Assembly (NCBI GenBank): GCA_025463215.1
Contig: JAOBWF010000325.1
Location: 1 to 61,822 of the forward strand
Length of the DNA stretch: 61,822 bases
Source: Acidobacteriota bacterium
Lineage (GTDB): Bacteria; Acidobacteriota; Vicinamibacteria; Vicinamibacterales; CAVVIG01
Reading direction: 5' to 3'
Shown here: positions 1-61,822 of the stretch, in pieces
Layout: each line of letters begins with the position of its first letter
Position numbering within the stretch: position 1 is the stretch's first letter
The notes under the pieces: generated by a model
What the model was told of the DNA's origin: nothing
Databases searched by the model: none
What the model saw: the letters and a program-made list of their open reading frames with translations, nothing else
Made by a program: the position numbers and the translations under genes

Positions 1-1
1 G

Positions 2-724
2 CTCGGCGCCGTCGTCCCGGTCTACAACCTCCCGAACGTGACCGCCGAGCTCAAGTTCAGCGGCCCGGTGCTCGCCGACATCTTCCTCGGCAAGATCACC
101 AAGTGGAACGATCCGGCGGTTGCCAAACTGAATGGCGGCGTCACGCTGCCGGCCACCGACATCACCGTCGCGCACCGCGCCGACGGCTCCGGCACGACTT
201 ACATCTGGGTCGACTATCTCGCCAAGGTGTCGCCCGAGTGGAAGAGCAAGGCCGGCGTCGCGACGTCGGTGAACTGGCCGACCGGTGTCGGCGGCCGCGG
301 CAACGAAGGCGTGGCCGGACTCGTCAAGCAGACGCCCGGGGCGATCGGCTACGTCGAGTTGATCTACGCGCTGCAGAACAAGATCGCCTACGGCTCGGTG
401 CTGAACGCGGCCGGCGAAGCGGTGAAGGCGTCGGTGCAGTCGGTCACGACCGCCGCCGCCGAAGCGACCAAGGCGATGCCGCCCGACTTCCGCGTCTCGA
501 TCACCAACGCGCCGGGCAAAGGCGTCTATCCGATCTCGTCCTTCACGTGGATCCTGCTCTACGAAAACGCCAAGGACAAAACCCAGGCGAAGGCGATGGT
601 CGACTTCATGAAGTGGGCGCTGGCCGACGGCCAGAAATTCGCGCCGGAGCTCGGCTACGCGCCGCTGCCCGACGCGGTCGTCAAACTCGAGATGGCGGCT
701 CTTGTCAAAATCAAAGTCTCGTAG
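2..724 (+). CDS. pstS: Phosphate ABC transporter substrate-binding protein PstS (5' partial)
   Basis: This is the C-terminal 240 residues of a periplasmic phosphate-binding protein; the reading frame is open to the left edge, so roughly the first 90-100 residues are missing. The segment KITKWNDPAV, the phosphate-loop motif RADGSGTTYIW and the GAIGYVE motif are typical of PstS. It would capture inorganic phosphate and hand it to the PstC/PstA channel. It overlaps pstC by 23 bases, so the genes form an operon. The identification is firm; only the N-terminus and promoter cannot be judged. Confidence 0.95.
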   Translation, partial: LGAVVPVYNLPNVTAELKFSGPVLADIFLGKITKWNDPAVAKLNGGVTLPATDITVAHRADGSGTTYIWVDYLAKVSPEWKSKAGVATSVNWPTGVGGRGNEGVAGLVKQTPGAIGYVELIYALQNKIAYGSVLNAAGEAVKASVQSVTTAAAEATKAMPPDFRVSITNAPGKGVYPISSFTWILLYENAKDKTQAKAMVDFMKWALADGQKFAPELGYAPLPDAVVKLEMAALVKIKVS

Positions 725-1649
725 CGACATCGCGTTCCGGATCGGGACCGGTGCGTTCGGGTTCGTGCTGATTGCCCTCGTCTGCGGCATCGGCGCGACC
801 CTGGCGTACCAGTCGTTGCCGTCAATTCAGAAGTTCGGGTTGAGCTTCTGGCGGACCGAGATCTGGGATCCGGTAGCGGGGGAGTTCGGCGCGCTGCCGT
901 TTATCTGGGGCACGCTTTACTCCTCCGTGCTCGCGCTGCTGATCGCGACACCGGTCGCGCTCGGTATCGCGATTTTCATTTCCGAGCTCTGTCCCGCGGC
1001 GCTGCGGCAGCCGCTGGTGTTCGTGACCGAGCTGCTCGCGGCGATTCCGTCGATCGTCTACGGCCTGTGGGGGATCTTCGTGCTGGTGCCCGCGGTGCGC
1101 TGGGTCGAAACGTCGCTGCCCGCTTCGGTGCGGGCGCTGCCGCTGTTCTCCGGCCCGCCGCTCGGCCTCGGCCTGCTCTCGGCGGCGCTGATCCTCGCGA
1201 TCATGGTGATCCCCTTCATCTCGTCGATCTCGCGCGAGGTGCTCAAGTCGGTGCCGGCGGCGCAGCGTGAAGGCGCCTACGCCCTGGGCGCGACCCGCTT
1301 CGAGGCGATCCGCGCCGCGGTGTTCTACGCGCGCACCGGGATCATCGGCGCGGTGATGCTCGGCTTCGGCCGCGCGCTCGGCGAGACGATGGCGGTGACG
1401 ATGGTGATCGGCAACAATCCGAAGGTGTCGCTCTCGCTGTTCGCGCCGCAGTACACGATGGCCGCGGTCGTCGCCAACGAATTCGCCGAGGCGGCCGACG
1501 CGCTCTACCTGTCGGCGCTGGTCGAAATCGGCCTGGTGCTGTTCATCATCACGCTGGCGATCAACGCTGCGTCGCGCATGTTGATCTGGAGCATGGCGCG
1601 CAGCGATACGTTCACGCCGGAGCCGGTCGATGTCGAGGCCGCGGCATGA
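702..1649 (+). CDS. pstC: Phosphate ABC transporter permease PstC
   Basis: Inner-membrane permease of 315 residues with about six hydrophobic segments. Near residues 185-205 it has the cytoplasmic EAA loop (REGAYALGATRFEAI) that contacts the ATPase. The start is a TTG inside the end of pstS (23-base overlap); no better start is visible and the protein begins MSKSKSRSD. It pairs with PstA to form the high-affinity phosphate channel. The usual PstC acidic and Arg residues in the transmembrane region are plausible but were not checked one by one. Confidence 0.93.
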   Translation: MSKSKSRSDIAFRIGTGAFGFVLIALVCGIGATLAYQSLPSIQKFGLSFWRTEIWDPVAGEFGALPFIWGTLYSSVLALLIATPVALGIAIFISELCPAALRQPLVFVTELLAAIPSIVYGLWGIFVLVPAVRWVETSLPASVRALPLFSGPPLGLGLLSAALILAIMVIPFISSISREVLKSVPAAQREGAYALGATRFEAIRAAVFYARTGIIGAVMLGFGRALGETMAVTMVIGNNPKVSLSLFAPQYTMAAVVANEFAEAADALYLSALVEIGLVLFIITLAINAASRMLIWSMARSDTFTPEPVDVEAAA

Positions 1650-2497
1650 CCGCGACCAGCCGCCGCAAGGTCGTGTCGTCGCTGTTCGTCGCCTCCTGCG
1701 CCGGCGCGGTGCTGCTGGCGCTGATTCCGCTCGCCTTCGTCCTGTTCTTCGTCGTCAGTCAGGGTGTCCGCTCGCTCAACCTGGCGTTCTTCACGCACAT
1801 GCCGACGCCGGTCGGCGAACCCGGCGGCGGGATGATGAACTCGATTGTCGGCACGCTGATCCTGAGCGGGCTGGCGGCGGCGATGGCGGTGCCGATCGGC
1901 GTGATCAGCGGGATCTACATGTCGGAGTACGCCGGCAGCCGGCTGGCGTCAGCGGTCCGTTTTGCCGCCGACACGCTCAACGGCGTCCCGTCGATTGTCA
2001 TCGGGCTGTTCGCCTACGTCGTCGCCGTGCTGCCGTTCAAGCAGTTCAGCGCGCTGGCCGGCGGCTTCGCGCTCGGAGTGATGATGATTCCGATCATCGC
2101 GCGAACGACGGAGGAACTGCTGCTGCTGGTGCCGGGGACGATGCGCGAAGGTGCGCTGGCGCTCGGCGCGACCCGAGCTCGCGCGGTGTTCAGCGTTGTC
2201 CTGCCGGCCGCACTGCCGGGGATCGTCACGGGCGTAGTGCTGGCGCTGGCGCGCATCGCGGGGGAGACGGCGCCGCTGCTGTTCACCGCGTTCAACAACC
2301 GGTTCTTCTCGACCAGACTGAATCAGCCGATCTCCTCGCTGACGGTGCAGGTCTATACCTACGCGACCGGCCCGTACGAAGACTGGCACCGCCAGGCATG
2401 GGCCGGTGCGCTGGTGCTGGTGTCGATCGTGTTGATCTGCTCGCTCCTGGCGAGGCTCGCGACCCGTCGCCTCGAACGCATGCACGCGCGTTCGTAA
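1646..2497 (+). CDS. pstA: Phosphate ABC transporter permease PstA
   Basis: Second permease of the Pst complex, 283 residues with about six membrane segments. The EAA loop is clear (MREGALALGATRARAV, about residues 165-180). The ATG overlaps the pstC stop as ATGA, so translation is probably coupled. No pstB (ATPase) or phoU follows; the next genes are convergent and encode a phosphoesterase and a TonB receptor. The ATPase must lie upstream of the window or elsewhere. Confidence 0.93.
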   Translation: MTATSRRKVVSSLFVASCAGAVLLALIPLAFVLFFVVSQGVRSLNLAFFTHMPTPVGEPGGGMMNSIVGTLILSGLAAAMAVPIGVISGIYMSEYAGSRLASAVRFAADTLNGVPSIVIGLFAYVVAVLPFKQFSALAGGFALGVMMIPIIARTTEELLLLVPGTMREGALALGATRARAVFSVVLPAALPGIVTGVVLALARIAGETAPLLFTAFNNRFFSTRLNQPISSLTVQVYTYATGPYEDWHRQAWAGALVLVSIVLICSLLARLATRRLERMHARS

Positions 2498-2512
2498 ACG
2501 TAGGAAGAAGGA

Positions 2513-2521
2513 ACCGCGGAG
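2513..2521 (+). repeat. Half-site of the 9-base hairpin repeat
   Basis: ACCGCGGAG, preceded by GAAGGA, lies 16 bases after the pstA stop. It matches the left arm of the 62-65-base hairpin elements at 26325, 29602, 30862 and 45288, but no right arm follows. Confidence 0.5.
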
Positions 2522-2529
2522 CAGGTTTG

Positions 2530-3630
2530 TTATTGTCGTGACAACGAGACCGTCCGCGATTCGCCCCAGCTGACCGCCGGCTTCATCGGATCGGCATTCC
2601 ACAGACATTCGCTCACCGTCAGATCGTGCGTCAGGGTGTCGATCGTCGCCACCTGGAACGACAGCCGTGTCTCGTCGTCCGCCGACACCGCGCCCTTCAT
2701 CGGTGAGTCGACCCGGAAGGTGTGCATGGTGACGAGATGCGAGGGACCGTGCCAGTCGTAGAACTCGTTCCAGTTCGAGTTGCCGTGAAAATAGGCGGTG
2801 ACGTTGCGATGGCGCGCGAGAAATCGCTCGAGGTCGCGCTGTTCGGCCACCGTCGGCGCGTCGATGGTGGTGCCGTCGGCGAGACGCTCGGCGAGCAGGT
2901 TTTCGAACCGGTCGACGGCGTTGATGTCGTGGCCGCCGTTCGGGTTGGTGAAGTGCTTGGCCTGGGCCTCCGGTTGATCGTGGGCGAACAGGACGACGGG
3001 GGTCGAGCGGTCGACGCGCTGCAGGTCGTTCTCCAGCCAGGCGCGGGCGACGGAGTCGGGCCAGACGGTCACGAAGACGAAGTGGATGCCGCCGATCGTG
3101 TGCGAGTACAGCACGCGATCGGCGGCGTAGTCGTAGGTCGCGGTCGTCTTCGGACGCGGCGGGGTCATCATCCGGTTGTAGATCTCGACCAGTGCGGTCC
3201 GGTCGACGAGCGGCCGCATCGGCTTGTAGAAGCCGACGGCGTTGGACACCTCGTGATTGCCCGGCACGATGTAGAGCGGCGCCTGGCTGCCGCCGGCGGT
3301 CGTCGCCGTCAACCCCTCGACGTAGTCGCGGTTGAACTGCGCCCACGACACGGCGGCGGGCTGGATCGCGCCCGATGCCGTGTCCTCCTCACGGTTCGCG
3401 AGATCGCCGCCCTGCGCGACGAAGTCGAGTGGCCCAATCTGGTTGATCGCCTGTACCATCGCGCGGTTGACCACCTGCGCGTCGACATCGTCGCGGCCGC
3501 GAAAGTGCGGCCGCGTGATGCCGTAGTGCGCATCGGAGGTGAAGACGAACCGGACGGTGCGCGGCGGCGCCGCCGCGACGGCCAAGACGAAACCGCACAG
3601 CACGCAAACACCGCAAAGAAAGCCCCTCAC
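2530..3630 (-). CDS. Secreted calcineurin-like metallophosphoesterase
   Basis: Exported phosphoesterase of 366 residues. After a Cys-rich signal peptide (about residues 2-21) come the metal-binding blocks of the calcineurin fold: D33-x-H35 (TSDAHYG), GGDLAN, PGNHEV, and a late FHGNSN block in place of the usual GHxH. I chose the GTG at 3630: it overlaps the TonB-receptor stop as GTGA and is followed directly by a signal peptide. The two genes therefore form a coupled pair. It probably releases phosphate from organic esters at the cell surface or in the periplasm; the substrate cannot be told. The core of its signal peptide is encoded by three 9-base repeat units. Confidence 0.88.
   Translation of the reverse strand: MRGFLCGVCVLCGFVLAVAAAPPRTVRFVFTSDAHYGITRPHFRGRDDVDAQVVNRAMVQAINQIGPLDFVAQGGDLANREEDTASGAIQPAAVSWAQFNRDYVEGLTATTAGGSQAPLYIVPGNHEVSNAVGFYKPMRPLVDRTALVEIYNRMMTPPRPKTTATYDYAADRVLYSHTIGGIHFVFVTVWPDSVARAWLENDLQRVDRSTPVVLFAHDQPEAQAKHFTNPNGGHDINAVDRFENLLAERLADGTTIDAPTVAEQRDLERFLARHRNVTAYFHGNSNWNEFYDWHGPSHLVTMHTFRVDSPMKGAVSADDETRLSFQVATIDTLTHDLTVSECLWNADPMKPAVSWGESRTVSLSRQ
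3592..3618. repeat. Three tandem 9-base units forming a signal-peptide core
   Basis: On the plus strand the units are ACCGCACAG, CACGCAAAC and ACCGCAAAG, the same family as the hairpin elements. On the minus strand they are read in frame as LCG-VCV-LCG, the hydrophobic core of the phosphoesterase signal peptide. Confidence 0.65.
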
Positions 3631-6062
3631 GGCCGCGCCGATGAGAGACCGACGGTGAACGCGACCGAGACGCTGCGGCCGGCCATCAGGGTGAGGACAT
3701 CGCCCGCGGCCGGCGCGTTCGACGTCGCCGCCGCCGGGCTGACGCCGGTGATGGCGTGACTGTTCGTGAGGTTGTTCAGCGCCAGGCGGATGCGCGACGC
3801 CGACAGCCGTGACGTGCCCCGAACCGTGTAGTTCAGGAACAGGTTGGTGATGTTGAACGGGTCGATCGCGACGGCCTGGTGCACGCTGCCGTTGTCGTTG
3901 AACATCTCGCCGACGCGCTTGCTGAAGAGCCCGACGTTCCAGCTGCCGCGGTTGTAGGTCAGTCCGAGGGTTTCGGTGTCGTCCGGAGCATTCTGGACCC
4001 GGAGGCCGGAATCGCTGTACTTCGCCGACCCCGCGGTGGCGTTGAGGTAGACCGCGAGGCCGCCGCCGACGAGCAGGGTGCTCTCCGCTTCCACGCCGTG
4101 CGTCACCGACTCGCCGTTCAGGAAGTACTGCGTGTCGCCGGTGGCCGTGTCGAAGGTCGACGAGTAATCGCTCTGATAGGTGATGTGGTAGTAGTCGACG
4201 TCGAGCGTCGCGCGATGCGATTTCCACACCGAACCGACCTGATAGGTGTCGGTGAGGATCGGCTTCGGCAGCGTCCCGACCTGCGCGTTCTTGACGTCGA
4301 AGACACTCGACGGCGGCACATTCTGCCCCTTGCCGTACTGGGCATACATCGACCAGTAGGGCTGGACGAGCGCGTGTGCGTCGAGCGACGGCAGCCACGA
4401 GTGGTACTCGGCGACGTGGTCGACCGACGCCGCGCCGTTGAGACTGCCGACGGTCTTGCCGTTGTCCGCGAACTGGGTCAGGTTCTGCCGGTAGTAGGCG
4501 TATTTCACGCCGGGGGTGATCGTGACGTTCGGCAGCGCGCGCCAGGAGTATTCGGCGTACGGCTGCAGTGTGGTCGTGCCGAACATCTCGTGGAAATTCG
4601 GCAGGGCGGCGTCGACCCAGGTGCGCGGATCCGACGGGATCTGATACCGGTCGGTCGCGGCGTATTCAGACCACAGCCCGGTGCGGAAGACGCCCGCGTT
4701 CGACACGTAGGTCAGCGGCAGGTTGTTGCCGTACTTGCGGTAGCTATTCAGCTTGTCGGTGGCGCTGGTTGGCGTGATGGTGGTGACGCCGTTGTAGTTC
4801 TGCTTGTTGTAATACCGCATCGTGTAGGTCTTGTTGTCGAGCGACCAGCCGCCGCCGAGCAGCGTGCGCGCGCCGATGTACTCGAAGTCGGTCGGGATCG
4901 AGTAGAAGTTGTACTTGTAGTAGAGCGGCGACGCGGGATTGTCGGTCATCAGAAAGTTGTCGCCGAACTGGGCCACCTGGGCGCGGGTCGCCCCCTTCTG
5001 GTTCGGCGTGTTGCTCGCCAGGTGCATGATCGAGCTGAAGGCGGTGACCGAGGTGTCGCTGGTCGCCTGATACTGATACTTCGCCGAGAACGCGTCGCGC
5101 TTCTGGTAATTGAACGTCTGGTAGCCGTCGGCCCGCATCTCGTGCGCGTCGACCATCAGGCGCGACTTGCCCGCCGCGCCGAACCGGCCGGTGTTGAAGT
5201 CGACGTCGAGCAGCCGCGTGTTGAACGAGCCGTACGACACCGTGCCGTTGAGCAGACGATCCGCGTTGAGCGATCGCGACAGCAGGTTGACCGAGCCGCC
5301 GTAGGTCGACGGTCCGATGGTGGCGGCGGAACCCGGGCTGCGATCGAACACCGTCGAGCCGATCGTCTGCGCCGGGAAGAACGCCCACGAGTGGTGGGTC
5401 GGATCGTTGGTGTCGTTGAACGGGATGCCGTCGTAGGTCATGCTGTACTGGCCGTCTTTGAAGCCGCGAAAGAACGTCTTGGTGTCGCCCAGGCCCGGAC
5501 CGTTCGCGCTCACGCTGAACGTGCCCGGCGCCATCTGCAGCACCTGGCTGTAGTCGGACACCGGCGACGTGTAGTTCTGAATGTATTCGGCGCTGATCAG
5601 CGACTGCGCCGATCGGGCCGTCAGCGACGCCTGGGAAGGCGCTGCCACCGCGGCCGCCGGTAGTGCCGCCGACACGGTTACGCTTTCGCTGATGTTGGCG
5701 ACGCTCAGCAGGATCGCGACGGTGGTCGCTTCGTCAGGCGCGACGCGCACGCCGCTTCGCCGGATCGCCTCGAAGCCGGGGACGAACACTTCCACCGCAT
5801 AGGACCCGGGCGGCAGACCGGGCGCCGCGAATCGTCCGCGCCCGTCGGTCGCGGTCGTGAGCACCGCGTCGGTGGCCTCGTTGCGAATGACGACCGCGGC
5901 ATTCACCACCGCTTTGCTGTCCGGATCCATCACCGTGCCGTCCACGCCGCTCGCGGCGGCCGCGGCCCGCACCCGCGGCGTCGCGCCCGGCAGCGCGCAT
6001 GTGAGCACCAGCACGGCGAACACGCCGCGTATCCCTCGAAGCGATCCTGCGAATTGAACCAT
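3627..6062 (-). CDS. TonB-dependent receptor with carboxypeptidase-regulatory domain
   Basis: Outer-membrane receptor of 811 residues. A signal peptide (about 1-38) is followed by a carboxypeptidase-regulatory-like beta-sandwich (about 40-120), a TonB plug (about 145-260, with FFRGFKDGQYSMTYDGIPFND) and a beta-barrel to the end. I chose the ATG at 6062 rather than the upstream TTG at 6074, because GAGGGAG sits just before the ATG. It overlaps the phosphoesterase start as GTGA, and both lie next to pst genes and a glycerophosphodiesterase. That context suggests uptake of a phosphorylated compound or its product. The ligand is inferred only from context. Confidence 0.9.
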   Translation of the reverse strand: MVQFAGSLRGIRGVFAVLVLTCALPGATPRVRAAAAASGVDGTVMDPDSKAVVNAAVVIRNEATDAVLTTATDGRGRFAAPGLPPGSYAVEVFVPGFEAIRRSGVRVAPDEATTVAILLSVANISESVTVSAALPAAAVAAPSQASLTARSAQSLISAEYIQNYTSPVSDYSQVLQMAPGTFSVSANGPGLGDTKTFFRGFKDGQYSMTYDGIPFNDTNDPTHHSWAFFPAQTIGSTVFDRSPGSAATIGPSTYGGSVNLLSRSLNADRLLNGTVSYGSFNTRLLDVDFNTGRFGAAGKSRLMVDAHEMRADGYQTFNYQKRDAFSAKYQYQATSDTSVTAFSSIMHLASNTPNQKGATRAQVAQFGDNFLMTDNPASPLYYKYNFYSIPTDFEYIGARTLLGGGWSLDNKTYTMRYYNKQNYNGVTTITPTSATDKLNSYRKYGNNLPLTYVSNAGVFRTGLWSEYAATDRYQIPSDPRTWVDAALPNFHEMFGTTTLQPYAEYSWRALPNVTITPGVKYAYYRQNLTQFADNGKTVGSLNGAASVDHVAEYHSWLPSLDAHALVQPYWSMYAQYGKGQNVPPSSVFDVKNAQVGTLPKPILTDTYQVGSVWKSHRATLDVDYYHITYQSDYSSTFDTATGDTQYFLNGESVTHGVEAESTLLVGGGLAVYLNATAGSAKYSDSGLRVQNAPDDTETLGLTYNRGSWNVGLFSKRVGEMFNDNGSVHQAVAIDPFNITNLFLNYTVRGTSRLSASRIRLALNNLTNSHAITGVSPAAATSNAPAAGDVLTLMAGRSVSVAFTVGLSSARP

Positions 6063-6168
6063 CGTCTCCCTCAATGCGCTGGACTGCAGCGCGACGGGAC
6101 GACGATAGCGGCGGGAAGTAGTACTGCTGTGACGGACGTGTTAAATCGGTGTGTACGCCGACGTCCGG

Positions 6169-6189
6169 AAGAAACCTTCGCGGTTTCTT
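6169..6189. terminator. Hairpin between the glycerophosphodiesterase and TonB-receptor genes
   Basis: A perfect 8-base stem (AAGAAACC / GGTTTCTT) with a TTCGC loop lies just after the stop of the minus-strand gene at 6200. It could end that transcript before the TonB-receptor gene; there is no clean U-tract beyond the stem. Confidence 0.45.
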
Positions 6190-6199
6190 GTTATCGTGC

Positions 6200-7138
6200 T
6201 CATCGCCGCGGGAACTGGTCGGGATTGTTCGTGAAGAGCGCGTCGATGCCGAGGTCGTAGAGGAAATGCGCCATCTCCGCTTTGACGTTCGGGAACGCCA
6301 TCTCTTTGTCGTCAGCACGGAAGGTCCACGACGTCACCGTCAGGCCGGCGGCGTGCGCGCGCGCGACCATCTCGGGGTGGCGCGCGATGACGAATTTCTC
6401 CGGCGCGATCCCCGTCGCGAACTTCGCCAGCTCGGTGATCCGCGCCTCGGTGACGTCCTCGTCCTTGGATGTCAGGAACACACGCGGAACCGTCGGCAGA
6501 TCGACCGCCACCCGGCGAATCGCCGACTCGTCGAACGACTGGATGATCACCGGCGTCGTCTTGAGCGACTCGGGTGTCTCGAGGCCGTTCTTGCGGATGA
6601 TGTCGACGAACAGCTTGACCTGATCGACGCCGCGCGACTTGTAGAGTTCCGGGGACTTCAGTTCGGGATAGAGCCCCGCCTTGCCGCGCACCAGGTCGAT
6701 CGCTTCCTGAAACGTCTGCAGGTGCTGACCCGCAAACTCCGGCTTCATCCACTTGCCGGCGTCGAGCCGCTTGATCTCCGCCATCGTGAAGTCGTTGGCG
6801 AGCCAGTGCTTGCCCGGCTGGCGCGTCTCGTAGCCGGCCGACACGCGATCCGGGAATACCTCGGCGACGTTGGTCGTGCGCTCGAGGGTGTCGTCGTGCA
6901 TGCAGAAGAGCACGTTGTCCTTCGAGACGGCGAGGTCCGGCTCGACGAAGTCCGCCTTCTGTGCCATCGCCAGCGTGTACGCCGCCGGCGTATGCTCTGG
7001 CGCGTAGCCCGAGGCGCCGCGGTGGGCAATCGCCTGTTTGCGCGCCGCCGGCTGAGCCGATGGCGCGGCGGCGGCGACCACCGCGACAATCACGAGGGCC
7101 GAGGCGAACAGAAAGGGCGATCGTATGATGGTGGTCAC
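6200..7138 (-). CDS. Secreted glycerophosphodiester phosphodiesterase
   Basis: Enzyme of 312 residues that splits glycerophosphodiesters into glycerol-3-phosphate and an alcohol. A hydrophobic signal segment (about residues 8-30) is followed by the family motifs HRGASGYAPEHT, the metal-binding EPD (VEPDLAVSKD) and MHDDTLERTTN. I chose the GTG at 7138: longer versions add residues that do not look like a signal peptide, and a TATAAT box lies 9 bases upstream. It belongs functionally with the phosphate genes to its left. Family assignment is firm. Confidence 0.9.
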   Translation of the reverse strand: MTTIIRSPFLFASALVIVAVVAAAAPSAQPAARKQAIAHRGASGYAPEHTPAAYTLAMAQKADFVEPDLAVSKDNVLFCMHDDTLERTTNVAEVFPDRVSAGYETRQPGKHWLANDFTMAEIKRLDAGKWMKPEFAGQHLQTFQEAIDLVRGKAGLYPELKSPELYKSRGVDQVKLFVDIIRKNGLETPESLKTTPVIIQSFDESAIRRVAVDLPTVPRVFLTSKDEDVTEARITELAKFATGIAPEKFVIARHPEMVARAHAAGLTVTSWTFRADDKEMAFPNVKAEMAHFLYDLGIDALFTNNPDQFPRR

Positions 7139-7147
7139 AGTGAGCGG

Positions 7148-7155
7148 ATTATATC
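7148..7155. promoter_or_regulatory. Overlapping divergent -10 boxes (7138 and 7171 genes)
   Basis: On the minus strand TATAAT (7153-7148) lies 9 bases before the GTG of the phosphodiesterase gene. On the plus strand TATATC (7150-7155) lies 15 bases before the ATG at 7171. No good -35 is seen for either. Confidence 0.4.
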
Positions 7156-7170
7156 GTCGGGTGACTACGG

Positions 7171-7908
7171 ATGTATGACGAACCACGCACCAGCCGCGCC
7201 TCCCGGCTGGCGGCGGCCCTCGGCACGATCGCGCTGCTGGCGTTTGTCGTCACCGGGCCGCTGCATCATCTCGGGTGGGTCGGCGTGACCGGCGCCTTCA
7301 GCATGCTGAAATGGGCCGTCTACGGCGCGCTTGCCAGCCTGGTGCTGGCGATCGGCGGCATCGTCGCCGCCGCCGGCCGCCGGACGTCGACGGCCGCGGC
7401 GAAGACGGCGCTGGTCATGTCGCTGATCGTCATCGGATCGGTCGCCGTGCTCGCGTTCAAGGGCTCCCGCGTGCCGGCGATTCACGACGTCACGACCGAC
7501 ACGCTGCAGCCGCCGCCGTTTCTCGCGATTGTTCCGCTTCGCTCGGACGCGGTGAATCCGGTCGACTACGGCGGCGCCGACGTCGCCGCCAAACAGCGCG
7601 CCGCCTTTCCCGATCTGGCGCCGCTGCTCCTCGACGTCGCGCCAGCTGCCGCGTTCGATCGCGCGCTCGCCGCGGCGCGGACGCTGGGATGGGAACTGGT
7701 CGCCTCGGATCCGGCCGCCGGACGCATCGAGGCGACCGACACGACGTTCTGGTTCGGCTTCAAAGACGACGTGGTCGTCCGGGTGACGCCGCAGCCGACC
7801 GGCAGCCGGATCGACGTCCGATCGCTGTCGCGCGTCGGCGTCGGCGACCTCGGCGCCAACGCCGCGCGCATCCGCAAATATCTCGCCGCCGTGAAAGCCG
7901 CGTCATGA
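7171..7908 (+). CDS. DUF1499 membrane protein
   Basis: Protein of 245 residues. Three hydrophobic segments (about 15-30, 43-67, 78-97) precede a soluble DUF1499 domain (about 105-245). The domain carries the usual signature (IEATDTTFWFGFKDDVVVRV, then SRVGVGDLGANAARIRKYL). The family's function is not known; it often sits near membrane-stress or transport genes. Its stop overlaps the next ATG as ATGA, so it is probably translated with the transporter that follows. Confidence 0.85.
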   Translation: MYDEPRTSRASRLAAALGTIALLAFVVTGPLHHLGWVGVTGAFSMLKWAVYGALASLVLAIGGIVAAAGRRTSTAAAKTALVMSLIVIGSVAVLAFKGSRVPAIHDVTTDTLQPPPFLAIVPLRSDAVNPVDYGGADVAAKQRAAFPDLAPLLLDVAPAAAFDRALAAARTLGWELVASDPAAGRIEATDTTFWFGFKDDVVVRVTPQPTGSRIDVRSLSRVGVGDLGANAARIRKYLAAVKAAS

Positions 7909-9218
7909 CCCATGTGGAGGACGGCCGTCTCGAGCTCGCCGACGTCAGGCGCCGCCTGTCGGCGATCTTCGTCGGATCGATCGGCAATCTGGTCGAGTGG
8001 TACGACTTCTACGCCTATGCGGCGTTCTCGCTCTATTTCGCGAGTGCGTTTTTCCCCGGCACCGACCCGGTCGTCCAGCAGCTGAACGCGGCGATTCTGT
8101 TCGCCTTCGGGTTCATCGTCAGGCCGATCGGCGGCTGGCTGTTCGGCCACCTTGCGGATCACTACGGCCGGCGCAGCGCGCTGATGCTGTCGGTCCTGTT
8201 GATGTGTTTCGGGTCGCTGATGATCGCGGTGACCCCGACGTATGCGTCGATCGGAATCGGCGCGCCGATCATGCTCGGGCTCGCGCGGATGATTCAGGGG
8301 CTGAGCCTCGGCGGGGAATACGGCACCAGCGCGACGTATCTCACCGAAGTCGCCGACGAGAAGCACCGCGGCTTCTATTCGAGCTTTCAGTACGTGACGC
8401 TGATTGGCGGCCAGCTGTGCGCGATCCTGGTGCTGCTCCTGCTGCAGCAGGTGTTTCTGACGCCGGTGCAGCTCAAGGCGTGGGGCTGGCGCATCCCGTT
8501 CGTCGTCGGCGCGCTGCTCGCGATCGTCGCGCTGCTGATGCGGCGCAACCTGCACGAGACCGACGACTTCATGGCCTTGAAGAAGTTGACCACGCGGAAG
8601 ACCAGCTCGATCGCCGCGCTCGCCAAATACCCGCGCGAAGTGCTGGTCGTCGTCGGCCTGACGATGGGCGGCACCACGGCGTTCTACACCTACACGACCT
8701 ACATGCAGAAGTTCCTCAAGCTGTCGGTCGGCCTCAACGACACCCAGACGACGCTGGTCACCGCCTCGTCGCTGATCTTCGCGCTGGTACTGCAGCCGAT
8801 CTACGGCGCGCTGTCGGATCGCATCGGGCGCAAGCCGCTGCTGATCTGGTTCGGCGTGATGGGGACGCTGTGCACGATTCCGCTGCTGCGCTCGCTGCAG
8901 GCGACGCGAAGCGCGCTGGTGGCGTGGCTGCTGATCGCGGCCGCCTGGCTGATCGTGGCGGGGTATACGTCGATCAACGCGGTGGTCAAGGCGGAGCTGT
9001 TCCCGACCAGGGTGCGCGCCACCGGCGTCGGCGTGCCCTACGCGGTGACGGTGTCGATCTTCGGCGGCACCGCGGAGTCGCTCGCGCTCTGGTTCAAGTC
9101 GATCGGACACGAAGGGTGGTTTGCGTACTATCTCACCGCGGTGATCGCGACGTCGTTGATCGTCTACGCGTCGATGCGCGACACCAAGCACGACTCGGCG
9201 ATGGGGCGGCACGAATGA
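7905..9218 (+). CDS. MFS transporter, metabolite:H+ symporter family
   Basis: Twelve-helix transporter of 437 residues. The N-terminal IGNLVEWYDFYAYA and the loop GHLADHYGRRSAL are hallmarks of the metabolite:H+ symporters (KgtP/ProP/ShiA type), which bring in organic acids or osmolytes with protons. The start at 7905 overlaps the previous stop (ATGA) and gives a normal N-terminus. The substrate cannot be told from sequence. Coupling to a DUF1499 protein is the only contextual clue. Confidence 0.9.
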   Translation: MTHVEDGRLELADVRRRLSAIFVGSIGNLVEWYDFYAYAAFSLYFASAFFPGTDPVVQQLNAAILFAFGFIVRPIGGWLFGHLADHYGRRSALMLSVLLMCFGSLMIAVTPTYASIGIGAPIMLGLARMIQGLSLGGEYGTSATYLTEVADEKHRGFYSSFQYVTLIGGQLCAILVLLLLQQVFLTPVQLKAWGWRIPFVVGALLAIVALLMRRNLHETDDFMALKKLTTRKTSSIAALAKYPREVLVVVGLTMGGTTAFYTYTTYMQKFLKLSVGLNDTQTTLVTASSLIFALVLQPIYGALSDRIGRKPLLIWFGVMGTLCTIPLLRSLQATRSALVAWLLIAAAWLIVAGYTSINAVVKAELFPTRVRATGVGVPYAVTVSIFGGTAESLALWFKSIGHEGWFAYYLTAVIATSLIVYASMRDTKHDSAMGRHE

Positions 9219-9251
9219 CGCCCCCCTCATCGCCGCCGCCGGCTGATCGCC

Positions 9252-11339
9252 TCAGCGGATCGCGAACCAGTTGAAGTTCGCGACCGAGCCGCTCGCGCCG
9301 ATCGTGTCCATCACGACGCGCAGAATCTGCGTCCCGGCGCTGAGCGCGACGCCGGTTTTCGTGATCGTCTTCCACGTCGTCCAGCTGCCGGTGTTCGGGA
9401 CCGCGATCGGGCCGGTCTTGTCGACCCCGTTCACTTCGATGTGGAACGTGCCGCCGACGCCGGCCGACGCCAGCCGCACGTCGAGGGCGTAGATCTTGGT
9501 AGCGGCCACCTTCACCGTGTAGTTGAGCCATTCGCGCGCCGCGGTGTATCCCACCCGGTAACCGCCGCCGGTGTCGTTGGTGGTGTTGATGTCGACCGCG
9601 TTCGACCGGTATGCGCCGCCATTGTTCGCCGCGGTGGTGTCGAAATACGCGACGTCCGAGCCGCCGTTGTCGTAGTTCTCGAACTGCACCGTGCCGGGAA
9701 GCGCCACCGGCGTTCCGGAGTACGGCGTCGACACGCCGACCGGCGACGGGGTCGGTACCGGTGGGGGCGGCGGCGGGGGGGGCGGCGTCGCCGTCGACGT
9801 GCCGGCCAGAGCGGCGTTCAGCGTCGTGAAGTTGACGCCGGTGTCCGTGCCGTCAGATGAACGGTTATTGAGCGGGCTGATCGCCAGGAGCTGATAGTTC
9901 GCCGCCGCGACGCTGACGAAATCGGCCAGCCACGCCGCGAGCGCTGGAAAGTCGTTGCCGGTCGGATACGCCTTGGCGGCGCCGCCGGCGAACGCATTGC
10001 CGACGACCGTGGCCCCTGGCGCGTAGAAATTGAGCGAATCGGTGCCGCCGGTATGCTGATCTCCGGCGATTCCGTAGGTATTGGTCCGCCAGCTGTTGTC
10101 GGTCATCACGAGGCCAACGATGTGGGTCGCGCCGCCGGGGGCGACGCCGGCGTACAACCGCATCAGGTTGTTGCCGTTCGAGTCGACCGTGTTGTGGTCG
10201 AAGGTGATGTTCTTCGGCGCGTTGCCGAGGATCGCGAACCAGCCGTTGGCCGCATGGCCCGGCAGGTTGTAAGCGGTGCTGACGTCGTAGACCAGATTGT
10301 TTTCGATCGAGATGTTCTCGGTCTGCAGCGCGGTGTGCAGGTCGTCCCACCCCGAGATGTTGAACACGGCCGCGACGTGCCGGATGACGTTGCTGCGGAC
10401 GGTGATGTTCCGCGTGACCGCCCACGGCGCGTTGCCGCTCTGGTTGCGCGGGGTCACCACGATGGAATACCCCGACTGACCGGCGGACCAGTTGTTCTCG
10501 ATCGTGTTGCCCTCGACCAGCACGTCCTGCGCGTTCTTGAACTCGATCAGGTTCTTGACCGTCCAGTTCTGCGACATCCACGCTAACCGCTTGGTGATCA
10601 GGTTGCGCCTGATCGTGATCTTCGACGGCACCAGGCCGGGGATGTTCGAGTCGCTGCCGCCGAACATGATGTTCTCGCCAGCCGCCTCGAGATAGTTGTT
10701 CTCGATCAGGTAGGGGCCGGGCCCGTTCCAGCCCATGATCGCCTGCGTGTCCTGCAACACGCCTTTGAAGTCGGCGAAGTAGGAGTTGAGAATGCTGGAG
10801 TCGCCGCTGTTCAGCGCCAGTCCGCGGCGCTGACCGAAGCCGGCGTCACCGTGCAGATAGCAGCGGTCCATCACGAGATGCTGCGGTACCGTCGAGAGCG
10901 TGCCCTGCGACGTCCCGGCGCCGCCGAACTCGACGAGGTTGGCGCTGCTTGTCGCGGAGGTGGGCAGAAATTCGAGGAACTGGAGCGTCCAATAGGTCGC
11001 GCCGGGATCGGTTCTGATCGCCGAGCCGGCCGTCGTCGATGTGATCTTCGCGAGCAGCGGCGCCGCCGCCGGCGTGATGCGCTGGCCCGCCGCGGGCAGC
11101 AGGCTGTCAGCGCTCGACGAGCGGATCGTGATCGGGAGGGTCCCGTTCTTGACCCGCAACTTGAACGGACCGTTGAAGGTCGCGCCCGCTTGCAGCATGA
11201 TCGTGTCGCCGGGACGCGCGGCTTCGATCGCCGCTTGCAGATCCCCGCCAGCCTTGACCGTCAGCGTCGCGGCAGACGCTGACGTCGCGGCGGCGAGCAC
11301 GGTTGCGAGACACAGTTCGACCGGAAACAATCTCTTCAA
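9252..11339 (-). CDS. Secreted right-handed beta-helix protein with C-terminal CBM
   Basis: Exported protein of 695 residues. A signal peptide (about 1-22) is followed by a parallel beta-helix (about 25-530; many repeats of the N-x-I-x-x-N type such as NNLVYD, RNLITK, GNTIENN), a proline-rich linker, and a C-terminal module like carbohydrate-binding family 6 (about 565-695, containing ENYDNGGSDVAYFD). The TTG at 11339 is chosen because CAGGAG lies 8 bases upstream and the signal peptide starts there. It is probably a polysaccharide lyase, epimerase or binding protein acting outside the cell; no catalytic residue is certain. Confidence 0.82.
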   Translation of the reverse strand: MKRLFPVELCLATVLAAATSASAATLTVKAGGDLQAAIEAARPGDTIMLQAGATFNGPFKLRVKNGTLPITIRSSSADSLLPAAGQRITPAAAPLLAKITSTTAGSAIRTDPGATYWTLQFLEFLPTSATSSANLVEFGGAGTSQGTLSTVPQHLVMDRCYLHGDAGFGQRRGLALNSGDSSILNSYFADFKGVLQDTQAIMGWNGPGPYLIENNYLEAAGENIMFGGSDSNIPGLVPSKITIRRNLITKRLAWMSQNWTVKNLIEFKNAQDVLVEGNTIENNWSAGQSGYSIVVTPRNQSGNAPWAVTRNITVRSNVIRHVAAVFNISGWDDLHTALQTENISIENNLVYDVSTAYNLPGHAANGWFAILGNAPKNITFDHNTVDSNGNNLMRLYAGVAPGGATHIVGLVMTDNSWRTNTYGIAGDQHTGGTDSLNFYAPGATVVGNAFAGGAAKAYPTGNDFPALAAWLADFVSVAAANYQLLAISPLNNRSSDGTDTGVNFTTLNAALAGTSTATPPPPPPPPPVPTPSPVGVSTPYSGTPVALPGTVQFENYDNGGSDVAYFDTTAANNGGAYRSNAVDINTTNDTGGGYRVGYTAAREWLNYTVKVAATKIYALDVRLASAGVGGTFHIEVNGVDKTGPIAVPNTGSWTTWKTITKTGVALSAGTQILRVVMDTIGASGSVANFNWFAIR

Positions 11340-11564
11340 TTGCGGACACTCCTGCTGGGTAATCGATCGATCGCAGCGCAAGGGTGCCGCCAACCTGATT
11401 CCGAGTAGATTCAGGCCTGTTTTTGCTGAAGTGGAGAACTCATCTCAATGCATGACCGCTGAGGCTACTCAGCCGTTACGCAGGAGTTACACAGCTCGTA
11501 CGGAATGCCTTTAAAAGATGAATTTAATTCGAACAGTTCAGTTCCGATTCAATTCACGCCGTCT
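11340..11564. other. Intergenic region upstream of the beta-helix gene
   Basis: This 225-base gap between two minus-strand genes has an A+T-rich stretch near 11511-11570 and a short hairpin (GCTGAGG/CTCAGC type, 11458-11476). It probably holds the promoter of the beta-helix gene, but I could not assign boxes. No gene is seen. Confidence 0.4.
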
Positions 11565-12839
11565 TTATACGCGAGTGCCGGGCGGCACCACACCGTCCTT
11601 CGGCACCACGATCACACCGTCGCGTATGAAATAGCCGTCACCATCGGCATGCTGTACGCCGGCTTCGTTGACCAGGTGAGCGCCGTCGCCGATCCTTGCG
11701 TTCTTGTCGACGATGACGCGATCGAGCACGACGCCGCGTCCGATCCCGAGGCGGGGCACCCCCCGGTCGACCGCCGCGGCCATGTCGGTTTCGTAGAAGT
11801 CAGCGCCGAGCAGCACCGACCGGCGGATCGTCGACCCCGCCTGTATGTTGGTTCGGATGCCGACGATGGAGCTGTCGACGGTCGACTGCTCGATATAGCA
11901 GCCCTCGGCGACGATCGCGTCGCGCGCGGTGCAGTCGTTCAGCCGCGCCCCCGGCAGGTAGCGGGTGTGCGTGAAGATGGGGCGGCGCGGGTCATAGAGT
12001 TTGAACGGTGCGCCGGGGTGGGTGAGCATGATGTTCGCGTCGTAAAACGACGCCACGGTGCCGACGTCGGCCCAGTAGCCGCGGAACAGGTGCGCGTTCA
12101 CGCGATAGCGTCCCAGCGCGGCCGGGATGATCTGGCGGCCGAAATCGGTCGCGCCTTCTTCTTCGATCGCTTCGAGCAGGACATCGCGCGAGAACACGTA
12201 GACGCCCATCGACGCGATGAACGGCTTGTCGGCGACGTGACCGGCGAACGCCGCCCCCGCGGGAATGCTCTGGCCGATTTGCTCGAGGCGGTCGCGCTTC
12301 GGTTTTTCCTCGAAGGCGACAATCTGGCCGGTCCGTTCGAAGCGGAAGATCCCCATCGCCGACGCGTCCTCGACGGATACCGGCTGCGCCGCAATCGTGA
12401 TGTCGGCGCCGCGTTCGACGTGCGCCTCGATCAGCTCGCAGTAATCCATCCGGTACAGATGGTCGCCGGCGAGGATCAGGTAATAGTGTGCGTCGTAGCG
12501 GACGAGGTGGCGCGCCGCCTGCCGGACCGCGTCCGCGGTCCCTTGAAACCAGTTGGGATTGTCCGGCGTCTGCTCGGCCGCCAGAATTTCGACCGACCCC
12601 TGGCTGAAGGGATCCATCCGATAGGTTTGCGAAATGTGCCGGTTGAGAGACGCGGAATTGAACTGCGTGAGCACGAAGATGCGACGAATCTCCGCGTGCA
12701 GGCAGTTGCTGACCGGAATATCAATCAGGCGATAACTGCCCCCGATCGGGACCGCCGGTTTCGAGCGGTGGTGCGTCAGGGGGAACAGGCGCGAACCCTG
12801 TCCACCGCCCAGAATGACCGCGAGGACGTCCTTGTTCAT
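11565..12839 (-). CDS. glgC: Glucose-1-phosphate adenylyltransferase GlgC
   Basis: Enzyme of 424 residues that makes ADP-glucose from glucose-1-phosphate and ATP, the committed step of glycogen synthesis. The nucleotide loop GGGQGSRLFPLT, SKPAVPIGG, the QGTADAVRQ block and a C-terminal left-handed helix of hexapeptide type (from about residue 300) are all present. The length is normal. No other glycogen gene is nearby and it stands alone on the minus strand, divergent from the DUF47-pitA pair. Confidence 0.95.
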   Translation of the reverse strand: MNKDVLAVILGGGQGSRLFPLTHHRSKPAVPIGGSYRLIDIPVSNCLHAEIRRIFVLTQFNSASLNRHISQTYRMDPFSQGSVEILAAEQTPDNPNWFQGTADAVRQAARHLVRYDAHYYLILAGDHLYRMDYCELIEAHVERGADITIAAQPVSVEDASAMGIFRFERTGQIVAFEEKPKRDRLEQIGQSIPAGAAFAGHVADKPFIASMGVYVFSRDVLLEAIEEEGATDFGRQIIPAALGRYRVNAHLFRGYWADVGTVASFYDANIMLTHPGAPFKLYDPRRPIFTHTRYLPGARLNDCTARDAIVAEGCYIEQSTVDSSIVGIRTNIQAGSTIRRSVLLGADFYETDMAAAVDRGVPRLGIGRGVVLDRVIVDKNARIGDGAHLVNEAGVQHADGDGYFIRDGVIVVPKDGVVPPGTRV

Positions 12840-12895
12840 CGGCAGTCTTCAAGCAAACCGTAGTCCCGAACGGATCTGCTACACTTCACGGGCCT

Positions 12896-13513
12896 ATGGC
12901 GTTTCGATGGATTCCGAAAGAAGAGAAGTTCTACAGCGACTTTCTCTGTCTCGCCGACGAATTGGTCACGGGCTCGCGCATGCTGGAAGACATGTTGAGC
13001 GCCGACCGGCCGAACTGGGACAAGGCCGACGAAATCAAGGAGGTCGAGCACAAGTGCGACTTCCTGACCCACGACATCATCCAGCGCCTCAACCGGACAT
13101 TCGTGACGCCGATCGACCGTGAGGACATTCACGCCCTGGCGCGGTCGCTCGACGACGTGATGGACGCGATCGACGCGTCGGCCACGTTGATCCGCCTCTA
13201 CCGGCTCGACTCGGTACGCTTCGGCGCCCGCGAGCTCGCCAAGATCATCTCGGCGTGCACCGGGGAAGTCCGCCTCGCGCTCGCCGCGCTGGAGCAGAAC
13301 AAGGGCGTCGGCATCCACGCGGTCGAGATCAACCGCCTCGAGAACGAAGCCGATCGTGCTCACCAGCAGTCGGTCAGCCGCCTGTTCGACGAGGAGCCCA
13401 ACCCGATCATCGTCATGAAATGGAAAGAGACCCTGGACTTCCTCGAAGACGCCACCGATCGATGCGAGGACGTGGCGAATGTGATCGAGGGCGTCATGGT
13501 CAAGCACGGATAG
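12896..13513 (+). CDS. DUF47 / PhoU-like phosphate transport regulator
   Basis: All-helical cytoplasmic protein of 205 residues of the DUF47 family (Pit accessory protein, PhoU-like fold). Seen here are IKEVEHKCDFLTHDI, RTFVTPIDREDIHAL and the late WKETLDFLEDATDRCEDVANVIEG. These proteins usually pair with a Pit phosphate transporter and regulate it, and pitA follows after 7 bases. A TACACT box at 12880-12885 lies 10 bases before the ATG, so the leader may be very short. Confidence 0.9.
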   Translation: MAFRWIPKEEKFYSDFLCLADELVTGSRMLEDMLSADRPNWDKADEIKEVEHKCDFLTHDIIQRLNRTFVTPIDREDIHALARSLDDVMDAIDASATLIRLYRLDSVRFGARELAKIISACTGEVRLALAALEQNKGVGIHAVEINRLENEADRAHQQSVSRLFDEEPNPIIVMKWKETLDFLEDATDRCEDVANVIEGVMVKHG

Positions 13514-13520
13514 CCGCCGC

Positions 13521-14525
13521 ATGCTGCTCTGGACGGTTGGCGGCCTCGTACTCGTCGCCCTGATCTTCGACTACATCAACGGATTTCACGACGCGGCCAA
13601 CTCGATCGCGACCGTGGTGTCGACGCGCGTCTTGTCGCCGGGCAAGGCAGTCATCTGGGCCGCCGTCTTCAACTTCGTCGCGGCATTCGTCTTCGGCACC
13701 GCCGTCGCGCAGACGATCGGCAAAGGCACCGTCGACATCAGGATCGTGACCCTGCCGATGATCTTCGCCGGGCTGCTCGGCGCGATCATCTGGAGCCTGT
13801 TCACGTGGTTCGCCGGGCTGCCGACCAGCTCGTCGCACGCGCTCATCGGCGGCTACTCGGGTGCCGCGGTCGGGAAAGCGGGCTTGGCCGGGGTGATGTG
13901 CGCCGAGTGCACCGCCTGGCCGAAAATTCTGGTGTTCATCGTGCTGTCGCCGATGATCGGCCTGATCGCCGGGCACTTGTTGATGGTGGCGATCTACTGG
14001 TTGCTGCGCTACATGCCGCCCGGGCGGGTCGACCACTGGTTCCGGCGGCTGCAGCTCCTGTCCGCGGCGTTTTTCAGCCTGAATCACGGCGGAAACGACG
14101 CGCAGAAAACCGCCGGCATCATCACCGCGGTCCTGTTCAGCTCGGGATACATCGCGACGTTCCACGTCCCGTTGTGGGTGCAGTTCGCCTCGTACGCGGC
14201 GATCGCCCTCGGCACGCTGGGCGGCGGCTGGCGAATCATCCATACCATGGGATCGAAGATCACCAAGCTCCAGCCGGTGGGCGGATTCGCCGCCGAAACC
14301 GGCGCCGCCGTCGCCGTGCTCGTCGGCACGCACTGGGGCATCCCGGTGAGCACGACGCACGCGATTACCGGATCGATTGTCGGTGTCGGTTCGACGCGCC
14401 GGCTGTCCGCGGTGCGCTGGGGCGTGGCGACGCGAATCGTATGGGCGTGGGTTTTGACGATTCCCGCCGCGGGCGCGATCGGCGCCGCCGTCTACATGCT
14501 CTTGCGCCTCGGCGGCGCGACGTAG
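13521..14525 (+). CDS. pitA: Low-affinity inorganic phosphate transporter (Pit family)
   Basis: Membrane protein of 334 residues carrying the two inverted Pit signatures: INGFHDAANSIATVV near the N-terminus and SLNHGGNDAQKTAGII near residue 190. It moves metal-phosphate with protons or sodium. It is the short Pit type that accompanies DUF47, and it is translated just after that gene. With pstSCA in the same window the cell has both a high- and a low-affinity phosphate uptake route. Confidence 0.94.
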   Translation: MLLWTVGGLVLVALIFDYINGFHDAANSIATVVSTRVLSPGKAVIWAAVFNFVAAFVFGTAVAQTIGKGTVDIRIVTLPMIFAGLLGAIIWSLFTWFAGLPTSSSHALIGGYSGAAVGKAGLAGVMCAECTAWPKILVFIVLSPMIGLIAGHLLMVAIYWLLRYMPPGRVDHWFRRLQLLSAAFFSLNHGGNDAQKTAGIITAVLFSSGYIATFHVPLWVQFASYAAIALGTLGGGWRIIHTMGSKITKLQPVGGFAAETGAAVAVLVGTHWGIPVSTTHAITGSIVGVGSTRRLSAVRWGVATRIVWAWVLTIPAAGAIGAAVYMLLRLGGAT

Positions 14526-14527
14526 CG

Positions 14528-14603
14528 CAGCGCTTCAGCGCTGGTTGGAGATTCGTGTAGCATACCGCGTTGGGCCTGCCCAACGGCAGCCCTGAAGGGC
14601 TGC
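14528..14603. terminator. Three tandem short hairpins between convergent genes
   Basis: Three palindromes follow pitA: CAGCGCT/AGCGCTG (14528-14543), CGTTGGGC/GCCCAACG (14568-14585) and GCAGCCCT/AGGGCTGC (14586-14603). The last two abut. They sit between the convergent pitA and the BNR lipoprotein gene and could stop transcription from both sides; no U-tract directly follows. Confidence 0.5.
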
Positions 14604-14622
14604 GACGAGCTCCGATCGCCTT

Positions 14623-15867
14623 TTACGGCAGCCGGGCGACAGCGGTCTCGACCCGCAGGTGATCTCCGGTGCCGGTCCACGCGAAAATCAGCTCGTGTCC
14701 ACGGCGGGCGATCCGCGGATAGCCGCTGTTGCGCCGATCGCCGAGGTCGGTGACGGTGAACGCCGCCGAGCGCTGACCGTTCGCCTCGACCCGCCGCACC
14801 TTGAACGCCGTCTTCCCGCCGCCCAGCTCGATCCACCCCACCACCGCCGAACCGTCCGCGAGCTGTTCGACATCCACGCGGCCCAGCGACTCCGTGTCGT
14901 CGACCTGCACCGGGGCGCTGAACGTCCGCCCCGCGTCCAGCGAGAAGGCGACGAAGGCGTGCCCTTCGTCCTTCGGTGCCGTGAACCAGGCGACGGCGAC
15001 CTTGCGATCGTGCGACGCGATCGCCGGACCGTTGACCGGGCAGCCCTCGATCTTCCAGCCGTCGGCATGCACCGGCGCCGGCACCGTCCACGCCTCGCCG
15101 GTGAAGCGCGAGACGTAGATGTCGCGCACTTCGTCGGCCGACCGGTTCCGATACGCGAGGATCGGGCCGTCGGTGGTGACGGTGGCCGAGGTCGGGCAGC
15201 ACTCGCACACCCGCAGATCGACGGCCGCTTCGGCGTGCTGCGTCCAGGCGCGATCGAAATGCGCGGCGCGCAGGGCCATGTCGCCGGTCCCTTCGTCGCC
15301 CGGGCCGGCGCCGGGCTTCATCGCGCGGCCGTCGAGCCAGATGACGCCGAGGCCGGCGCCCGTGTCGAAGAGCGACGCGAACCCGTGTTCCGTGCTGGTG
15401 CCGTCGTGGTGCGGTGAGAACGGCGCCGACCAGGCGCGCCCCTCGTCAACGGATCGCGCCAGCCGCAGGTCGTAGCCCGACGTCCCGTTCATCCGCAGCC
15501 AGTGCGCGACCAGCGTGCGATCGGCGAGCCGGACGACGGACGGGATGTCGGCGAAGTTGGCGAAAAAATCGTCGCCGAATGCGACCAGGCGCGGCTCGGA
15601 CCAGCCGGCCGCGGTCCGTTCCGAAAATTTGAGCGCCGTCTGCGAGCCGGCGTTTTCGAGCCAGCTCAAAATGACGCCGTCGGCCGACGCGCTGAGCTGC
15701 GGCTGCGCGCTCGCGTCCGCCGCCGGCGACGGCAGCGGCTGGAGCTGAAGGGTCCACGCCGCCGCCGGCGTGGGCGGCGAGCCGTGGCACGAGGCGAGGA
15801 ACACGCACGCGGCGAGCAGCACCAGGCGGTCGCGCGCGCGGCCGGCTCCGCGTTGAAACGTCGTCAT
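14623..15867 (-). CDS. BNR-repeat (sialidase-like fold) lipoprotein
   Basis: Protein of 414 residues with a lipoprotein signal ([11 protein letters not shown], Cys about residue 27). The body is beta-propeller-like, with Asp-box/BNR-type blocks such as [12 protein letters not shown] and [12 protein letters not shown]. Such proteins are exo-sialidase-like, but the full set of sialidase Arg residues is not evident, so a binding or unknown role is as likely. The ATG overlaps the phoR stop (ATGA), making it the third gene of the phoB-phoR operon. Confidence 0.8.
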
Positions 15868-17642
15868 GCTGCGGCGATTGTAATCGTGAAGCGCGCGCCG
15901 CCAGCCGCCGTGTTCTCGGCCCGCACGGTGCCGCCGTGCAGCTCGACGAGATGCTTGACGATCGCGAGTCCCAGTCCCGTGCCGCCCGGATCGCGTGCGC
16001 GCGACTTGTCGACCCGGTAGAACCGCTCGAACACACGCGCCACGTCTTCGTCGGGGATCCCCGGACCTTCATCAGACACGGCGATCGCGATGCGGCTGCC
16101 GGTCCGTTCGGCGGTGATGCGGATTGTCGATCGCTCGGGCGCGTAGGTGATCGCGTTGGCGATCAGATTGCGCAGCGCGTCATGCAGCTTCGCGGGATCG
16201 GCGCGCACCTTCTCGGCGCCGGCGCCGACGTGCACCTCGATGCGCTGCCCGCGCTCGGCGGCGCCCGGCGCGACGTCCGCCACGACCGCGTCCGCCAGGC
16301 CGCGCGTGTCGCATGCGGTGAGATCGAGCGTCTCCTGGCCGGCATCCAGCCGCGCCAGGCGCAGCAGATCCTTGACGAGCCGCTCCATGCGCTGGGTATG
16401 GCGCGCGATGATGGCGAGGAACCGCCGGCGCTCGTCTTCCTCGACGTCGCTTTCCGCCAGCGCCTCGACGTAGCCGCGGATCGCGGTCAGCGGCGTGCGC
16501 AGCTCGTGCGACACGTTGGCGACGAAGTCGCGGCGGATCTGGTCGGCGCGGCGCAGCTCGGTGATGTCGTGCAGCACGAGGATGACGCCGTGCGCCGCCG
16601 ATCCGGCAGCCGGCGCCGCCGACACCATGACCGTGCGCGCCGGATCGCGCGGCGGCGACAGCTGCACCGCGTCCGGGGCGCGGCCGAGCAGGACGCCGGC
16701 GACCAGCTCCGCGATCGCCGGGACGCGAATCGTCTCGATATACGGCCGGCCGATGCCCGCGTCCCCCGTGTCGAGCTTCAGCATCTGCCGCGCCGCCTCG
16801 TTCACCAGCTGCAGCCGCGCCTGCGGATCGACGACGATGACCCCTTCGACCATGCCGGCGAGGATCGCCTCCATCCGGGCGCGGTCGCGCGCCTGCTCGG
16901 CGAGGCGGCGTCCGACTTCCTGCACCGAGTCGTCCAGCGCCCGGGCCACGATGCCGAGCTCGTCGTCGCCGAAGCCAAGCTGCGGCGGCGTCAGATCGCC
17001 GCGGCGGTAGCGCTCGGCGACACCGGCGATCAGACGGACCCTCCGGCCGATCCGCGACGAGAAGATCCACGCGATCGCGACGCCGCCGAGCAGCGCCACC
17101 CCGAGCGCCGTCAGCGTCGCCGTCAGCATCGTCCGCAGCTGCTGCGTGATGTCGGTCAGCGGCAGCGCGACGCGCACGAACGCGATCGCCGGATGGCGCA
17201 CCGGTACGGCGACGTAGAGCATGTCGATGTCGAGCGTGTCGCTATGGCGCTGCGATCGCCCGACGCCGCTGGTTCCCGCCTCCACGATCTCCGGCCGCTG
17301 CGCGTGGTTCTCCATCGTGCGGAGGCCGTCCAGCGTTTCGGACGAATCGCCCACGACCGTGCCGTCGCCCGCGATGAACGTCACGCGCGCACCAATCACG
17401 CCGCCAAGCCGATCGGCTTCTTCGTCCAGCCCGGCGATCGACGTCAGCGGGACGCCGCGCCCGAGCAGCTCCGCGGCCATCCGCGCTTCCGCCACCAGCG
17501 TCGCCTCGATCCGCGCGTCCATCTGCCGCCGCATCGTCATCGCGAACAGCACGCCGGCGACGGCGAGCGCGATGATCGCCGCCGAGAGCGCGGCGAAGAA
17601 GAACTTGGCTTGAAAGCGGTGGCGGAGTGGAGCGCGCGTCAT
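15864..17642 (-). CDS. phoR: Phosphate-type sensor histidine kinase PhoR
   Basis: Membrane sensor of 592 residues: a transmembrane helix near the N-terminus, a periplasmic region, a second helix (about 160-185), a HAMP segment, a PAS domain (about 250-350), a HisKA domain with H379 in [15 protein letters not shown], and a HATPase domain ([31 protein letters not shown]). The ATG at 17642, 4 bases after the phoB stop, is preferred to the TTG at 17666. With PhoB it should sense phosphate status, although a large periplasmic domain means another signal is possible. Confidence 0.88.
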
Positions 17643-17646
17643 CGGG

Positions 17647-18336
17647 CTACGTCGTCGGATCGACAAGCTTGTAGCCGAACTGTTTCACCGTCACCAGGCC
17701 ATCGGCGAGGATTGGCAATTTTTCGCGCAGGCGCCGGACGTGGACGTCGACCGTTCGCGTGCCGCCGGTATAGCGGTAGCCCCAGACGTCGGTGAGCAGC
17801 AGGTCGCGCGACAGCACGCGTCCGGGGTGGAGCAGCAGGTACTCGAGCAGCAGGAATTCCTTGGCGGTGAGCGTCACGTCGCGGCCGTGGGCGGACACGA
17901 CGTGGCGCTCGGTGTCGAGCGCGATCGGGCCGTAGGCGAGCGTCTTGGCGGCTGGCGCGACCCGATGGATGCGGCGCAGCAAGGCGCGGACGCGTGCGAC
18001 GAGCTCGTTCGGACTGAACGGCTTCGCGAGATAGTCGTCGGCGCCGAGCTCGAGACCGACGATGCGCTCGGATTCTTCCGCGCGGGCGGTGAGCATGATG
18101 ATCGGAATCGCGGCCGTGGCGGCGTTGGCACGGGCCTGCCGGCAGACTTCGAGGCCGTCCACCTGGGGCAGCATCAGGTCGAGCACGAGAAGGTCGGGGG
18201 GGCGGGCCGCGATCGCCTTGAGCGCGTCGCGCCCGTTGGCGGCGCGCTCGGTGACGAAACCAGCTTTGTCGAGATAGCGGGCCACGAGGTCGGCGATGTC
18301 CGGGTCGTCCTCGACGACCAGGATGCGCGTCGGCAT
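17647..18336 (-). CDS. phoB: OmpR/PhoB-family response regulator
   Basis: Protein of 229 residues with a receiver domain (acidic D10/D11, phospho-acceptor D53 in [10 protein letters not shown]105 in AKPFSP) and a C-terminal winged-helix DNA-binding domain ending [10 protein letters not shown]. It is first in an operon with phoR. The Pst and Pit genes nearby support a phosphate role, but sequence alone cannot exclude another OmpR-type function. A nested inverted repeat lies upstream. Confidence 0.85.
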
Positions 18337-18368
18337 GAGTCATTCTACCGGTGAAGGCGCGACTGTCC

Positions 18369-18415
18369 TGTAACGAGGCCATCTCGTCTGTACGTGATCC
18401 AGACAAGTCGTTACA
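18369..18415. promoter_or_regulatory. Nested inverted repeats upstream of phoB
   Basis: TGTAACGA (18369-18376) is perfectly repeated in inverse as TCGTTACA (18408-18415). Inside them lies GTCTG (18386-18390) with CAGAC (18400-18404). It lies in the 150-base gap between phoB and the divergent gene at 18487. It may be an operator or a cruciform; it does not match the E. coli Pho box well. Confidence 0.45.
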
Positions 18416-18486
18416 AACGCTCGACAAATACGGATGAGAACGATGGCATCGGGCATGCGGTATCACCGTGCAGCGGAGGTGGAGTG

Positions 18487-18933
18487 ATGAGGAATTTTCT
18501 CGCGGCGGTGTTGAGCGTGATCGCGGTGGGCGTGATGTTGATCGCGTATGGGCTGCTCAGTCCTCGCGTGGCTGCGGCGGATATCTATCCGACCGCCCGT
18601 CCGATGCCCGCCGGCCAGCGGATGGGCGACATCGAAGACCTGACGCCGCGCCAGCCGATGGCGTACCGCGTCAACGACGCGCGCGCGCTCCCGGCCGCGT
18701 ACGACATGTATGACGCGCCGCGCCGGGCGCCCATCCGCGCCGCACGGACGTCGCCGGTTCGCGTGGCCGCGCGCCCGGCTGGGCGCGACTGGACCCGGAC
18801 CGCAATGGTGATCGGCGGCACAAGCGCGGCCGGCGCTGGCCTCGGCGCGATTTTCGGCGGCAAGAAGGGGGCGCTGATTGGCGCAGCGATCGGCGGCGGC
18901 GCGGGCACGCTGTTCGAGGTGAGAAAGCGCTGA
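18487..18933 (+). CDS. Exported glycine-zipper protein
   Basis: Small protein of 148 residues. A signal or anchor segment (about 5-28) is followed by an Arg/Pro-rich middle and a C-terminal Gly/Ala helix pair (GGTSAAGAGLGAIFGGKKGAL, then GAAIGGGAGTLFEV), a glycine-zipper pattern often found in membrane-inserting or outer-membrane proteins. I chose the ATG at 18487 because GGAGGTGGAG lies just upstream. The function is not known. Confidence 0.75.
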   Translation: MRNFLAAVLSVIAVGVMLIAYGLLSPRVAAADIYPTARPMPAGQRMGDIEDLTPRQPMAYRVNDARALPAAYDMYDAPRRAPIRAARTSPVRVAARPAGRDWTRTAMVIGGTSAAGAGLGAIFGGKKGALIGAAIGGGAGTLFEVRKR

Positions 18934-18942
18934 CCATCATCA

Positions 18943-19007
18943 TGGCTGATGGCTGATGGCTGATGGCTGATGGCCCTATCGATTAGCCATTAGCCATTTA
19001 GCCATGG
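18943..19007. repeat. 7-base repeat array, GGCTGAT / ATTAGCC, inverted
   Basis: Four copies of GGCTGAT, a short spacer, then about three copies of ATTAGCC on the opposite orientation. The two halves can pair into one long imperfect hairpin between the genes at 18933 and 19021. Confidence 0.85.
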
Positions 19008-19020
19008 CAGAATCACTCCC

Positions 19021-19473
19021 ATGCGCATCACCGTGCTGACCGCCCTGCTCGCGCAGCTCGCCGCTCCGGCCAAGCCGGGGCACGCCACGATCCAGCCGTC
19101 GCCGGTCGAAGTCAACGGCGCCGCCGGCGGAAAGCTGGCGCTGTTTGTCGACGTCACGCCGAAGCCCGGGATTCACGTTTATGCCCCCGGCTCGAAGGAC
19201 TACATCCCGATTACGGTGAAGCTGAACGCGCAGCCGGAGATCAAGGCCGGCAAGATCGCGTACCCGAAATCGGAGATGATGACCTTCGCCGACGAGAAGG
19301 TGCCGGTGTTTCAGAAGCCGTTTCGCCTGACGCAGGACGTCACGCTGGACAAATCGGCCAAGGCGGGATCGACGGTCACGGTGTCGGGGACGGTGAACTA
19401 CCAGGCGTGCGACGACCGCGTCTGCTACGCGCCCGAATCGTTTCCGGTGACCTGGACGGTTGTGGTCAAGTGA
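19021..19473 (+). CDS. DsbD N-terminal-like (DsbD-alpha) domain protein
   Basis: Exported protein of 150 residues resembling the immunoglobulin-like N-terminal domain of thiol:disulfide interchange protein DsbD. The block GTVNYQACDDRVCYAPES carries the two cysteines that pass electrons in that domain. No membrane (DsbD-beta) domain follows, so it is a free-standing version. It may carry reducing power to periplasmic proteins, or only share the fold. Confidence 0.8.
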   Translation: MRITVLTALLAQLAAPAKPGHATIQPSPVEVNGAAGGKLALFVDVTPKPGIHVYAPGSKDYIPITVKLNAQPEIKAGKIAYPKSEMMTFADEKVPVFQKPFRLTQDVTLDKSAKAGSTVTVSGTVNYQACDDRVCYAPESFPVTWTVVVK

Positions 19474-19518
19474 GAACTCAGAACTGAGAAGTCAGAACTG
19501 AGAACTCAGAACTCAGAA
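19473..19518. repeat. 7-base repeat array, AGAACTC type
   Basis: Units AGAACTC, AGAACTG, AGAAGTC, AGAACTG, AGAACTC, AGAACTC fill the gap between two convergent genes. The stop codon of the minus-strand gene at 19513 lies inside it. Confidence 0.85.
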
Positions 19519-20211
19519 TCCTAGCATCTTCGCCGCCAGCGGATAGCCCCAGACGAAGCCGAGCACGGTCGACGCGCAGCCGACCGCGAGCGAGAGGGCG
19601 CGCGCGACGCCGCGATGACGGCCTGCGCGGGCGAGCGGCCAGCCGAGCAGCCCAGACAGCGCCGCCATGCCGAGCGTCGATCCCAACCCGAACACGATCA
19701 TGTAGGTGAGTCGCGCCGCGGTCGACGGCAGCGTGGTCAGCACCAGCGCGGTCAGCGCGCCGCTGCCCGCGAGGCCGTGAACCGCGCCGACCAGCAGCGG
19801 CCGCCGCGCCAGCGTCCACGTGCCGATGTGGATGTGCGCCGGCGCGCCGTGGTGCACGTGGACGGTGCCGCCGTGCTGATGGACGTGCGCCGGCCCCGCC
19901 GGTCCCTGCCGCGCGGCGAGGTAGATGGCGCGCAAGCCGAGCCCGACCAGCATCAGGGCGACGCAGAACTCGAAACCGTCGGCGACGCGCACCGGCATCT
20001 CCGCGCGGAGCACGACGAGCACGGTGCCGACCACGATCAACGCCACCGTGTGTCCGAGCCCCCAACACGCGCCGAGCAGCGCCGCCTTGTAGCTGTTGCG
20101 CTCGCCGGTGACGAGCGTCGACACGGCGGCGAGATGGTCCGGTTCGAGCGCGTGGCGCATGCCGAGCAGCGAGCCGAGGCCCGAGCTGGTCATGAGTTCG
20201 AGTACGGGCAT
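19513..20211 (-). CDS. Nickel/cobalt transporter-like membrane protein
   Basis: Membrane protein of 232 residues with about six helices. The N-terminal RHALEPDHLAAV contains the HX4DH motif of NiCoT/UreH-type nickel and cobalt carriers. A central His-rich loop (HVHQHGG, HVHHGAP, HIHIG; about residues 108-130) would bind metal. No urease or hydrogenase gene is near, so the use of the metal is not shown. The last codons and the stop are made of a 7-base repeat array. Confidence 0.8.
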   Translation of the reverse strand: MPVLELMTSSGLGSLLGMRHALEPDHLAAVSTLVTGERNSYKAALLGACWGLGHTVALIVVGTVLVVLRAEMPVRVADGFEFCVALMLVGLGLRAIYLAARQGPAGPAHVHQHGGTVHVHHGAPAHIHIGTWTLARRPLLVGAVHGLAGSGALTALVLTTLPSTAARLTYMIVFGLGSTLGMAALSGLLGWPLARAGRHRGVARALSLAVGCASTVLGFVWGYPLAAKMLGF

Positions 20212-20248
20212 GATGCGAGGCGCTGATATTGTATCTCAGGAGTTCATC

Positions 20249-20626
20249 ATGATCTGGCTGGCAGTGGGCGCGGGGGGCGCGCTCGGATCGCTGGCGCGGC
20301 ACGGCGTCAATGTCCTGTTCGCGCACGTTCTCGGGCGCGCCGTGCCGTACGCGACCGCGTGCGTCAATCTCGCCGGCGCCGTGGTCATCGGACTGCTCGC
20401 GGCGCTCGTCGCCGCCGGCCGCCTGCAGGTGTCGGATGGGATGCGCGCGTTCATGTTCGTCGGCATCCTCGGCGGCTTCACGACATTTTCGAGCTTCATG
20501 CTCGACACCTTCACCCTCGGCCACGGCGGTCATCACGCGCTGGCGTTCTGGAACGTCGCGCTGCAGACGGCGCTCGGGCTGGCGGCGGTCTGGGGCGGCT
20601 ACCGCCTCGGCCTCGCCCTCAACTAA
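20249..20626 (+). CDS. crcB: Fluoride channel CrcB
   Basis: Four-helix membrane protein of 125 residues, the normal length for a Fluc/CrcB subunit, which exports fluoride as a dimer. The signature GGFTTFSSFMLDT is present, as is the N-terminal GGALGSLARH. I chose the ATG at 20249 because CAGGAG lies 6 bases before it; the longer frame runs into the divergent gene. No fluoride riboswitch fits in the short leader. Confidence 0.93.
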   Translation: MIWLAVGAGGALGSLARHGVNVLFAHVLGRAVPYATACVNLAGAVVIGLLAALVAAGRLQVSDGMRAFMFVGILGGFTTFSSFMLDTFTLGHGGHHALAFWNVALQTALGLAAVWGGYRLGLALN

Positions 20627-20648
20627 GCGAGGTTCGCACTGGTGTCGT

Positions 20649-20710
20649 TGTTAGCTGTGAGTTGTTAGTTCTGAGTTCTGAGTTCTGAGTTCTTAGTTGT
20701 TAGTTGCTAG
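20649..20710. repeat. 7-base repeat array, GTTAGTT / CTGAGTT type
   Basis: Units include GTTAGTT, CTGAGTT (three times), CTTAGTT and GTTAGTT, just downstream of crcB. This is the reverse-complement relative of the AGAACTC array at 19473. Confidence 0.85.
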
Positions 20711-20785
20711 AAATCTAGCGCTCCAAGCGCCAGGCGCCGACTGGCACCCTATTTGATAGAAAGAGCCTCGTGCATGGAGGTGAAC

Positions 20786-21076
20786 ATGCCCGTGTCGCCA
20801 ATCAAGCAGCCCGCCGCCCTGATTCCCGTCGCCATGTCGCTCGGCGCGCTCACCGCGATCGGGTGGCACATCGCCCGGTTCGGGATCGCGCCGCAGCCGG
20901 ACGAAGGCGCGGCCGCGCACATCTGGCAGCTGCTGATGGCGGGCCAGGTGCCGGTGATCCTGGTGTATGCGGTCAAATGGCTGCCCGAGGCGCCGCGATC
21001 GGCACTGCTGGTGCTCGGCGTGCAAGTCGGCGCCGCGCTCGCCGCCGCCGCGCCGGTATTCTTGCTCGGCTGGTGA
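20786..21076 (+). CDS. Small membrane protein, unknown
   Basis: Protein of 96 residues with about three hydrophobic segments (residues 10-28, 45-62, 70-93). The ATG at 20786 follows GGAGGTGAAC, an excellent ribosome site, which makes the gene credible despite its size. I do not recognise the family. It faces a convergent gene with a shared hairpin terminator. Confidence 0.65.
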   Translation: MPVSPIKQPAALIPVAMSLGALTAIGWHIARFGIAPQPDEGAAAHIWQLLMAGQVPVILVYAVKWLPEAPRSALLVLGVQVGAALAAAAPVFLLGW

Positions 21077-21082
21077 GCCCTC

Positions 21083-21126
21083 AAAAAAAACGGGGGCTCG
21101 AGGCACACCGCCGCCTCAGCCCCCGT
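21083..21126 (-). terminator. Rho-independent terminator
   Basis: Read on the minus strand, ACGGGGGCT pairs with AGCCCCCGT (with a further GAGGC/GCCTC pairing inside) and is followed by eight Ts. It lies 24 bases after the stop of the gene at 21150. Confidence 0.9.
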
Positions 21127-21149
21127 ATCCAGCTCCGGGCCCCTGGCGC

Positions 21150-21698
21150 CTAGCTCCCAGGCGTCATCAGGTGAGCGGTCGACGTGCCGGCGTTCATGAT
21201 CCACACGCCGCCCTGCTTGTTGTCGCTCGGCAGCCCCATCGACTGCGTCGTCGCGCCCGGCACCGCGATCGTGGTGTGGATGCGGGCATGGTCCTTGTCG
21301 GCGCCGTTCATGGTGTACCAGACCGAGCCGAACTCCGGCTTGGCGCGGGTGCCGTCTTTTTCCGCGGCGTCGAGCGCCGCCTGTTTCGCCGCCTTGTCGG
21401 TCATCGCCTCGAACTTCTTGTTCTGGGCGACGCGCGCGACGTTCGCGACGCTGGTGCACTGCACCGCGAACGGCTGCTGTCCGGGCTCGCCCGAACGGTC
21501 GTAGCACACGAGGCGGTTGGTGCCCGGCTTGAGTGTGTCGTAGGTGCCGTCGGCCTTGAACTTGATGACCGCGGCGCCTTCTTTCATGTTGCGCGGCGCC
21601 GGCGTCAGCGCCTTCTCGATGGCGTCGGCCGGAGCCTGCGCGAACGCGCCGGCCGAAACCGCCAGCAGACCCAGAACGAAGAGAGCAGTACGTTTCAT
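21150..21698 (-). CDS. Exported protein, unknown
   Basis: Protein of 182 residues with a classic signal peptide (MKRTALFVLGLLAVSAGAFA). The mature part has no domain I recognise; it contains ATVIKF-like beta strands and a C-terminal WIMNAGTSTAHLMTP. The ATG at 21698 follows GGAGGTC at 8 bases, and a strong terminator follows the stop, so it is a well-expressed single gene. The function is not known. Confidence 0.75.
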   Translation of the reverse strand: MKRTALFVLGLLAVSAGAFAQAPADAIEKALTPAPRNMKEGAAVIKFKADGTYDTLKPGTNRLVCYDRSGEPGQQPFAVQCTSVANVARVAQNKKFEAMTDKAAKQAALDAAEKDGTRAKPEFGSVWYTMNGADKDHARIHTTIAVPGATTQSMGLPSDNKQGGVWIMNAGTSTAHLMTPGS

Positions 21699-21718
21699 AC
21701 AGTGACCTCCAGAGAAGA

Positions 21719-23014
21719 TTACCTGAACTCGGTGGGCAGATCGTGCACGGTCTCGCGCAGAAGGTCCACCACGGTGCCGCGGTCCGCCGCCGACAGGCGC
21801 GCGTATCTGGGGCTCGTGTCGCGGCCGGACAGGACGTCCCACATGCGGACATAAACGGCGCGGCGCGCGTCGGGTGGAAGGGTGACAAACGCGGCCGAAT
21901 ACACCATGTAGCTGCACGGGTAGCGCATTAGACGCCGATCGAGGTCGAGTTGTCGCAGCGACCGTCCTTTTTTATCAGCCGGGCCGGACGCGGCGAAGCG
22001 GGCGGCGAACACCGGCGATCCGCCGATCGGCGAGGGCAGCGGCGGCTCGTCGACGAACAGCAGGTAATCGACGAGCTCGTCGACCGTGTCGCGCAGCGGC
22101 GGCGCGTCGAAGCCGGCGCGCCCCTCGTGGACCGCGATCCGCGTTTCCCATCCAAGGCGCGTCAACAGGTTGGTCATGTGCGCCTGGTGCGCGAACACCA
22201 TCAGCGCGGCGACGTCGCTCTGTGCCGACAGATAGCCGCGGCCGTCGAACACCGCGTCCGGCGCGATCCGGTGCAGCGTGTCGTCGGCGACGACCGCCTC
22301 GCGCTTTTCCCGATCGGTGACGAATGCGTTGCCGATGTGCCCGAGAGCCGCGTCCGCCCCGGTCACGTACCAGCCGCCCCAGCGCCGCCGGTAGGGGGTG
22401 CGATCGTCGGCGTCGTAGCTGCCGAACTGGGCCAGCGGCAGGCCGTCCGGCGCCATGAACACACTGCGCACCAGCAGTCCCGGGACGTGCAGCGTGCTGT
22501 AATTCTGATGGCAACTGAGGCAGGCCGGCCGCCGTTCGAACAGCGGCCGCGGCTGCGGCTTCTGTTCGATGGTGTAGAACAGCACGCCTTGCTCGGGATC
22601 GTGGACGGCGAGCTCGAGCAGCGGCGCGCCGCGAATGTAGCCGACGCTGACGGCGTCGTTGAAGAAGATCGCGCGCGGATGTGCCGGGCTGGTGTAGAGC
22701 GCCTGCACGCCGGTCTTCGACATCACCAGCATCTGCGATTCGGCCGGCACCCGCAGCGCCGCGAGCACGGACGTCAGATAGCCGCTGGTGTCGTCGAACG
22801 CGATGCGGGCCGTGCCGTCCTCGATGCGGTGATTGAGGTCGGCGATGAGATCGTGGGAAGGCCGCGTGTAGTAGCCGATGGCCGGATGCGCGAGCGCGCC
22901 GGCGAGCGGCCGCTCCGTCAGCTGACCCATCGCGGCAGCGGCCGTCCCGACCAGCGCGGCGACAAGGACCGATCCCGTCCGGCCAGCGAGCCCGAAGCGC
23001 CTGGCCCCCAGCAC
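21719..23014 (-). CDS. Exported CxxCH-motif protein, unknown family
   Basis: Protein of about 431 residues. It has one haem-binding-type motif, ACLSCHQNYST (about residues 160-170), after a strand-rich region, and ends RETVHDLPTEFR. One CxxCH suggests a covalently bound haem c after export, but no distal Met ligand is certain. I chose the GTG at 23014, which gives a signal peptide (GSVLVAALVGTAAAA); a GTG at 23056 is also possible. The start lies inside a 7-base repeat array, so the first residues (VLGARR) are repeat-encoded. Similar uncharacterised proteins may exist in Acidobacteriota; I cannot check. Confidence 0.65.
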   Translation of the reverse strand: MLGARRFGLAGRTGSVLVAALVGTAAAAMGQLTERPLAGALAHPAIGYYTRPSHDLIADLNHRIEDGTARIAFDDTSGYLTSVLAALRVPAESQMLVMSKTGVQALYTSPAHPRAIFFNDAVSVGYIRGAPLLELAVHDPEQGVLFYTIEQKPQPRPLFERRPACLSCHQNYSTLHVPGLLVRSVFMAPDGLPLAQFGSYDADDRTPYRRRWGGWYVTGADAALGHIGNAFVTDREKREAVVADDTLHRIAPDAVFDGRGYLSAQSDVAALMVFAHQAHMTNLLTRLGWETRIAVHEGRAGFDAPPLRDTVDELVDYLLFVDEPPLPSPIGGSPVFAARFAASGPADKKGRSLRQLDLDRRLMRYPCSYMVYSAAFVTLPPDARRAVYVRMWDVLSGRDTSPRYARLSAADRGTVVDLLRETVHDLPTEFR

Positions 23015-23086
23015 CGAGCGCCTAGCCCCGAGCCCCCGTCGCCACGCTCTTAGCACCGAGCACCCAGTTCCAGCGCCTAGCTCCTC
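22998..23086. repeat. 7-base repeat array, GCACCGA / GCGCCTA type
   Basis: Units include GCACCGA (twice), GCGCCTA (twice), GCCCCGA, GCTCTTA and GCACCCA. It spans the gap between two minus-strand genes, the N-terminus of the CxxCH protein and the last codons of the deacetylase. Confidence 0.75.
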
Positions 23087-24054
23087 CCGTTGCTCTTGAC
23101 GTAGCGCGCGATCTGCTCGTGCGTCGCAAACCAGACGCCCGGCTTCGACTTCATGTGCACGATCAGCTTCTCGAGCCCTGCGACCCGCGACCGATGGCCG
23201 GTGATGTGCGGGTGCATCGTCAGGATGAAGAGGCCGCCTTCGTCGTAGGCGACGTCGAACTCGGACCGGAAGACTTTTTCGACTTCGTCCGGGTTCGGCA
23301 TGCCGCCGTTGGTGGCGCCGCCGAAGTACGGGAAGTCGTCGACGATCCGCTCGATCGGCAGCTCGACGAGGCCGGTCGGCTGCTTGTCGAGCAGGATCTC
23401 GTAGGCATCGTCGCTCGCCATCAGGCTGCTGTCGTAGAGGAAGCCGGCGTTCTTGACCTGGCCGATCGTCCACTGGCTGAACTGCCACGACGGCGCGCGA
23501 TAGCCGACCGGCTTTTTGCCGATCGCTTTCGTCAGCACGTCGATCGCGCGGTTCAGCATGTCCTGTTCGGCGGCGGCGTCGTTGATCGACGGCAGGTGCT
23601 CGTGAATCCAGCCGTGGACGCCGATCTCGTGGCGGCCGCTCTTCTGGATCGCCGGGATCATGCCGGGGTGGAGCAGGTGGCTGACCGCGGGGATGAAGAA
23701 CGACGCCGGAATCTGATGCTTGTCGAGCAGCCGCAGGATCCGCGGCAGGCCGTCGACGGCGCCGTACTCGCCGCGCGAGATCGACTCGGAGATCAGGTTG
23801 CCGGTGGCGAGATCCGCGGTCGCGTTGTCGACGTCGAAGCTGAGGCCGACCGCGACCCGCGCGCCGTTGGGCCACGCCGCCGGCTTGAGCCGCGTGCCGG
23901 CGCTGACGTGAAACATCTGACCGCTGATCTGATCGAGCGGCAGCTTGGTCCCCGGCTGCGGCCGCGCCTGCGCGAACAGCGCCGCGGACGCGAGCACAGT
24001 GGCCGCGGCGATCCCGCCGATCCGCGATCCGCAATCCGCGATCCGCAATGTCAT
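23077..24054 (-). CDS. Secreted polysaccharide deacetylase (NodB fold)
   Basis: Enzyme of 325 residues that removes acetyl (or similar) groups from polysaccharide or small amides. The NodB motifs are LSFDVDNATAD (metal Asp), HEIGVHGWIHEH (His pair), APSWQF and a late LTMHPHITGH. A signal peptide begins at the ATG at 24054, which overlaps the MFS stop (ATGA). Codons 2-12 of the signal peptide (TLRIADCGSRI) come from a 7-base repeat array. It may act on cyclic amides rather than sugars, as some members of this group do. Confidence 0.82.
   Translation of the reverse strand: MTLRIADCGSRIGGIAAATVLASAALFAQARPQPGTKLPLDQISGQMFHVSAGTRLKPAAWPNGARVAVGLSFDVDNATADLATGNLISESISRGEYGAVDGLPRILRLLDKHQIPASFFIPAVSHLLHPGMIPAIQKSGRHEIGVHGWIHEHLPSINDAAAEQDMLNRAIDVLTKAIGKKPVGYRAPSWQFSQWTIGQVKNAGFLYDSSLMASDDAYEILLDKQPTGLVELPIERIVDDFPYFGGATNGGMPNPDEVEKVFRSEFDVAYDEGGLFILTMHPHITGHRSRVAGLEKLIVHMKSKPGVWFATHEQIARYVKSNGRS
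24020..24050. repeat. 7-base repeat array, ATCCGCA / ATCCGCG
   Basis: Units ATCCGCG, ATCCGCA, ATCCGCG, ATCCGCA encode the start of the deacetylase signal peptide on the minus strand. Confidence 0.75.
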
Positions 24055-25355
24055 GCTTCCCTCACTCCGTGGCTTCTGACGAGGAAATACGCGGCGACGA
24101 CCACCAGCAGGGCGCCGTTGATGCTGATGACCATCGGCGCGCCAATCAAGGTGGCGAAGTAACCGCTGATCAGGCTGCCGAGCGGCATGCCGCCGCGAAA
24201 CGCCAGCATGTAGATGCTCATGACGCGGCCGCGCATCTCGTTCGGCGCAATCAGCTGGATCAGCGACGTCACGGTCGAGAACACGATCATCAGCGCCGCG
24301 CCGGTGAAGAACAGCAGGATGTCGCTCAGCCACAGCACCCGCGACATCGCGAACCCGACAATCAGCAGGCCGTAGATCGCCTGCACGATCAGCGCGGTCA
24401 GCCCCATCCGGTTGAACTTGCCGAGCCACGCGATGATCAGCGCGCCGACCACCGATCCAATCCCCGAGAACGCCAGCAGGTGGCTGTAGGTGCCGGCGCC
24501 TGCATGGAAGACCTGCTGCGCGAACACCGGCAGGAACGTCAGCACCGAGAAGCCGAGAAAGGTCGTCGCCGCCGCGAGCACGATGAACGCCTTCAGGCTG
24601 GAGTGATTGCGCACGTAGGACAGGCCGATCCGCAGATCGTCGCGCATCCCTTTCGACGCCGCCGGCGGGATGTGCTTGACGTGCAGCATCATCAGCGTGT
24701 TGATGACGACCACGAACGACAGGGCGTTGAGGGCGAAGCAGGCGTTCATCGCCTGCGCTTCGTCGTAGCCCCATTGGCCGAACAGGGTCAGCGTGAGGCC
24801 GAAGAGCAGCGGGCCGATGACGCGCGCGACGTTGAACTGGATCGAATTCAACGCGACTGCGTTGGGCAGATCTTTCTTGTCGACCAGCGACGGAATCAGC
24901 GACTGATAGGCCGGGCCGCCGAACGCCTGCGCGAAGCCGGTGACCGAGGACAGCACCAGGATGTGCCAGATCTGGACGACGTGCAGGTACATCAGGACGG
25001 CGAGGGCGGCCGACGTCGCCATCTGCACGTACTGCGAGGCGATCAGCGTGCGCCGGCGATCACGCCGATCCGCGAGCACGCCGCCGATGAGCGTGAAGAG
25101 CATGATCGGCAGCTGCTGCAGGAAGGCGTCGAGCCCGAGGTAGAGCGGCGACTTCGTCAGGGTGATGACGAGCCAGTTCTGCGCCGCGATCTGCATCCAC
25201 GTGCCGATGCTCGAGGTGCAGGCGCCGAACCACTGGACGCGGAAGTCGCGGTAGGTGAAGGCCGCGAACATGCGGCGGGTCGCGCGCGCGCTCATGGAAG
25301 AGGGCGCCGCTTCGGCCGGGGTGGTGCTGGGTGACGCGGGGCTAGGTTCGGCCAA
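24051..25355 (-). CDS. MFS exporter (EntS/DHA3-like)
   Basis: Twelve-helix transporter of 434 residues. FTYRDFRVQWFGACTSSIGTWMQ and GGVLADRRDRRRTLI are typical of the drug:H+ antiporter-3/EntS group, which export siderophores or toxic compounds. The TTG at 25355 starts the open frame; an ATG at 25295 would drop 20 poorly conserved residues. It overlaps the deacetylase by ATGA and is divergent from imuA. Confidence 0.85.
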   Translation of the reverse strand: MAEPSPASPSTTPAEAAPSSMSARATRRMFAAFTYRDFRVQWFGACTSSIGTWMQIAAQNWLVITLTKSPLYLGLDAFLQQLPIMLFTLIGGVLADRRDRRRTLIASQYVQMATSAALAVLMYLHVVQIWHILVLSSVTGFAQAFGGPAYQSLIPSLVDKKDLPNAVALNSIQFNVARVIGPLLFGLTLTLFGQWGYDEAQAMNACFALNALSFVVVINTLMMLHVKHIPPAASKGMRDDLRIGLSYVRNHSSLKAFIVLAAATTFLGFSVLTFLPVFAQQVFHAGAGTYSHLLAFSGIGSVVGALIIAWLGKFNRMGLTALIVQAIYGLLIVGFAMSRVLWLSDILLFFTGAALMIVFSTVTSLIQLIAPNEMRGRVMSIYMLAFRGGMPLGSLISGYFATLIGAPMVISINGALLVVVAAYFLVRSHGVREA

Positions 25356-25380
25356 TGAAAAGGCTATTAATTTACATCAC

Positions 25381-25436
25381 TTGATCCCGTGCCGGGGCTG
25401 CCATATACTGCGCCGGAAAGGCGAAGATAAGGCGAA
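25381..25436 (+). promoter_or_regulatory. imuA promoter with direct repeat at the start of transcription
   Basis: TTGATC (25381-25386), 17 bases, TATACT (25404-25409), the normal layout of a housekeeping-sigma promoter. Just after the -10, AAGGCGAA occurs twice (25418-25425 and 25429-25436), 11 bases apart, one helical turn. It may be the operator of an SOS repressor; it does not match the known LexA boxes I recall. Confidence 0.6.
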
Positions 25437-25440
25437 ACGT

Positions 25441-26187
25441 ATGGCCCTTGCACGCGCTGACCTCGAATCGCTCCTCCGCGCCCGCCAGCTGGATCGCACG
25501 CTGACGACCGCGATTCCGCAGACCGACCCCCGCGACGAGCAGGCGGTCGCCGCCTCCGGCCTCAGTGCCTTAGACGCGCGTCTGGGCGGCGGGTTTCCGC
25601 GCGGCCAGCTCTCCGAAGTCGTCGGTCCGCGCTCGTCCGGCCGCGCCAGCCTGCTCCTCCAGATGATGGCGGCGGCGACGGCGCGCGGCGAACTGGTCGC
25701 GCTGGTCGACGCGCTCGACATGTTCGACGCGGGATCGGCGGCCGCGGCCGGCGTCGATCTCGATCGCCTGCTCTGGATCCGCGGCCACCTCGTCACCAAC
25801 CAGGGGCTCTGCCGCGAGCTCAATCAGCGCGCGATCGAGCAGGCGATCCGCGCGTTCACCCTCGTCCTCCAGGCCGGCAACTTCGGCCTCGTGGTGTTCG
25901 ACGCCGCCGAAGCGCCGGCCGATGCCGTCCGCCGGCTGCCGTTCACGACCTGGCTGCGGCTGCAGCGGATGGTCGAAGGGAGTCAGACCGCCTGTGTGCT
26001 GGTCGGGAGCGAGACCATGGCCAGGAGCTCCGCCGGCCTCACGTTGCGGTTAGGACTCGGCGCCCAGGGGTCAGGGCTCAGATTCAGCGCGCGTTTGTTC
26101 GACGGCATCGACATCGACGCGCGCGTCGTCCGCGCACGCGCGCGTGAACAAGAGGAGGCGTGCGTTGCCCTCAGCACCTCCGCCTAA
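25441..26187 (+). CDS. imuA: ImuA, RecA-like mutasome protein
   Basis: RecA-related protein of 248 residues, first gene of the imuA-imuB-dnaE2 damage-inducible mutagenesis cassette. The N-terminal segment LSALDARLGGGFPRGQLSEVVGPRSSGRASLLLQ is the RecA-like P-loop region, although the GPxxSGR loop lacks the classic GKT. The ATG at 25441 follows the promoter by about 30 bases. ImuA is thought to help load or activate the translesion polymerase DnaE2. Identification rests on fold-level motif and on the two genes that follow. Confidence 0.85.
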   Translation: MALARADLESLLRARQLDRTLTTAIPQTDPRDEQAVAASGLSALDARLGGGFPRGQLSEVVGPRSSGRASLLLQMMAAATARGELVALVDALDMFDAGSAAAAGVDLDRLLWIRGHLVTNQGLCRELNQRAIEQAIRAFTLVLQAGNFGLVVFDAAEAPADAVRRLPFTTWLRLQRMVEGSQTACVLVGSETMARSSAGLTLRLGLGAQGSGLRFSARLFDGIDIDARVVRARAREQEEACVALSTSA

Positions 26188-26237
26188 TTCGCCGAACCGG
26201 CCGAATCGGCGCAATCTGCATCACCCGGATAATCAGG

Positions 26238-26272
26238 CGAATCCGCAATCAGCAATCAGCAATCCGCAATCC
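26238..26272. repeat. 7-base repeat array, ATCCGCA / ATCAGCA
   Basis: Units ATCCGCA, ATCAGCA, ATCAGCA, ATCCGCA, ATCCG lie between imuA and the chosen GTG of imuB. If imuB starts earlier (TTG 26165, after AGAGGAGG), this array is translated. Confidence 0.8.
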
Positions 26273-27823
26273 GTGTACGCGTGTCTCTACCGACCGCCTG
26301 CGCCAGACGGATCCGACGAACGCCACCGCAGAGGATGCGACGATCGCAGCGCAGATCCTCTCTCGGCGGGCGCGGCGAACTCCGCGGTTGCTTCCCTGAC
26401 CGCGATCGCGCAGGAATTTTCGCCGCGGTTCGAGCGGCACCGCGACGATCTGGTGTCGATCGACGTCAGCGGGCTGACGCGCCTGCTCGGGCCGGCGCAA
26501 ACGATTGGCGAGGAGATGCGGCGCGACGCCGCCGGACGCGGCGTGCGCGTGCATGTCGCGGTCGCCGGCACGCGCATGGCGGCGATGCTGCTCGCGATCG
26601 CGCGCCCGGGGCTCACCATCGTCCCCCCCGGCGGAGAAGCCGAGGCGCTTGCGCCGCTCCCGCTCGGCATCCTCGAACAGGCGGGCGATGACGATCGCAC
26701 GGAGCGTCCGCACAGCGTGCGGACAACTCCTGATCGAAAAGACGCTGCCGCCGTGGCGGTGTTGGCGTTCAAACGCTGGGGGCTCAAGACGCTGGGGGAG
26801 CTGGCGTCGCTGCCGGCGGCGGATCTCGTGTCGCGGCTCGGGCGGGAGGCGCGGGTGTGGCAGGCGATGGCGCGCGGCGAGGATCTGCGGCCGCTGGTGC
26901 CGATGCTCGAGGAGGAACGGTTCGAGGCGTCGCTCGATCTCGAGTGGCCGATTTCGGATCTGGAGCCGCTGTCGTTCGTGCTGACGCGGCTGCTCGAACC
27001 GCTGTCGACGCGGCTGGAGCGGCGCGATCGGGGGGCCGCGGTGCTGCACGTCCTGCTGCGCCTGGTCACGCGCGACCCTGCGACAGGCGCAGGGCGGGAG
27101 ACCTGTGCGCGGCGGCTGGAGCTGCCGACGCCGATGCGCGACGTGCGCGCGCTGCGGACCCTGGCGCTGCTCGACCTCGAGGCCCATCCGGCGGAGGCGG
27201 CGATCGATCGCGTCACGATCGTCATCGATCCGACGCCGGGGCGCGTCATGCAGCACACGCTCTACACCCGGGCGCAGCCGACGCCGGAGCAGCTCTCGAC
27301 GCTGCTCGCGCGGCTGGGCGCGCTGATGGGCGCCGACCGCTTCGGCGCCGCCGCGCTGGTCGACACCGATCGCCCAGGCGCGTTCGCGATGAAGCCGTTC
27401 GCCGTCGATCACCGCACCGGGAACCACCGCGGCGATCGCGCCCTGACTCCTGCGCCCTGCGTCGTGTCCGCGCTGCGCAGATGCCGTCAGCCGGTGGCGG
27501 CGCGCGTTGCGGTCGCCGCGGGACGGCCGGTGCGGGTCACCACCGATCGCCGCGGATTTCCGGGCGGCGCCGTGACCCACTGCGCCGGGCCGTGGCGCAC
27601 GTCCGGGGAGTGGTGGACGGACGAAGAACAGTTACAAGTGAGAAGTGAGAAGTTACACGTGCACGTTCACAGTTCTGAGTTCACAGTTCTGAGGTCCGGC
27701 GCCGCAGGCGCCGGCCCCTGGAACCGGGACGAGTGGGACGTGTCGCTCAGCGACGGCGCGGTCTACCGCGTGTTTCGCGACCGCGATGCCGACCGCTGGT
27801 TCATCGACGCGATCGTCGACTGA
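26273..27823 (+). CDS. imuB: ImuB, Y-family polymerase-like mutasome protein
   Basis: Protein of 516 residues, the non-catalytic Y-family subunit that links DnaE2 to the sliding clamp. The start is debatable: GTG 26273 gives the family-like N-terminus YACLYRPP, whereas TTG 26165 has a better ribosome site but adds repeat-coded residues. The part before LTAIAQEFSPRFERHRDDL is short, and a 64-base hairpin element replaces sequence that is normally present. Palm and finger-like regions follow (FKRWGLKTLGELA, LVSRLGREARVW). Near the C-terminus a 63-base repeat array adds about 21 residues (about 453-474) before NRDEWDVSLSDGAVYRVF. Confidence 0.82.
   Translation: MYACLYRPPAPDGSDERHRRGCDDRSADPLSAGAANSAVASLTAIAQEFSPRFERHRDDLVSIDVSGLTRLLGPAQTIGEEMRRDAAGRGVRVHVAVAGTRMAAMLLAIARPGLTIVPPGGEAEALAPLPLGILEQAGDDDRTERPHSVRTTPDRKDAAAVAVLAFKRWGLKTLGELASLPAADLVSRLGREARVWQAMARGEDLRPLVPMLEEERFEASLDLEWPISDLEPLSFVLTRLLEPLSTRLERRDRGAAVLHVLLRLVTRDPATGAGRETCARRLELPTPMRDVRALRTLALLDLEAHPAEAAIDRVTIVIDPTPGRVMQHTLYTRAQPTPEQLSTLLARLGALMGADRFGAAALVDTDRPGAFAMKPFAVDHRTGNHRGDRALTPAPCVVSALRRCRQPVAARVAVAAGRPVRVTTDRRGFPGGAVTHCAGPWRTSGEWWTDEEQLQVRSEKLHVHVHSSEFTVLRSGAAGAGPWNRDEWDVSLSDGAVYRVFRDRDADRWFIDAIVD
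26325..26388. repeat. Hairpin element (64 bases) in imuB
   Basis: Left arm ACCGCAGAG (26325-26333), right arm CTCCGCGGT (26380-26388). One of four elements in the window. It lies in the imuB N-terminal coding region and keeps the frame open. Confidence 0.7.
27630..27693 (+). repeat. 7-base repeat array inside imuB
   Basis: Units AGTTACA, AGTGAGA, AGTGAGA, AGTTACA, CGTGCAC, GTTCACA, GTTCTGA, GTTCACA, GTTCTGA: nine units, 63 bases, 21 codons, in frame, in the loop before the conserved imuB C-terminal block. Confidence 0.85.
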
Positions 27824-27858
27824 ACGTCGACAGAATCCACAATCCGCATTCCTCCCCG

Positions 27859-30800
27859 ATGTACGTCGAACTCCACATGGCGTCGGCCTTCAGCTTTCTG
27901 CAGGGCGCGTCGCTGCCCGAAGCGCTCGTCGCACGCGCGGCGGCACTCGGCTATCCGGCGCTGGCGCTGCTCGATCGCGACGGCGTCTACGGCGCGCCGC
28001 GGTTTCACAAGGCGGCGAAGGCGGCAGGTCTCCGTCCGATCATCGGCGCGGAGCTGACCCTTCGGGAAGTTAGAACTCAGAAGTCAGAACTTAGAACTGC
28101 AAATTCAACTTCAACTTCTACTTCTACTTCGACTTCTCACTTCTCACTTCAAACTGCTAACTTTCTGCTCCCTGTCCTCTGCGAAAGCGCCGACGGCTAC
28201 AGAAACCTCTGCCGCCTGATCACCCGCATGAAGCTGCGCGCGCCCAAGGGGGAAGGGGCGTTGACGCTCGAGGATCTCGACGGCTGCACCACCGGGCTCG
28301 TCGCGCTCGTCGGGCGCGCGGCGCTCGATGGCCGCCGCCACGGCATCGGCGGGCTGCTCGATCGGCTCGTCGGCATCTTCGGCCGCGGCCAGGTCTACGT
28401 CGAACTGCAGCGGCACCTGCGCCGCGACGAGGAGCGCGACAACGAGGCGCTCGTCAGCCTGGCGTCGGCGTTCCGCGTGCCGACGCTCGCGACCAACGGC
28501 GTCCGCTTCGACACTTCGTCGGCGCGGCCGCTGTTCGACGTCCTCACCTGCATTCACCATGGCACCGATCTGGTAACTGCCGGCCGGCGGCTCGCGCCCA
28601 ATGCCGAGCGCTACCTGAAGGGGCCGGCCGAGATGGCCGCGCTGTTCGCGGATCATCCGGATGCCGTCGCCCGCACCGGCGAGCTCGCCGATCGCCTCCA
28701 GTACACGATGGCCGATCTCGGCTACCGCTTTCCCGAGTATCCGGTGCCGCCGGGCGAGACGCAGAGCTCGTTCCTGCGCCGCATCACCGACGTCGGCGCG
28801 CGCGAGCGCTACCGGCCGTATCACGACAAGGCACGCGCCCAGATCGCGCGCGAGCTCGATCTGATCGAGAAGCTCCAGCTCGCCGGCTATTTCCTGATCG
28901 TCTGGGACATCGTCAATTTCTGCCGGCAGCACGACATCCTCGTGCAGGGGCGCGGCTCGGCGGCCAACAGCGCCGTCTGCTACAGCCTCGGGATTACCGC
29001 GGTCGATCCGGTCGGGATGGACCTGCTGTTCGAGCGCTTCCTGTCGGAGGAGCGCGGCGAATGGCCCGACATCGATCTCGATCTGCCGAGCGGCGAGCGG
29101 CGCGAGCAGGTCATCCAGCACGTTTACGAAAAGTACGGCCGGCTCGGCGCGGCGATGACCGCCAACGTGATCACCTATCGCGGCCGCAGCGCGGCGCGCG
29201 AGGTCGGCAAGGCGCTCGGCTTCGCGCCGGCGCAGGTCGACCGCCTCGCCAAGATCATGAACAACTTCGAGTTCACCGACCCGGGGGACTCGCTGCCGCA
29301 GCAGATGGCGGCGGTCGGCCTCGACCTCAACACGTCGCGCGTCGGCCAGTTCGCGCGGCTGTGGCACGAGATGCAGGATCTGCCGCGCCACCTCGGCCAG
29401 CACTCCGGCGGCATGGTGATCTGCCAGGGGCAGCTCGACGCCTGCGTGCCGCTCGAAAACGCCAGCATGCCCGGACGCGTCGTCGTCCAATGGGACAAGG
29501 ACGACTGCGCCGACATGGGGATCGTCAAGGTCGATCTCCTCGGCCTCGGGATGATGGCGGTGCTGCAGGATTCGTTCGCGCTCATCAACGGCGAACACGC
29601 AACCGCCGGCAGCGCCGAGAGCGGAGAGAAGTGTTTTTCCGCGAGCGCTGCGCGCTCCGCGGTTGGTTCCCGGGAGCAGATCGTCGATCTGGCGCATCTG
29701 CCGCAGGATCCGGCGGTCTACAAGATGCTGTGCGAGGCCGACACGATCGGCCTGTTCCAGGTCGAGTCGCGCGCCCAGATGGCGACGCTGCCGCGGCTCA
29801 AGCCGATGGTGTTCTACGACCTGGTCGTGCAGGTGGCGATCATCCGGCCGGGGCCGATCGTCGGCCAGATGGTCCATCCGTACTTGAACCGGCGCGCCGG
29901 CCGCGAGGCGGTGGTGTACGCGCACCCGTCGCTCGAGCCGATCCTGGCGCGCACGCTCGGCGTGCCGCTGTTCCAGGAGCAGCTGCTGCGGATGGCGATG
30001 GTCGCCGCCGGCTTCACCGGCGGCCAGGCCGAGGATCTGCGCCGCGCGATGGGGTTCAAGCGATCCGAGAAGCGGATGAAACAGATCGAAGTGCAGCTGC
30101 GCGAGGGGATGGCGCGCCAGGGCATTACCGGCGTCGCCGCGGAGCAGATCATCACCTCGATCGCCTCGTTCGCGCTCTACGGCTTTCCCGAGTCGCACGC
30201 CGCGAGCTTCGCGCTGCTCGCGTATGCCAGCGCGTATCTCAAGCTGCATTTCCCCGCGGCGTTCTACACCGCGCTGCTCAACAACCAGCCGATGGGGTTC
30301 TACCATCCCGCCACGCTCGTCAAGGACGCGCAGCGCCGCGGCGTCCGCTTCCATCCGGTCGACGTGCAGATCTCCAACTGGGAGTGCACCGTCGAACCCG
30401 ACGGCGCGATCCGCCTCGGCCTGCGCTACGTCACCGGCCTCCGCGAACAGGCGGGGCGCGCTATCGCCAGTCGTCAATCGTCAGTCGTCAGTCAGCAGCC
30501 GTCAGGCGGCAATGATCAGCCGTCAGCCGGCAATCATCAATCCCATCAGCCATCAGCCATCAGCCATCAGCCATCGCCGGTCTGTCCGAAGTGCGGCTGC
30601 GACGACGAGTCGATGCTGGAATCGATCGATGCGGCGAAATGGTTCTGCAATAACTGCTCGCACGACTGGACGCCGCGCCGCCGCGCGCCGCGGTTCCGAT
30701 CGATCGACGAGCTGGTCGCGCGCGCCGGCCTGCGCCGCGACGAGCTCGTGACCCTCGCGGACGTCGGCGCGCTCAACGGCTTCGGCTACGACCGCCGCTC

Positions 30801-31380
30801 CGCGTTATGGCAAGCCGAGCGCGCGATTCGACCGTCCGGCGATTTGTTCCGAGAAGAAGGAACCGCGCAGCCCGCAGAGTCCGCAGAGATTTATTTTGAC
30901 GACGAAAACTCCGCGCTCTCTGCGGTTCCATCTGATCGTGAGTCACCGTGTCCATTGAAGCCGATGACCGAGGCCGAGCGCCTGGTGGCCGATTACGCCG
31001 GGATGGGGCTGACCGCCGGGCGCCATCCGATGGCGCTGCGGCGCGACGAGCTGGCGATGCGCGGCATCCTGCGCGCGGCCGATCTCCCGGCGGCGCGGCA
31101 GGGCCGCCGCGTCCGCGTCGCCGGCATGGTGATCACCCGCCAGCGTCCCGGCACGTCGAAGGGATTCGTGTTCCTCACGCTCGAGGACGAAACCGGCATC
31201 GCCAACATCATCGTCCGCCCCGATCTCTTCGCGCGCGATCGCCTCGTCATCGTCGAGGAGCCCTTCCTGATCGTGGACGGCGTGCTGCAAAGCCAGGACG
31301 GCGTCACCTCGATCCGCGCCGAACAGGTCCACGGCATGAAGGGGATCGACATCAACTTCGACGCCCATGATTTCTACTGA
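27859..31380 (+). CDS. dnaE2: Error-prone DNA polymerase III alpha subunit DnaE2
   Basis: Polymerase of 1173 residues, about 100 longer than usual, which copies past DNA damage with ImuA and ImuB. The PHP domain is at the N-terminus (YVELHMASAFSFLQG). The polymerase core keeps the two catalytic Asp in PDIDLDLP and the third in VKVDLLGLG. A C-terminal OB domain (VRVAGMVITRQRPGTSKGF) is present. The extra length is repeat sequence: array at residues 70-102, hairpin element at 582-602, array at 870-905, and hairpin element at 1002-1023. A zinc-ribbon-like insert (C909, C912, C930, C933) follows the third. All are in frame. Confidence 0.93.
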   Translation: MYVELHMASAFSFLQGASLPEALVARAAALGYPALALLDRDGVYGAPRFHKAAKAAGLRPIIGAELTLREVRTQKSELRTANSTSTSTSTSTSHFSLQTANFLLPVLCESADGYRNLCRLITRMKLRAPKGEGALTLEDLDGCTTGLVALVGRAALDGRRHGIGGLLDRLVGIFGRGQVYVELQRHLRRDEERDNEALVSLASAFRVPTLATNGVRFDTSSARPLFDVLTCIHHGTDLVTAGRRLAPNAERYLKGPAEMAALFADHPDAVARTGELADRLQYTMADLGYRFPEYPVPPGETQSSFLRRITDVGARERYRPYHDKARAQIARELDLIEKLQLAGYFLIVWDIVNFCRQHDILVQGRGSAANSAVCYSLGITAVDPVGMDLLFERFLSEERGEWPDIDLDLPSGERREQVIQHVYEKYGRLGAAMTANVITYRGRSAAREVGKALGFAPAQVDRLAKIMNNFEFTDPGDSLPQQMAAVGLDLNTSRVGQFARLWHEMQDLPRHLGQHSGGMVICQGQLDACVPLENASMPGRVVVQWDKDDCADMGIVKVDLLGLGMMAVLQDSFALINGEHATAGSAESGEKCFSASAARSAVGSREQIVDLAHLPQDPAVYKMLCEADTIGLFQVESRAQMATLPRLKPMVFYDLVVQVAIIRPGPIVGQMVHPYLNRRAGREAVVYAHPSLEPILARTLGVPLFQEQLLRMAMVAAGFTGGQAEDLRRAMGFKRSEKRMKQIEVQLREGMARQGITGVAAEQIITSIASFALYGFPESHAASFALLAYASAYLKLHFPAAFYTALLNNQPMGFYHPATLVKDAQRRGVRFHPVDVQISNWECTVEPDGAIRLGLRYVTGLREQAGRAIASRQSSVVSQQPSGGNDQPSAGNHQSHQPSAISHQPSPVCPKCGCDDESMLESIDAAKWFCNNCSHDWTPRRRAPRFRSIDELVARAGLRRDELVTLADVGALNGFGYDRRSALWQAERAIRPSGDLFREEGTAQPAESAEIYFDDENSALSAVPSDRESPCPLKPMTEAERLVADYAGMGLTAGRHPMALRRDELAMRGILRAADLPAARQGRRVRVAGMVITRQRPGTSKGFVFLTLEDETGIANIIVRPDLFARDRLVIVEEPFLIVDGVLQSQDGVTSIRAEQVHGMKGIDINFDAHDFY
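28067..28162 (+). repeat. 7-base repeat array inside dnaE2 (PHP domain)
   Basis: Units AGAACTC, AGAAGTC, AGAACTT, AGAACTG, then a run of AACTTC/TACTTC (period 6) and TCACTTC (period 7). It replaces a short loop between two strands of the PHP domain and is read in frame with a run of Ser-Thr repeats. Confidence 0.85.
29602..29663. repeat. Hairpin element (62 bases) in dnaE2
   Basis: Left arm ACCGCCGGC (29602-29610) and right arm CTCCGCGGT (29655-29663), with 9-base units between. In frame, encoding a Ser/Ala-rich stretch. Confidence 0.65.
30468..30574 (+). repeat. 7-base repeat array inside dnaE2 (before zinc ribbon)
   Basis: Units GTCAATC, GTCAGTC (twice), AGCAGCC, GTCAGGC, GGCAATG, ATCAGCC, GTCAGCC, GGCAATC, ATCAATC, then CATCAGC units. 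It links two unit types seen separately elsewhere and codes a Ser/Gln/His-rich stretch. Confidence 0.85.
30862..30926. repeat. Hairpin element (65 bases) in dnaE2
   Basis: Left arm GGAACCGCGCAG, then CCCGCAGAG and TCCGCAGAG; A+T-rich loop; right arm CTCCGCGCT and CTCTGCGGTTCC. The outer 8 bases pair perfectly. In frame. Confidence 0.75.
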
Positions 31381-31618
31381 GGTGCGCGCCGAAGAGGTCG
31401 GCAGCGCCCTGCAAATCGGGGTGTTCACCGATCCCGAGACCGCGCGCGCCTGGTTGACGCGCAGCGGTGTGACCGTGCCGGTTCGCCGGCGTCTCCGCCG
31501 ATCCCGTGCGCGATCCGGCGATCGCCTGTTTCACCGCGGAACGCCGGCGACCGAGCGCCGCGCGATCGTCGCGATCCTCCGCGATACCAGAAAGAACCTG
31601 CCGGCCAATTTCCGATAG
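31367..31618 (+). CDS. Small ORF overlapping the dnaE2 end, possibly a remnant
   Basis: An open frame of 83 codons starting inside the last codons of dnaE2 (14-base overlap). The start region (ALQIGVFTDPETARAWL) looks protein-like and the end (RRAIVAILRDTRKNLPANFR) resembles the end of the CxxCH protein at 21719 (RGTVVDLLRETVHDLPTEFR). The Arg-rich middle does not. It may be a decayed or frameshifted copy; the function is not known. Confidence 0.4.
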   Translation: MISTEVRAEEVGSALQIGVFTDPETARAWLTRSGVTVPVRRRLRRSRARSGDRLFHRGTPATERRAIVAILRDTRKNLPANFR

Positions 31619-31627
31619 CATGCGGGG

Positions 31628-32026
31628 ATGACGCTCACCGACGTCGACCGCCAGCTGCCGAACGGATTTCATGACGCCTACCTCCTGCGCTTCGCCGTCG
31701 ACTACGCCAAAGCGACCCTGTCGCTCGACCTGAACCTGTGGATCGGGACGCCGGACGGCCGCACGCAGGACGATCGCGAGCGCTACAAGCCGGGACGCAT
31801 CCGCATCGGCGGCCTCGCCTGGTGCGTGATCGCGCCGCCCGACACGATTCTGCGGCCGAACCCGCGCGGCTTCCGCATCGACGCCGGTCCGGTTTCCGAC
31901 CTCGAGACGCCGCCCACGCTGCCGGTGCCGCCCGCGGGCGTCTTTTCCTGGTGGTTCTTCGTCCAAGAGTGGAACACGTCCCTCTACGTCGCCGGCCAGT
32001 CGGCGTCGCTCGAGTGGAAATTCTGA
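31628..32026 (+). CDS. Conserved-looking small protein, unknown
   Basis: Soluble protein of 132 residues with no signal peptide. It is rich in short strands and aromatic residues (FHDAYLLRF, SWWFFVQEWNTSLYVAG) and looks like a real compact beta fold. A TAGCAT box lies 6 bases before the ATG. I do not recognise the family. It follows the 31367 ORF by 9 bases and precedes a secreted protein by 7. Confidence 0.65.
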   Translation: MTLTDVDRQLPNGFHDAYLLRFAVDYAKATLSLDLNLWIGTPDGRTQDDRERYKPGRIRIGGLAWCVIAPPDTILRPNPRGFRIDAGPVSDLETPPTLPVPPAGVFSWWFFVQEWNTSLYVAGQSASLEWKF

Positions 32027-32033
32027 GGGTCAT

Positions 32034-32447
32034 ATGCGAGCTCACATCATCGCCCGCGCCGCCGCGTTCGTCCTCATCGTCGCCGGGACATCGATCCTCG
32101 CCGCGCCGGAGCAGACCGCGCAGCCGGGTCAGATGACGCAGCCGCGGGTCTGGATCCAGAACCACGGCCGCGCCGAGGCGGTGCCGATTTCGATTCAGGA
32201 GGCGGCGCTCGACACGCCGCTGCGCGTCCGCGTCGTCAACCTGCAGGATCCGAAGGGGACCGACGGTCCGATCCAGGCGCGCCTGGTGCAGCAGTCGTGG
32301 GACTACCGCACGATTGTCGTTACCAATGGCCAGGATCCGGCCGCCGCGCTGACCGCGCCCGGTGCGGCCGGTTGGGAGGCGACCGGCGTCACGTTCGTGA
32401 GGCCGGACGGGATGACGCTGCTGTTGAAGCGGCCGCGCCTGCCGTAA
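32034..32447 (+). CDS. Small exported protein, unknown
   Basis: Protein of 137 residues with a signal peptide (about 1-24, ending ILAAP) and a mature part with strands (VWIQNHGRAEAVPISI, ETGVTFVRPDGMTLLLKR-like). GAGGG lies just before the ATG. The function is not known; it may be an adaptor with a binding surface. It ends 9 bases before a convergent gene. Confidence 0.65.
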   Translation: MRAHIIARAAAFVLIVAGTSILAAPEQTAQPGQMTQPRVWIQNHGRAEAVPISIQEAALDTPLRVRVVNLQDPKGTDGPIQARLVQQSWDYRTIVVTNGQDPAAALTAPGAAGWEATGVTFVRPDGMTLLLKRPRLP

Positions 32448-32456
32448 CCCGGCGCG

Positions 32457-33092
32457 CTATTCGATCGCGACGCTCGTCGCGCCACTCGCGATGTCGATGT
32501 CCTTGTGCAGGCGCTTGCCATCCGTGTAAACCGTCACCGTCCACGCGCCGGCGGGGACATCGGCGAACGTGAAGCGGCCGTCCGCATCGGCGAGCGCCGT
32601 GAACGGCGATGCGGCGGCAAACACCGACGCCGCCATCGCCGGATGAATGTCGCAGCCGACGCGATAAAACCCGTCGCGCTCGAAGGTGTAGGTGTACGAC
32701 TCGCCGGTCGGAATCGCGACGTTGAACGCCGACGTCCGCGTCTCTTCGTGGCTGACGCGCACGTTGTGCAGGGTGTCGTCGCTGTTGCGGAACTCGACCG
32801 GGTAGCCGGTGCGCACGAGCAGCAGCTCGGGACCGAACATCAGCCCGGCCTGATCCATCACCGGCTTCTCGGCCGGCGGCGGAAACGTCCTCGTCGCTTT
32901 CGGCTCGAGGACGACGACCGCGGTGCTGCCGCCGTGGACGCGGCCGTCGACGCTGCCCATCGTCGCCGCCGACGATCCGGCTGCGGTGGCGGTGGCGGCC
33001 GGCGTGGGCGTCGCCGCCGCGGGCACAGGCCGCTCCGGCTTCGAGCACGCGGCTGCCGCCACGCAGATCGCGATCAGCGCGACGCGCGTCAC
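32457..33092 (-). CDS. Cupredoxin-like lipoprotein with regulatory-type domain
   Basis: Lipoprotein of 211 residues (lipobox AAAC near residue 16). The mature part looks like a cupredoxin fold (VEFRNSDDTLHNVRVSH, FYRVGCDIHPAMAASVF, with a His and a Cys placed as in blue-copper sites) joined to a carboxypeptidase-regulatory-like strand region (DADGRFTFADVPAGAWTVTVY). Copper binding is inferred, not shown. The GTG at 33092 overlaps the DinB stop (GTGA). Confidence 0.75.
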   Translation of the reverse strand: MTRVALIAICVAAAACSKPERPVPAAATPTPAATATAAGSSAATMGSVDGRVHGGSTAVVVLEPKATRTFPPPAEKPVMDQAGLMFGPELLLVRTGYPVEFRNSDDTLHNVRVSHEETRTSAFNVAIPTGESYTYTFERDGFYRVGCDIHPAMAASVFAAASPFTALADADGRFTFADVPAGAWTVTVYTDGKRLHKDIDIASGATSVAIE

Positions 33093-33607
33093 GCGCCCGC
33101 CCTGGCCTGCTTGCTGTCGTAGCTCTCGCCGTAGATCGCCGGCACTTTCGACCCCATCGGCCGCAGGAACATCGTCAGCTGGCCGCGGTGATGGATCGAG
33201 TGATTCAGCCCGATCTGCAGAAAGTTGACCGCCGGCAACTTGAAGATGCCGCGGAAGTCGACGACGGTGACGAGGGCGTCCGCCGACAGCGTGGCGACGC
33301 GGTCGAGGTCGGCGGCCGCGGTTTCCGCATACCAGCGCGCGAGGGCCGCGGAGTTGTCGAGGTGCGCCGGCCGGCCGGTCGCCGTCATGTCGAATGCGCC
33401 AGTGACCACAAAATCGAGAAACCGATGCTCGGCGCCGGCGATATGCCAGGCGAGATCGAGGGCGGTCATGCCGACCGGGTCGATCTTGAAATCCCCTTTG
33501 TCGAGCGGAATGGCTTCGATGACGCGCTGCGTCAGCGGCTGTTCGGACCTGTAGGATCGGACGGCGCTGTCGCGCAGCACAAGCGCGTGGTCGGGTGGCA
33601 AAGGCAT
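33089..33607 (-). CDS. DinB-family protein
   Basis: Four-helix-bundle protein of 172 residues of the DinB/YfiT superfamily. Metal-site histidines appear in LDLAWHIAGAEHRF and LNHSIHHRGQLTMFL, as is usual for the family, which includes metal-dependent thiol transferases. The exact substrate is not known. The ATG at 33607 has a TACAAT box only 5 bases upstream, so the mRNA may be leaderless. It is coupled to the lipoprotein gene by GTGA. Confidence 0.85.
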   Translation of the reverse strand: MPLPPDHALVLRDSAVRSYRSEQPLTQRVIEAIPLDKGDFKIDPVGMTALDLAWHIAGAEHRFLDFVVTGAFDMTATGRPAHLDNSAALARWYAETAAADLDRVATLSADALVTVVDFRGIFKLPAVNFLQIGLNHSIHHRGQLTMFLRPMGSKVPAIYGESYDSKQARAGA

Positions 33608-33612
33608 ACGGA

Positions 33613-33630
33613 ATTGTACACACGTATCAT
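33613..33630. promoter_or_regulatory. Divergent leaderless-type -10 boxes (DinB / RluA)
   Basis: On the minus strand TACAAT (33618-33613) lies 5 bases before the DinB ATG. On the plus strand TATCAT (33625-33630) lies 5 bases before the RluA ATG. The whole intergenic gap is 28 bases. Confidence 0.5.
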
Positions 33631-33635
33631 GCGCT

Positions 33636-34598
33636 ATGCCCGAATGGACGGTCGACGCCGACGAAGCCGGGTTGCGGCTGGACAAATACCTGGCCGCGCC
33701 GGATCGCGCCGGCTCGAGGCCGAAGGCCGCGATGGCGCTCGAGCGCGGCAAGGTCTTCGTCAACGATCGCGAGATGACGCTGGCCGATGCCGCCGCGCGC
33801 GTCGCCGCCGGCGACCTCGTCCGGTTGTGGGCGGATCGGCCCGGCAGCGCGAAGCGCCGATCGTCGCTCGGCGCCGAACACGACCTGCCGATCGTCTACG
33901 AGGACGACACGGTGATCGTGCTGAACAAGCCTGCGGGGCTGTTGGCGGTGCCGCTGCCGCTCCAGCGCCGCAATGACGCGCGTTCGGTGTTCGAGGATCT
34001 GAAGATCTATCTGAGCCGCCGCGGCCGCCGCCGCCCCTTCGTCGTCCATCGCATCGATCGCGACACGTCCGGGCTCGTGCTGTTCGCGAAGTCCGAGCCG
34101 GCGCAGCTCACGCTCAAAGAGCAGTTCAAGCGCCACCTGCCGGAGCGCGTCTATCAGGCGGTGGTGTACGGCGCGCCGTCGCCGGCGTCCGGGACGTGGC
34201 GGGATCATCTCGTCTGGGATCTCAAGGCGCTGATTCAGAAAGAGACGTCGCCGCGCGACCCGCGCGGCAAGGAAGCGATCACCCATTACCGCGTGCTCCA
34301 GCCGCTCGCGGGCGCGTCGCTGATCGAAGTGAAACTGGTGACCGGCAAGCGCAACCAGATCCGCATCCAGGCGCGGCTGCGGGGGCACACGCTGGTGGGG
34401 GAAGTCCGCTACATTTACGGGCCGGACGAACTCCGGCCGATCGCGTTTCCGCGCCAGGCGCTCCACGCCCACCGGCTGACCTTCACCCATCCGGCCGACG
34501 GCCGCGAGATGGCGTTCGAGCTGCCGCTGCCGGAGGACATGGCGGACCTGGTCGCGCGTCTTACCGCGCGCCCGTCGCGCGAGCGGTCCCCGCGGTGA
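33636..34598 (+). CDS. RluA-family pseudouridine synthase
   Basis: Enzyme of 320 residues that turns uridine to pseudouridine in RNA. It has an S4-like N-terminal domain (LRLDKYLAA, KVFVNDREM) and a catalytic domain with the motif HRIDRDTSGL; D141 is the expected nucleophile. The usual late blocks NQIRIQ and LHAHRLTF are present. Whether rRNA or tRNA is the target cannot be told. Its end overlaps the convergent amidohydrolase gene by 38 bases. Confidence 0.92.
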   Translation: MPEWTVDADEAGLRLDKYLAAPDRAGSRPKAAMALERGKVFVNDREMTLADAAARVAAGDLVRLWADRPGSAKRRSSLGAEHDLPIVYEDDTVIVLNKPAGLLAVPLPLQRRNDARSVFEDLKIYLSRRGRRRPFVVHRIDRDTSGLVLFAKSEPAQLTLKEQFKRHLPERVYQAVVYGAPSPASGTWRDHLVWDLKALIQKETSPRDPRGKEAITHYRVLQPLAGASLIEVKLVTGKRNQIRIQARLRGHTLVGEVRYIYGPDELRPIAFPRQALHAHRLTFTHPADGREMAFELPLPEDMADLVARLTARPSRERSPR

Positions 34599-35793
34599 AC
34601 TTGTAGACGGTGCCCCCCTTCATCACGAAGGCGACGCGGGTCAGCGCGGTGATGTCGGTCAGCGGATCGCCGTCGAGCGCGACGATGTCGGCGTCGTAGC
34701 CGGCGGCCAGGGTGCCGATCGTCTTGTCGAGCCGCAGCGACTTCGCCGCCATCGACGTCGCCGAGATGATCGCGTCCATCGGCTTCTGGCCCCCCTGGCG
34801 GACACGCTCGACGAGCTCGTCGGCGTTGTGGCCGTGCGCGCCGGCGACCGCATCGGTCCCCATCACCATCTTCAGCCCGGGCGTGGCGACCGCCTTCTGG
34901 ATCATCGTCTTGTTCAGGCCGAGCCCTTTTTCCATGTAGGCGAAGCCTTCGTCGTTGTAGTTGCCGATGCCGTTGTACTTGTCGCGGTTCTTCAGGTAGT
35001 TCTGGAGCACGACGCCGACGTTGGGATCGAAGTAGACCCCCTTGTCGGCCATCAGCTTGAGCACTTCGTCGGTCGCGAACACGCCGTGCTCGATCTGCTG
35101 GCAGCCGGCGTTCACCGACGCCTTGATCGACTCGGGGCTGTGCGCGTGGACCATCGTGCGCATCCCTTGCGCGTTCGCCTCGCCGCACACCGCGACCAGC
35201 TGTTCGTCGGTCATCGTCTGCTTGCCGCCGTCGCGGATGCTCGCCGACGCGAAGATCTTGACGACGTCGGCGCCGTCCGCTTTCAGCTGGCGGACCTTCT
35301 GGCGGAGCTCGTCGCCGGTGCCGCTGCGCTCGTTGATCTGGCGGATCGAGGTCAGGATGCGCGGGCCGGGGAAGACGCCGCGCGCGATGCCGTCGCGGAG
35401 ATCGACGTCGTTTGCCTGGCCGGGACTCTGGATCGTGGTGAAGCCGGCGAGCATTGTGACGTAGGCGTTCTCGGCGCTGTAAAGAATCTCTTGCGCCGGC
35501 GTGCCCGGGCGCGCGGCGTAGCGGCCGTCCTTGTCGAAGTGCCAGCCGACGTGGGCGTGGACGTCAATCATGCCGGGCAGCACGGTGAGTTGTCCGAGCT
35601 CGTAGGTGGCGTTCGCCGCATTTCCGGTTTCGATCGACGTGATTTTGGATCCCTGGACGACGACCGTCGCATTCCTGAGCGTCTTGCCCGTACCGTCGAG
35701 CACGGTGGCGGCATGAATCCGGACGGTCTGGTTCTGCGCCAGCAGTGCGGGCGCGGTCAGCAACATGGCAAACAAAGCGACCTTCAACGTCAT
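34561..35793 (-). CDS. Secreted amidohydrolase (imidazolonepropionase-like)
   Basis: Metal-dependent hydrolase of 410 residues with a signal peptide (about 1-22). It carries the amidohydrolase metal motifs: DVHAHVG (HxH), KIFASASI region (Lys), HAHSPES, QIEHGVF and GTDAVAG. The family covers exported aryl-dipeptidases and similar enzymes; the substrate is unknown. I chose the ATG at 35793 because a TATAAT box lies 7 bases before it; an ATG at 35802 overlaps that box. Confidence 0.87.
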   Translation of the reverse strand: MTLKVALFAMLLTAPALLAQNQTVRIHAATVLDGTGKTLRNATVVVQGSKITSIETGNAANATYELGQLTVLPGMIDVHAHVGWHFDKDGRYAARPGTPAQEILYSAENAYVTMLAGFTTIQSPGQANDVDLRDGIARGVFPGPRILTSIRQINERSGTGDELRQKVRQLKADGADVVKIFASASIRDGGKQTMTDEQLVAVCGEANAQGMRTMVHAHSPESIKASVNAGCQQIEHGVFATDEVLKLMADKGVYFDPNVGVVLQNYLKNRDKYNGIGNYNDEGFAYMEKGLGLNKTMIQKAVATPGLKMVMGTDAVAGAHGHNADELVERVRQGGQKPMDAIISATSMAAKSLRLDKTIGTLAAGYDADIVALDGDPLTDITALTRVAFVMKGGTVYKFTAGTARATGAR

Positions 35794-35800
35794 GGCGCGC

Positions 35801-35808
35801 ATTATAAT
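35801..35808. promoter_or_regulatory. Palindromic shared -10 box ATTATAAT
   Basis: The 8-base palindrome contains TATAAT on both strands. It lies 7 bases before the amidohydrolase ATG on one side and 18 bases before the PQQ dehydrogenase ATG on the other. RNA polymerase could use it in only one direction at a time. Confidence 0.6.
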
Positions 35809-35826
35809 CCTCGACACATTCGCGCC

Positions 35827-37758
35827 ATGCTGAAACCTGCCGTCGCCGCTCTGCTCGTGGCCGGAGCCGTCGCCCTCGCGCCGGATGCGCGCCCACAGGA
35901 TTGGCCGTTCTACGGCGGCGATCAGGGCGGCATGAAATATTCGCCCCTGACCGACGTCAACGCCGCCACGGTGTCGCGGCTCACGGTCGCGTGGGAGTGG
36001 TCGCCGAAAGAGAAGGCGCTGCCGGCGTTCGGCACGCGCCCGGGAAATTTCCAGGCCACGCCGCTGATGATCGACAACGTGCTCTATCTGAGCACGCCGT
36101 ACAACCGCGTGGTCGCGCTCGACGCCGACACCGGCGCGCAACGGTGGGCGTTCGACCCGAAGGCCTACGAAGACGGCCAGCCGCCGAACGGCACCGGGTT
36201 CGTCCATCGCGGCGTCGCCGCGTGGCGCGACAGCGCGGATGGCAACCGGCTGCGCATCTTCATCAACAGCCGCTATCACCTGATCTGCCTCGACGCCGCC
36301 ACCGGCCACCTCGTCGATGCGTTCGGCACGCACGGCGTGTTCGACTTGAGCAAAGGGCTGGTGTGGGAGATCAACAAGACGCACTACACCAACACGTCGC
36401 CGCCGATCGTCTACAAGGATCTCGTGATCCTCGGAAACGGCGTCGGCGATCGGCTGGTCTATCGCAACGATCCGCCGGGGGACATCCGCGCCTTCGACGC
36501 GCACACCGGCAGGCAGGTCTGGTCGTTCCGGCCGATTCCGCAACCGGGCGAATTCGGCAACGACACCTGGGGCGCCGATTCGTGGAGCTATACGGGCCAC
36601 ACCAACGCGTGGGCGCCGATGACGCTCGACGCCGCGCGCGGTCTGGTCTACGTGCCGCTCGGCACGCCGAGCAACGACTTCTACGGCGGCCGCCGGCCGG
36701 GGGCCAACGTGTTCGCCGAATCGCTCGTGTGCCTCGATGCCGTCACCGGCGTGCGCAAATGGCACGCGCAGCTCGTGCATCACGGTCTCTGGGATTACGA
36801 CAACCCGTCCCCGCCGAACCTCGTCACCATTCGGGTCGGCGGCCGCACGATCGATGCGGTCGTGCAGCTGACGAAGCAAGGGTTCGCCTTCGTCTTCGAT
36901 CGTGTCACCGGCACCCCGGTGTGGCCGATTGAAGAGCGGGCCGTGCCGGCGAGCGACGTCGCCGGCGAGCGGGCCTGGCCGACGCAGCCGTTCCCGACGA
37001 AGCCGCCGGCCATCTCCGAACAGGGCGTCACGCTGGACGATGCGATCGACTGGACGCCGGCGCTGAAGGCGGCGGCGCAGAAGGAGCTCGCGAAATACCG
37101 CATCGGTCCGGTGTTCACGCCGCCGAGTGTCCAGGGCACGGTGCAGCGGCCGGGGTTGATCGGCGGTGCGAACTGGGGCGGCGGCGCCTTCGATCCGTCG
37201 AGCGGCCTGCTGTTCGTGAAGACGTCGAACCAGGCGAACATCGCGCGGGTCGGCACGCCGGACACGTCCGCCGCGAATCCGCGCGCGGCAGAAGTGGACG
37301 CCGAGCTCACGCGCGTCGGCGACACCAATGCCGAGTTCATGGACGGCCTGCCGCTGCTCAAGCCGCCGTACGGGCACCTCGTGGCCATCGACCTGAATCG
37401 CGGCACCATCAAATGGCGCGTGCCGTTCGGCGACACGCCGTCGCTGCGCCGCCATCCGTCGCTCGCGGGCGTCGCGCTGCCGGCCGCGCTCGGCGCCGCC
37501 GGCGCGCCCGGCGTGATCACGACCGCCGGCGGTCTCGTCATCGGCGGCGGGGGAGATCTCGCGCTGCACGCGATCGACGGCGCGACCGGTGCCGAAGTCT
37601 GGCACGCCGCGCTGCCGCGTCGCGTCAACGGCACACCGATGACCTATCGATCGAGCGGCGGACGGCAGTTCGTCGTCGTCGCCACCGGCAGCGGAGACGA
37701 TGCGGCGCTCGTGGCGTTCGCGTTGGATACGAACGTTCATACTGGAGGAAGACAGTGA
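35827..37758 (+). CDS. PQQ-dependent dehydrogenase (quinoprotein, GCD-like)
   Basis: Periplasmic quinoprotein of 643 residues with a signal peptide and an eight-bladed propeller. Blade motifs typical of PQQ enzymes recur (VVALDADTGAQRWAFD, IRAFDAHTGRQVWSF, LVAIDLNRGTIKW). It resembles the propeller domain of membrane glucose dehydrogenase without the membrane helices, so it probably oxidises a sugar or alcohol and passes electrons to the respiratory chain. No PQQ-synthesis gene is in the window. It overlaps the next gene by GTGA. Confidence 0.87.
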   Translation: MLKPAVAALLVAGAVALAPDARPQDWPFYGGDQGGMKYSPLTDVNAATVSRLTVAWEWSPKEKALPAFGTRPGNFQATPLMIDNVLYLSTPYNRVVALDADTGAQRWAFDPKAYEDGQPPNGTGFVHRGVAAWRDSADGNRLRIFINSRYHLICLDAATGHLVDAFGTHGVFDLSKGLVWEINKTHYTNTSPPIVYKDLVILGNGVGDRLVYRNDPPGDIRAFDAHTGRQVWSFRPIPQPGEFGNDTWGADSWSYTGHTNAWAPMTLDAARGLVYVPLGTPSNDFYGGRRPGANVFAESLVCLDAVTGVRKWHAQLVHHGLWDYDNPSPPNLVTIRVGGRTIDAVVQLTKQGFAFVFDRVTGTPVWPIEERAVPASDVAGERAWPTQPFPTKPPAISEQGVTLDDAIDWTPALKAAAQKELAKYRIGPVFTPPSVQGTVQRPGLIGGANWGGGAFDPSSGLLFVKTSNQANIARVGTPDTSAANPRAAEVDAELTRVGDTNAEFMDGLPLLKPPYGHLVAIDLNRGTIKWRVPFGDTPSLRRHPSLAGVALPAALGAAGAPGVITTAGGLVIGGGGDLALHAIDGATGAEVWHAALPRRVNGTPMTYRSSGGRQFVVVATGSGDDAALVAFALDTNVHTGGRQ

Positions 37759-40136
37759 TCGCGGCACTCATATTCGCATTGGCAGCGTCGGTCTCGGGGA
37801 TCGTCCATGACAGCAGCGGCGGTGTCGTGTCGGGGGCGGCGGTGGTGGTGCGCGCCGGCTCGGGCGCGGACGTCCGTGTGACCACCGGCCCCGATGGCCG
37901 CTTCGCGGTCGAGACGGCGGCGACCGGCACCGTCACCGTCACGGTGCTCGCCGGCGGCTTCGCCGAGAAGGTGGAGCGCGTCACCGACCCGTCGCGGCCG
38001 CTCGACATCACGCTGGCACCGGCCGGCCTGCTGGAAACCGTGACGGTCACGCCGGGACGCAGCGAGCAGCGGCTCGGCGACGTCCCGGCGAGCGTCAGCG
38101 TCATGACGAGCGCCGAGATTCGCCAGTCGCCGGCGGTGGTGGCTGACGATGTCCTGCGCCAGATCCCGACGTTCAGCCTCTTCCGCCGCACCAGCAGCCT
38201 CTCGTCGCACCCGACCGCCCAAGGCGTATCGCTGCGCGGCATCGGGCCGAGCGGCGTCAGCCGGACGCTGGTCCTCGTCGACGGCACGCCGTTCAACGAT
38301 CCCTTCGGCGGCTGGGTCTACTGGACGCGCGTCCCGCTCGAGAGCGTCGATCGCATCGAGGTCGTCGACGGCTCGAGCTCGAGCCTCTACGGCAACTACG
38401 CGATGGGCGGCGTGATCAACATCGTCAGCGCACATCCGGCGCGGCGGTCGTTCGACTTCAAGCCGCAGTACGGCAATCATCAGAGCCCGAAGGTCGATTA
38501 CACCGCGAGCGACGTGTGGGGCAAGCTCGGGATAACCACCGACGGCAGCATCTTCGACACCGATGGCTTCCCGATCGTGACGTCGAGCGAGCGAGGGCTG
38601 ATCGACATCAACGCCACCGTCAAGTTCCGCAATTTCAACGGCAAGATGGAATTCACCCCGACCGATCGCGTCAGCGTGTTCGCGCGCGCCGGCTATTTCG
38701 GCGAGGACCGCGTCAACGGCAAGGTCGGCGAGGTCAACGACACCCGCTGGAAGTCGGCGAGCGGCGGCCTTCGGCTGCGGCTGCCGGACGAAAGCGATCT
38801 CCAGGCCAGCGTCTACTCCGACTTCGAGAACTTCCACAGCACGTTCCTCGCGGTCACCGCGCCATCGGCGACCGTCGCGGCGCGCAGCATCGTCCGGCTC
38901 ACCGTCGACCAGCAGGTGCCGACGACCGGCGTCGGCGGCATGGTGCAATGGGCGAAGGCGCTCGGGGCCAAGAACTATCTCAGCGCCGGCACCGACTGGC
39001 ACTACGTCGACGGCGACAGCGACGAGGCGTCGTTCAACGCCGCGCCCGGCGTCGTGACGCCGCCGACGCAGAACGCGATTCTCGCGTTCAACCGCGTGTC
39101 GGGCGGCACGCAGAACAGCATGGGGGCCTTCGTCCAGGACATCCTGACGCCGCTGCCGAAGCTGTCGATGACGCTCAGCGCGCGGCTCGATCACTGGCGC
39201 AACTACGACGCGCACAACCTCGAAACGCCGGTGATCGCGGGTACGGTCGTCAACAATGTGCCGTCGTGCGGCGTCTCCGCCGGCGTACCGCCTGCCTGCC
39301 TGCCGGATCGGACGGACACGGTCGTCAGCCCGCGCGCCGCGGCGCGGTATCAGCTCACCGATTGGATCAGCGTGTGGGGCGACCTCGGCACCGGGTTCCG
39401 CGCGCCGACGCTGAACGAGCTGTATCGCCAGTTCCGCGTCGGCACCGTGCTGACGACGGCCAACGCGAACCTCGGACCCGAGCGGCTCGTCGGCGGCGAA
39501 GCGGGCGTCAGCCTGGCGCCGACGCGCGACGTCACCCTGCGCTTCACCTGGTACGACAACCGCGTGACCAACCCGGTGTCGAACGTGACGCTGACGACGG
39601 TCGGCGCCACCGTCACGCAGCAGCGGCAGAACCTCGGCGCGACGCGAATCCAGGGGCTGCAGAGCGACGCCGAATATCGCGTCGGATCGTTCCTGCGGTT
39701 CGCGGCAGGATACCTCTACAACGACGCGAAAGTCACCGACGGCGGCGCCGCGAACGCGAGCCTGGTCGGCAAGTTCCTGCCGCAGGTGCCGAAGCACCGC
39801 GGTTCCGTCCGCGCCGCCTACTTCAACCCGAAGTTCGCCAGCGTCGCGTTCTCGGTCCAGTTCTTCGGCGCGCAGTTCGACGACGACCAGAACGTCCGCG
39901 CCGTGCCCGCTGCGGCGCTCGCCGAGCTCGGCTACTCCGTGTCGGCGACCCCGGGGCTGCCCGGCTACACCGTCGCCGATCTCTCGGTGTCGCGCACCTT
40001 CGGGAGGTATCTCGAAGCATTCGCCGGCGTCCAGAACCTCTTCGACCAGGCCTACATCGTCGGCACCCTGCCGACGACGATCGGCTCGCCGCGGCTGGTC
40101 AACGGGGGCGTGAGGGTGCGCTTCTCGGGCCGATGA
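37755..40136 (+). CDS. TonB-dependent receptor coupled to the PQQ dehydrogenase
   Basis: Outer-membrane receptor of 793 residues: short signal peptide (about 1-14), carboxypeptidase-regulatory-like domain (about 15-90), plug (about 105-230, with SLRGIGPSGVSRTLVLVDGTPFND) and barrel. The GTG at 37755 overlaps the PQQ-dehydrogenase stop as GTGA with GGAGGA upstream, so the two are made together. Likely ligands are the sugar substrate or PQQ itself (PqqU-type scavenging); the sequence does not decide. It is unrelated in detail to the receptor at 3627. Confidence 0.9.
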   Translation: MIAALIFALAASVSGIVHDSSGGVVSGAAVVVRAGSGADVRVTTGPDGRFAVETAATGTVTVTVLAGGFAEKVERVTDPSRPLDITLAPAGLLETVTVTPGRSEQRLGDVPASVSVMTSAEIRQSPAVVADDVLRQIPTFSLFRRTSSLSSHPTAQGVSLRGIGPSGVSRTLVLVDGTPFNDPFGGWVYWTRVPLESVDRIEVVDGSSSSLYGNYAMGGVINIVSAHPARRSFDFKPQYGNHQSPKVDYTASDVWGKLGITTDGSIFDTDGFPIVTSSERGLIDINATVKFRNFNGKMEFTPTDRVSVFARAGYFGEDRVNGKVGEVNDTRWKSASGGLRLRLPDESDLQASVYSDFENFHSTFLAVTAPSATVAARSIVRLTVDQQVPTTGVGGMVQWAKALGAKNYLSAGTDWHYVDGDSDEASFNAAPGVVTPPTQNAILAFNRVSGGTQNSMGAFVQDILTPLPKLSMTLSARLDHWRNYDAHNLETPVIAGTVVNNVPSCGVSAGVPPACLPDRTDTVVSPRAAARYQLTDWISVWGDLGTGFRAPTLNELYRQFRVGTVLTTANANLGPERLVGGEAGVSLAPTRDVTLRFTWYDNRVTNPVSNVTLTTVGATVTQQRQNLGATRIQGLQSDAEYRVGSFLRFAAGYLYNDAKVTDGGAANASLVGKFLPQVPKHRGSVRAAYFNPKFASVAFSVQFFGAQFDDDQNVRAVPAAALAELGYSVSATPGLPGYTVADLSVSRTFGRYLEAFAGVQNLFDQAYIVGTLPTTIGSPRLVNGGVRVRFSGR

Positions 40137-40142
40137 GAAGGA

Positions 40143-40151
40143 ACCGCCGAG
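40143..40151 (+). repeat. Half-site of the 9-base hairpin repeat
   Basis: ACCGCCGAG, preceded by GAAGGA, 6 bases after the receptor stop. Like 2513-2521, a left arm with no right arm. Confidence 0.5.
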
Positions 40152-40163
40152 ATCTTCGCGCTT

Positions 40164-41078
40164 TCATCTTCCGGGTGTGTCGGTCGGCTTCGGTTTGGGC
40201 TGTCTGGTGATGACGCCGGAATCGATCGTTTTCCCGGTTCGTGTGATGACCTGGAAGAACAGTTCGTCCTTGTCGACTTCGTTCAGCATGAACGTCTGAT
40301 CCTGATCGTAGCCGGCGGCGGTGATCGCCGACTTCTTCAGATCGCCGTCGCGCAGCTGGCCGGCCGAGCCCGAGACGAAGTAGTAGATCCCTTTCTGCGG
40401 CTTGACCCGTTCGTAAATGTGATCGTGGCCGGAGTAGACGACGTTGACGCCGTACTTCACGAACAGCGGCTCGAGCGTGACGCGCAGATCGACTTCCGAC
40501 CCGTGGCGGCCGCCGCTCGAATAGAGCGGATGGTGGAAGTAGGCGATCTTCCAGTCGTCGCGCGCGTTCTTCAGCTCGGTGTCGATCCACTGCAGCTGCT
40601 TCGGATCCATGTAGTCGCTGTCGAGGACGAAGAACTTCACGTTCTTCTTCGCGTAGGCGTAGTAGCGCTCGCCGTTCATGTTCCACGGCTTGTAGAAGCG
40701 GTTGGTCTGGTTGTCGTGGTTGCCCAACGCCGCGTAGAATTTGACGCCCGCGTCGAGCAGCGGCTTGTACGGGCTCTCGAACTTGGTGACGAAGTCCTGC
40801 GGCCGCTGGCTGCCGTACATGTTGTCGCCCAGCATGATGACCATGTCGAAGGGGAACTTGGCGCGCCAGCTATTCATCTGCGCCGCGACCTCGTACTCCG
40901 CCTTGTCGCCGGTGCCGTTGTCGCCGATGGCGGCGAATTTGAGCGAGTCCTTGCGGTTCGGCACGCCGGCGGCGGCGGCCGGCGCAGCTGGCGCGTTCTG
41001 CGCCGTTTGCGCGGTGCCGGTCGGAGCAGACGCGGCGATCGTGAGGCCGAGAAGAACGCTCGCAAGCAGGCGGCGCAT
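40164..41078 (-). CDS. Secreted metallophosphoesterase (purple acid phosphatase-like)
   Basis: Exported enzyme of 304 residues. A signal peptide (about 1-23) and an Ala-rich spacer are followed by the phosphoesterase blocks AAIGDNGTGD, MLGDNMYG, ALGNHDNQ, FHHPLYSSGG and SGHDHIYER, a complete metal site. It would hydrolyse phosphate esters outside the cytoplasm. It lies 3 bases after the exported protein at 41082, so the two form an operon. It is a different family branch from the enzyme at 2530. Confidence 0.9.
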   Translation of the reverse strand: MRRLLASVLLGLTIAASAPTGTAQTAQNAPAAPAAAAGVPNRKDSLKFAAIGDNGTGDKAEYEVAAQMNSWRAKFPFDMVIMLGDNMYGSQRPQDFVTKFESPYKPLLDAGVKFYAALGNHDNQTNRFYKPWNMNGERYYAYAKKNVKFFVLDSDYMDPKQLQWIDTELKNARDDWKIAYFHHPLYSSGGRHGSEVDLRVTLEPLFVKYGVNVVYSGHDHIYERVKPQKGIYYFVSGSAGQLRDGDLKKSAITAAGYDQDQTFMLNEVDKDELFFQVITRTGKTIDSGVITRQPKPKPTDTPGR

Positions 41079-41081
41079 CGG

Positions 41082-41657
41082 TTATCGTCCCACCGTCGGC
41101 ACCGCTTCGTGCAGCACGTCGACGATCAAGTTCGCTTTCGTGTCGCGCAGGATCAGATCGCGCCCCATGAACCGGTATTCGAGCCCGTCGGGGAGACGCT
41201 GCAGCCGGTTGAGAATCAGCGGCGGCACCGTGGCCAGGGCGGCGGTCTCCGGATAGTCGGCATTGACCCGCGCCGCGTTCTTTTTCGGGACCTCCTGCAT
41301 CGCGGCGAAGGCGTCGCGGACCGAACGGTTGTGAGCGTCCTCCTTGATGATGTGCCTGAATTGTTCCGATGCACCGTTGAAGATGTCCCCCGGTTTGGCA
41401 TCGGCTCGCGCGGCGCGGATGCCGGTCGCCAGACTGGTAATGTGCTGCTTGATCTTCTCGGGGTCGTTCGTCTCTTTCTGCGACGCGAGTGTGCCCTCGA
41501 CTTTCTTCTGGAGCGAGAGATACGAGGTCACACGCTTCGAGAAACCGGCCAGCGCCTCGGCCTGCGGGTTGACGCGCTCCTGGCCGGCAGCGGCGATCAT
41601 ACACATGAGCTGGACGGCAGAGATGGCCGCCAGTTTGCTGGACAGGGATAAGGTCAT
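41082..41657 (-). CDS. Exported protein, unknown
   Basis: Protein of 191 residues with a signal peptide (about 1-25) and a helical mature part (VNPQAEALAGFSKRVTSYLSLQKK) ending with strands (LEYRFMGRDLILRDTKANLIVDVL). I do not recognise it, but it is well formed and lies 3 bases upstream of the phosphoesterase gene, whose partner it may be. Confidence 0.7.
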   Translation of the reverse strand: MTLSLSSKLAAISAVQLMCMIAAAGQERVNPQAEALAGFSKRVTSYLSLQKKVEGTLASQKETNDPEKIKQHITSLATGIRAARADAKPGDIFNGASEQFRHIIKEDAHNRSVRDAFAAMQEVPKKNAARVNADYPETAALATVPPLILNRLQRLPDGLEYRFMGRDLILRDTKANLIVDVLHEAVPTVGR

Positions 41658-41725
41658 GAGTGGAAGCGCTTCAAGTCCCGTGCCCTTGCATGTTGAGGCG
41701 CAATGACCCGTATGAAACTGGCCTT

Positions 41726-42637
41726 ATGAAACTGATTGTGCAGCCGGACGCCGGCATTGCCCCGACCGTGACCGCCATCAAGCAGGCCAAGAAGAGCATC
41801 GACATCCTCATCTTCCGGCTCGATCGGTTTGAAATTGCCCATGCGCTCGCCGCCGCCGTCGCCCGCGGCGTCCGGGTCCGGGCGCTCACCGCGCACACCA
41901 ACCGCGGCGGCACCAAGAGCCTGCGCAAGCTCGAGATGTCGCTGCTCGAAGCCGGCGTGACCGTCTCGCGCACCGCCGACGACCTGGTGCGCTATCACGG
42001 CAAGATGATGATCGTCGACAACAAGTTCCTGCACGTCTACGGCTTCAATTTCACCGGCCTCGACATCGCCAAGAGCCGCAGCTTCGGCGTGATCAGCAAG
42101 AACGAGAAACTGATCAACGAGGCGAACCGGCTGTTCACCGCCGACTTCGATCGCCTGCCGTACTCCTCCGGCTACGAGCGCTTCGTCGTCAGCCCCGACA
42201 ACGCGCGCGAGCGCCTCGCGCGCTTCATCGAAGGTGCGCGCAAGCAGCTGTTGGTCTACGATCCGCAGGCGACCGACGACGCGATGCTGCGGCTGATCAC
42301 GGAGCGGGTCAAGGCCGGCGTCGACGTGCGGATCATCGGGCGGCTCGAGGCGAAGTGGGCCGGCGCCATCAAGAACGAGCGCTATCCGGGCAAGCGCCTC
42401 CACATCCGCGCCATCATCCGCGACGGCAAGCGCGCCTTCCTCGGCAGCCAGAGCCTGCGCCGGCTCGAGCTCGAAAAGCGGCGCGAGGTCGGCGTCATCG
42501 TGACCGACGAAATCGTCGTCAAGCAGATGGAAGAGGTGTTCGAGAAGGACTGGCTGCTGACGCCGAGCGGCAAGAAGAAGCGGAAGAAGGAGGAGAAGGC
42601 GGAGAAAAAGGAACTGAAGCTCGCGAAGGCCTCGTAG
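41726..42637 (+). CDS. Phospholipase D-like protein with Lys-rich tail
   Basis: Protein of 303 residues with two PLD-type halves. The first has a good HKD motif (RYHGKMMIVDNKF, about residues 90-102). In the second the matching site is HIRAIIRDG, with Arg in place of the Lys, so it may be less active or a nuclease/ligase variant. The last 25 residues are a run of Lys and Glu (KKKRKKEEKAEKKELK), which could bind nucleic acid or lipid. The ATG at 41726 is preferred to upstream starts. The role is unclear. Confidence 0.8.
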   Translation: MKLIVQPDAGIAPTVTAIKQAKKSIDILIFRLDRFEIAHALAAAVARGVRVRALTAHTNRGGTKSLRKLEMSLLEAGVTVSRTADDLVRYHGKMMIVDNKFLHVYGFNFTGLDIAKSRSFGVISKNEKLINEANRLFTADFDRLPYSSGYERFVVSPDNARERLARFIEGARKQLLVYDPQATDDAMLRLITERVKAGVDVRIIGRLEAKWAGAIKNERYPGKRLHIRAIIRDGKRAFLGSQSLRRLELEKRREVGVIVTDEIVVKQMEEVFEKDWLLTPSGKKKRKKEEKAEKKELKLAKAS

Positions 42638-42642
42638 TCGTC

Positions 42643-42705
42643 GCTCGTTCGTCGTGAGTCTCAGTCGTGGCTGACGACCGACGACTGGTGACTGACGACC
42701 GCTTG
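42643..42705. repeat. Repeat array, CTGACGA / GTCAGTC-like, irregular
   Basis: Units near CTGACGA, GACTGAC and their inverse fill the gap after the PLD gene and encode the last residues of the radical SAM protein (SSVVSHD). The period is less regular than in the other arrays. Confidence 0.55.
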
Positions 42706-43665
42706 CGGCGAGCGCCAGAAGTCCATCGTCGACACGCGGTGGACGCAGCCGACCGTGCAGTACGGCGCGCACGACTTGGGCGTCGAAAACTCGCGGCGGA
42801 TGTCGGCGATCGTGTACGACTCGAGCGGCACGCCGGGATAGCCGCGCTGCTGCGAGCAGTAGTGGACCAGCCCCTCCTCGCAGATATACAGGTAGCGCGC
42901 GCCGGCGCGGCAGCGCCACTCGTTCGGCTGGCCGTCGGCCAGGTTGTCCTGGAAGCTGCGGATCCCGGAATACAGATTCTTCAGCACCTGCCCGGCGCCG
43001 CTGATCGCGGTCGAGACCTCGTCGAAGACCTTGCGCTCGAGCGGCGCGAGCGGCTTCAGCCGTCCCGACCCGTCGTGGATGATGCCGATCGAGGTCGAGA
43101 ACCCGAGCTCCCGCGCGCGCGTGTTGATCGTGCGGGCGTCTTCCGGGTTCTTGATCCCGCCGCCGAGCACCGAGTTGATGTTGACGTCGAACGTCGCGTG
43201 GTCGTGCAGGTGCTGCAGCTTTTTGTCGAGCAGCCGCAGGCTCTTCTTCGAGACCTCGTCCGGTTCGAGATTGTCGATGCTGATCTGCAGGAAGTCGAGG
43301 CCGGCGGCATTGAGCTCCTCGATCCGCTTGGGCACGAGGAAGTAGCCGTTGGTGATGAGGCCGGCCATCATGCCGCGGCTGCGGATCCGGCGGATCAGCA
43401 CGTCGAGATCCGGGTGGAGCATCGGCTCACCGCCGCTGAACGCCACCACCGACGTGCCGAGGTCCGCGAGTTTGTCGATCCGGCTGAGCATCGCCTCGGT
43501 CGGAACCGGCGGCGAGACTTTGTCGTATTCGTTGCAGTAGCCGCAGTCGATGTTGCACTTGCGGATCGGCACGATCTGGACGAGCAGCGGGTGGGCCGTA
43601 TGGACGAGCCCGCGCGCAAACTCCCGTAGCGACCGCGCTTTACGGCTGACGCTGCTCAGGGACAA
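42661..43665 (-). CDS. Radical SAM protein with SPASM-like C-terminus
   Basis: Enzyme of 334 residues. The iron-sulfur motif CNIDCGYC (about residues 38-45) binds the cluster that cleaves S-adenosylmethionine. A C-terminal set of cysteines (CRAG, CEEG, HYCSQ, SCAPYCTVGC) could hold another cluster, as in SPASM proteins. The substrate is unknown. The TTG at 43665 is preceded by TATAAT at 6 bases. The end of the protein (SSVVSHD) is repeat-encoded. It lies 15 bases after the other radical SAM gene. Confidence 0.85.
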   Translation of the reverse strand: MSLSSVSRKARSLREFARGLVHTAHPLLVQIVPIRKCNIDCGYCNEYDKVSPPVPTEAMLSRIDKLADLGTSVVAFSGGEPMLHPDLDVLIRRIRSRGMMAGLITNGYFLVPKRIEELNAAGLDFLQISIDNLEPDEVSKKSLRLLDKKLQHLHDHATFDVNINSVLGGGIKNPEDARTINTRARELGFSTSIGIIHDGSGRLKPLAPLERKVFDEVSTAISGAGQVLKNLYSGIRSFQDNLADGQPNEWRCRAGARYLYICEEGLVHYCSQQRGYPGVPLESYTIADIRREFSTPKSCAPYCTVGCVHRVSTMDFWRSPQAVVSHQSSVVSHD

Positions 43666-43671
43666 GCGTGA

Positions 43672-43677
43672 ATTATA
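43672..43677 (-). promoter_or_regulatory. -10 box TATAAT of the second radical SAM gene
   Basis: TATAAT ends 6 bases before the TTG at 43665, in the 15-base gap between the two radical SAM genes. A leaderless start is possible even though the genes are close enough to be one operon. Confidence 0.5.
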
Positions 43678-43680
43678 ACA

Positions 43681-44664
43681 TCAGGCCGCGGAAGGCTCGG
43701 CCGGACGCATCCGCCGCAGCCGGTCGCCGATTTTCAGCGACCCGGTGAACAGCGATCCGACGGGAATGAAGCCCAGGACGTGGTGACGCGCGACCGCGGC
43801 GAGTCCGGCCGACGCGATGCAGCCGCAGTTGGCGCAATCGGGCGCGCCGCCGAACTGGCACGGCGTGATCTTGGTCGTCAGGTCCGCCGAAATCGTCGTC
43901 GTGGTCCGTGCGAAGACGCACTCATCAGGTGAGGACGGTGGATGCGCGTACGCGTCGATCAGCCCCTTCGGCATCGTCAGCTTCGGATAGCGCTGCCGCA
44001 GCGCGAGCAGATCGGCAATGACCTTCTCGCGATCCGCCGGCAGCAGCCGCTCGTCCGACACTTCGCCGAGCTGCGGCGTATAAAGGCTGATCCAGATCTT
44101 TTCGACCGGCTTCCGCGCCGACCAGACCTGCAGGAACTCCTCGATGTAGCCTTGACGGTTCACCTGCTGGCGCGTGACGGTGCAGTGGACGGTGATCGAG
44201 TGCCCCTCGATGTGCTTGAGGATGCGATCGTAAGTCGCCGGCGTGCGGCGGACGTCGTGCTCCGGCTGCAGGCCGTCGATCGAGACGACGATCGAGAGCC
44301 GCGGGATGCCGCGAAGCGCCGCCGGGATCTCGCGCACGGCGCTGGTCACCAGCTGTACGTGGATGCCGCGCTTCGAGAGCAGCGGGATGATCGTCGTCAG
44401 CTCGCGATGCCGCACCAGCGGTTCGCCGCCGACGATGGAGACGTGCAGTGGGCGATGACGATCGACGAGCGCCATCACGCCGTCGATCAGTTCCTCACCT
44501 TTGAAATCGCGAACCTGCCGAAGCGTCAGATCGCCGCCGAGATGATCGTCGCCGTAGGCGTAGCAGCCGGGACACCGGAGCGGACACTCGCGTGTGATTT
44601 CGATCGAAAGGGCGGGAACGTAACCCGTGAGGATGCGACCCCAGGCAGGAATAATCCATTCCAT
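43681..44664 (-). CDS. Radical SAM protein
   Basis: Enzyme of 327 residues with the cluster motif CPLRCPGC (about residues 28-35) and a typical TIM-barrel path (VSIVGGEPLVRHREL, VVSIDGLQPEHDVR). Four late cysteines (PCQFGGAPDCANCGC) may bind a second cluster. The product is not known; the pair of such genes in a row suggests two steps of one modification. TATAGT lies 6 bases before the ATG. Confidence 0.87.
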   Translation of the reverse strand: MEWIIPAWGRILTGYVPALSIEITRECPLRCPGCYAYGDDHLGGDLTLRQVRDFKGEELIDGVMALVDRHRPLHVSIVGGEPLVRHRELTTIIPLLSKRGIHVQLVTSAVREIPAALRGIPRLSIVVSIDGLQPEHDVRRTPATYDRILKHIEGHSITVHCTVTRQQVNRQGYIEEFLQVWSARKPVEKIWISLYTPQLGEVSDERLLPADREKVIADLLALRQRYPKLTMPKGLIDAYAHPPSSPDECVFARTTTTISADLTTKITPCQFGGAPDCANCGCIASAGLAAVARHHVLGFIPVGSLFTGSLKIGDRLRRMRPAEPSAA

Positions 44665-44670
44665 GTCTCA

Positions 44671-44676
44671 ACTATA
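44671..44676 (-). promoter_or_regulatory. -10 box TATAGT of the radical SAM pair
   Basis: TATAGT, 6 bases, then ATG at 44664. Leaderless-type spacing. Confidence 0.45.
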
Positions 44677-44715
44677 GCAGCGGTCTGGTAGCATTCCAGC
44701 CGAGGTGGATGCGCG

Positions 44716-45288
44716 ATGAAACGACGCACGCTCTTGCAGCTGATTGCCGCGGCGCCGATGGCCGTACCATTTCGCGACGTTCTGTTGTTCGCGCAGCCGC
44801 GAGACCTGACACCAGCCGCCATTGCTGCGCTCCATGACATCGCGCCGACGGTGCTGCCGGCGATGCGTGGCGACAGCGTGCGCGCCGTGACGGACAAATT
44901 TGTCGCGTGGGTGCGCGGATATCGTGAAGGCATCGCGCTCGCGCACGGCTACGGTCATCCGCGCCTGCAGAAATCGGGGCCGTCGCCCGCGCCTGCGTAT
45001 GTCGCGCAGCTCGCCGCGCTCGAGGGTGAGGCCAGGGCCCGCGGCGCGGCGTGGTCTGCGCTCGACCTCGAGACGCGACGGACGCTGCTGGATGCGTCGT
45101 TCGCAACAGCCGGAGTGCGCGCGCTGCCGCCGCGACCCGTCGGCCAGCACGTCATCGCCGATCTGATGGCGTTCTATTTCCGCAGCAGCGAAGCGAACGA
45201 CGATTGCTATCACGCCCTGATCAACCGCGAAGTGTGCCGCCCGATCGCGATCACGACGAAACGGCCGGAGGCACTCACGAAGATGTAA
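44716..45288 (+). CDS. Gluconate 2-dehydrogenase subunit 3-like protein
   Basis: Protein of 190 residues with a short exported leader (MKRRTLLQLIAAAPMAV, Tat-like) and the helical body of the small subunit of flavin-containing gluconate and similar dehydrogenases (LTPAAIAALHDIAPTVLPAM). It would guide or anchor the GMC oxidoreductase encoded next. GAGGTGG lies upstream of the ATG. A hairpin element separates the two genes. Confidence 0.8.
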   Translation: MKRRTLLQLIAAAPMAVPFRDVLLFAQPRDLTPAAIAALHDIAPTVLPAMRGDSVRAVTDKFVAWVRGYREGIALAHGYGHPRLQKSGPSPAPAYVAQLAALEGEARARGAAWSALDLETRRTLLDASFATAGVRALPPRPVGQHVIADLMAFYFRSSEANDDCYHALINREVCRPIAITTKRPEALTKM

Positions 45289-45349
45289 CCGCCGAGACCG
45301 CTGAGACCGCAACGAAGGTGTGCTCTGCGGTCTTCGCGTGCTCCGCGGT
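45288..45349. repeat. Hairpin element (62 bases) between two genes
   Basis: Left arm ACCGCCGAG, ACCGCTGAG; right arm CTCTGCGGT, then CTCCGCGGT (45341-45349). The clearest copy of the family, lying between the subunit-3 gene and the GMC oxidoreductase gene. It could work as an intra-operon stabiliser or attenuator. Confidence 0.8.
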
Positions 45350-45363
45350 AATACAACACCAAT

Positions 45364-46944
45364 ATGGCTGTTCACGAAAGCGACATCTGCATTATCGGCG
45401 GCGGCATCACATCCGCGATGCTCGCCGAGCGATTGTCCGAGCTTCGCCCAGGCGTCCGGATCGCCGTCGTCGAAGCGGGACGCTCGATCTTCGACGCGCA
45501 GAACCGCGGCCGCTACCGCCAGCGGGCGATCGACTACGGCGAGCACCCCTGGCCGGGCGACTACATCGAGGATCAGCAGGGCACCGGCAACATCTCGATG
45601 ACGATGGCCGTCGGCGGCCTGGCGCTGCATTGGGGCGGCGCATGCAACCGCTTCTCCGAGGAAGATCTGCGTCTGAAGTCAATGTTCGGTCTCGCGACCG
45701 ACTGGCCGCTCGAGTGGCAGGAGCTCGAGCGCTATTACTGTGAAGCGGAGCGGCGCCTGAACGTCAGCGGCGAGCCGAGCCCGCATCCGGAAGATCGGCG
45801 CACCGAACCGTATCCGCAAGGGCCGATTCCGCTCTCCTACAACCTGCAGACGCTGAAGTCGTGGGCCGAGCAGAGCGGCATTCCCTTTTCACCGCTGCCG
45901 ATGGCGCGCAACCTGACGCCGTTCGGTGGCCGCGGCGGCTGCTGCGTCTACGACACATGCGGTGAGGTCTGTCCGTCGGGGGCGCGCTACTCGCCGGACT
46001 TCACCTTCAAGCAGCTGATCACGCCGAAGAGGATCGTGCTGCACGATCAGACGCTCGTCCGCCGGCTGGTCGTCGACGATACGCGTGGCACGATCGTCGC
46101 CGCACAGGCGGTGCATCCGGATCGGCCGAACGATGCAATCGAGTTCCGAGCCAAAACGTTCGTGATTGCGTCCGGCTACTGCTGGAGCTCGCACCTGCTG
46201 TTGCTGTCCGCGAGCACGCGGTTTCCGAACGGGCTCGCCAATCGGTCGGGGCTGGTCGGGCGCTACATGAACGGGCACCGGTTCATCCAGGCGACCGCGA
46301 ACATCGATGACCAGACCTTCCCCGGCCAGAACATGACGCACAGCCTGATCTCGCGGCAGTACTTTCGCTGCGCGACCGACAGGCCGTTTGTCCGGCACGA
46401 CACCCGCGTCTGGGAGAGCTCCGCCGGACGAGATCCGCGGCTGCGCGCCGCCGACGGCAGGCTGCTGCTCGGCGACGAGCTGATGGCCGATTGGCGCGCA
46501 AGGACGAAGGGCAGTTCGGTGCGCCTGCGCGCGTACGTCGACGTCCATCCGTCAGCGGACAGCCGGCTGACGCTCGATCCGGCGAAGAAGAATCGCTACG
46601 GCGATCCAATGCCGAAGATCGAACACCACGTCGAAGCTGCGACGTTATCGAGAGAAGCCGCGACGAAAGCGCACGTGCTCGACGTTTTCACCACCCTCGC
46701 GAGGGCCAGCAACGGCCGCATCGTCAACACCAGCGAAGGGGACTACCTCGATCATCCGGGCGGCGGCTGCCGCATGGGCGGCGACCCGGCGACCAGCGTC
46801 TGCGACAGCTTCGGCCGCACACACGACCACGAGAACCTGTTCGTGGTCGGCGCGCCGACCACGCCGACCGGCGGCTGCACAAATGGAACGCTCACGTTCG
46901 TGGCGCTCACGCTTCGCTCCGCTCAGGAGATCGCGAGGGGGTGA
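45364..46944 (+). CDS. GMC-family FAD oxidoreductase
   Basis: Flavoenzyme of 526 residues, partner of the subunit-3-like protein. FAD binding: CIIGGGITSAMLAERL at the N-terminus; substrate side: C-terminal GGGCRMGGDPATSVCDSFGRTH. It has an unusual Cys cluster, GGCCVYDTCGEVCPSG (about residues 195-210), which could hold an iron-sulfur cluster or a disulfide. It probably oxidises a sugar or alcohol and sends electrons to a periplasmic cytochrome. Confidence 0.85.
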   Translation: MAVHESDICIIGGGITSAMLAERLSELRPGVRIAVVEAGRSIFDAQNRGRYRQRAIDYGEHPWPGDYIEDQQGTGNISMTMAVGGLALHWGGACNRFSEEDLRLKSMFGLATDWPLEWQELERYYCEAERRLNVSGEPSPHPEDRRTEPYPQGPIPLSYNLQTLKSWAEQSGIPFSPLPMARNLTPFGGRGGCCVYDTCGEVCPSGARYSPDFTFKQLITPKRIVLHDQTLVRRLVVDDTRGTIVAAQAVHPDRPNDAIEFRAKTFVIASGYCWSSHLLLLSASTRFPNGLANRSGLVGRYMNGHRFIQATANIDDQTFPGQNMTHSLISRQYFRCATDRPFVRHDTRVWESSAGRDPRLRAADGRLLLGDELMADWRARTKGSSVRLRAYVDVHPSADSRLTLDPAKKNRYGDPMPKIEHHVEAATLSREAATKAHVLDVFTTLARASNGRIVNTSEGDYLDHPGGGCRMGGDPATSVCDSFGRTHDHENLFVVGAPTTPTGGCTNGTLTFVALTLRSAQEIARG

Positions 46945-46946
46945 CG

Positions 46947-47003
46947 GAATTGCTGATTGCAAATTGCCAATTGCAAATTTATTTAGCAATTAGCAATTTG
47001 CAA
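46947..47003. repeat. 7-base repeat array, AATTGCA, inverted
   Basis: Units GATTGCA, AATTGCC, AATTGCA, then AGCAATT, AGCAATT on the other side of a short A+T spacer. It fills the gap between two convergent genes and can fold as a long hairpin; a bidirectional terminator is possible. Confidence 0.85.
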
Positions 47004-47014
47004 TGATCGCGGTT

Positions 47015-48187
47015 CTACTTGGCTGCGGTGAACATGATTTCGACCGCCGCATCAGCGCCCATCAGCCCGGCGCCGACTGTCGCTCTCGCCGGGAAGTCCT
47101 TGCCGAACGCTTCGCGATACGCCGTGTTCATGTCGTTGAACTTGGTCAGGTCCGGCAGGTAGACGACGCCGTCGACGACGTCCTTCCAGTCGAAGCCGGC
47201 GCCCTTCAGCGTCCGACCGATGCGCGCCATCGCCTCGGCGGCCTGCGCCTTGACATCGCCTTTGTTATCCGCGGTGTTGCCGAGCACGCCCGATACATAG
47301 AGGCGGTTGCCGGCGCGGATGGCCGCGCTCAGGTTGGGGTTCCTCGCGCCCGCGGTGCCATCGGCATTCGGCGTGGTGAGCGCCGTGCGGTTCGACGATT
47401 TCACCGCGACCATCGTGATCTCGACGCTGTAGTCGGGGGACGTGAGAAGGGCCTTGACGGTGGCGCGCGCCGGGGGGTCGCTCGGGAAATAGGTCTGGTA
47501 GACCTTGTTCATGTCCTGGAACGCCGCCTGATCGGAAATGTAGATGCGCGAGGCCACGACGTCGCCGTAGTTGAACCCGGCGGCCTTCAGCACCGCGGCG
47601 CCGTTGTCGAGGACCGCCTTGGTCTGCGCGGTCATGTCGCCTTTGATCGGCGTGTTGTCCTTGCCGTTGCGCGCGATCAGCCCCGAGAGGAACAGCGTGT
47701 TGCCGCTCTTGATGGCGTAGCTGTACGGGTTCGGCGATCCGGCCCACTCGCTCGGGTTGACGACGACGCGCTCGCCGCCGTCGGCGACGGCGACCACCGC
47801 GATCTCGACCAGCCCCTGGTTGAGCAGCGGCACCATCACCGTCGTCCGCGCCGGCGGATCCTTGGTGAAGTAGCCGCGGTAAATCTCGTTCATTCCGGCG
47901 AAGTCCGACTGGTTCTTCAAGTAGACGGTGACGCTCGCCGCGTTGGCGAGGCTGGAGCCCGCGGTCTTGAGCGTGGCGCTGATCGTGTCCAGCACCTGCT
48001 TGGTCTGCGCTTTGACGTCGCCGGTGCTGCCGAGCGTGCCGGAGACGTAGATCAGACCGTCGGCTTTGACCGCGGCGCTGAACGGCATCGCCGGGTTGGC
48101 ACCGGGGAAGACTTGCTTCGAGGAGGACTGGGCAAAGGTCATGGACACCGCCGCAAGGGAAAGGGCGAGGATGGCAAACAGGCGCAT
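47015..48187 (-). CDS. Secreted protein with three tandem RidA domains
   Basis: Protein of 390 residues with a signal peptide (about 1-20) followed by three RidA/YjgF domains of about 120 residues. Each domain keeps the conserved Arg in the block (D-P/F-P-A-R-x-T-V): PPARTTV, PPARATV and FPARATV. Normal RidA is a single cytoplasmic domain that forms a trimer and deaminates enamines; here the trimer seems to be one exported chain. AAGGAG lies before the ATG at 48187. The periplasmic role is unknown. Confidence 0.85.
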   Translation of the reverse strand: MRLFAILALSLAAVSMTFAQSSSKQVFPGANPAMPFSAAVKADGLIYVSGTLGSTGDVKAQTKQVLDTISATLKTAGSSLANAASVTVYLKNQSDFAGMNEIYRGYFTKDPPARTTVMVPLLNQGLVEIAVVAVADGGERVVVNPSEWAGSPNPYSYAIKSGNTLFLSGLIARNGKDNTPIKGDMTAQTKAVLDNGAAVLKAAGFNYGDVVASRIYISDQAAFQDMNKVYQTYFPSDPPARATVKALLTSPDYSVEITMVAVKSSNRTALTTPNADGTAGARNPNLSAAIRAGNRLYVSGVLGNTADNKGDVKAQAAEAMARIGRTLKGAGFDWKDVVDGVVYLPDLTKFNDMNTAYREAFGKDFPARATVGAGLMGADAAVEIMFTAAK

Positions 48188-48213
48188 GGATGGCTCCTTC
48201 AGAAGGCGCCATT

Positions 48214-48594
48214 CTATCCGACGAGGCGCACCTTTACCGCCAGGGTCCAGTCGAATTCGGCGAGGCGATCGCGCCCCAGCCGCTCGACCTCGCGGCGGGC
48301 GGCCGCGGCGTCGTCGAGCAGCGCCTGGACGTCGACGCGCTGACAGACCGGCGCGAACGGCCGGAGATAGTTCGGTCCACGCGTCAGCATGTAGATCGTG
48401 CCGTGGTGATTCAACTTGCGGAGGTGATGGAACGCGACGCCGATCTGAAGGATGCCCTGATACAGATAGCGGATGTCGCGCTGTTCCGCGCGCCACAGCA
48501 GTTCGAGGGTCTCGTGCTGCTTGAAGTACTCGCCGCGGTTGAATTGGGCGATGCCCTCGAGCAGCGCGGACGGAGGCGATTCAGCGCACGACAT
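48214..48594 (-). CDS. DUF309 protein
   Basis: Helical protein of 126 residues with the DUF309 signature (IAQFNRGEYFKQHETLELLWRA, then YLYQGILQIGVAFHHLRK), probably metal binding through the conserved His and Glu. The function of the family is not known. It is divergent from the SET gene, with -10 boxes of both genes overlapping. Confidence 0.85.
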   Translation of the reverse strand: MSCAESPPSALLEGIAQFNRGEYFKQHETLELLWRAEQRDIRYLYQGILQIGVAFHHLRKLNHHGTIYMLTRGPNYLRPFAPVCQRVDVQALLDDAAAARREVERLGRDRLAEFDWTLAVKVRLVG

Positions 48595-48598
48595 GAGG

Positions 48599-48606
48599 TA
48601 ATGTTA
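48599..48606. promoter_or_regulatory. Overlapping divergent -10 boxes (DUF309 / SET)
   Basis: TAACAT (minus, 48606-48601) lies 6 bases before the DUF309 ATG. TAATGT (plus, 48599-48604) lies 8 bases before the ATG at 48613. The plus-strand ATG at 48601 sits inside it. Confidence 0.4.
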
Positions 48607-49005
48607 AAGACAATGATCGAAAAGCGGCGATCGAAGATTCAGGGCTGGGGCGTCTACGCGACGCAGGCGATCAACAAGAACACGCGGATCATCGACTACG
48701 CGGGCGAGAAGATCTCCAACCAGGAGAGCCTCAAGCGCGAGCAGCGCTACATCAAGAACGGCCATATCTGGTGCTTCAAGCTGACCAACCGGACGGTGAT
48801 TGACGCCGGTGTCGGCGGCAACGACGCCCGGTTCATCAACCACGCGTGCAGGCCGAACTGCTACATCCACATCTACGGCGGCACGATCTGGATCCGCGCC
48901 GCGCGCCGGATTCGCAAGGGTGAAGAGCTGACCTATCACTACAACACCGACGGCGAAGGGCTGATCAAGTGCCGCTGCCGTCCCGGGTGTCAGCACCTGA
49001 TTTGA
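48601..49005 (+). CDS. SET-domain protein-lysine methyltransferase
   Basis: Small SET protein of 134 residues (or 130 from the ATG at 48613). SET motifs present: KIQGWGVYA at the N-terminus, FINHACRPNC, and GEELTYHYN, followed by a Cys-rich post-SET-like tail (CRCRPGC). It would transfer methyl groups to a lysine; bacterial SET proteins of this size have varied or unknown targets. It overlaps the next gene. Confidence 0.85.
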   Translation: MLKTMIEKRRSKIQGWGVYATQAINKNTRIIDYAGEKISNQESLKREQRYIKNGHIWCFKLTNRTVIDAGVGGNDARFINHACRPNCYIHIYGGTIWIRAARRIRKGEELTYHYNTDGEGLIKCRCRPGCQHLI

Positions 49006-49655
49006 TTCCGCAGCACGTCTTTTACCTGCACGGCTTTGCCTCGTCGCCGCAGTCGACGAAGGTCGGCTACTTCCGCGACCATCTGCGGCAGCACGGCATC
49101 GACGTGCAGTGCCCCGACTTCAACCAGCCGGACTTCTCGACGCTGACGATCACGCGGATGCTCGATCAGCTCGGGGCGGATCTGGCACGCCTGGACGGCG
49201 AGCCTGCGACACTGTTCGGATCGAGTCTGGGCGGCACCCTCGCGGTTCTGGCGGCCGATCGCTTTGGCGCGCAGATCGATCGGCTGGTGCTGATGGCGCC
49301 CGCCGTGATGTTCGCCAAACCGGGACACCATCTGCTGCCGCCGGAAAAAGTGGAGGAGTGGCGCCGCCGCGGCACACTGCCAGTCTTTCACCACGCCGAC
49401 CAGGCGGAGCGCGATCTGCGGTTCGCATTCTACGAGGACAGCCTCCGCTACGACGCCTTCCATGCCGCCGTTCGCCAGCCGACGATCATCTTCCAGGGCC
49501 TGCACGACGCGTCGGTCGATTACCGCACCGTCGAGGCGTTCGCCAAGACGCGTGGCAACGTCACGTTGTCGCTGCTGGACGATGACCATCAACTGATCGC
49601 CAGCCTGCCGCGCATGTGGACCGACGTCCGCGCCTTTCTCGGGCTCGACGAGTGA
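48969..49655 (+). CDS. YqiA/YcfP-like alpha/beta-hydrolase
   Basis: Esterase-like protein of 228 residues. The nucleophile is the Ser in FGSSLGGTLA (about residue 85); the Asp in GLHDASVDY and the His in DDDHQLIA complete the triad. The start is a GTG overlapping the SET gene by 37 bases; a GTG at 48987 is also possible. It is probably a short-acyl esterase of unknown substrate. Its stop overlaps the following gene as GTGA. Confidence 0.87.
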   Translation: MPLPSRVSAPDLIPQHVFYLHGFASSPQSTKVGYFRDHLRQHGIDVQCPDFNQPDFSTLTITRMLDQLGADLARLDGEPATLFGSSLGGTLAVLAADRFGAQIDRLVLMAPAVMFAKPGHHLLPPEKVEEWRRRGTLPVFHHADQAERDLRFAFYEDSLRYDAFHAAVRQPTIIFQGLHDASVDYRTVEAFAKTRGNVTLSLLDDDHQLIASLPRMWTDVRAFLGLDE

Positions 49656-51268
49656 CCGCGGCTCGCGCGCTCACCGCCACCGTCGCGATTGCGATCGCCA
49701 TCCCGATCGGGTTCGGCGTTCAGGGTATGCCGTTCAGGGTCCGTTCCGGGTTCGTGGTTCACGCGTCGGCGGTGGCGCTTCAGAACGGCGAGCCGCGAAC
49801 GGAGAACGTCGAACGCCGCGTGCTCCGTGTCGGCGTACTGAAACCGGGCGGCGGCTATGCCGTCTCCGACATGCCGATCGAGACCTACGTCGCGCGCGTG
49901 CTGGCAGGGGAGGCGGTGCGCGAGAGTGAGCCCGCCGCGCTCGACGCGCTCGCGATCACGATCCGGACGTTCGCTCTCGCGAACGGCGGCCGTCACCGCG
50001 CCGACGGGTTCGATCTCTGCGATCAGACGCACTGCCAGGTGCTGCGCGCCGCCGTCGCGGCGACGGAGCGCGCCGCGCAGGCGACCAGGGGACGGTTGCT
50101 GCTGCGCAATGGCGCGCCGGCATCCGTCTACTACTCGGCGTCGTGCGGCGGCCGGACGCAGCGGCCGTCCGATGTCTGGCCGGGCGCCGAGGATCCATCC
50201 TATCTGCCGTCGAAAGACGATGACGCCTGCCATGGTGCGCCGGCGTGGACGGCGGAACTGCACGACGCCGATCTGCAGCGCGCGCTGAAGGCGTCAGGGT
50301 TCCGCGGCGAGCTGCGCGGCATGACGATCGCGTCGCGCAACGCCTCCGGCCGCGTCGCGCGGCTGCGGCTCGACGGCCTCAGGCCGGATCAGATCTCGGG
50401 GCAGGACTTTCGCGTCGCCATCGGCCGGACGCTCGGCTGGCAGCACGTCAAGAGCACCGCGTTCGAGCTGCGCCGAACAGAGGCGGCGTACCGGTTCACC
50501 GGCCACGGCTCGGGCCACGGCGTCGGCATGTGCGTCATCGGCTCGGCCCGCCTCGCCGAGCGCGGCGTCAGCGCGGCCGAGATCCTCGCGCGCTATTTTC
50601 CTGGACTCGAGATCTCCGGCGGCGAGCCCGCCCTGACCGCCGCCGCACCTCGCACGACCGCACCTCGCACCAACGCACCCACCCCGGCGGCACCTCGCAC
50701 CGCCGCACCGCGCACCTCTGCCGACCCCGAAGTCCTCGTCGCACTGCCGGACGACGACGAGGGGGAGCGGGAGGCGATCGTCAGGCAGACGCTGAAGGCG
50801 CGCGACGAGCTGGCGCGTGCGCTCGGGGTGGCGGCGCCGCGCGTGACGCTGCGCTTTCATCCGACCACGGACGACTACGAGCGCGTCACCGGTCAGGCGT
50901 GGTTCACGTCCGGCGCGGTGGTAAACCGCGAACTGCACCTGCTGCCGCTCGCGGTGTTGCGCGATCGCGGCGTCCTCGAACGGACGATCCGCCACGAGCT
51001 GGTGCACGTGATGGCCGATGCCGCGCTCGGGACGCGGCCGGTGTGGGTCCGCGAAGGCGCGGCGATCTATTTCGCCGGCGAGCAGATGATCCCCGGCGAG
51101 CCGCCGCAGCGGCCGGCCTTCAAACCCGAAGCGCGCGCGTCGTGCCCGTCCGACAACGAGCTGCTGCGCCCGGTGTCCGTCGGCGCCCTGAGCAACGCGT
51201 ACGCCCGCGCGCGCGCCTGCTTCGCGAAACAGATGCAGGCGGGCCGAACCTGGCGGGACGTCCGCTGA
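49652..51268 (+). CDS. SpoIID/LytB-domain protein fused to a zinc metallopeptidase-like domain
   Basis: Exported protein of 538 residues from a GTG that overlaps the esterase stop (GTGA). A signal segment (about 1-20) leads to a SpoIID domain (about 55-340; PIETYVARVLAGE, YYSASCGGRTQ, GHGSGHGVGMC), which in Firmicutes cuts glycan strands of peptidoglycan. A linker (APRTTAPRTNAP type), made of a 7-base repeat array, then joins a second domain with RHELVHVMAD, the HExxH zinc site of a metallopeptidase. The fusion suggests a cell-wall enzyme with two activities. Confidence 0.82.
   Translation: MTAARALTATVAIAIAIPIGFGVQGMPFRVRSGFVVHASAVALQNGEPRTENVERRVLRVGVLKPGGGYAVSDMPIETYVARVLAGEAVRESEPAALDALAITIRTFALANGGRHRADGFDLCDQTHCQVLRAAVAATERAAQATRGRLLLRNGAPASVYYSASCGGRTQRPSDVWPGAEDPSYLPSKDDDACHGAPAWTAELHDADLQRALKASGFRGELRGMTIASRNASGRVARLRLDGLRPDQISGQDFRVAIGRTLGWQHVKSTAFELRRTEAAYRFTGHGSGHGVGMCVIGSARLAERGVSAAEILARYFPGLEISGGEPALTAAAPRTTAPRTNAPTPAAPRTAAPRTSADPEVLVALPDDDEGEREAIVRQTLKARDELARALGVAAPRVTLRFHPTTDDYERVTGQAWFTSGAVVNRELHLLPLAVLRDRGVLERTIRHELVHVMADAALGTRPVWVREGAAIYFAGEQMIPGEPPQRPAFKPEARASCPSDNELLRPVSVGALSNAYARARACFAKQMQAGRTWRDVR
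50644..50718 (+). repeat. 7/8-base repeat array, GCACCTC type, encoding a linker
   Basis: GCACCTC, GCACGACC, GCACCTC, GCACCAAC and similar units encode the AP-R-T linker between the SpoIID and peptidase domains. The unit is the inverse of the GTGCGAG/GCGAGGTGC array at 56498. Confidence 0.75.
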
Positions 51269-51328
51269 CGTGTGTTCTACACCGGCGGCGTGCAGGGCTT
51301 CAGGCTGCCCGGCCTGGCGGACCGGCCG

Positions 51329-52786
51329 CTATTTCGGATCGGGCACCGTCGGCACCGTGTAGGTCTTCTTCAGCGCGCTCTGGTACTCGCCGAACAACGC
51401 CTTGATTCCGTCGAACTCCTGCTTGACCGCGGCGCGATAGTCCGCGTGCGTCGCGAAGTCGAACAGCACCGCGGTCATCGTCTGCGCGTCGACGGTGAAG
51501 CCCTTGTGGCCGATCTCCTTCAGGTTGTCCGCGTCCATCTCATAGGTATGGTTCGAGAAGGTCGACGTCTGCGCGCTGATGCCGATTCCCGGTATGTCGC
51601 GCGACACGCTGCCCGTCTCCTCGAACCCCTGCGGCTTCCCGGGGACGTCGGTGACGCCGGTGGCGCCGAAGCTTTTCATGTACGCGAACCCGAGGTCGCC
51701 GAGCGTGGCCAGGCTGACGCCGTCGACGAGATGGCTGTAGTGATCGATCTTGACCTTGGTTCCGGTCGCGAGCGCCGCCGCCTTCGCCGCGTTGTCGACG
51801 AACTCCACGACCTGCGCGAGATAGACCTCGTCGGGATAGCGGATGTAGAAGTCGGCGACCGTGCGATCCGGCACCACGTTCGGCGCCGTGCCGCCCTCGA
51901 GGATGTAGCCCTGGATCCGCGCCTCGGGGCGGATGCTCGGGCGCACCGCGTCGATGTTGCCGAACAGCAGGTTCATCGCGGTCAGCGCGTTGCGGCCGTT
52001 CCACGGCGTCATCTGGTGCGTCGGCGCGCCGGAAAAGGTGTACTTGGTGCCGACGATGTTCAGGCAGCAGGTGCCGAAGCCGGGCGCCGGCCGCGCCGTG
52101 ACGCTCGAGGCGTGGCTGCGGATGATGACGTCGGCGCCGTCGAACGCGTGCGCGAGGTGCATCTCGGTTTTCGCCACCGGCGGCATCATCTCCTCGCCCG
52201 GCGTGCCGTAGACGATGACGCTGCCAGGCGACTTGGTGCGCGCGAGATACTCCGCCATCGCGATCGCCGCGGCCATGCCGACCGGCCCCTGCGCGCTGTG
52301 CTGGTCACCGTGGAACGCCCCCTTGGTGCCGCGCAGCGCGTCGTACTCGAGGATCACGCCGAGGACCGGGCTGCCGTTGTTCTGCTTGAACTTGGCGACG
52401 AACGCGGTCGACAGGCCGGCGGTGCCGGTCTCGACGGTGAAGTTGTGCTGACGCAGATAATCGGTCAGCTTGCCGATCGACCGCTTCTCCTCGAAGCCGA
52501 TCTCGGGATGGGTCGCAATGTCGTCGGCGAGCGCGAGGAGCTCCTTGTCCATCAGCTCCTTGGCGCGCGCGACCACCTGATCGCGGGTCGCGTTCGGTCC
52601 GGTCATCCGCGTCACCAGGCCGGGAACGTCGAGCGCCTGCTCGAGCGTCGCCATCTTCTTCAAGACGTCGCGCGCCGCTTCTTTTTCGGTCGTGGTGTCC
52701 TGGGCTGACGCAGGAGAAGTCAGAAGGAAGAAGGCAGAAGCTAGAAGGAAAGTCAGGAGGAACGTCCGACGAAGGCGCTGCATCAT
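51329..52786 (-). CDS. M20-family amidohydrolase (AbgB-like)
   Basis: Metal-dependent amidohydrolase of 485 residues with a signal peptide. It shows the M20 metal blocks HGDQHSAQGPVG and GTPGEEMMPPVAKTEM and a dimerisation-type lid region, matching the aminobenzoyl-glutamate hydrolase (AbgB) branch. Two ATGs in a row open the frame; TATAAT lies 6 bases before the first. The hydrophobic core of the signal peptide (residues 12-24) comes from a 7-base repeat array. The in vivo substrate is unknown. Confidence 0.85.
   Translation of the reverse strand: MMQRLRRTFLLTFLLASAFFLLTSPASAQDTTTEKEAARDVLKKMATLEQALDVPGLVTRMTGPNATRDQVVARAKELMDKELLALADDIATHPEIGFEEKRSIGKLTDYLRQHNFTVETGTAGLSTAFVAKFKQNNGSPVLGVILEYDALRGTKGAFHGDQHSAQGPVGMAAAIAMAEYLARTKSPGSVIVYGTPGEEMMPPVAKTEMHLAHAFDGADVIIRSHASSVTARPAPGFGTCCLNIVGTKYTFSGAPTHQMTPWNGRNALTAMNLLFGNIDAVRPSIRPEARIQGYILEGGTAPNVVPDRTVADFYIRYPDEVYLAQVVEFVDNAAKAAALATGTKVKIDHYSHLVDGVSLATLGDLGFAYMKSFGATGVTDVPGKPQGFEETGSVSRDIPGIGISAQTSTFSNHTYEMDADNLKEIGHKGFTVDAQTMTAVLFDFATHADYRAAVKQEFDGIKALFGEYQSALKKTYTVPTVPDPK
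52715..52763 (-). repeat. 7-base repeat array, AGAAGGA type, forming a signal-peptide core
   Basis: Units AGAAGTC, AGAAGGA, AGAAGGC, AGAAGCT, AGAAGGA, AAGTCAG. On the minus strand three 7-base units make seven codons, giving hydrophobic Phe/Leu-rich repeats (FLLASAFFLLTS). Confidence 0.85.
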
Positions 52787-52792
52787 GACCCG

Positions 52793-52798
52793 ATTATA
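52793..52798 (-). promoter_or_regulatory. -10 box TATAAT of the M20 amidohydrolase
   Basis: TATAAT then 6 bases to the ATG at 52786. Leaderless-type spacing. Confidence 0.55.
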
Positions 52799-52823
52799 GC
52801 CAAGCGCGACGAGCCCATCAGCG

Positions 52824-52858
52824 ATGGCCATGGCGACTAGCCATCAGCCATCAGCCAT
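52824..52858. repeat. 7-base repeat array, CATCAGC / GGCTGAT
   Basis: Units CATCAGC with a short inverse GATGGCC part. It sits between the end of the exopolysaccharide operon (52861) and the M20 promoter. Confidence 0.75.
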
Positions 52859-52860
52859 AC

Positions 52861-53673
52861 CTACCGCTGATCCCCCCACTGCACGTCGTTGCCGTGCCGC
52901 AGCAACAGCTTACGGAGTTGCAGATAACGCTCGCCGCCGACGCGCTTCGTCAGCTTCTTCGCGTTCCAGAGCAGCGACTGCCGCGCGCACGGCAGCCACT
53001 CCCCGGACGCCAGACCGGCGGCAGCCGCGGCGGTGGTCCAGCGCCGAATCGCGAAACGCCCGACCAGGGTCACCCCGGATGCATTCCTCGGTTCCTTGGT
53101 CGGCTCCGAGGTGAACAGGCGGGTGATGCCGGCCTTGGCCGCTGCCTCGGCGACGTGCGGCGAGAAATCGCCGCCGGGGACCGATGCGTCCCGCACCTCG
53201 CCGCCGATGACGTCGCACAGGATCGAACGGCTGCGCGTCCACTCGTCGACCAGTTGCGGCCACGAGCAATGACCCATGCGGAGTGGATGAGAGCAGGAGT
53301 GGCTGCCGATGACGTGGCCCCGCGCCGCAAGCTCACGGATCTCAATCTCCGCCAGGAAGCCGCGCGTGCCGACGTAGTTGGTCGTGACGAAGAAGTGCCC
53401 GATGCGCCCGCGCGCTTCGAGCATGTCCGCGGCCGCCATCGCGCTGCTGCCGCCGTCGTCGAATGTGATCGCGGCCATGGCCACGCCGGGATCGGCAGGA
53501 TGGCCAGGGCGGGCCGGATCGCCAGGAGAACGCGGAGCGCGGCGATCGATCGCGTCGAGCTGTGCGGCGAACGTCTCGGGCGTCACTTTGTAGAGTGCGG
53601 CGTCTCGCCCGGGGAAGCCGCTCGTGTCCTCGTGGCCCGCGGCGACGACGTCGTGGTACATCAGCGCGGTCAC
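52861..53673 (-). CDS. Polysaccharide deacetylase of the exopolysaccharide operon
   Basis: NodB-type deacetylase of 270 residues without a signal peptide. Motifs: MYHDVV at the start, AAITFDDGG (metal Asp), HVIGSHSCSHP (metal His pair). It belongs to the cytoplasmic or membrane-associated type found in exopolysaccharide clusters and would trim acetyl groups from sugar units. The GTG at 53673 overlaps the formyltransferase stop (GTGA). It is the last gene of the operon. Confidence 0.85.
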   Translation of the reverse strand: MTALMYHDVVAAGHEDTSGFPGRDAALYKVTPETFAAQLDAIDRRAPRSPGDPARPGHPADPGVAMAAITFDDGGSSAMAAADMLEARGRIGHFFVTTNYVGTRGFLAEIEIRELAARGHVIGSHSCSHPLRMGHCSWPQLVDEWTRSRSILCDVIGGEVRDASVPGGDFSPHVAEAAAKAGITRLFTSEPTKEPRNASGVTLVGRFAIRRWTTAAAAAGLASGEWLPCARQSLLWNAKKLTKRVGGERYLQLRKLLLRHGNDVQWGDQR

Positions 53674-54545
53674 GGGCGGCCTTCTTGAGATTTCAGATTT
53701 CTGATTTCAGAATTCAGACTTCGTACTTCAGCCTTCAGACCCTGTCCGTCAGACTTCTCACTTCGTACGTCAAACGTCCGAGCGCGGCGAAGCAGCGCGA
53801 GGTGAGCGCTGAGCCACGGCTGGCCCCACGCTGCCGACTTCCGTCCCGTCGTGTCGAGCGTCGCCGCGCGGCCAGCCTCGATTTCCAGCAGCTTGTCGCG
53901 AATCGCGTCGAGGTGATCGAGCACGGCGCGGTGCTGCATGATCACGTGCGATTCGCGCGGGTCGGCGTCGATGTGGAAGTAGCCGAACACCGGGCCGGTG
54001 TCGACGCCTTTATCGATCCGCAGCAGGGTCATGCCGACGTTGCGGTGATCGCCGGTCGCCATCGCCCAGAAACAGCCGTGCGCGTTGCGATACTCGGGAC
54101 AGATGCCCGGGTGCATGACGAACGTGCCGAGCGCCGGGATCGAGAACACCCGCTCGGCGAGCAGCGTCTTGCAGCGGGCGATCACGAGGTCCGGTCGCTG
54201 CGCCGCGATGAAGGCCTGCGCGTCAGGCGAGTTCGGCGACGAGACGATCACCTCGGGGGCATCGACGCGCTGTGGATAGGACGCGCGCAGCCGATCGAGC
54301 TCCCGCGCCTCCCACTCACGATCGCCGCTCGCCTGCCACAGGCGATGGAAGACCCGGAACGCGAGCACATCGAGGAACCGCAGCCAGCCGACGCGCTTCA
54401 CCTCGCGCGCGATCCGCTTGCGCAGCCGCCCGCCAGGCTCGCGGATCACGACCGTGCCGGTGAACGTCGAGAACGACCCGAACCACCGCGCCAGACCTTC
54501 ACGATCGAGCGCGGCGTCCTCGTGGCAGATGAGTAACGTCCGCAT
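53670..54545 (-). CDS. Formyltransferase (methionyl-tRNA formyltransferase-like)
   Basis: Protein of 291 residues with the formyltransferase motif HPGICPEYRNAHGCFWA (about residues 140-157) and later block GVDTGPVFGYF. It is shorter than tRNA formyltransferase and lies in a sugar operon, so it likely N-formylates an amino-sugar nucleotide. Its last 35 residues (from FDVRSEKS) are encoded by a 7-base repeat array. The gap to the AlgD gene is 9 bases. Confidence 0.82.
   Translation of the reverse strand: MRTLLICHEDAALDREGLARWFGSFSTFTGTVVIREPGGRLRKRIAREVKRVGWLRFLDVLAFRVFHRLWQASGDREWEARELDRLRASYPQRVDAPEVIVSSPNSPDAQAFIAAQRPDLVIARCKTLLAERVFSIPALGTFVMHPGICPEYRNAHGCFWAMATGDHRNVGMTLLRIDKGVDTGPVFGYFHIDADPRESHVIMQHRAVLDHLDAIRDKLLEIEAGRAATLDTTGRKSAAWGQPWLSAHLALLRRARTFDVRSEKSDGQGLKAEVRSLNSEIRNLKSQEGRP
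53688..53780. repeat. 7-base repeat array, GATTTCA / GACTTCT type
   Basis: Units GATTTCA, GATTTCT, GATTTCA, GAATTCA, GACTTCG, TACTTCA, GCCTTCA, TCCGTCA, GACTTCT, CACTTCG. It encodes the C-terminal tail of the formyltransferase. Confidence 0.85.
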
Positions 54546-54554
54546 CGGTGTCTC

Positions 54555-55871
54555 TTACCAGCAGATGCCGCGGTAATCGGCCTTGACCAGCGAGCCGTAA
54601 ATCGGGAGCCGGACCAGGTCGATGACGATCTGATCGGCGCGGCAGTCCATCACCGCCTGCGCGAATTCCGGCGCCTGGTTGCCGACGACGATGACCTCGG
54701 AACCGTCGATCACTTCCGCGATCGTGTTGCACAGCAGCGAGGACAGGTGCGGGATCTGTTTGACGATGTAGTCCTTGTTGGCGCCGACCAGCTTGGCCAT
54801 CGACACGTTCTTGTCATAGATCTTCAGCGACACGCCCTTGCCGAGCAGCGCCTCGGCGAGGATGACGATCGGACTCTCGCGCAGGTCGTCGGTGCCGGCC
54901 TTGAAGCTGAACCCGAGCAGGCCGACCTGCTTCTTGCCGGTCTCGAGCACCTGATCGAGTGCCTGCTGTATCTGCGCCTTGTTGCTCGGCAGGATCTGCG
55001 AAATGAGCGGCAGCTCGACGTCCATCTCCTTCGCCCGATATTGCAGCGCGCGCACGTCCTTCGGCAGGCACGATCCGCCGAAGGCGAAGCCGGGCTTGAG
55101 GTAGTACGGCGACAGGTTGAGCTTCTCGTCGCGGCAGAAGATGTCCATCACTTCGTGGCTGTCGACATCCAGCTTCTTGCACAGGTTGCCGATCTCGTTC
55201 GCGAACACCACCTTGAGCGCGTGCCAGGTGTTGCTCGTATACTTCATCATCTCGGCGACCCGGATGCTCGTGCTGACGAGCGGCGCGTCGATCGACTGAT
55301 ACAACGCAATCGTGCCGCTCGCGTCCGCCGCGTGGTTGTGGCCGACCAGGGTCAGCGGCGGCTTGCGGAAGTCCTTCAGCGCCGTGCCTTCGCGCAGGAA
55401 CTCCGGGTTCACCGAGACGCCGAACCCGTCGCCGTACTTCTTGCCCGACTCGCGTTCGAGCGCCGGGATGACCACGCTGTGCGTCGTCCCCGGCAGCACC
55501 GTGCTGCGGACGACGACGACGTGGTAGTCCTGTTTGTCGCGAAGCGCGCGGCCGACCTCTTCGCTGACCCGCTCGAGATACTGCAGGTCCAGACTGCCGT
55601 TCTTGCGGCTCGGCGTGCCGACGCAGAGCAGCGAGACGTCGGTGCTGCGGATGGCGTCGGCCGTGTCGGTCGTGGCGCGCAGGCGCCCTTGCGACGCGCA
55701 GTCGCCGAGCAGATCCTCGAGGCCGGGCTCGACAATCGGACTGCACCCGGCGTTGATCGACGCGACCTTGTCGGCGTTGACGTCGACGCCCACCACGTCA
55801 TGGCCGTCGCCGGCGAACGACGCCGCCGAGACGCAGCCGACATACCCCAGACCGAATACGGACACTCTCAC
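54555..55871 (-). CDS. algD: GDP-mannose 6-dehydrogenase AlgD
   Basis: NAD-dependent dehydrogenase of 438 residues that oxidises GDP-mannose to GDP-mannuronate. It matches AlgD closely along its length: GLGYVGCVSAASF, SPIVEPGLEDLL, CVGTPSRKNGSLDL, catalytic Cys in GFAFGGSCLPKD, and GFSFKAGTDDLRESP. The C-terminal YRGICW is also AlgD-like. The GTG at 55871 overlaps the glycosyltransferase stop (GTGA). It supplies the uronic-acid unit of the exopolysaccharide. Confidence 0.93.
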   Translation of the reverse strand: MRVSVFGLGYVGCVSAASFAGDGHDVVGVDVNADKVASINAGCSPIVEPGLEDLLGDCASQGRLRATTDTADAIRSTDVSLLCVGTPSRKNGSLDLQYLERVSEEVGRALRDKQDYHVVVVRSTVLPGTTHSVVIPALERESGKKYGDGFGVSVNPEFLREGTALKDFRKPPLTLVGHNHAADASGTIALYQSIDAPLVSTSIRVAEMMKYTSNTWHALKVVFANEIGNLCKKLDVDSHEVMDIFCRDEKLNLSPYYLKPGFAFGGSCLPKDVRALQYRAKEMDVELPLISQILPSNKAQIQQALDQVLETGKKQVGLLGFSFKAGTDDLRESPIVILAEALLGKGVSLKIYDKNVSMAKLVGANKDYIVKQIPHLSSLLCNTIAEVIDGSEVIVVGNQAPEFAQAVMDCRADQIVIDLVRLPIYGSLVKADYRGICW

Positions 55872-57298
55872 AACGCGTCTCCTTGAGATTTCAGAGGGCT
55901 GAATTCAGACTTCAGATTGATTCGCGCAGCCGCAGCCGGCACATCCCCGGCCGGTACCTCCGCAGGCCGCCATCCGCGATCCGCGATGTTGACGAGCGCC
56001 TGCTCGAGCGAGCCGGCGACCGCGGACCAGTCGTAGCGCTCGAGGACGAGGGCGCGGGCGGCGGTTTCGAGCTCGCCGCGGCGGCTGACGTCGCGGAGGA
56101 GGCTGACGACGGCGCGCGCGAATGTCTGCGGCTCGTCCGCCAGCATCACGTGCTCGCCATTGGTCACGGGAAGCCCCTCGGCGCCGACGGTCGTCGATAC
56201 GACCGCCTTGCCCATCGCCATCGCCTCGAAAATCTTCAGCCGCGTGCCGCCGCCAATCCGGAGCGGCACGATGTAGACCGCCGCCTCGTTCATATACGGC
56301 CGCACATCGTCGACCCGTCCGGTGACGGTGACGCCAGGCTCTTCGGCGAGCCGCTTCACGGCGGGCGTCGGTGTCCGGCCGACGATCGACAACGTCACCC
56401 CCGGCTCCTCGGCGCGGATGATCGGCAGAATGTCGCGACAGAAGTACTGCATGGCGTCTTCGTTCGGCAGCCAATCCATCGAGCCGGTGAAGATCAGGTG
56501 CGAGGTGCGGGGTGCGGCGTGCGAGGTGCTCGGTGCGCCGTGCGAGGTGCTGGGCGCGGCGTCCGAGGTGCTCGGTGCGTCGTGCGAGGTGCTGGGCGCG
56601 GCGTGCGAGACACGCGGGGCGGGGTGCGGCGTGCCGTCCGGCGCAAAGTAGTCGGTGTCGACGCCGGTCGGCACGACGTGGACCGGCTGCCGGATAGCGC
56701 CGGGGTAGAGCGCCGCGAACGTCTCGCGATCGGCGTCGGACACCGCGAGGACGCCGTCGAAGCGCGCCAGCGTCTGGCGCTCGTAACGCAGCATCCGCTG
56801 GTATTGCGCGTTGTAGAGCGCTTTCTGCATCGCGCCGGACTTGGTTTCCGCGTGCCGGCGCCAGATCTCCGATTCGACGTTGTGCGTGAACATCACCGCG
56901 GGGCAGGGCAGCTGCTTCGGCAGGTTGACCGCCGGAAACAGGAAGTCGCAGACGATCAGATCGAACGCTTCGGTCGCGAGCAGCGTATTCAGCCGCTGCT
57001 GGTACTCGCGCGACCGATATTTGCCGACCGCGTACGGCAGCGGATCGACGAGGTGCATCGCCGCGTCCACGTAGAAGCGGAAGGTGCCCTTCACCGGCTC
57101 CGACCGGGTGACGGTTTCGACGCGCGCGGCGACCTCACGCATGCCGTCGACGTCGGCGGCGGGCTGCGCCGGCTCCTTGAACGCGAGATACGTGATCTCG
57201 TGGCGCCGCGCCAGATGGCGCATCAGGTGCCACGTTCTCAGCTTGCCGCCCTTATCAAGCGGCAGCAGCAGATCCGATTTCAGCCACAGAATGCGCAT
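55868..57298 (-). CDS. Glycosyltransferase (PEP-CTERM/XrtA-cluster type)
   Basis: GT-B glycosyltransferase of 476 residues. LPLDKGGKLRTWHLMRHLARRHEI at the N-terminus is like the stp2-type transferases of exosortase-linked exopolysaccharide clusters. The C-terminal half has the nucleotide-sugar site (VVPLRIGGGTRLKIFEAMAMGKAVVS). A linker of about 45 residues (APSTSH-type repeats, about 220-265) lies between the two halves and is encoded by a 7-base array. The last residues (NLKSEFSPLKS) also come from an array. The ATG at 57298 overlaps asnB by 44 bases. Confidence 0.85.
   Translation of the reverse strand: MRILWLKSDLLLPLDKGGKLRTWHLMRHLARRHEITYLAFKEPAQPAADVDGMREVAARVETVTRSEPVKGTFRFYVDAAMHLVDPLPYAVGKYRSREYQQRLNTLLATEAFDLIVCDFLFPAVNLPKQLPCPAVMFTHNVESEIWRRHAETKSGAMQKALYNAQYQRMLRYERQTLARFDGVLAVSDADRETFAALYPGAIRQPVHVVPTGVDTDYFAPDGTPHPAPRVSHAAPSTSHDAPSTSDAAPSTSHGAPSTSHAAPRTSHLIFTGSMDWLPNEDAMQYFCRDILPIIRAEEPGVTLSIVGRTPTPAVKRLAEEPGVTVTGRVDDVRPYMNEAAVYIVPLRIGGGTRLKIFEAMAMGKAVVSTTVGAEGLPVTNGEHVMLADEPQTFARAVVSLLRDVSRRGELETAARALVLERYDWSAVAGSLEQALVNIADRGWRPAEVPAGDVPAAAARINLKSEFSPLKSQGDAL
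55884..55925. repeat. 7-base repeat array, GATTTCA / GACTTCA
   Basis: GATTTCA, GAGGGCT, GAATTCA, GACTTCA, GATTGAT. It encodes the C-terminal tail of the glycosyltransferase; same type as 53688. Confidence 0.75.
56498..56634. repeat. 7-base repeat array, GTGCGAG / GTGCTCG
   Basis: The longest array, about 19 units: GTGCGAG, GTGCGGG, GTGCGGC, GTGCTCG, GTGCGCC, GTGCTGG, GCGCGGC and variants. It is read on the minus strand as an AP-S/R-TS-H linker inside the glycosyltransferase. Confidence 0.9.
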
Positions 57299-59255
57299 GG
57301 GGTAGCGTTTGAATCCCTTCCTGATCGATGAACGTGCGGTGCCAGAGCTCGAGGTTGAGCAGGCTCCAGATACGGTCGCCCCCTTCGGTGCGGCCGGCGG
57401 CGTGGTCGGTCAGCAGGCGATCGACCGCCTGCGGGTCGATCAGGCCGCGCTCGCGCGAGCGGCGATCGAGCAGGACCTCGCGCGCGACGCCGTTCCAGCC
57501 GCCGCGTGTCCAGTTGGCGAACGGCACCGGGAAGCCCATCTTCGGCCGGTTGAGGATCGTCTCCGGCAGCAGCCCTTTCATCGACTCGCGCAGCACACGC
57601 TTGGTCGTCCAGCCATTCAGCTTCCACTCGTCGGGCAGCGTCGCGGCGAACTCCACCAGCTTGTGATCGAGGAACGGCACGCGGCTCTCGATCGATGCCG
57701 CCATGCTCATCTGGTCCTGCTTCATCAGGAGCTCGATGAGATAGGTTTTGATGTCGGCGTAGAGCAGCCGATCGAGCAGCGTGCTCGATCCATTCGGAGC
57801 GTTGAAGTAGCCGAGCGACGAGCCGTAGGCGGCCTCGCGCGTTGCCGCCGCGCGCAGCGCGGGCGCGAGCAGCCGCTGCTGGTCGGCCAGCCGGATCGAC
57901 GCGAAGTTGTCGAAGAACATCGCCTCCGGCGTGCGATCCATCGCCAGGAACGAGCGGCGCGCATAGCGCGCCAGCTTTGCCGGCAGGATCGGGATCACCG
58001 CGCGGGCGATCGACGAGCGTACTGCGACCGGCATCATCCGCTCGTAGACGGTGCCGGCCCGCCAGTTCCACGCGACGCGCGGGTACTTGCCGTAGCCGGC
58101 GAGCAGTTCGTCGCTGCCTTCGCCGGTCAGCACGACGGTGACGTGTTGGCGCGCCAGTGCCGAGACGAAATAGAGCGGGACGCTGGAGGTGTGCGCGATC
58201 GGCTCGTCTTCGTGCCACACCAGCTTGGGCAGGGCGCCGAAGAAGTCCTGGTCGTCGATCACGATCTCGTGCGACACCGCGCCGATCGCGGTCGCGACCT
58301 GGCGCGCGTAGCCAAGCTCGTTGAACGCGCGATCCTTGAAGGCGACGGAGAACGTCTGCAGCGGCCGGTCGATCATCCGCGCCATCAGCGCGCCGATCGC
58401 GCTGCTGTCGATGCCCCCCGACAGGAACATGCCCAATGGGACGTCGGCCATCAGCCGCAGGCGCACGGACTCTTCGAGCAGTGCGCGGAACTGGCCGACG
58501 AAGTCGGGGGGGAGGGCGGAGGGCTGACCGCTGTGCGGCCCGGAGCGGTGAGCCGCGACCCCGGCCCCCTGCTCGCCTCTACCCGGCAGGTCCCAGTACT
58601 GCCGCGTCGTGATCGCGCCCCCCTCGAACACGAGGAGATGCCCGGGCAGCAGCTTGTGGATGCCCTGGAACATCGTGTCGCTGCCGGACGTGTAGCGGGT
58701 GCTGAGTACTTCCGGGAGGACCGCCTGATTTGCCTGCGGCTCGACCAGGCCGCTCGCGAGGATCGCCTTGATCTCCGATCCGAACAGCAGCGCATCCGGC
58801 GTGCGCGTCCAGTACAGCGGCTTGATGCCGAGGCGATCGCGCACCAGCAGCAGGCGGCGCTTCGGCGCGTCCCAGATAGCGAAGGCGAACATGCCGCGGA
58901 AGCGGTGGACGCACTCCTCGCCCCACTGCTCGTAGGCGTGGACGATGGTTTCAGTGTCCGACCTGGTGCGATAGACGTGGCCGTGCGCCTCGAGCTCCTT
59001 GCGCACCTCGCCGTGGTTGTAGATCTCGCCGTTGAAGATCACCCACACCGTGCCGTCTTCGTTCGACAGCGGCTGCTGCCCTGAGCTGAGATCGACGATG
59101 CTCAGGCGGCGATGGGCGAGCGCCGCGTGCGTGTCGCAGTGCAGCCCCGCTTCGTCCGGGCCGCGGTGCGTGATGACGTCGCGCATCCGCAGCGCCCGCG
59201 AGGGCGCATGCTGATCAAGTCCGTCGACCGCCACGATTCCAGCAATGCCGCACAT
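57255..59255 (-). CDS. asnB: Asparagine synthase-type amidotransferase 1
   Basis: Protein of 666 residues: glutamine amidotransferase domain (catalytic Cys2, MCGIAGIV; GEIYNH) and synthetase domain with the ATP loop SGGIDSSAIG (about residues 280-290). In exopolysaccharide clusters such enzymes amidate uronic acids (WbpS-like) rather than make asparagine. A Gly/Ser-rich insert lies at about residues 225-250. It overlaps the glycosyltransferase by 44 bases and is the first of two paralogues in this operon as they lie on the map. Confidence 0.88.
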   Translation of the reverse strand: MCGIAGIVAVDGLDQHAPSRALRMRDVITHRGPDEAGLHCDTHAALAHRRLSIVDLSSGQQPLSNEDGTVWVIFNGEIYNHGEVRKELEAHGHVYRTRSDTETIVHAYEQWGEECVHRFRGMFAFAIWDAPKRRLLLVRDRLGIKPLYWTRTPDALLFGSEIKAILASGLVEPQANQAVLPEVLSTRYTSGSDTMFQGIHKLLPGHLLVFEGGAITTRQYWDLPGRGEQGAGVAAHRSGPHSGQPSALPPDFVGQFRALLEESVRLRLMADVPLGMFLSGGIDSSAIGALMARMIDRPLQTFSVAFKDRAFNELGYARQVATAIGAVSHEIVIDDQDFFGALPKLVWHEDEPIAHTSSVPLYFVSALARQHVTVVLTGEGSDELLAGYGKYPRVAWNWRAGTVYERMMPVAVRSSIARAVIPILPAKLARYARRSFLAMDRTPEAMFFDNFASIRLADQQRLLAPALRAAATREAAYGSSLGYFNAPNGSSTLLDRLLYADIKTYLIELLMKQDQMSMAASIESRVPFLDHKLVEFAATLPDEWKLNGWTTKRVLRESMKGLLPETILNRPKMGFPVPFANWTRGGWNGVAREVLLDRRSRERGLIDPQAVDRLLTDHAAGRTEGGDRIWSLLNLELWHRTFIDQEGIQTLPHAHSVAEIGSAAAA

Positions 59256-59256
59256 G

Positions 59257-59427
59257 TCAGGAGACCGCCAATTCGGAATGAGCGGCCGGCGCCACGCCGC
59301 GTCGCGCCAGCTCGGTGAGAGACAGGATCCGGTTCGGAGCGTCAGCCATCGCCGCCGCCGGCCGAGCGCCGCGGTTCGAGTCGATGTCGGTCACCTCGAC
59401 GGCCGCAACGGGAATGGCTGACTGCAC
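59257..59427 (-). CDS. Possible small ORF before asnB 1
   Basis: A frame of 56 codons from a GTG at 59427, ending 1 base before the asnB ATG. Its end (NRILSLTELARRGVAPAAHSELAVS) looks like a normal protein helix. It lies in the 231-base gap between the two asnB genes, which otherwise holds nothing I can name. It could be a small exopolysaccharide-cluster protein or a chance frame. Confidence 0.35.
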   Translation of the reverse strand: MQSAIPVAAVEVTDIDSNRGARPAAAMADAPNRILSLTELARRGVAPAAHSELAVS

Positions 59428-59486
59428 GGGTGTCACCTGAGCAAGGCAGGTGCCAGCAGAGTTCAACAAAACGCTCCTGAAGTTCC

Positions 59487-61418
59487 TCAGGACGACTGCG
59501 CAAGCGCGGCGCTGGGAAGCGCAGGTGCGGAGAGTGGAAACGAATTGACGTACTGCTGTTGCCACTTCTCGAAGACGACGAGCTGCCACAGCCGCAGCGT
59601 GTGGTCGCGCTTGCCGGTCAGGTGCTCGTCGACGATGCGCTGGACGAAGGACGGCTGGAAATAGCCGCGCTGAAGGCTCGCGGGCGACAGCAGCGTATCC
59701 GCAAACAGCTCGCGCAGGTTGCCGCGGAACCAGGTGCCAAGCGGCACACCGAACCCCTGCTTGCGGCGGTCGAGGATCTCGCGCGGCACCAGCGTCGCGG
59801 CGACCTCCTTGAGCACGTGCTTGCGGCGGCCGTTCTTGATCTTCAGCGCCGCGGGCAGCGCCGACGCAAACGCGACCACGTCGTTGTCGAGCAGCGGCAC
59901 GCGGGACTCGATTGAATGCGCCATGCTCATCCGGTCGACTTTGGTCAGCACATCTTCCGGCAGGTAGGTCTCCGCGTCGAAGCGCATCATCTGGCTCGGC
60001 CACGGCAGCTGCGCGAAGCGCTCGAAGTGGCGCGCGAGCCGGGTTTCCGGATCAGGCCCCTCAATCGCGCTCCGGACGTCGCGGCTCAAGAGCGCCGGCT
60101 TCTCGTCGGTGCCGAAGTACCGGATCGCGTCGAGATAGCGGCCCTGCTCGTCGCGGGCGACATGGCGCAGGAAGTTCTTGCCGCGCATGCCGTGGGGCAG
60201 CCCCGCGGCCGCAATCGCCGCGACGCGGCGCAGCGCGCGCGGGCTGTAGCGGTCGAAGGCGACCACCCGCGGGTGCGGGAGGTAGCGCTCGTAGCCGCCG
60301 AACAGTTCATCGCCGCCGTCGCCCGAGAGCACGACGGTTACGTGACGCCGCGCCATCTCGGACACGTACCATGTCGGAATCGCCGACGAATCCGCGAACG
60401 GCTCGTCGAAATGGGTGATGAGCCGGTCGAGGATGTCCACGCCGTCGGGCTTCACGACGAACTCGTGGTGGTCGGTGCCGAAGTGATCGGCAACCTGGCG
60501 CGCCTTGTCGAGCTCGTCGAACTCGGGCTCGTCGAAACCGATAGAGAACGTCTTGACCCGGGCGCTGGAGAGCTCCGACATCAGGCCGACGACGAGGCTG
60601 GAATCGACGCCGCCGGAGAGGAAGGCGCCGAGCGGCACGTCGCTGATCATGTGCGAGCGCACGGCGTCCTTCAGCACGGCGTGCAGCTGCTCGACCGCAT
60701 CCTCTTCGGAGCCACGGAACGTCTCCGCCGCCGGCATCTGCCAGTACTGCTCGATTCCGATCCGGCCGTCGGTCCACGTCAGCAGGTGGCCGGGCGGCAG
60801 CTTGCGCACGCTCTTGAAGATCGAGCCGTCGCGCGGCGTGTAGAGGAACGAGAGATAGTGATCGAGCGCCGCGGCATCGAGCTCGCGCGGCAGATCGGGG
60901 GCTTCGAGCAGCGACTTGATTTCCGATCCGAAGTAGAAGCGGCCGCCGACGGTCGCATAGTGCAGCGGCTTGATGCCGATGCGGTCTCGCGCGACCAGCA
61001 GCGTCCGCGAGGTCGTGTCCCAGATCGCGAGCCCGAACATCCCGCGTAGCCGGGCGATCGCGCCCTTCCCCCATTGCTCGTAGGCGTGGACGATGACCTC
61101 GGTGTCGGTCGCCGTGTAGAAGGCGTGCCCCGCCGCTTCGAGCTCCTGGCGCAATTCGCGGAAGTTGTAGATCTCGCCGTTGAACACGATCCAGACCGTC
61201 GAATCCTCGTTGTGGATCGGCTGATGACCGGTCGAGAGATCGATGATGCTCAGACGCCGCATGCCGAGCGCCACGCCCTCGGCGACCCACACCCCCTCGT
61301 CGTCCGGCCCGCGATGGCGGATGACATCGCACATCCGGTGGACGAGCGTCCGGCTGCTGTCGGTGTTGAACGGCGAGCGGGTGTCAGAGGACTCTACGAA
61401 ACCGGCGATGCCGCACAT
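59487..61418 (-). CDS. asnB: Asparagine synthase-type amidotransferase 2
   Basis: Protein of 643 residues with the same layout as its neighbour: Cys2 (MCGIAGFV), GEIYNFRELRQ, and the ATP loop SGGVDSSLVV. The two differ in many places and are old paralogues, not a recent duplication. In exosortase/exopolysaccharide clusters a copy of this kind is standard; two suggest amidation of two uronic sites. It overlaps the upstream gene by 25 bases. Confidence 0.9.
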   Translation of the reverse strand: MCGIAGFVESSDTRSPFNTDSSRTLVHRMCDVIRHRGPDDEGVWVAEGVALGMRRLSIIDLSTGHQPIHNEDSTVWIVFNGEIYNFRELRQELEAAGHAFYTATDTEVIVHAYEQWGKGAIARLRGMFGLAIWDTTSRTLLVARDRIGIKPLHYATVGGRFYFGSEIKSLLEAPDLPRELDAAALDHYLSFLYTPRDGSIFKSVRKLPPGHLLTWTDGRIGIEQYWQMPAAETFRGSEEDAVEQLHAVLKDAVRSHMISDVPLGAFLSGGVDSSLVVGLMSELSSARVKTFSIGFDEPEFDELDKARQVADHFGTDHHEFVVKPDGVDILDRLITHFDEPFADSSAIPTWYVSEMARRHVTVVLSGDGGDELFGGYERYLPHPRVVAFDRYSPRALRRVAAIAAAGLPHGMRGKNFLRHVARDEQGRYLDAIRYFGTDEKPALLSRDVRSAIEGPDPETRLARHFERFAQLPWPSQMMRFDAETYLPEDVLTKVDRMSMAHSIESRVPLLDNDVVAFASALPAALKIKNGRRKHVLKEVAATLVPREILDRRKQGFGVPLGTWFRGNLRELFADTLLSPASLQRGYFQPSFVQRIVDEHLTGKRDHTLRLWQLVVFEKWQQQYVNSFPLSAPALPSAALAQSS

Positions 61419-61822
61419 GTCAGGTTCTCGGGTTCAAGGTTCGAGGGTTCAGGGGCCGGGGATTGTCGGTTCAGGAGCTCGAGAGTTCTGGTCCGTGCCG
61501 TGGTCGCATCGACGGCGGCGAGGCACACGAGCGGGCGGCCGACCTCGGTGCGGTACGCCAGCATCCGCGCGTCGGTCTCGACGTCGCCGACGCGCCACAG
61601 TTTGCGTCCACAGCCAGGCGCCTTCGCCGCGTTCGTGGCGAGCTCCGCCGAGTGGTCTTCTTCGGCGAACAGCACGTGGTCGACCGACCCGGCGCGCGTG
61701 ATGCGGATGGCGGTCGCGTGCGCGATCGCCCCCGCTTCGGCCCACACCGGCATCCAATCGACGTCGGCGACCGGATTCTGCGGATCGAGATCGAACACGC
61801 TGACCAGCCAGAACGGTGCCTC
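61394..61822 (-). CDS. C-terminal part of a heparinase-like polysaccharide enzyme (partial)
   Basis: The reading frame is open to the right edge of the window; 142 residues are visible. The sequence (VDHVLFAEEDHSAELATNAAK, then RMLAYRTEVGRPLVCLAAVD) is strand-rich and resembles the C-terminal beta-sandwich of heparinase II/III-type lyases, which are common in exopolysaccharide clusters. This is only a guess. The last 30 residues (LELLNRQSPAPEPSNLEPEN) are encoded by a repeat array. Confidence 0.5.
   Translation of the reverse strand, partial: EAPFWLVSVFDLDPQNPVADVDWMPVWAEAGAIAHATAIRITRAGSVDHVLFAEEDHSAELATNAAKAPGCGRKLWRVGDVETDARMLAYRTEVGRPLVCLAAVDATTARTRTLELLNRQSPAPEPSNLEPENLTCAASPVS
61422..61487. 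repeat. 7-base repeat array, GGTTCTC / GGGTTCA type
   Basis: Units GGTTCTC, GGGTTCAA, GGTTCGA, GGGTTCA, with irregular spacing after. It encodes the tail of the partial gene and lies just upstream of asnB 2. Confidence 0.65.

Follow-up and report, generated by a model that had tools for sequence, protein, structure and literature searches.

Period-7 tandem arrays with varying units and facing inverted pairs in an Acidobacteriota genome, its relatives and their imuA-imuB-like-dnaE2 operon

Results

Genes and repeat arrays at the locus

The window, that is, the whole stretch of 61,822 nucleotides analysed here, belongs to the genome of a soil bacterium (hereafter G000) and carries an imuA-imuB-like-dnaE2 operon along with tandem arrays inside and outside genes:

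18942..18998, plus strand: facing pair, ATGGCTG repeated 4.7 times (18942-18974), then ATTAGCC copies (18982-18998)
19473..19518, plus strand: AGAACTC-family array with convergent genes on either side
20647..20710, minus strand: AGAACTC-family array, spelled AGTTCTG on the plus strand, 3' of a CrcB-like gene
24008..24049, plus strand: (G/A)ATCCGC array in a spacer
25255..26187, plus strand: ImuA-like gene (RecA fold; match to NF033429 ImuA under the cut-off)
26240..26273, plus strand: AATCCGC array in the spacer separating the ImuA-like gene from the ImuB-like gene
26453..27823, plus strand: Y-family polymerase-like gene, presumed ImuB (IMS domains under the cut-off; synteny)
27636..27693, plus strand: AAGTGAG array, then AGTTCTG-type repeats, within the ImuB-like gene
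27859..31380, plus strand: error-prone DNA polymerase DnaE2, its start placed by homology
28066..28150, plus strand: in-frame facing arrays, AGAACTC/AGAAGTC and then ACTTCT and ACTTCTC, in a loop of the DnaE2 PHP domain
30464..30575, plus strand: in-frame array, TCGTCAG grading to CCATCAG, in the DnaE2 loop preceding CPKCGC
46948..47004, plus strand: facing AATTGCA and TTAGCAA arrays, both weak, with convergent genes on either side
52715..52748, plus strand: AGAAGG(A/C) array, weak
52796..52858, plus strand: AGCCATC repeats where co-directional genes meet, with a clean period of 7 at 52839-52858
53684..53772, plus strand: AGATTTC/CTTCAGA array at the 3' end of a minus-strand gene (53670-54545)
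56497..56634, minus strand: in-frame 21/42-bp array built from GGTGCGG-like heptamers, in a glycosyltransferase gene

The reading frame of the ImuB-like gene is already open from 26144. Arrays at 28066, 30464, 53688 and 56498 are intragenic, and the one at 27636 lies inside an open frame. An Rfam search of the whole window returned no match at the gathering threshold. The facing pair at 18942..18998 occupies a spacer whose neighbours are a DsbD_N-like gene and a gene weakly matching Gly-zipper; as single-stranded DNA it is predicted to form a hairpin (fold z -4.7; 0 of 200 shuffles equally good), and its inverted score of 10 falls slightly below the threshold applied in the inverted-pair counts. 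The pair at 46948..47004 folds with z -4.4, and that at 28066..28150, the second arm of which is mostly of period 6, with z -2.3 (3 of 200 shuffles equally good).

The first-pass annotation had described at least 18 arrays with a strict period of 7. Such arrays are indeed real and far above chance, although both the strictness and the number were overstated. Lag-7 segments scoring at least 12 number 11 in the window against 0.1 expected, and those scoring at least 10 number 15 against 0.5 (20 Markov sequences each). Of dense lag-7 arrays there are 9, where 10 order-3 Markov sequences average 0.1; at other lags there is one dense array each for periods 6 and 12 and none for periods 4, 5, 8-11 and 13. 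For each of the 17 positions originally proposed, we took the best lag-7 score in an interval starting 15 bases ahead of it and reaching 150 bases past it. Ten are solid, with a score of at least 12 (18943, 19473, 20649, 24020, 26238, 28067 with its scoring segment at 28132-28150, 30468, 52824, 53688 and 56498), and four are weaker: 27630 and 46947 score 11 each, 55884 scores 10 at 55967-55987 with a unit different from the one listed, and 52715 has 21 of 27 lag-7 matches within 52715-52748. The remaining three follow another period, namely 21/28 at 22998, 15 at 50644 and 22 or 15 at 61422, and 56498, despite its lag-7 score, is best described by period 21. That a single array may mix units was borne out by reading the sequence of 30464-30575, where TCGTCAG grades through CCGTCAG into CCATCAG.

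Period 7 and its units beyond the window

Across 115 loci from many phyla, counting only arrays away from the AGAACTC hit, there are 104 arrays of period 7 against 9 of period 6, 9 of period 8, 13 of period 9 and 1 of period 10; the same count in shuffled sequence gave 0 arrays. G000 is a genome of 441 contigs, 87.9% complete and 7.2% contaminated, which might raise the suspicion that the arrays arose in the assembly of draft metagenome bins. However, a relative assembled as one contig, G029, holds 15 period-7 arrays in 240 kb, and arrays are also present in named isolates (such as Thiohalophilus thiocyanatoxydans DSM 16326 and Calothrix NIES-4105). Since the excess of 7 recurs both in the loci of many phyla and in the single-contig relative, an assembly artefact is hardly conceivable, and for the arrays as a class it is already refuted. 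Autocorrelation, earlier suggested as the test, proved to be a weak discriminator: in intergenic DNA of genomes of the order other than G000 the values are 0.284 at lag 7, 0.279 at lag 6, 0.283 at lag 9 and 0.275 at lag 8, and G029 shows practically no difference between lag 6 (0.2858) and lag 7 (0.2853). Array counts are decisive instead.

Genes for all placement analyses were called by a simple custom caller. By this crude measure, arrays of G000 are intergenic in 29 cases vs 6 genic, a count that takes in contigs picked for their AGAACTC hits. The imu operon departs from this pattern. AGAACTC-selected stretches of G000 and G018 were included in the G000 placement, neighbour-order, unit-structure, CAG/CTG, inverted-partner, polarity and flank analyses, and excluded from the unit-identity, operon-density, SbcD-contrast, G029-array and gene-layout counts.

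The proposal of a constant period with varying units holds for one operon compared across 17 genomes, at orthologous positions in both spacers and protein loops, but unrestricted freedom of the units is not supported. Rather, they form recurring families (AACTCAG, AATCCGC, AGCCATC and others), and periods 8 and 9 are present alongside 7. Units are identical in 16 of 250 within-genome pairs vs 40 of 2737 between-genome pairs, about four times as often within; this clustering by genome is not predicted by purely sequence-blind slippage. The AGAACTC trimer recurs in many phyla and was found in 3 of 60 genomes (including G000), its reversed spelling in 1 of 60. Cyanobacteria, previously set apart as having a few fixed units, do not provide such a contrast, as Okeania and Scytonema loci each have several heptamer units. 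GAA/TTC and CAG/CTG are enriched among units. The idea of a primase site, with CAG/CTG in each unit, was dropped, since only 18 of 49 units (10.8 expected) and 18 of 63 (11.4 expected) contain it. Nor did a rule of unit structure emerge: permutations of matched composition pair with themselves more than the arrays do (on average, a fraction of 0.68 is more structured for 17 family units and 0.60 for 68 cross-phylum units), which is a mild tendency.

Facing inverted pairs

Inverted pairing had gone unnoticed in the first-pass annotation. An inverted partner accompanies 34 of 119 period-7 arrays, compared with 14 of 357 in a control drawn from the flanks of different loci and 38 of 333 in one drawn from different loci within the same genome. 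For period 8 the corresponding figures are 17 of 28, 3 of 84 and 6 of 47. Period 9 (8 of 35 vs 13 of 90 in the same-genome control) is not clearly above background, and periods 5, 6 and 10-12 together give 1 of 28. Altogether there are 49 distinct facing pairs with a median gap of 32, and the purine-rich arm lies on the left in 42 of them vs 5 opposite and 2 ties. Frequent inverted facing copies with purine-first polarity in this order are a new observation. The polarity was not seen in the cross-phylum set (15 vs 12), where all orders of neighbouring AGAACTC-type arrays occur. Hairpin folds of five chosen examples, two of them within DnaE2 genes, have z from -2.3 to -9.5.

The imu operon as a hot spot

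Period-7 arrays are present in the imuA-imuB-like-dnaE2 operon in 12 of 17 genomes of the order, at shared spacers and loops with different units. For instance, the spacer that follows the ImuA-like gene and precedes the ImuB-like one has AATCCGC in the window and CCCTGAG, AGGGCAG or GGGATTA in three relatives. In total, the operon contains 44 period-7 arrays in 112.5 kb, a density of 39 per 100 kb; outside the operon it is 4.7, and 0.8 if only coding DNA is counted. Among 41 arrays within imuB-like and dnaE2 genes, 29 have period 7, 4 period 8, 7 period 9 and 1 period 11, whereas 1,269 kb of coding DNA outside the operon yields 10 of period 7, 14 of period 9 and 11 of period 6. The dominance of 7 in coding DNA of this operon, unlike other coding DNA, with units differing at shared sites, is likewise new. 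Where proteins tolerate inserts, the sequence that arrives is mostly of period 7.

Inverted pairs and SbcCD

SbcCD is a hairpin nuclease. Of 36 relatives, 3 have an SbcD match over the cut-off, each with SbcC adjacent (near full length in G007 and G029, fragmentary at a contig end in G021), and 31 have one for the control, RecJ. SbcCD is missing in the other 33 genomes sampled from the order. With G025 excluded, arrays with an inverted score of at least 14 number 0 of 32 in SbcD-positive and 25 of 90 in SbcD-negative genomes; at the loosest thresholds the contrast is 5 of 41 vs 33 of 126 (p=0.085). Strong inverted pairs are nearly confined to genomes lacking SbcCD, a further new observation, but few lineages are involved: the positive side consists of two array-bearing lineages only (G007 and G029), and much of the negative sample is centred on the imu operon. 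Moreover, some SbcD-negative genomes with at least five arrays have no pairs (0 of 11 in unselected stretches of G000, 0 of 5 in G028 and 0 of 6 in G032). Across a sample of the phylum, SbcD passed the cut-off in only 31 of 237 genomes; with SbcD so rare, its absence may not predict arrays. The AGAACTC palindrome pattern occurs in G000 alone among these 237 genomes and is therefore unusable as a phylum-wide test of SbcCD.

Discussion

Our results make it probable that the arrays are the traces left by a replication error, in which the growing strand realigns in steps of 7 nt (less often 8 or 9) through nearly sequence-blind slippage and fold-back copying. Slipping back by one step would create a tandem array and then lengthen it, and point changes, once re-copied, would let the units drift. 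A nascent strand that folds back and copies itself would give the array a facing inverted copy and thus a hairpin. Arrays would persist where harm is small, in spacers and tolerant protein loops. We infer that these two processes are the cause of the arrays; the step of 7-9 may be set by the footprint of the polymerase or of re-annealing, and the loss of SbcCD may permit hairpins to survive.

Other explanations have to be weighed against this reading. If the arrays were binding sites under selection, recognized by a nucleoid protein or global regulator, or served in translational control, unit families would be expected to recur inside genomes, as they do. Precedents exist, as paired opposite-strand 7-, 8- and 9-mers of Geobacter metallireducens have been proposed as IHF/HU sites (PMC2700814) and TAACTGA arrays of Beggiatoaceae as translational elements (PMC4679880). 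Placement initially pointed the same way, with just 2 of 29 G000 spacer arrays lying between divergent genes, AGAACTC-selected contigs counted. However, the bias is weak in a wider unselected sample (7 divergent spacers vs 13.4 expected; p=0.09 for the whole gene-layout chi-square; 20 of 30 arrays nearer the upstream stop, p=0.10), units differ between genomes at any one orthologous site and many arrays sit in protein loops, so that selected sites appear unlikely. A role on the 3' side of genes or as terminators, seemingly strong in the partly AGAACTC-selected sample, also faded in the wider one.

Units shared by many loci within a genome, the hairpin shape and the in-frame intragenic copies could alternatively betray a small palindromic mobile element (akin to REPINs, MITEs or Rickettsia palindromic elements) inserting both in spacers and, in frame, in genes. 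Yet no sequence shared beyond the repeat was found in the flanks of G000 and G018 or in spacers compared by eye: 80 flanks gave 6 similar pairs, 5 of which are same-locus neighbours, and loop or spacer sequences differ. In addition, different genera carry differently spelled arms at the same site, which makes mobility quite improbable. Somewhat less doubtful, though still not something we favour, is that heptamers of the imu operon act as contingency switches, with each unit gained or lost shifting the frame and turning the mutasome on or off as a phase-variable mutator. The density of arrays there, a unit length that is not a multiple of 3 and the G001 DnaE2 gene, whose frame changes inside a 47-base stretch including 22 bases of a TCAGCCC array, all fit. 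On the other hand, 35 of 38 gene copies examined have a single frame, frame changes in G012 (ImuB-like) and G013 (DnaE2) lie away from period-7 arrays, the G001 assembly is a draft in 370 contigs and tolerant loops account for the hot spot equally well. The G012 frame change has a 17-base period-8 repeat nearby.

Returning to slippage and fold-back copying, the fixed polarity of inverted pairs points to fold-back copying, and the same period with different units at orthologous loops makes the supply of repeats separable from their selection. The SbcCD contrast could be put to a direct genetic test, and with the imu operon as a hot spot, a system that generates mutations may itself be subject to switching by repeats. 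More tentatively, all these observations might reflect one sequence-blind error with a 7-9-nt re-annealing step, slippage giving tandem arrays and fold-back on purine-rich nascent strands inverted ones. Inverted products would be recorded mainly in lineages without SbcCD, and the favourite coding target in the order would be the error-prone polymerase operon, possibly a frame-switching mutator.

Several known systems resemble these arrays in part. Rickettsia palindromic elements occur in spacers and in-frame in genes, and REPINs are spacer palindromes; unlike in these, no conserved flank or unit was found in the arrays here. Closer to our facing pairs are the paired opposite-strand tandem 8-, 9- and 7-mers of G. 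metallireducens (classes 1-3), for which protein binding is proposed (PMC2700814). Both systems show opposite-strand arrays of 7-9-nt units at variable spacing, period 9 being weakly supported here against the control. The class 3 consensus MTYCTGA covers ATTCTGA, equivalent to our AATTCAG unit, and class 2 TCTCCGTS resembles ACACGGAGG (PMC2700814). In contrast to the Geobacter repeats, read in that account as regulator binding sites, coding loops are occupied here, and the orthologous operon sites compared differ in unit, with no fixed consensus per class. TAACTGA direct repeats, described from Beggiatoaceae, Cyanobacteria and Bacteroidetes, are similarly patchy over phyla, and AACTGAT differs from AACTGAG by one base; two close Cyanothece strains differ mostly by 7-nt indels (PMC4679880). 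As described for the BOGUAY genome, however, a single unit is favoured there, mostly immediately 5' of start codons (PMC4679880).

The bacterial excess of heptamers and the idea of slippage over a polymerase footprint are already published (PMC4692102), following a 2007 survey of over-represented heptameric simple sequence repeats in bacteria (ref. 33 of PMC4692102). For the preference for 7 among repeat lengths in bacteria, the account in PMC4692102 documents the excess and offers only a hypothesis. Like the heptamers described there (GGGAATC in Xanthomonas, GGGGA(C/T)T in Nostoc), our arrays exceed other unit lengths and are mostly extragenic; slippage at the polymerase active site, variation of length and sequence among related species and convergent inverted pairs in Xanthomonas are also part of that account (PMC4692102). 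Unlike the one G-rich unit type it presents, the arrays reported here comprise many units, occupy coding loops, vary at orthologous sites, have a polarity and possibly a link to SbcCD.

Period-7 arrays and the choice of unit

The many 7-base tandem arrays with differing units that the first-pass annotation reported in this contig are real: 11 segments reach a lag-7 score of at least 12, against 0.1 expected. There are 9 dense lag-7 arrays, where 10 Markov sequences average 0.1, and the same dense-array count gave none of periods 4, 5, 8-11 or 13 in the window. Tandem Repeats Finder lists period-7 or period-14 arrays at most of the coordinates named in that annotation; by lag scoring, 10 of its 17 coordinates are solid, 4 are weak and 3 have another period. 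The window is one whole contig of a draft genome, G000 (5.79 Mb, 441 contigs), and is denser than the rest of what was sampled from it: the unselected stretches, 284 kb in all, hold 7 period-7 arrays, of which 6 lie in the window (four of the contigs concerned read as N).

The arrays are neither an assembly artefact nor confined to one locality; in the single-contig relative G029, 15 period-7 arrays occur in 240 kb. Nor are they ubiquitous among the sampled relatives, as none of score 14 was found in G016 (80 kb), G031 (40 kb) or G004 (30 kb). The AGAACTC trimer has 28 overlapping match positions in G000 (8 forward, 20 reverse), and its reversed spelling has 0 matches there. It is present in 3 of 60 genomes searched (G000, G002 and G018, the last from the same family as G000); G001, of the same genus as G000, lacks it yet has other heptamers. 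Among the matches listed, the trimer occurs in named genomes of many phyla, at 115 loci at least. Away from the AGAACTC match these loci, whose genomes were picked for carrying AGAACTC and are not a random sample, hold 104 arrays of period 7 versus 9, 9 and 13 of periods 6, 8 and 9, and their shuffled sequence holds no such arrays. A non-heptamer counterpart is seen at a locus of Anaerophaga thermohalophila (L019), with the 9-mer ATCTGTGTC in five arrays within 8 kb.

The units are not free in sequence. Unit families turn up repeatedly, both within one genome and across genomes, and units are identical in 16 of 250 within-genome pairs versus 40 of 2737 between-genome pairs. The within-genome fraction of 0.064 compares with at most 0.052 in 300 shuffles; with one mismatch allowed, the fraction of 0.144 equals the highest shuffle (shuffle mean 0.082).

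Orthologous sites in the imu operon

Most sampled genomes of the order retain the gene order MFS, ImuA-like, Y-family (ImuB-like), DnaE2, where the names ImuA and ImuB are based on below-cut-off matches plus synteny. Among 17 genomes, the operon has period-7 arrays in 12, arrays of period 8 or 9 only in 3 and no arrays in 2 (G004 and G013). The array-bearing loops, three in DnaE2 and several in the ImuB-like gene, carry units that differ between genomes; one shared loop has AGAACTC, GAATTCA, CATTCGA, CCACTAG or CCCGAAT, depending on the genome. Two of these array-bearing loops lie in the window's own DnaE2:

28066-28150, DnaE2 array loop
30464-30575, DnaE2 array loop

Inside the ImuB-like and DnaE2 genes, 29 of 41 arrays have period 7, 4 period 8, 7 period 9 and 1 period 11. 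Per 100 kb, the density of period-7 arrays is 39 in the operon, 4.7 in the rest of the sampled DNA and 0.8 in coding DNA outside the operon, where periods 9 and 6 are as frequent as 7. Thus, at places that tolerate inserts, arrivals are mostly of period 7, even though this length is not frame-safe. The first-pass suggestion that the underlying process measures unit length and not spelling is strengthened as to length by period-7 arrays with differing units at orthologous loops; sequence-freedom is not supported, because unit families recur.

A single reading frame is kept in 35 of the 38 copies of imu operon genes examined. In the DnaE2 of G001 the frame changes inside 47 bases, 22 of which are its array. 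The DnaE2 of G013 (locus L234, about 10886-11029) contains additional sequence and also changes frame; no tandem array was found at that frame-change junction. In G011 (locus L232, 5158-5485) the interval between the ImuB-like gene and dnaE2 holds two consecutive copies of a facing 8-mer pair (GAATTGAG ... CTCAAATC).

Facing inverted pairs and SbcCD

An inverted copy faces 34 of 119 period-7 arrays versus 14 of 357 with flanks from other loci and 38 of 333 with other loci of the same genome. The corresponding counts are 17/28 versus 3/84 and 6/47 for period 8, and 8/35 versus 7/105 and 13/90 for period 9. Direct copies, expected for broken arrays, lie in the flanks of 24 of 119 period-7 arrays. 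Period-7 arrays with inverted partners range by genome from 13/21 (G018) through 5/36 (G000) to 0/6 (G028). Of the 241 arrays among the matches listed for the cross-phylum AGAACTC set, 32 are accompanied by an inverted copy and 42 by a direct one; in the control, the best of 20 shuffled flanks attained the threshold for 8 of 468. Hairpin folding was better than in shuffles in five chosen examples.

These pairs have a polarity in the order. All 9 neighbouring AGAACTC-type pairs in G000, G001 and G018 are ordered AGAACT to AGTTCT, and across all units and periods the left arm of 49 pairs is purine-rich in 42, pyrimidine-rich in 5 and tied in 2; pairs of one genome are not independent, and without G018, which supplies 19, the count is 23 versus 5. 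A facing pair reads the same as its reverse complement, so the polarity is a property of the structure and not of the strand read. Among the matches listed in the cross-phylum set, purine-first polarity is absent (15 versus 12, 1 tie), and AGAACTC-type neighbours are ordered AGAACT to AGTTCT in 4 cases, oppositely in 6 and directly in 5.

SbcCD cuts hairpins. SbcD exceeds the cut-off in 3 of 36 genomes (G007, G021 and G029), and short sub-threshold matches occur in two further genomes, G000 included; the control, RecJ, exceeds its own cut-off in 31 of 36. SbcC adjoins SbcD in the same three genomes, below the curated SbcC cut-off and fragmented in G021. Array density is equal with and without SbcD (21 period-7 arrays in 425 kb versus 57 in 1,126 kb). 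Inverted partners of period 7-9 arrays are fewer where SbcD is present: 2/32 versus 28/90 at the middle threshold (p=0.004), with 5/41 versus 33/126 (p=0.085) as the weakest and 0/28 versus 25/69 (p=6e-5) as the strongest threshold result. We regard this contrast only as a lead, because just two SbcD-positive lineages have arrays, the genome regions sampled differ, and inverted pairs are missing from some SbcD-negative genomes. In a phylum sample of 237 genomes, SbcD exceeds the cut-off in 31, and 86 others have sub-threshold matches only.

Elsewhere in the window, two asparagine-synthase-like genes (57255-59255 and 59487-61418) are near the XrtA/PEP-CTERM amidotransferase family, below its cut-off, and are adjoined by a glycosyltransferase gene; this may be an exosortase-linked polysaccharide cluster.

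Relation to known repeats

A literature search, with subscription papers mostly outside its coverage, found no published report that units differ at orthologous sites, that imu/dnaE2 genes carry heptamers or that facing pairs have a purine-first polarity. Related repeats are described in three papers: convergent heptamer pairs in Xanthomonas (PMC4692102); in Geobacter metallireducens, 7-, 8- and 9-mers paired on opposite strands and proposed to be regulator sites (PMC2700814); and TAACTGA arrays (PMC4679880). The repeat type is already known; the mechanism behind the arrays is one that we infer, and their arrangement here is new and informative.
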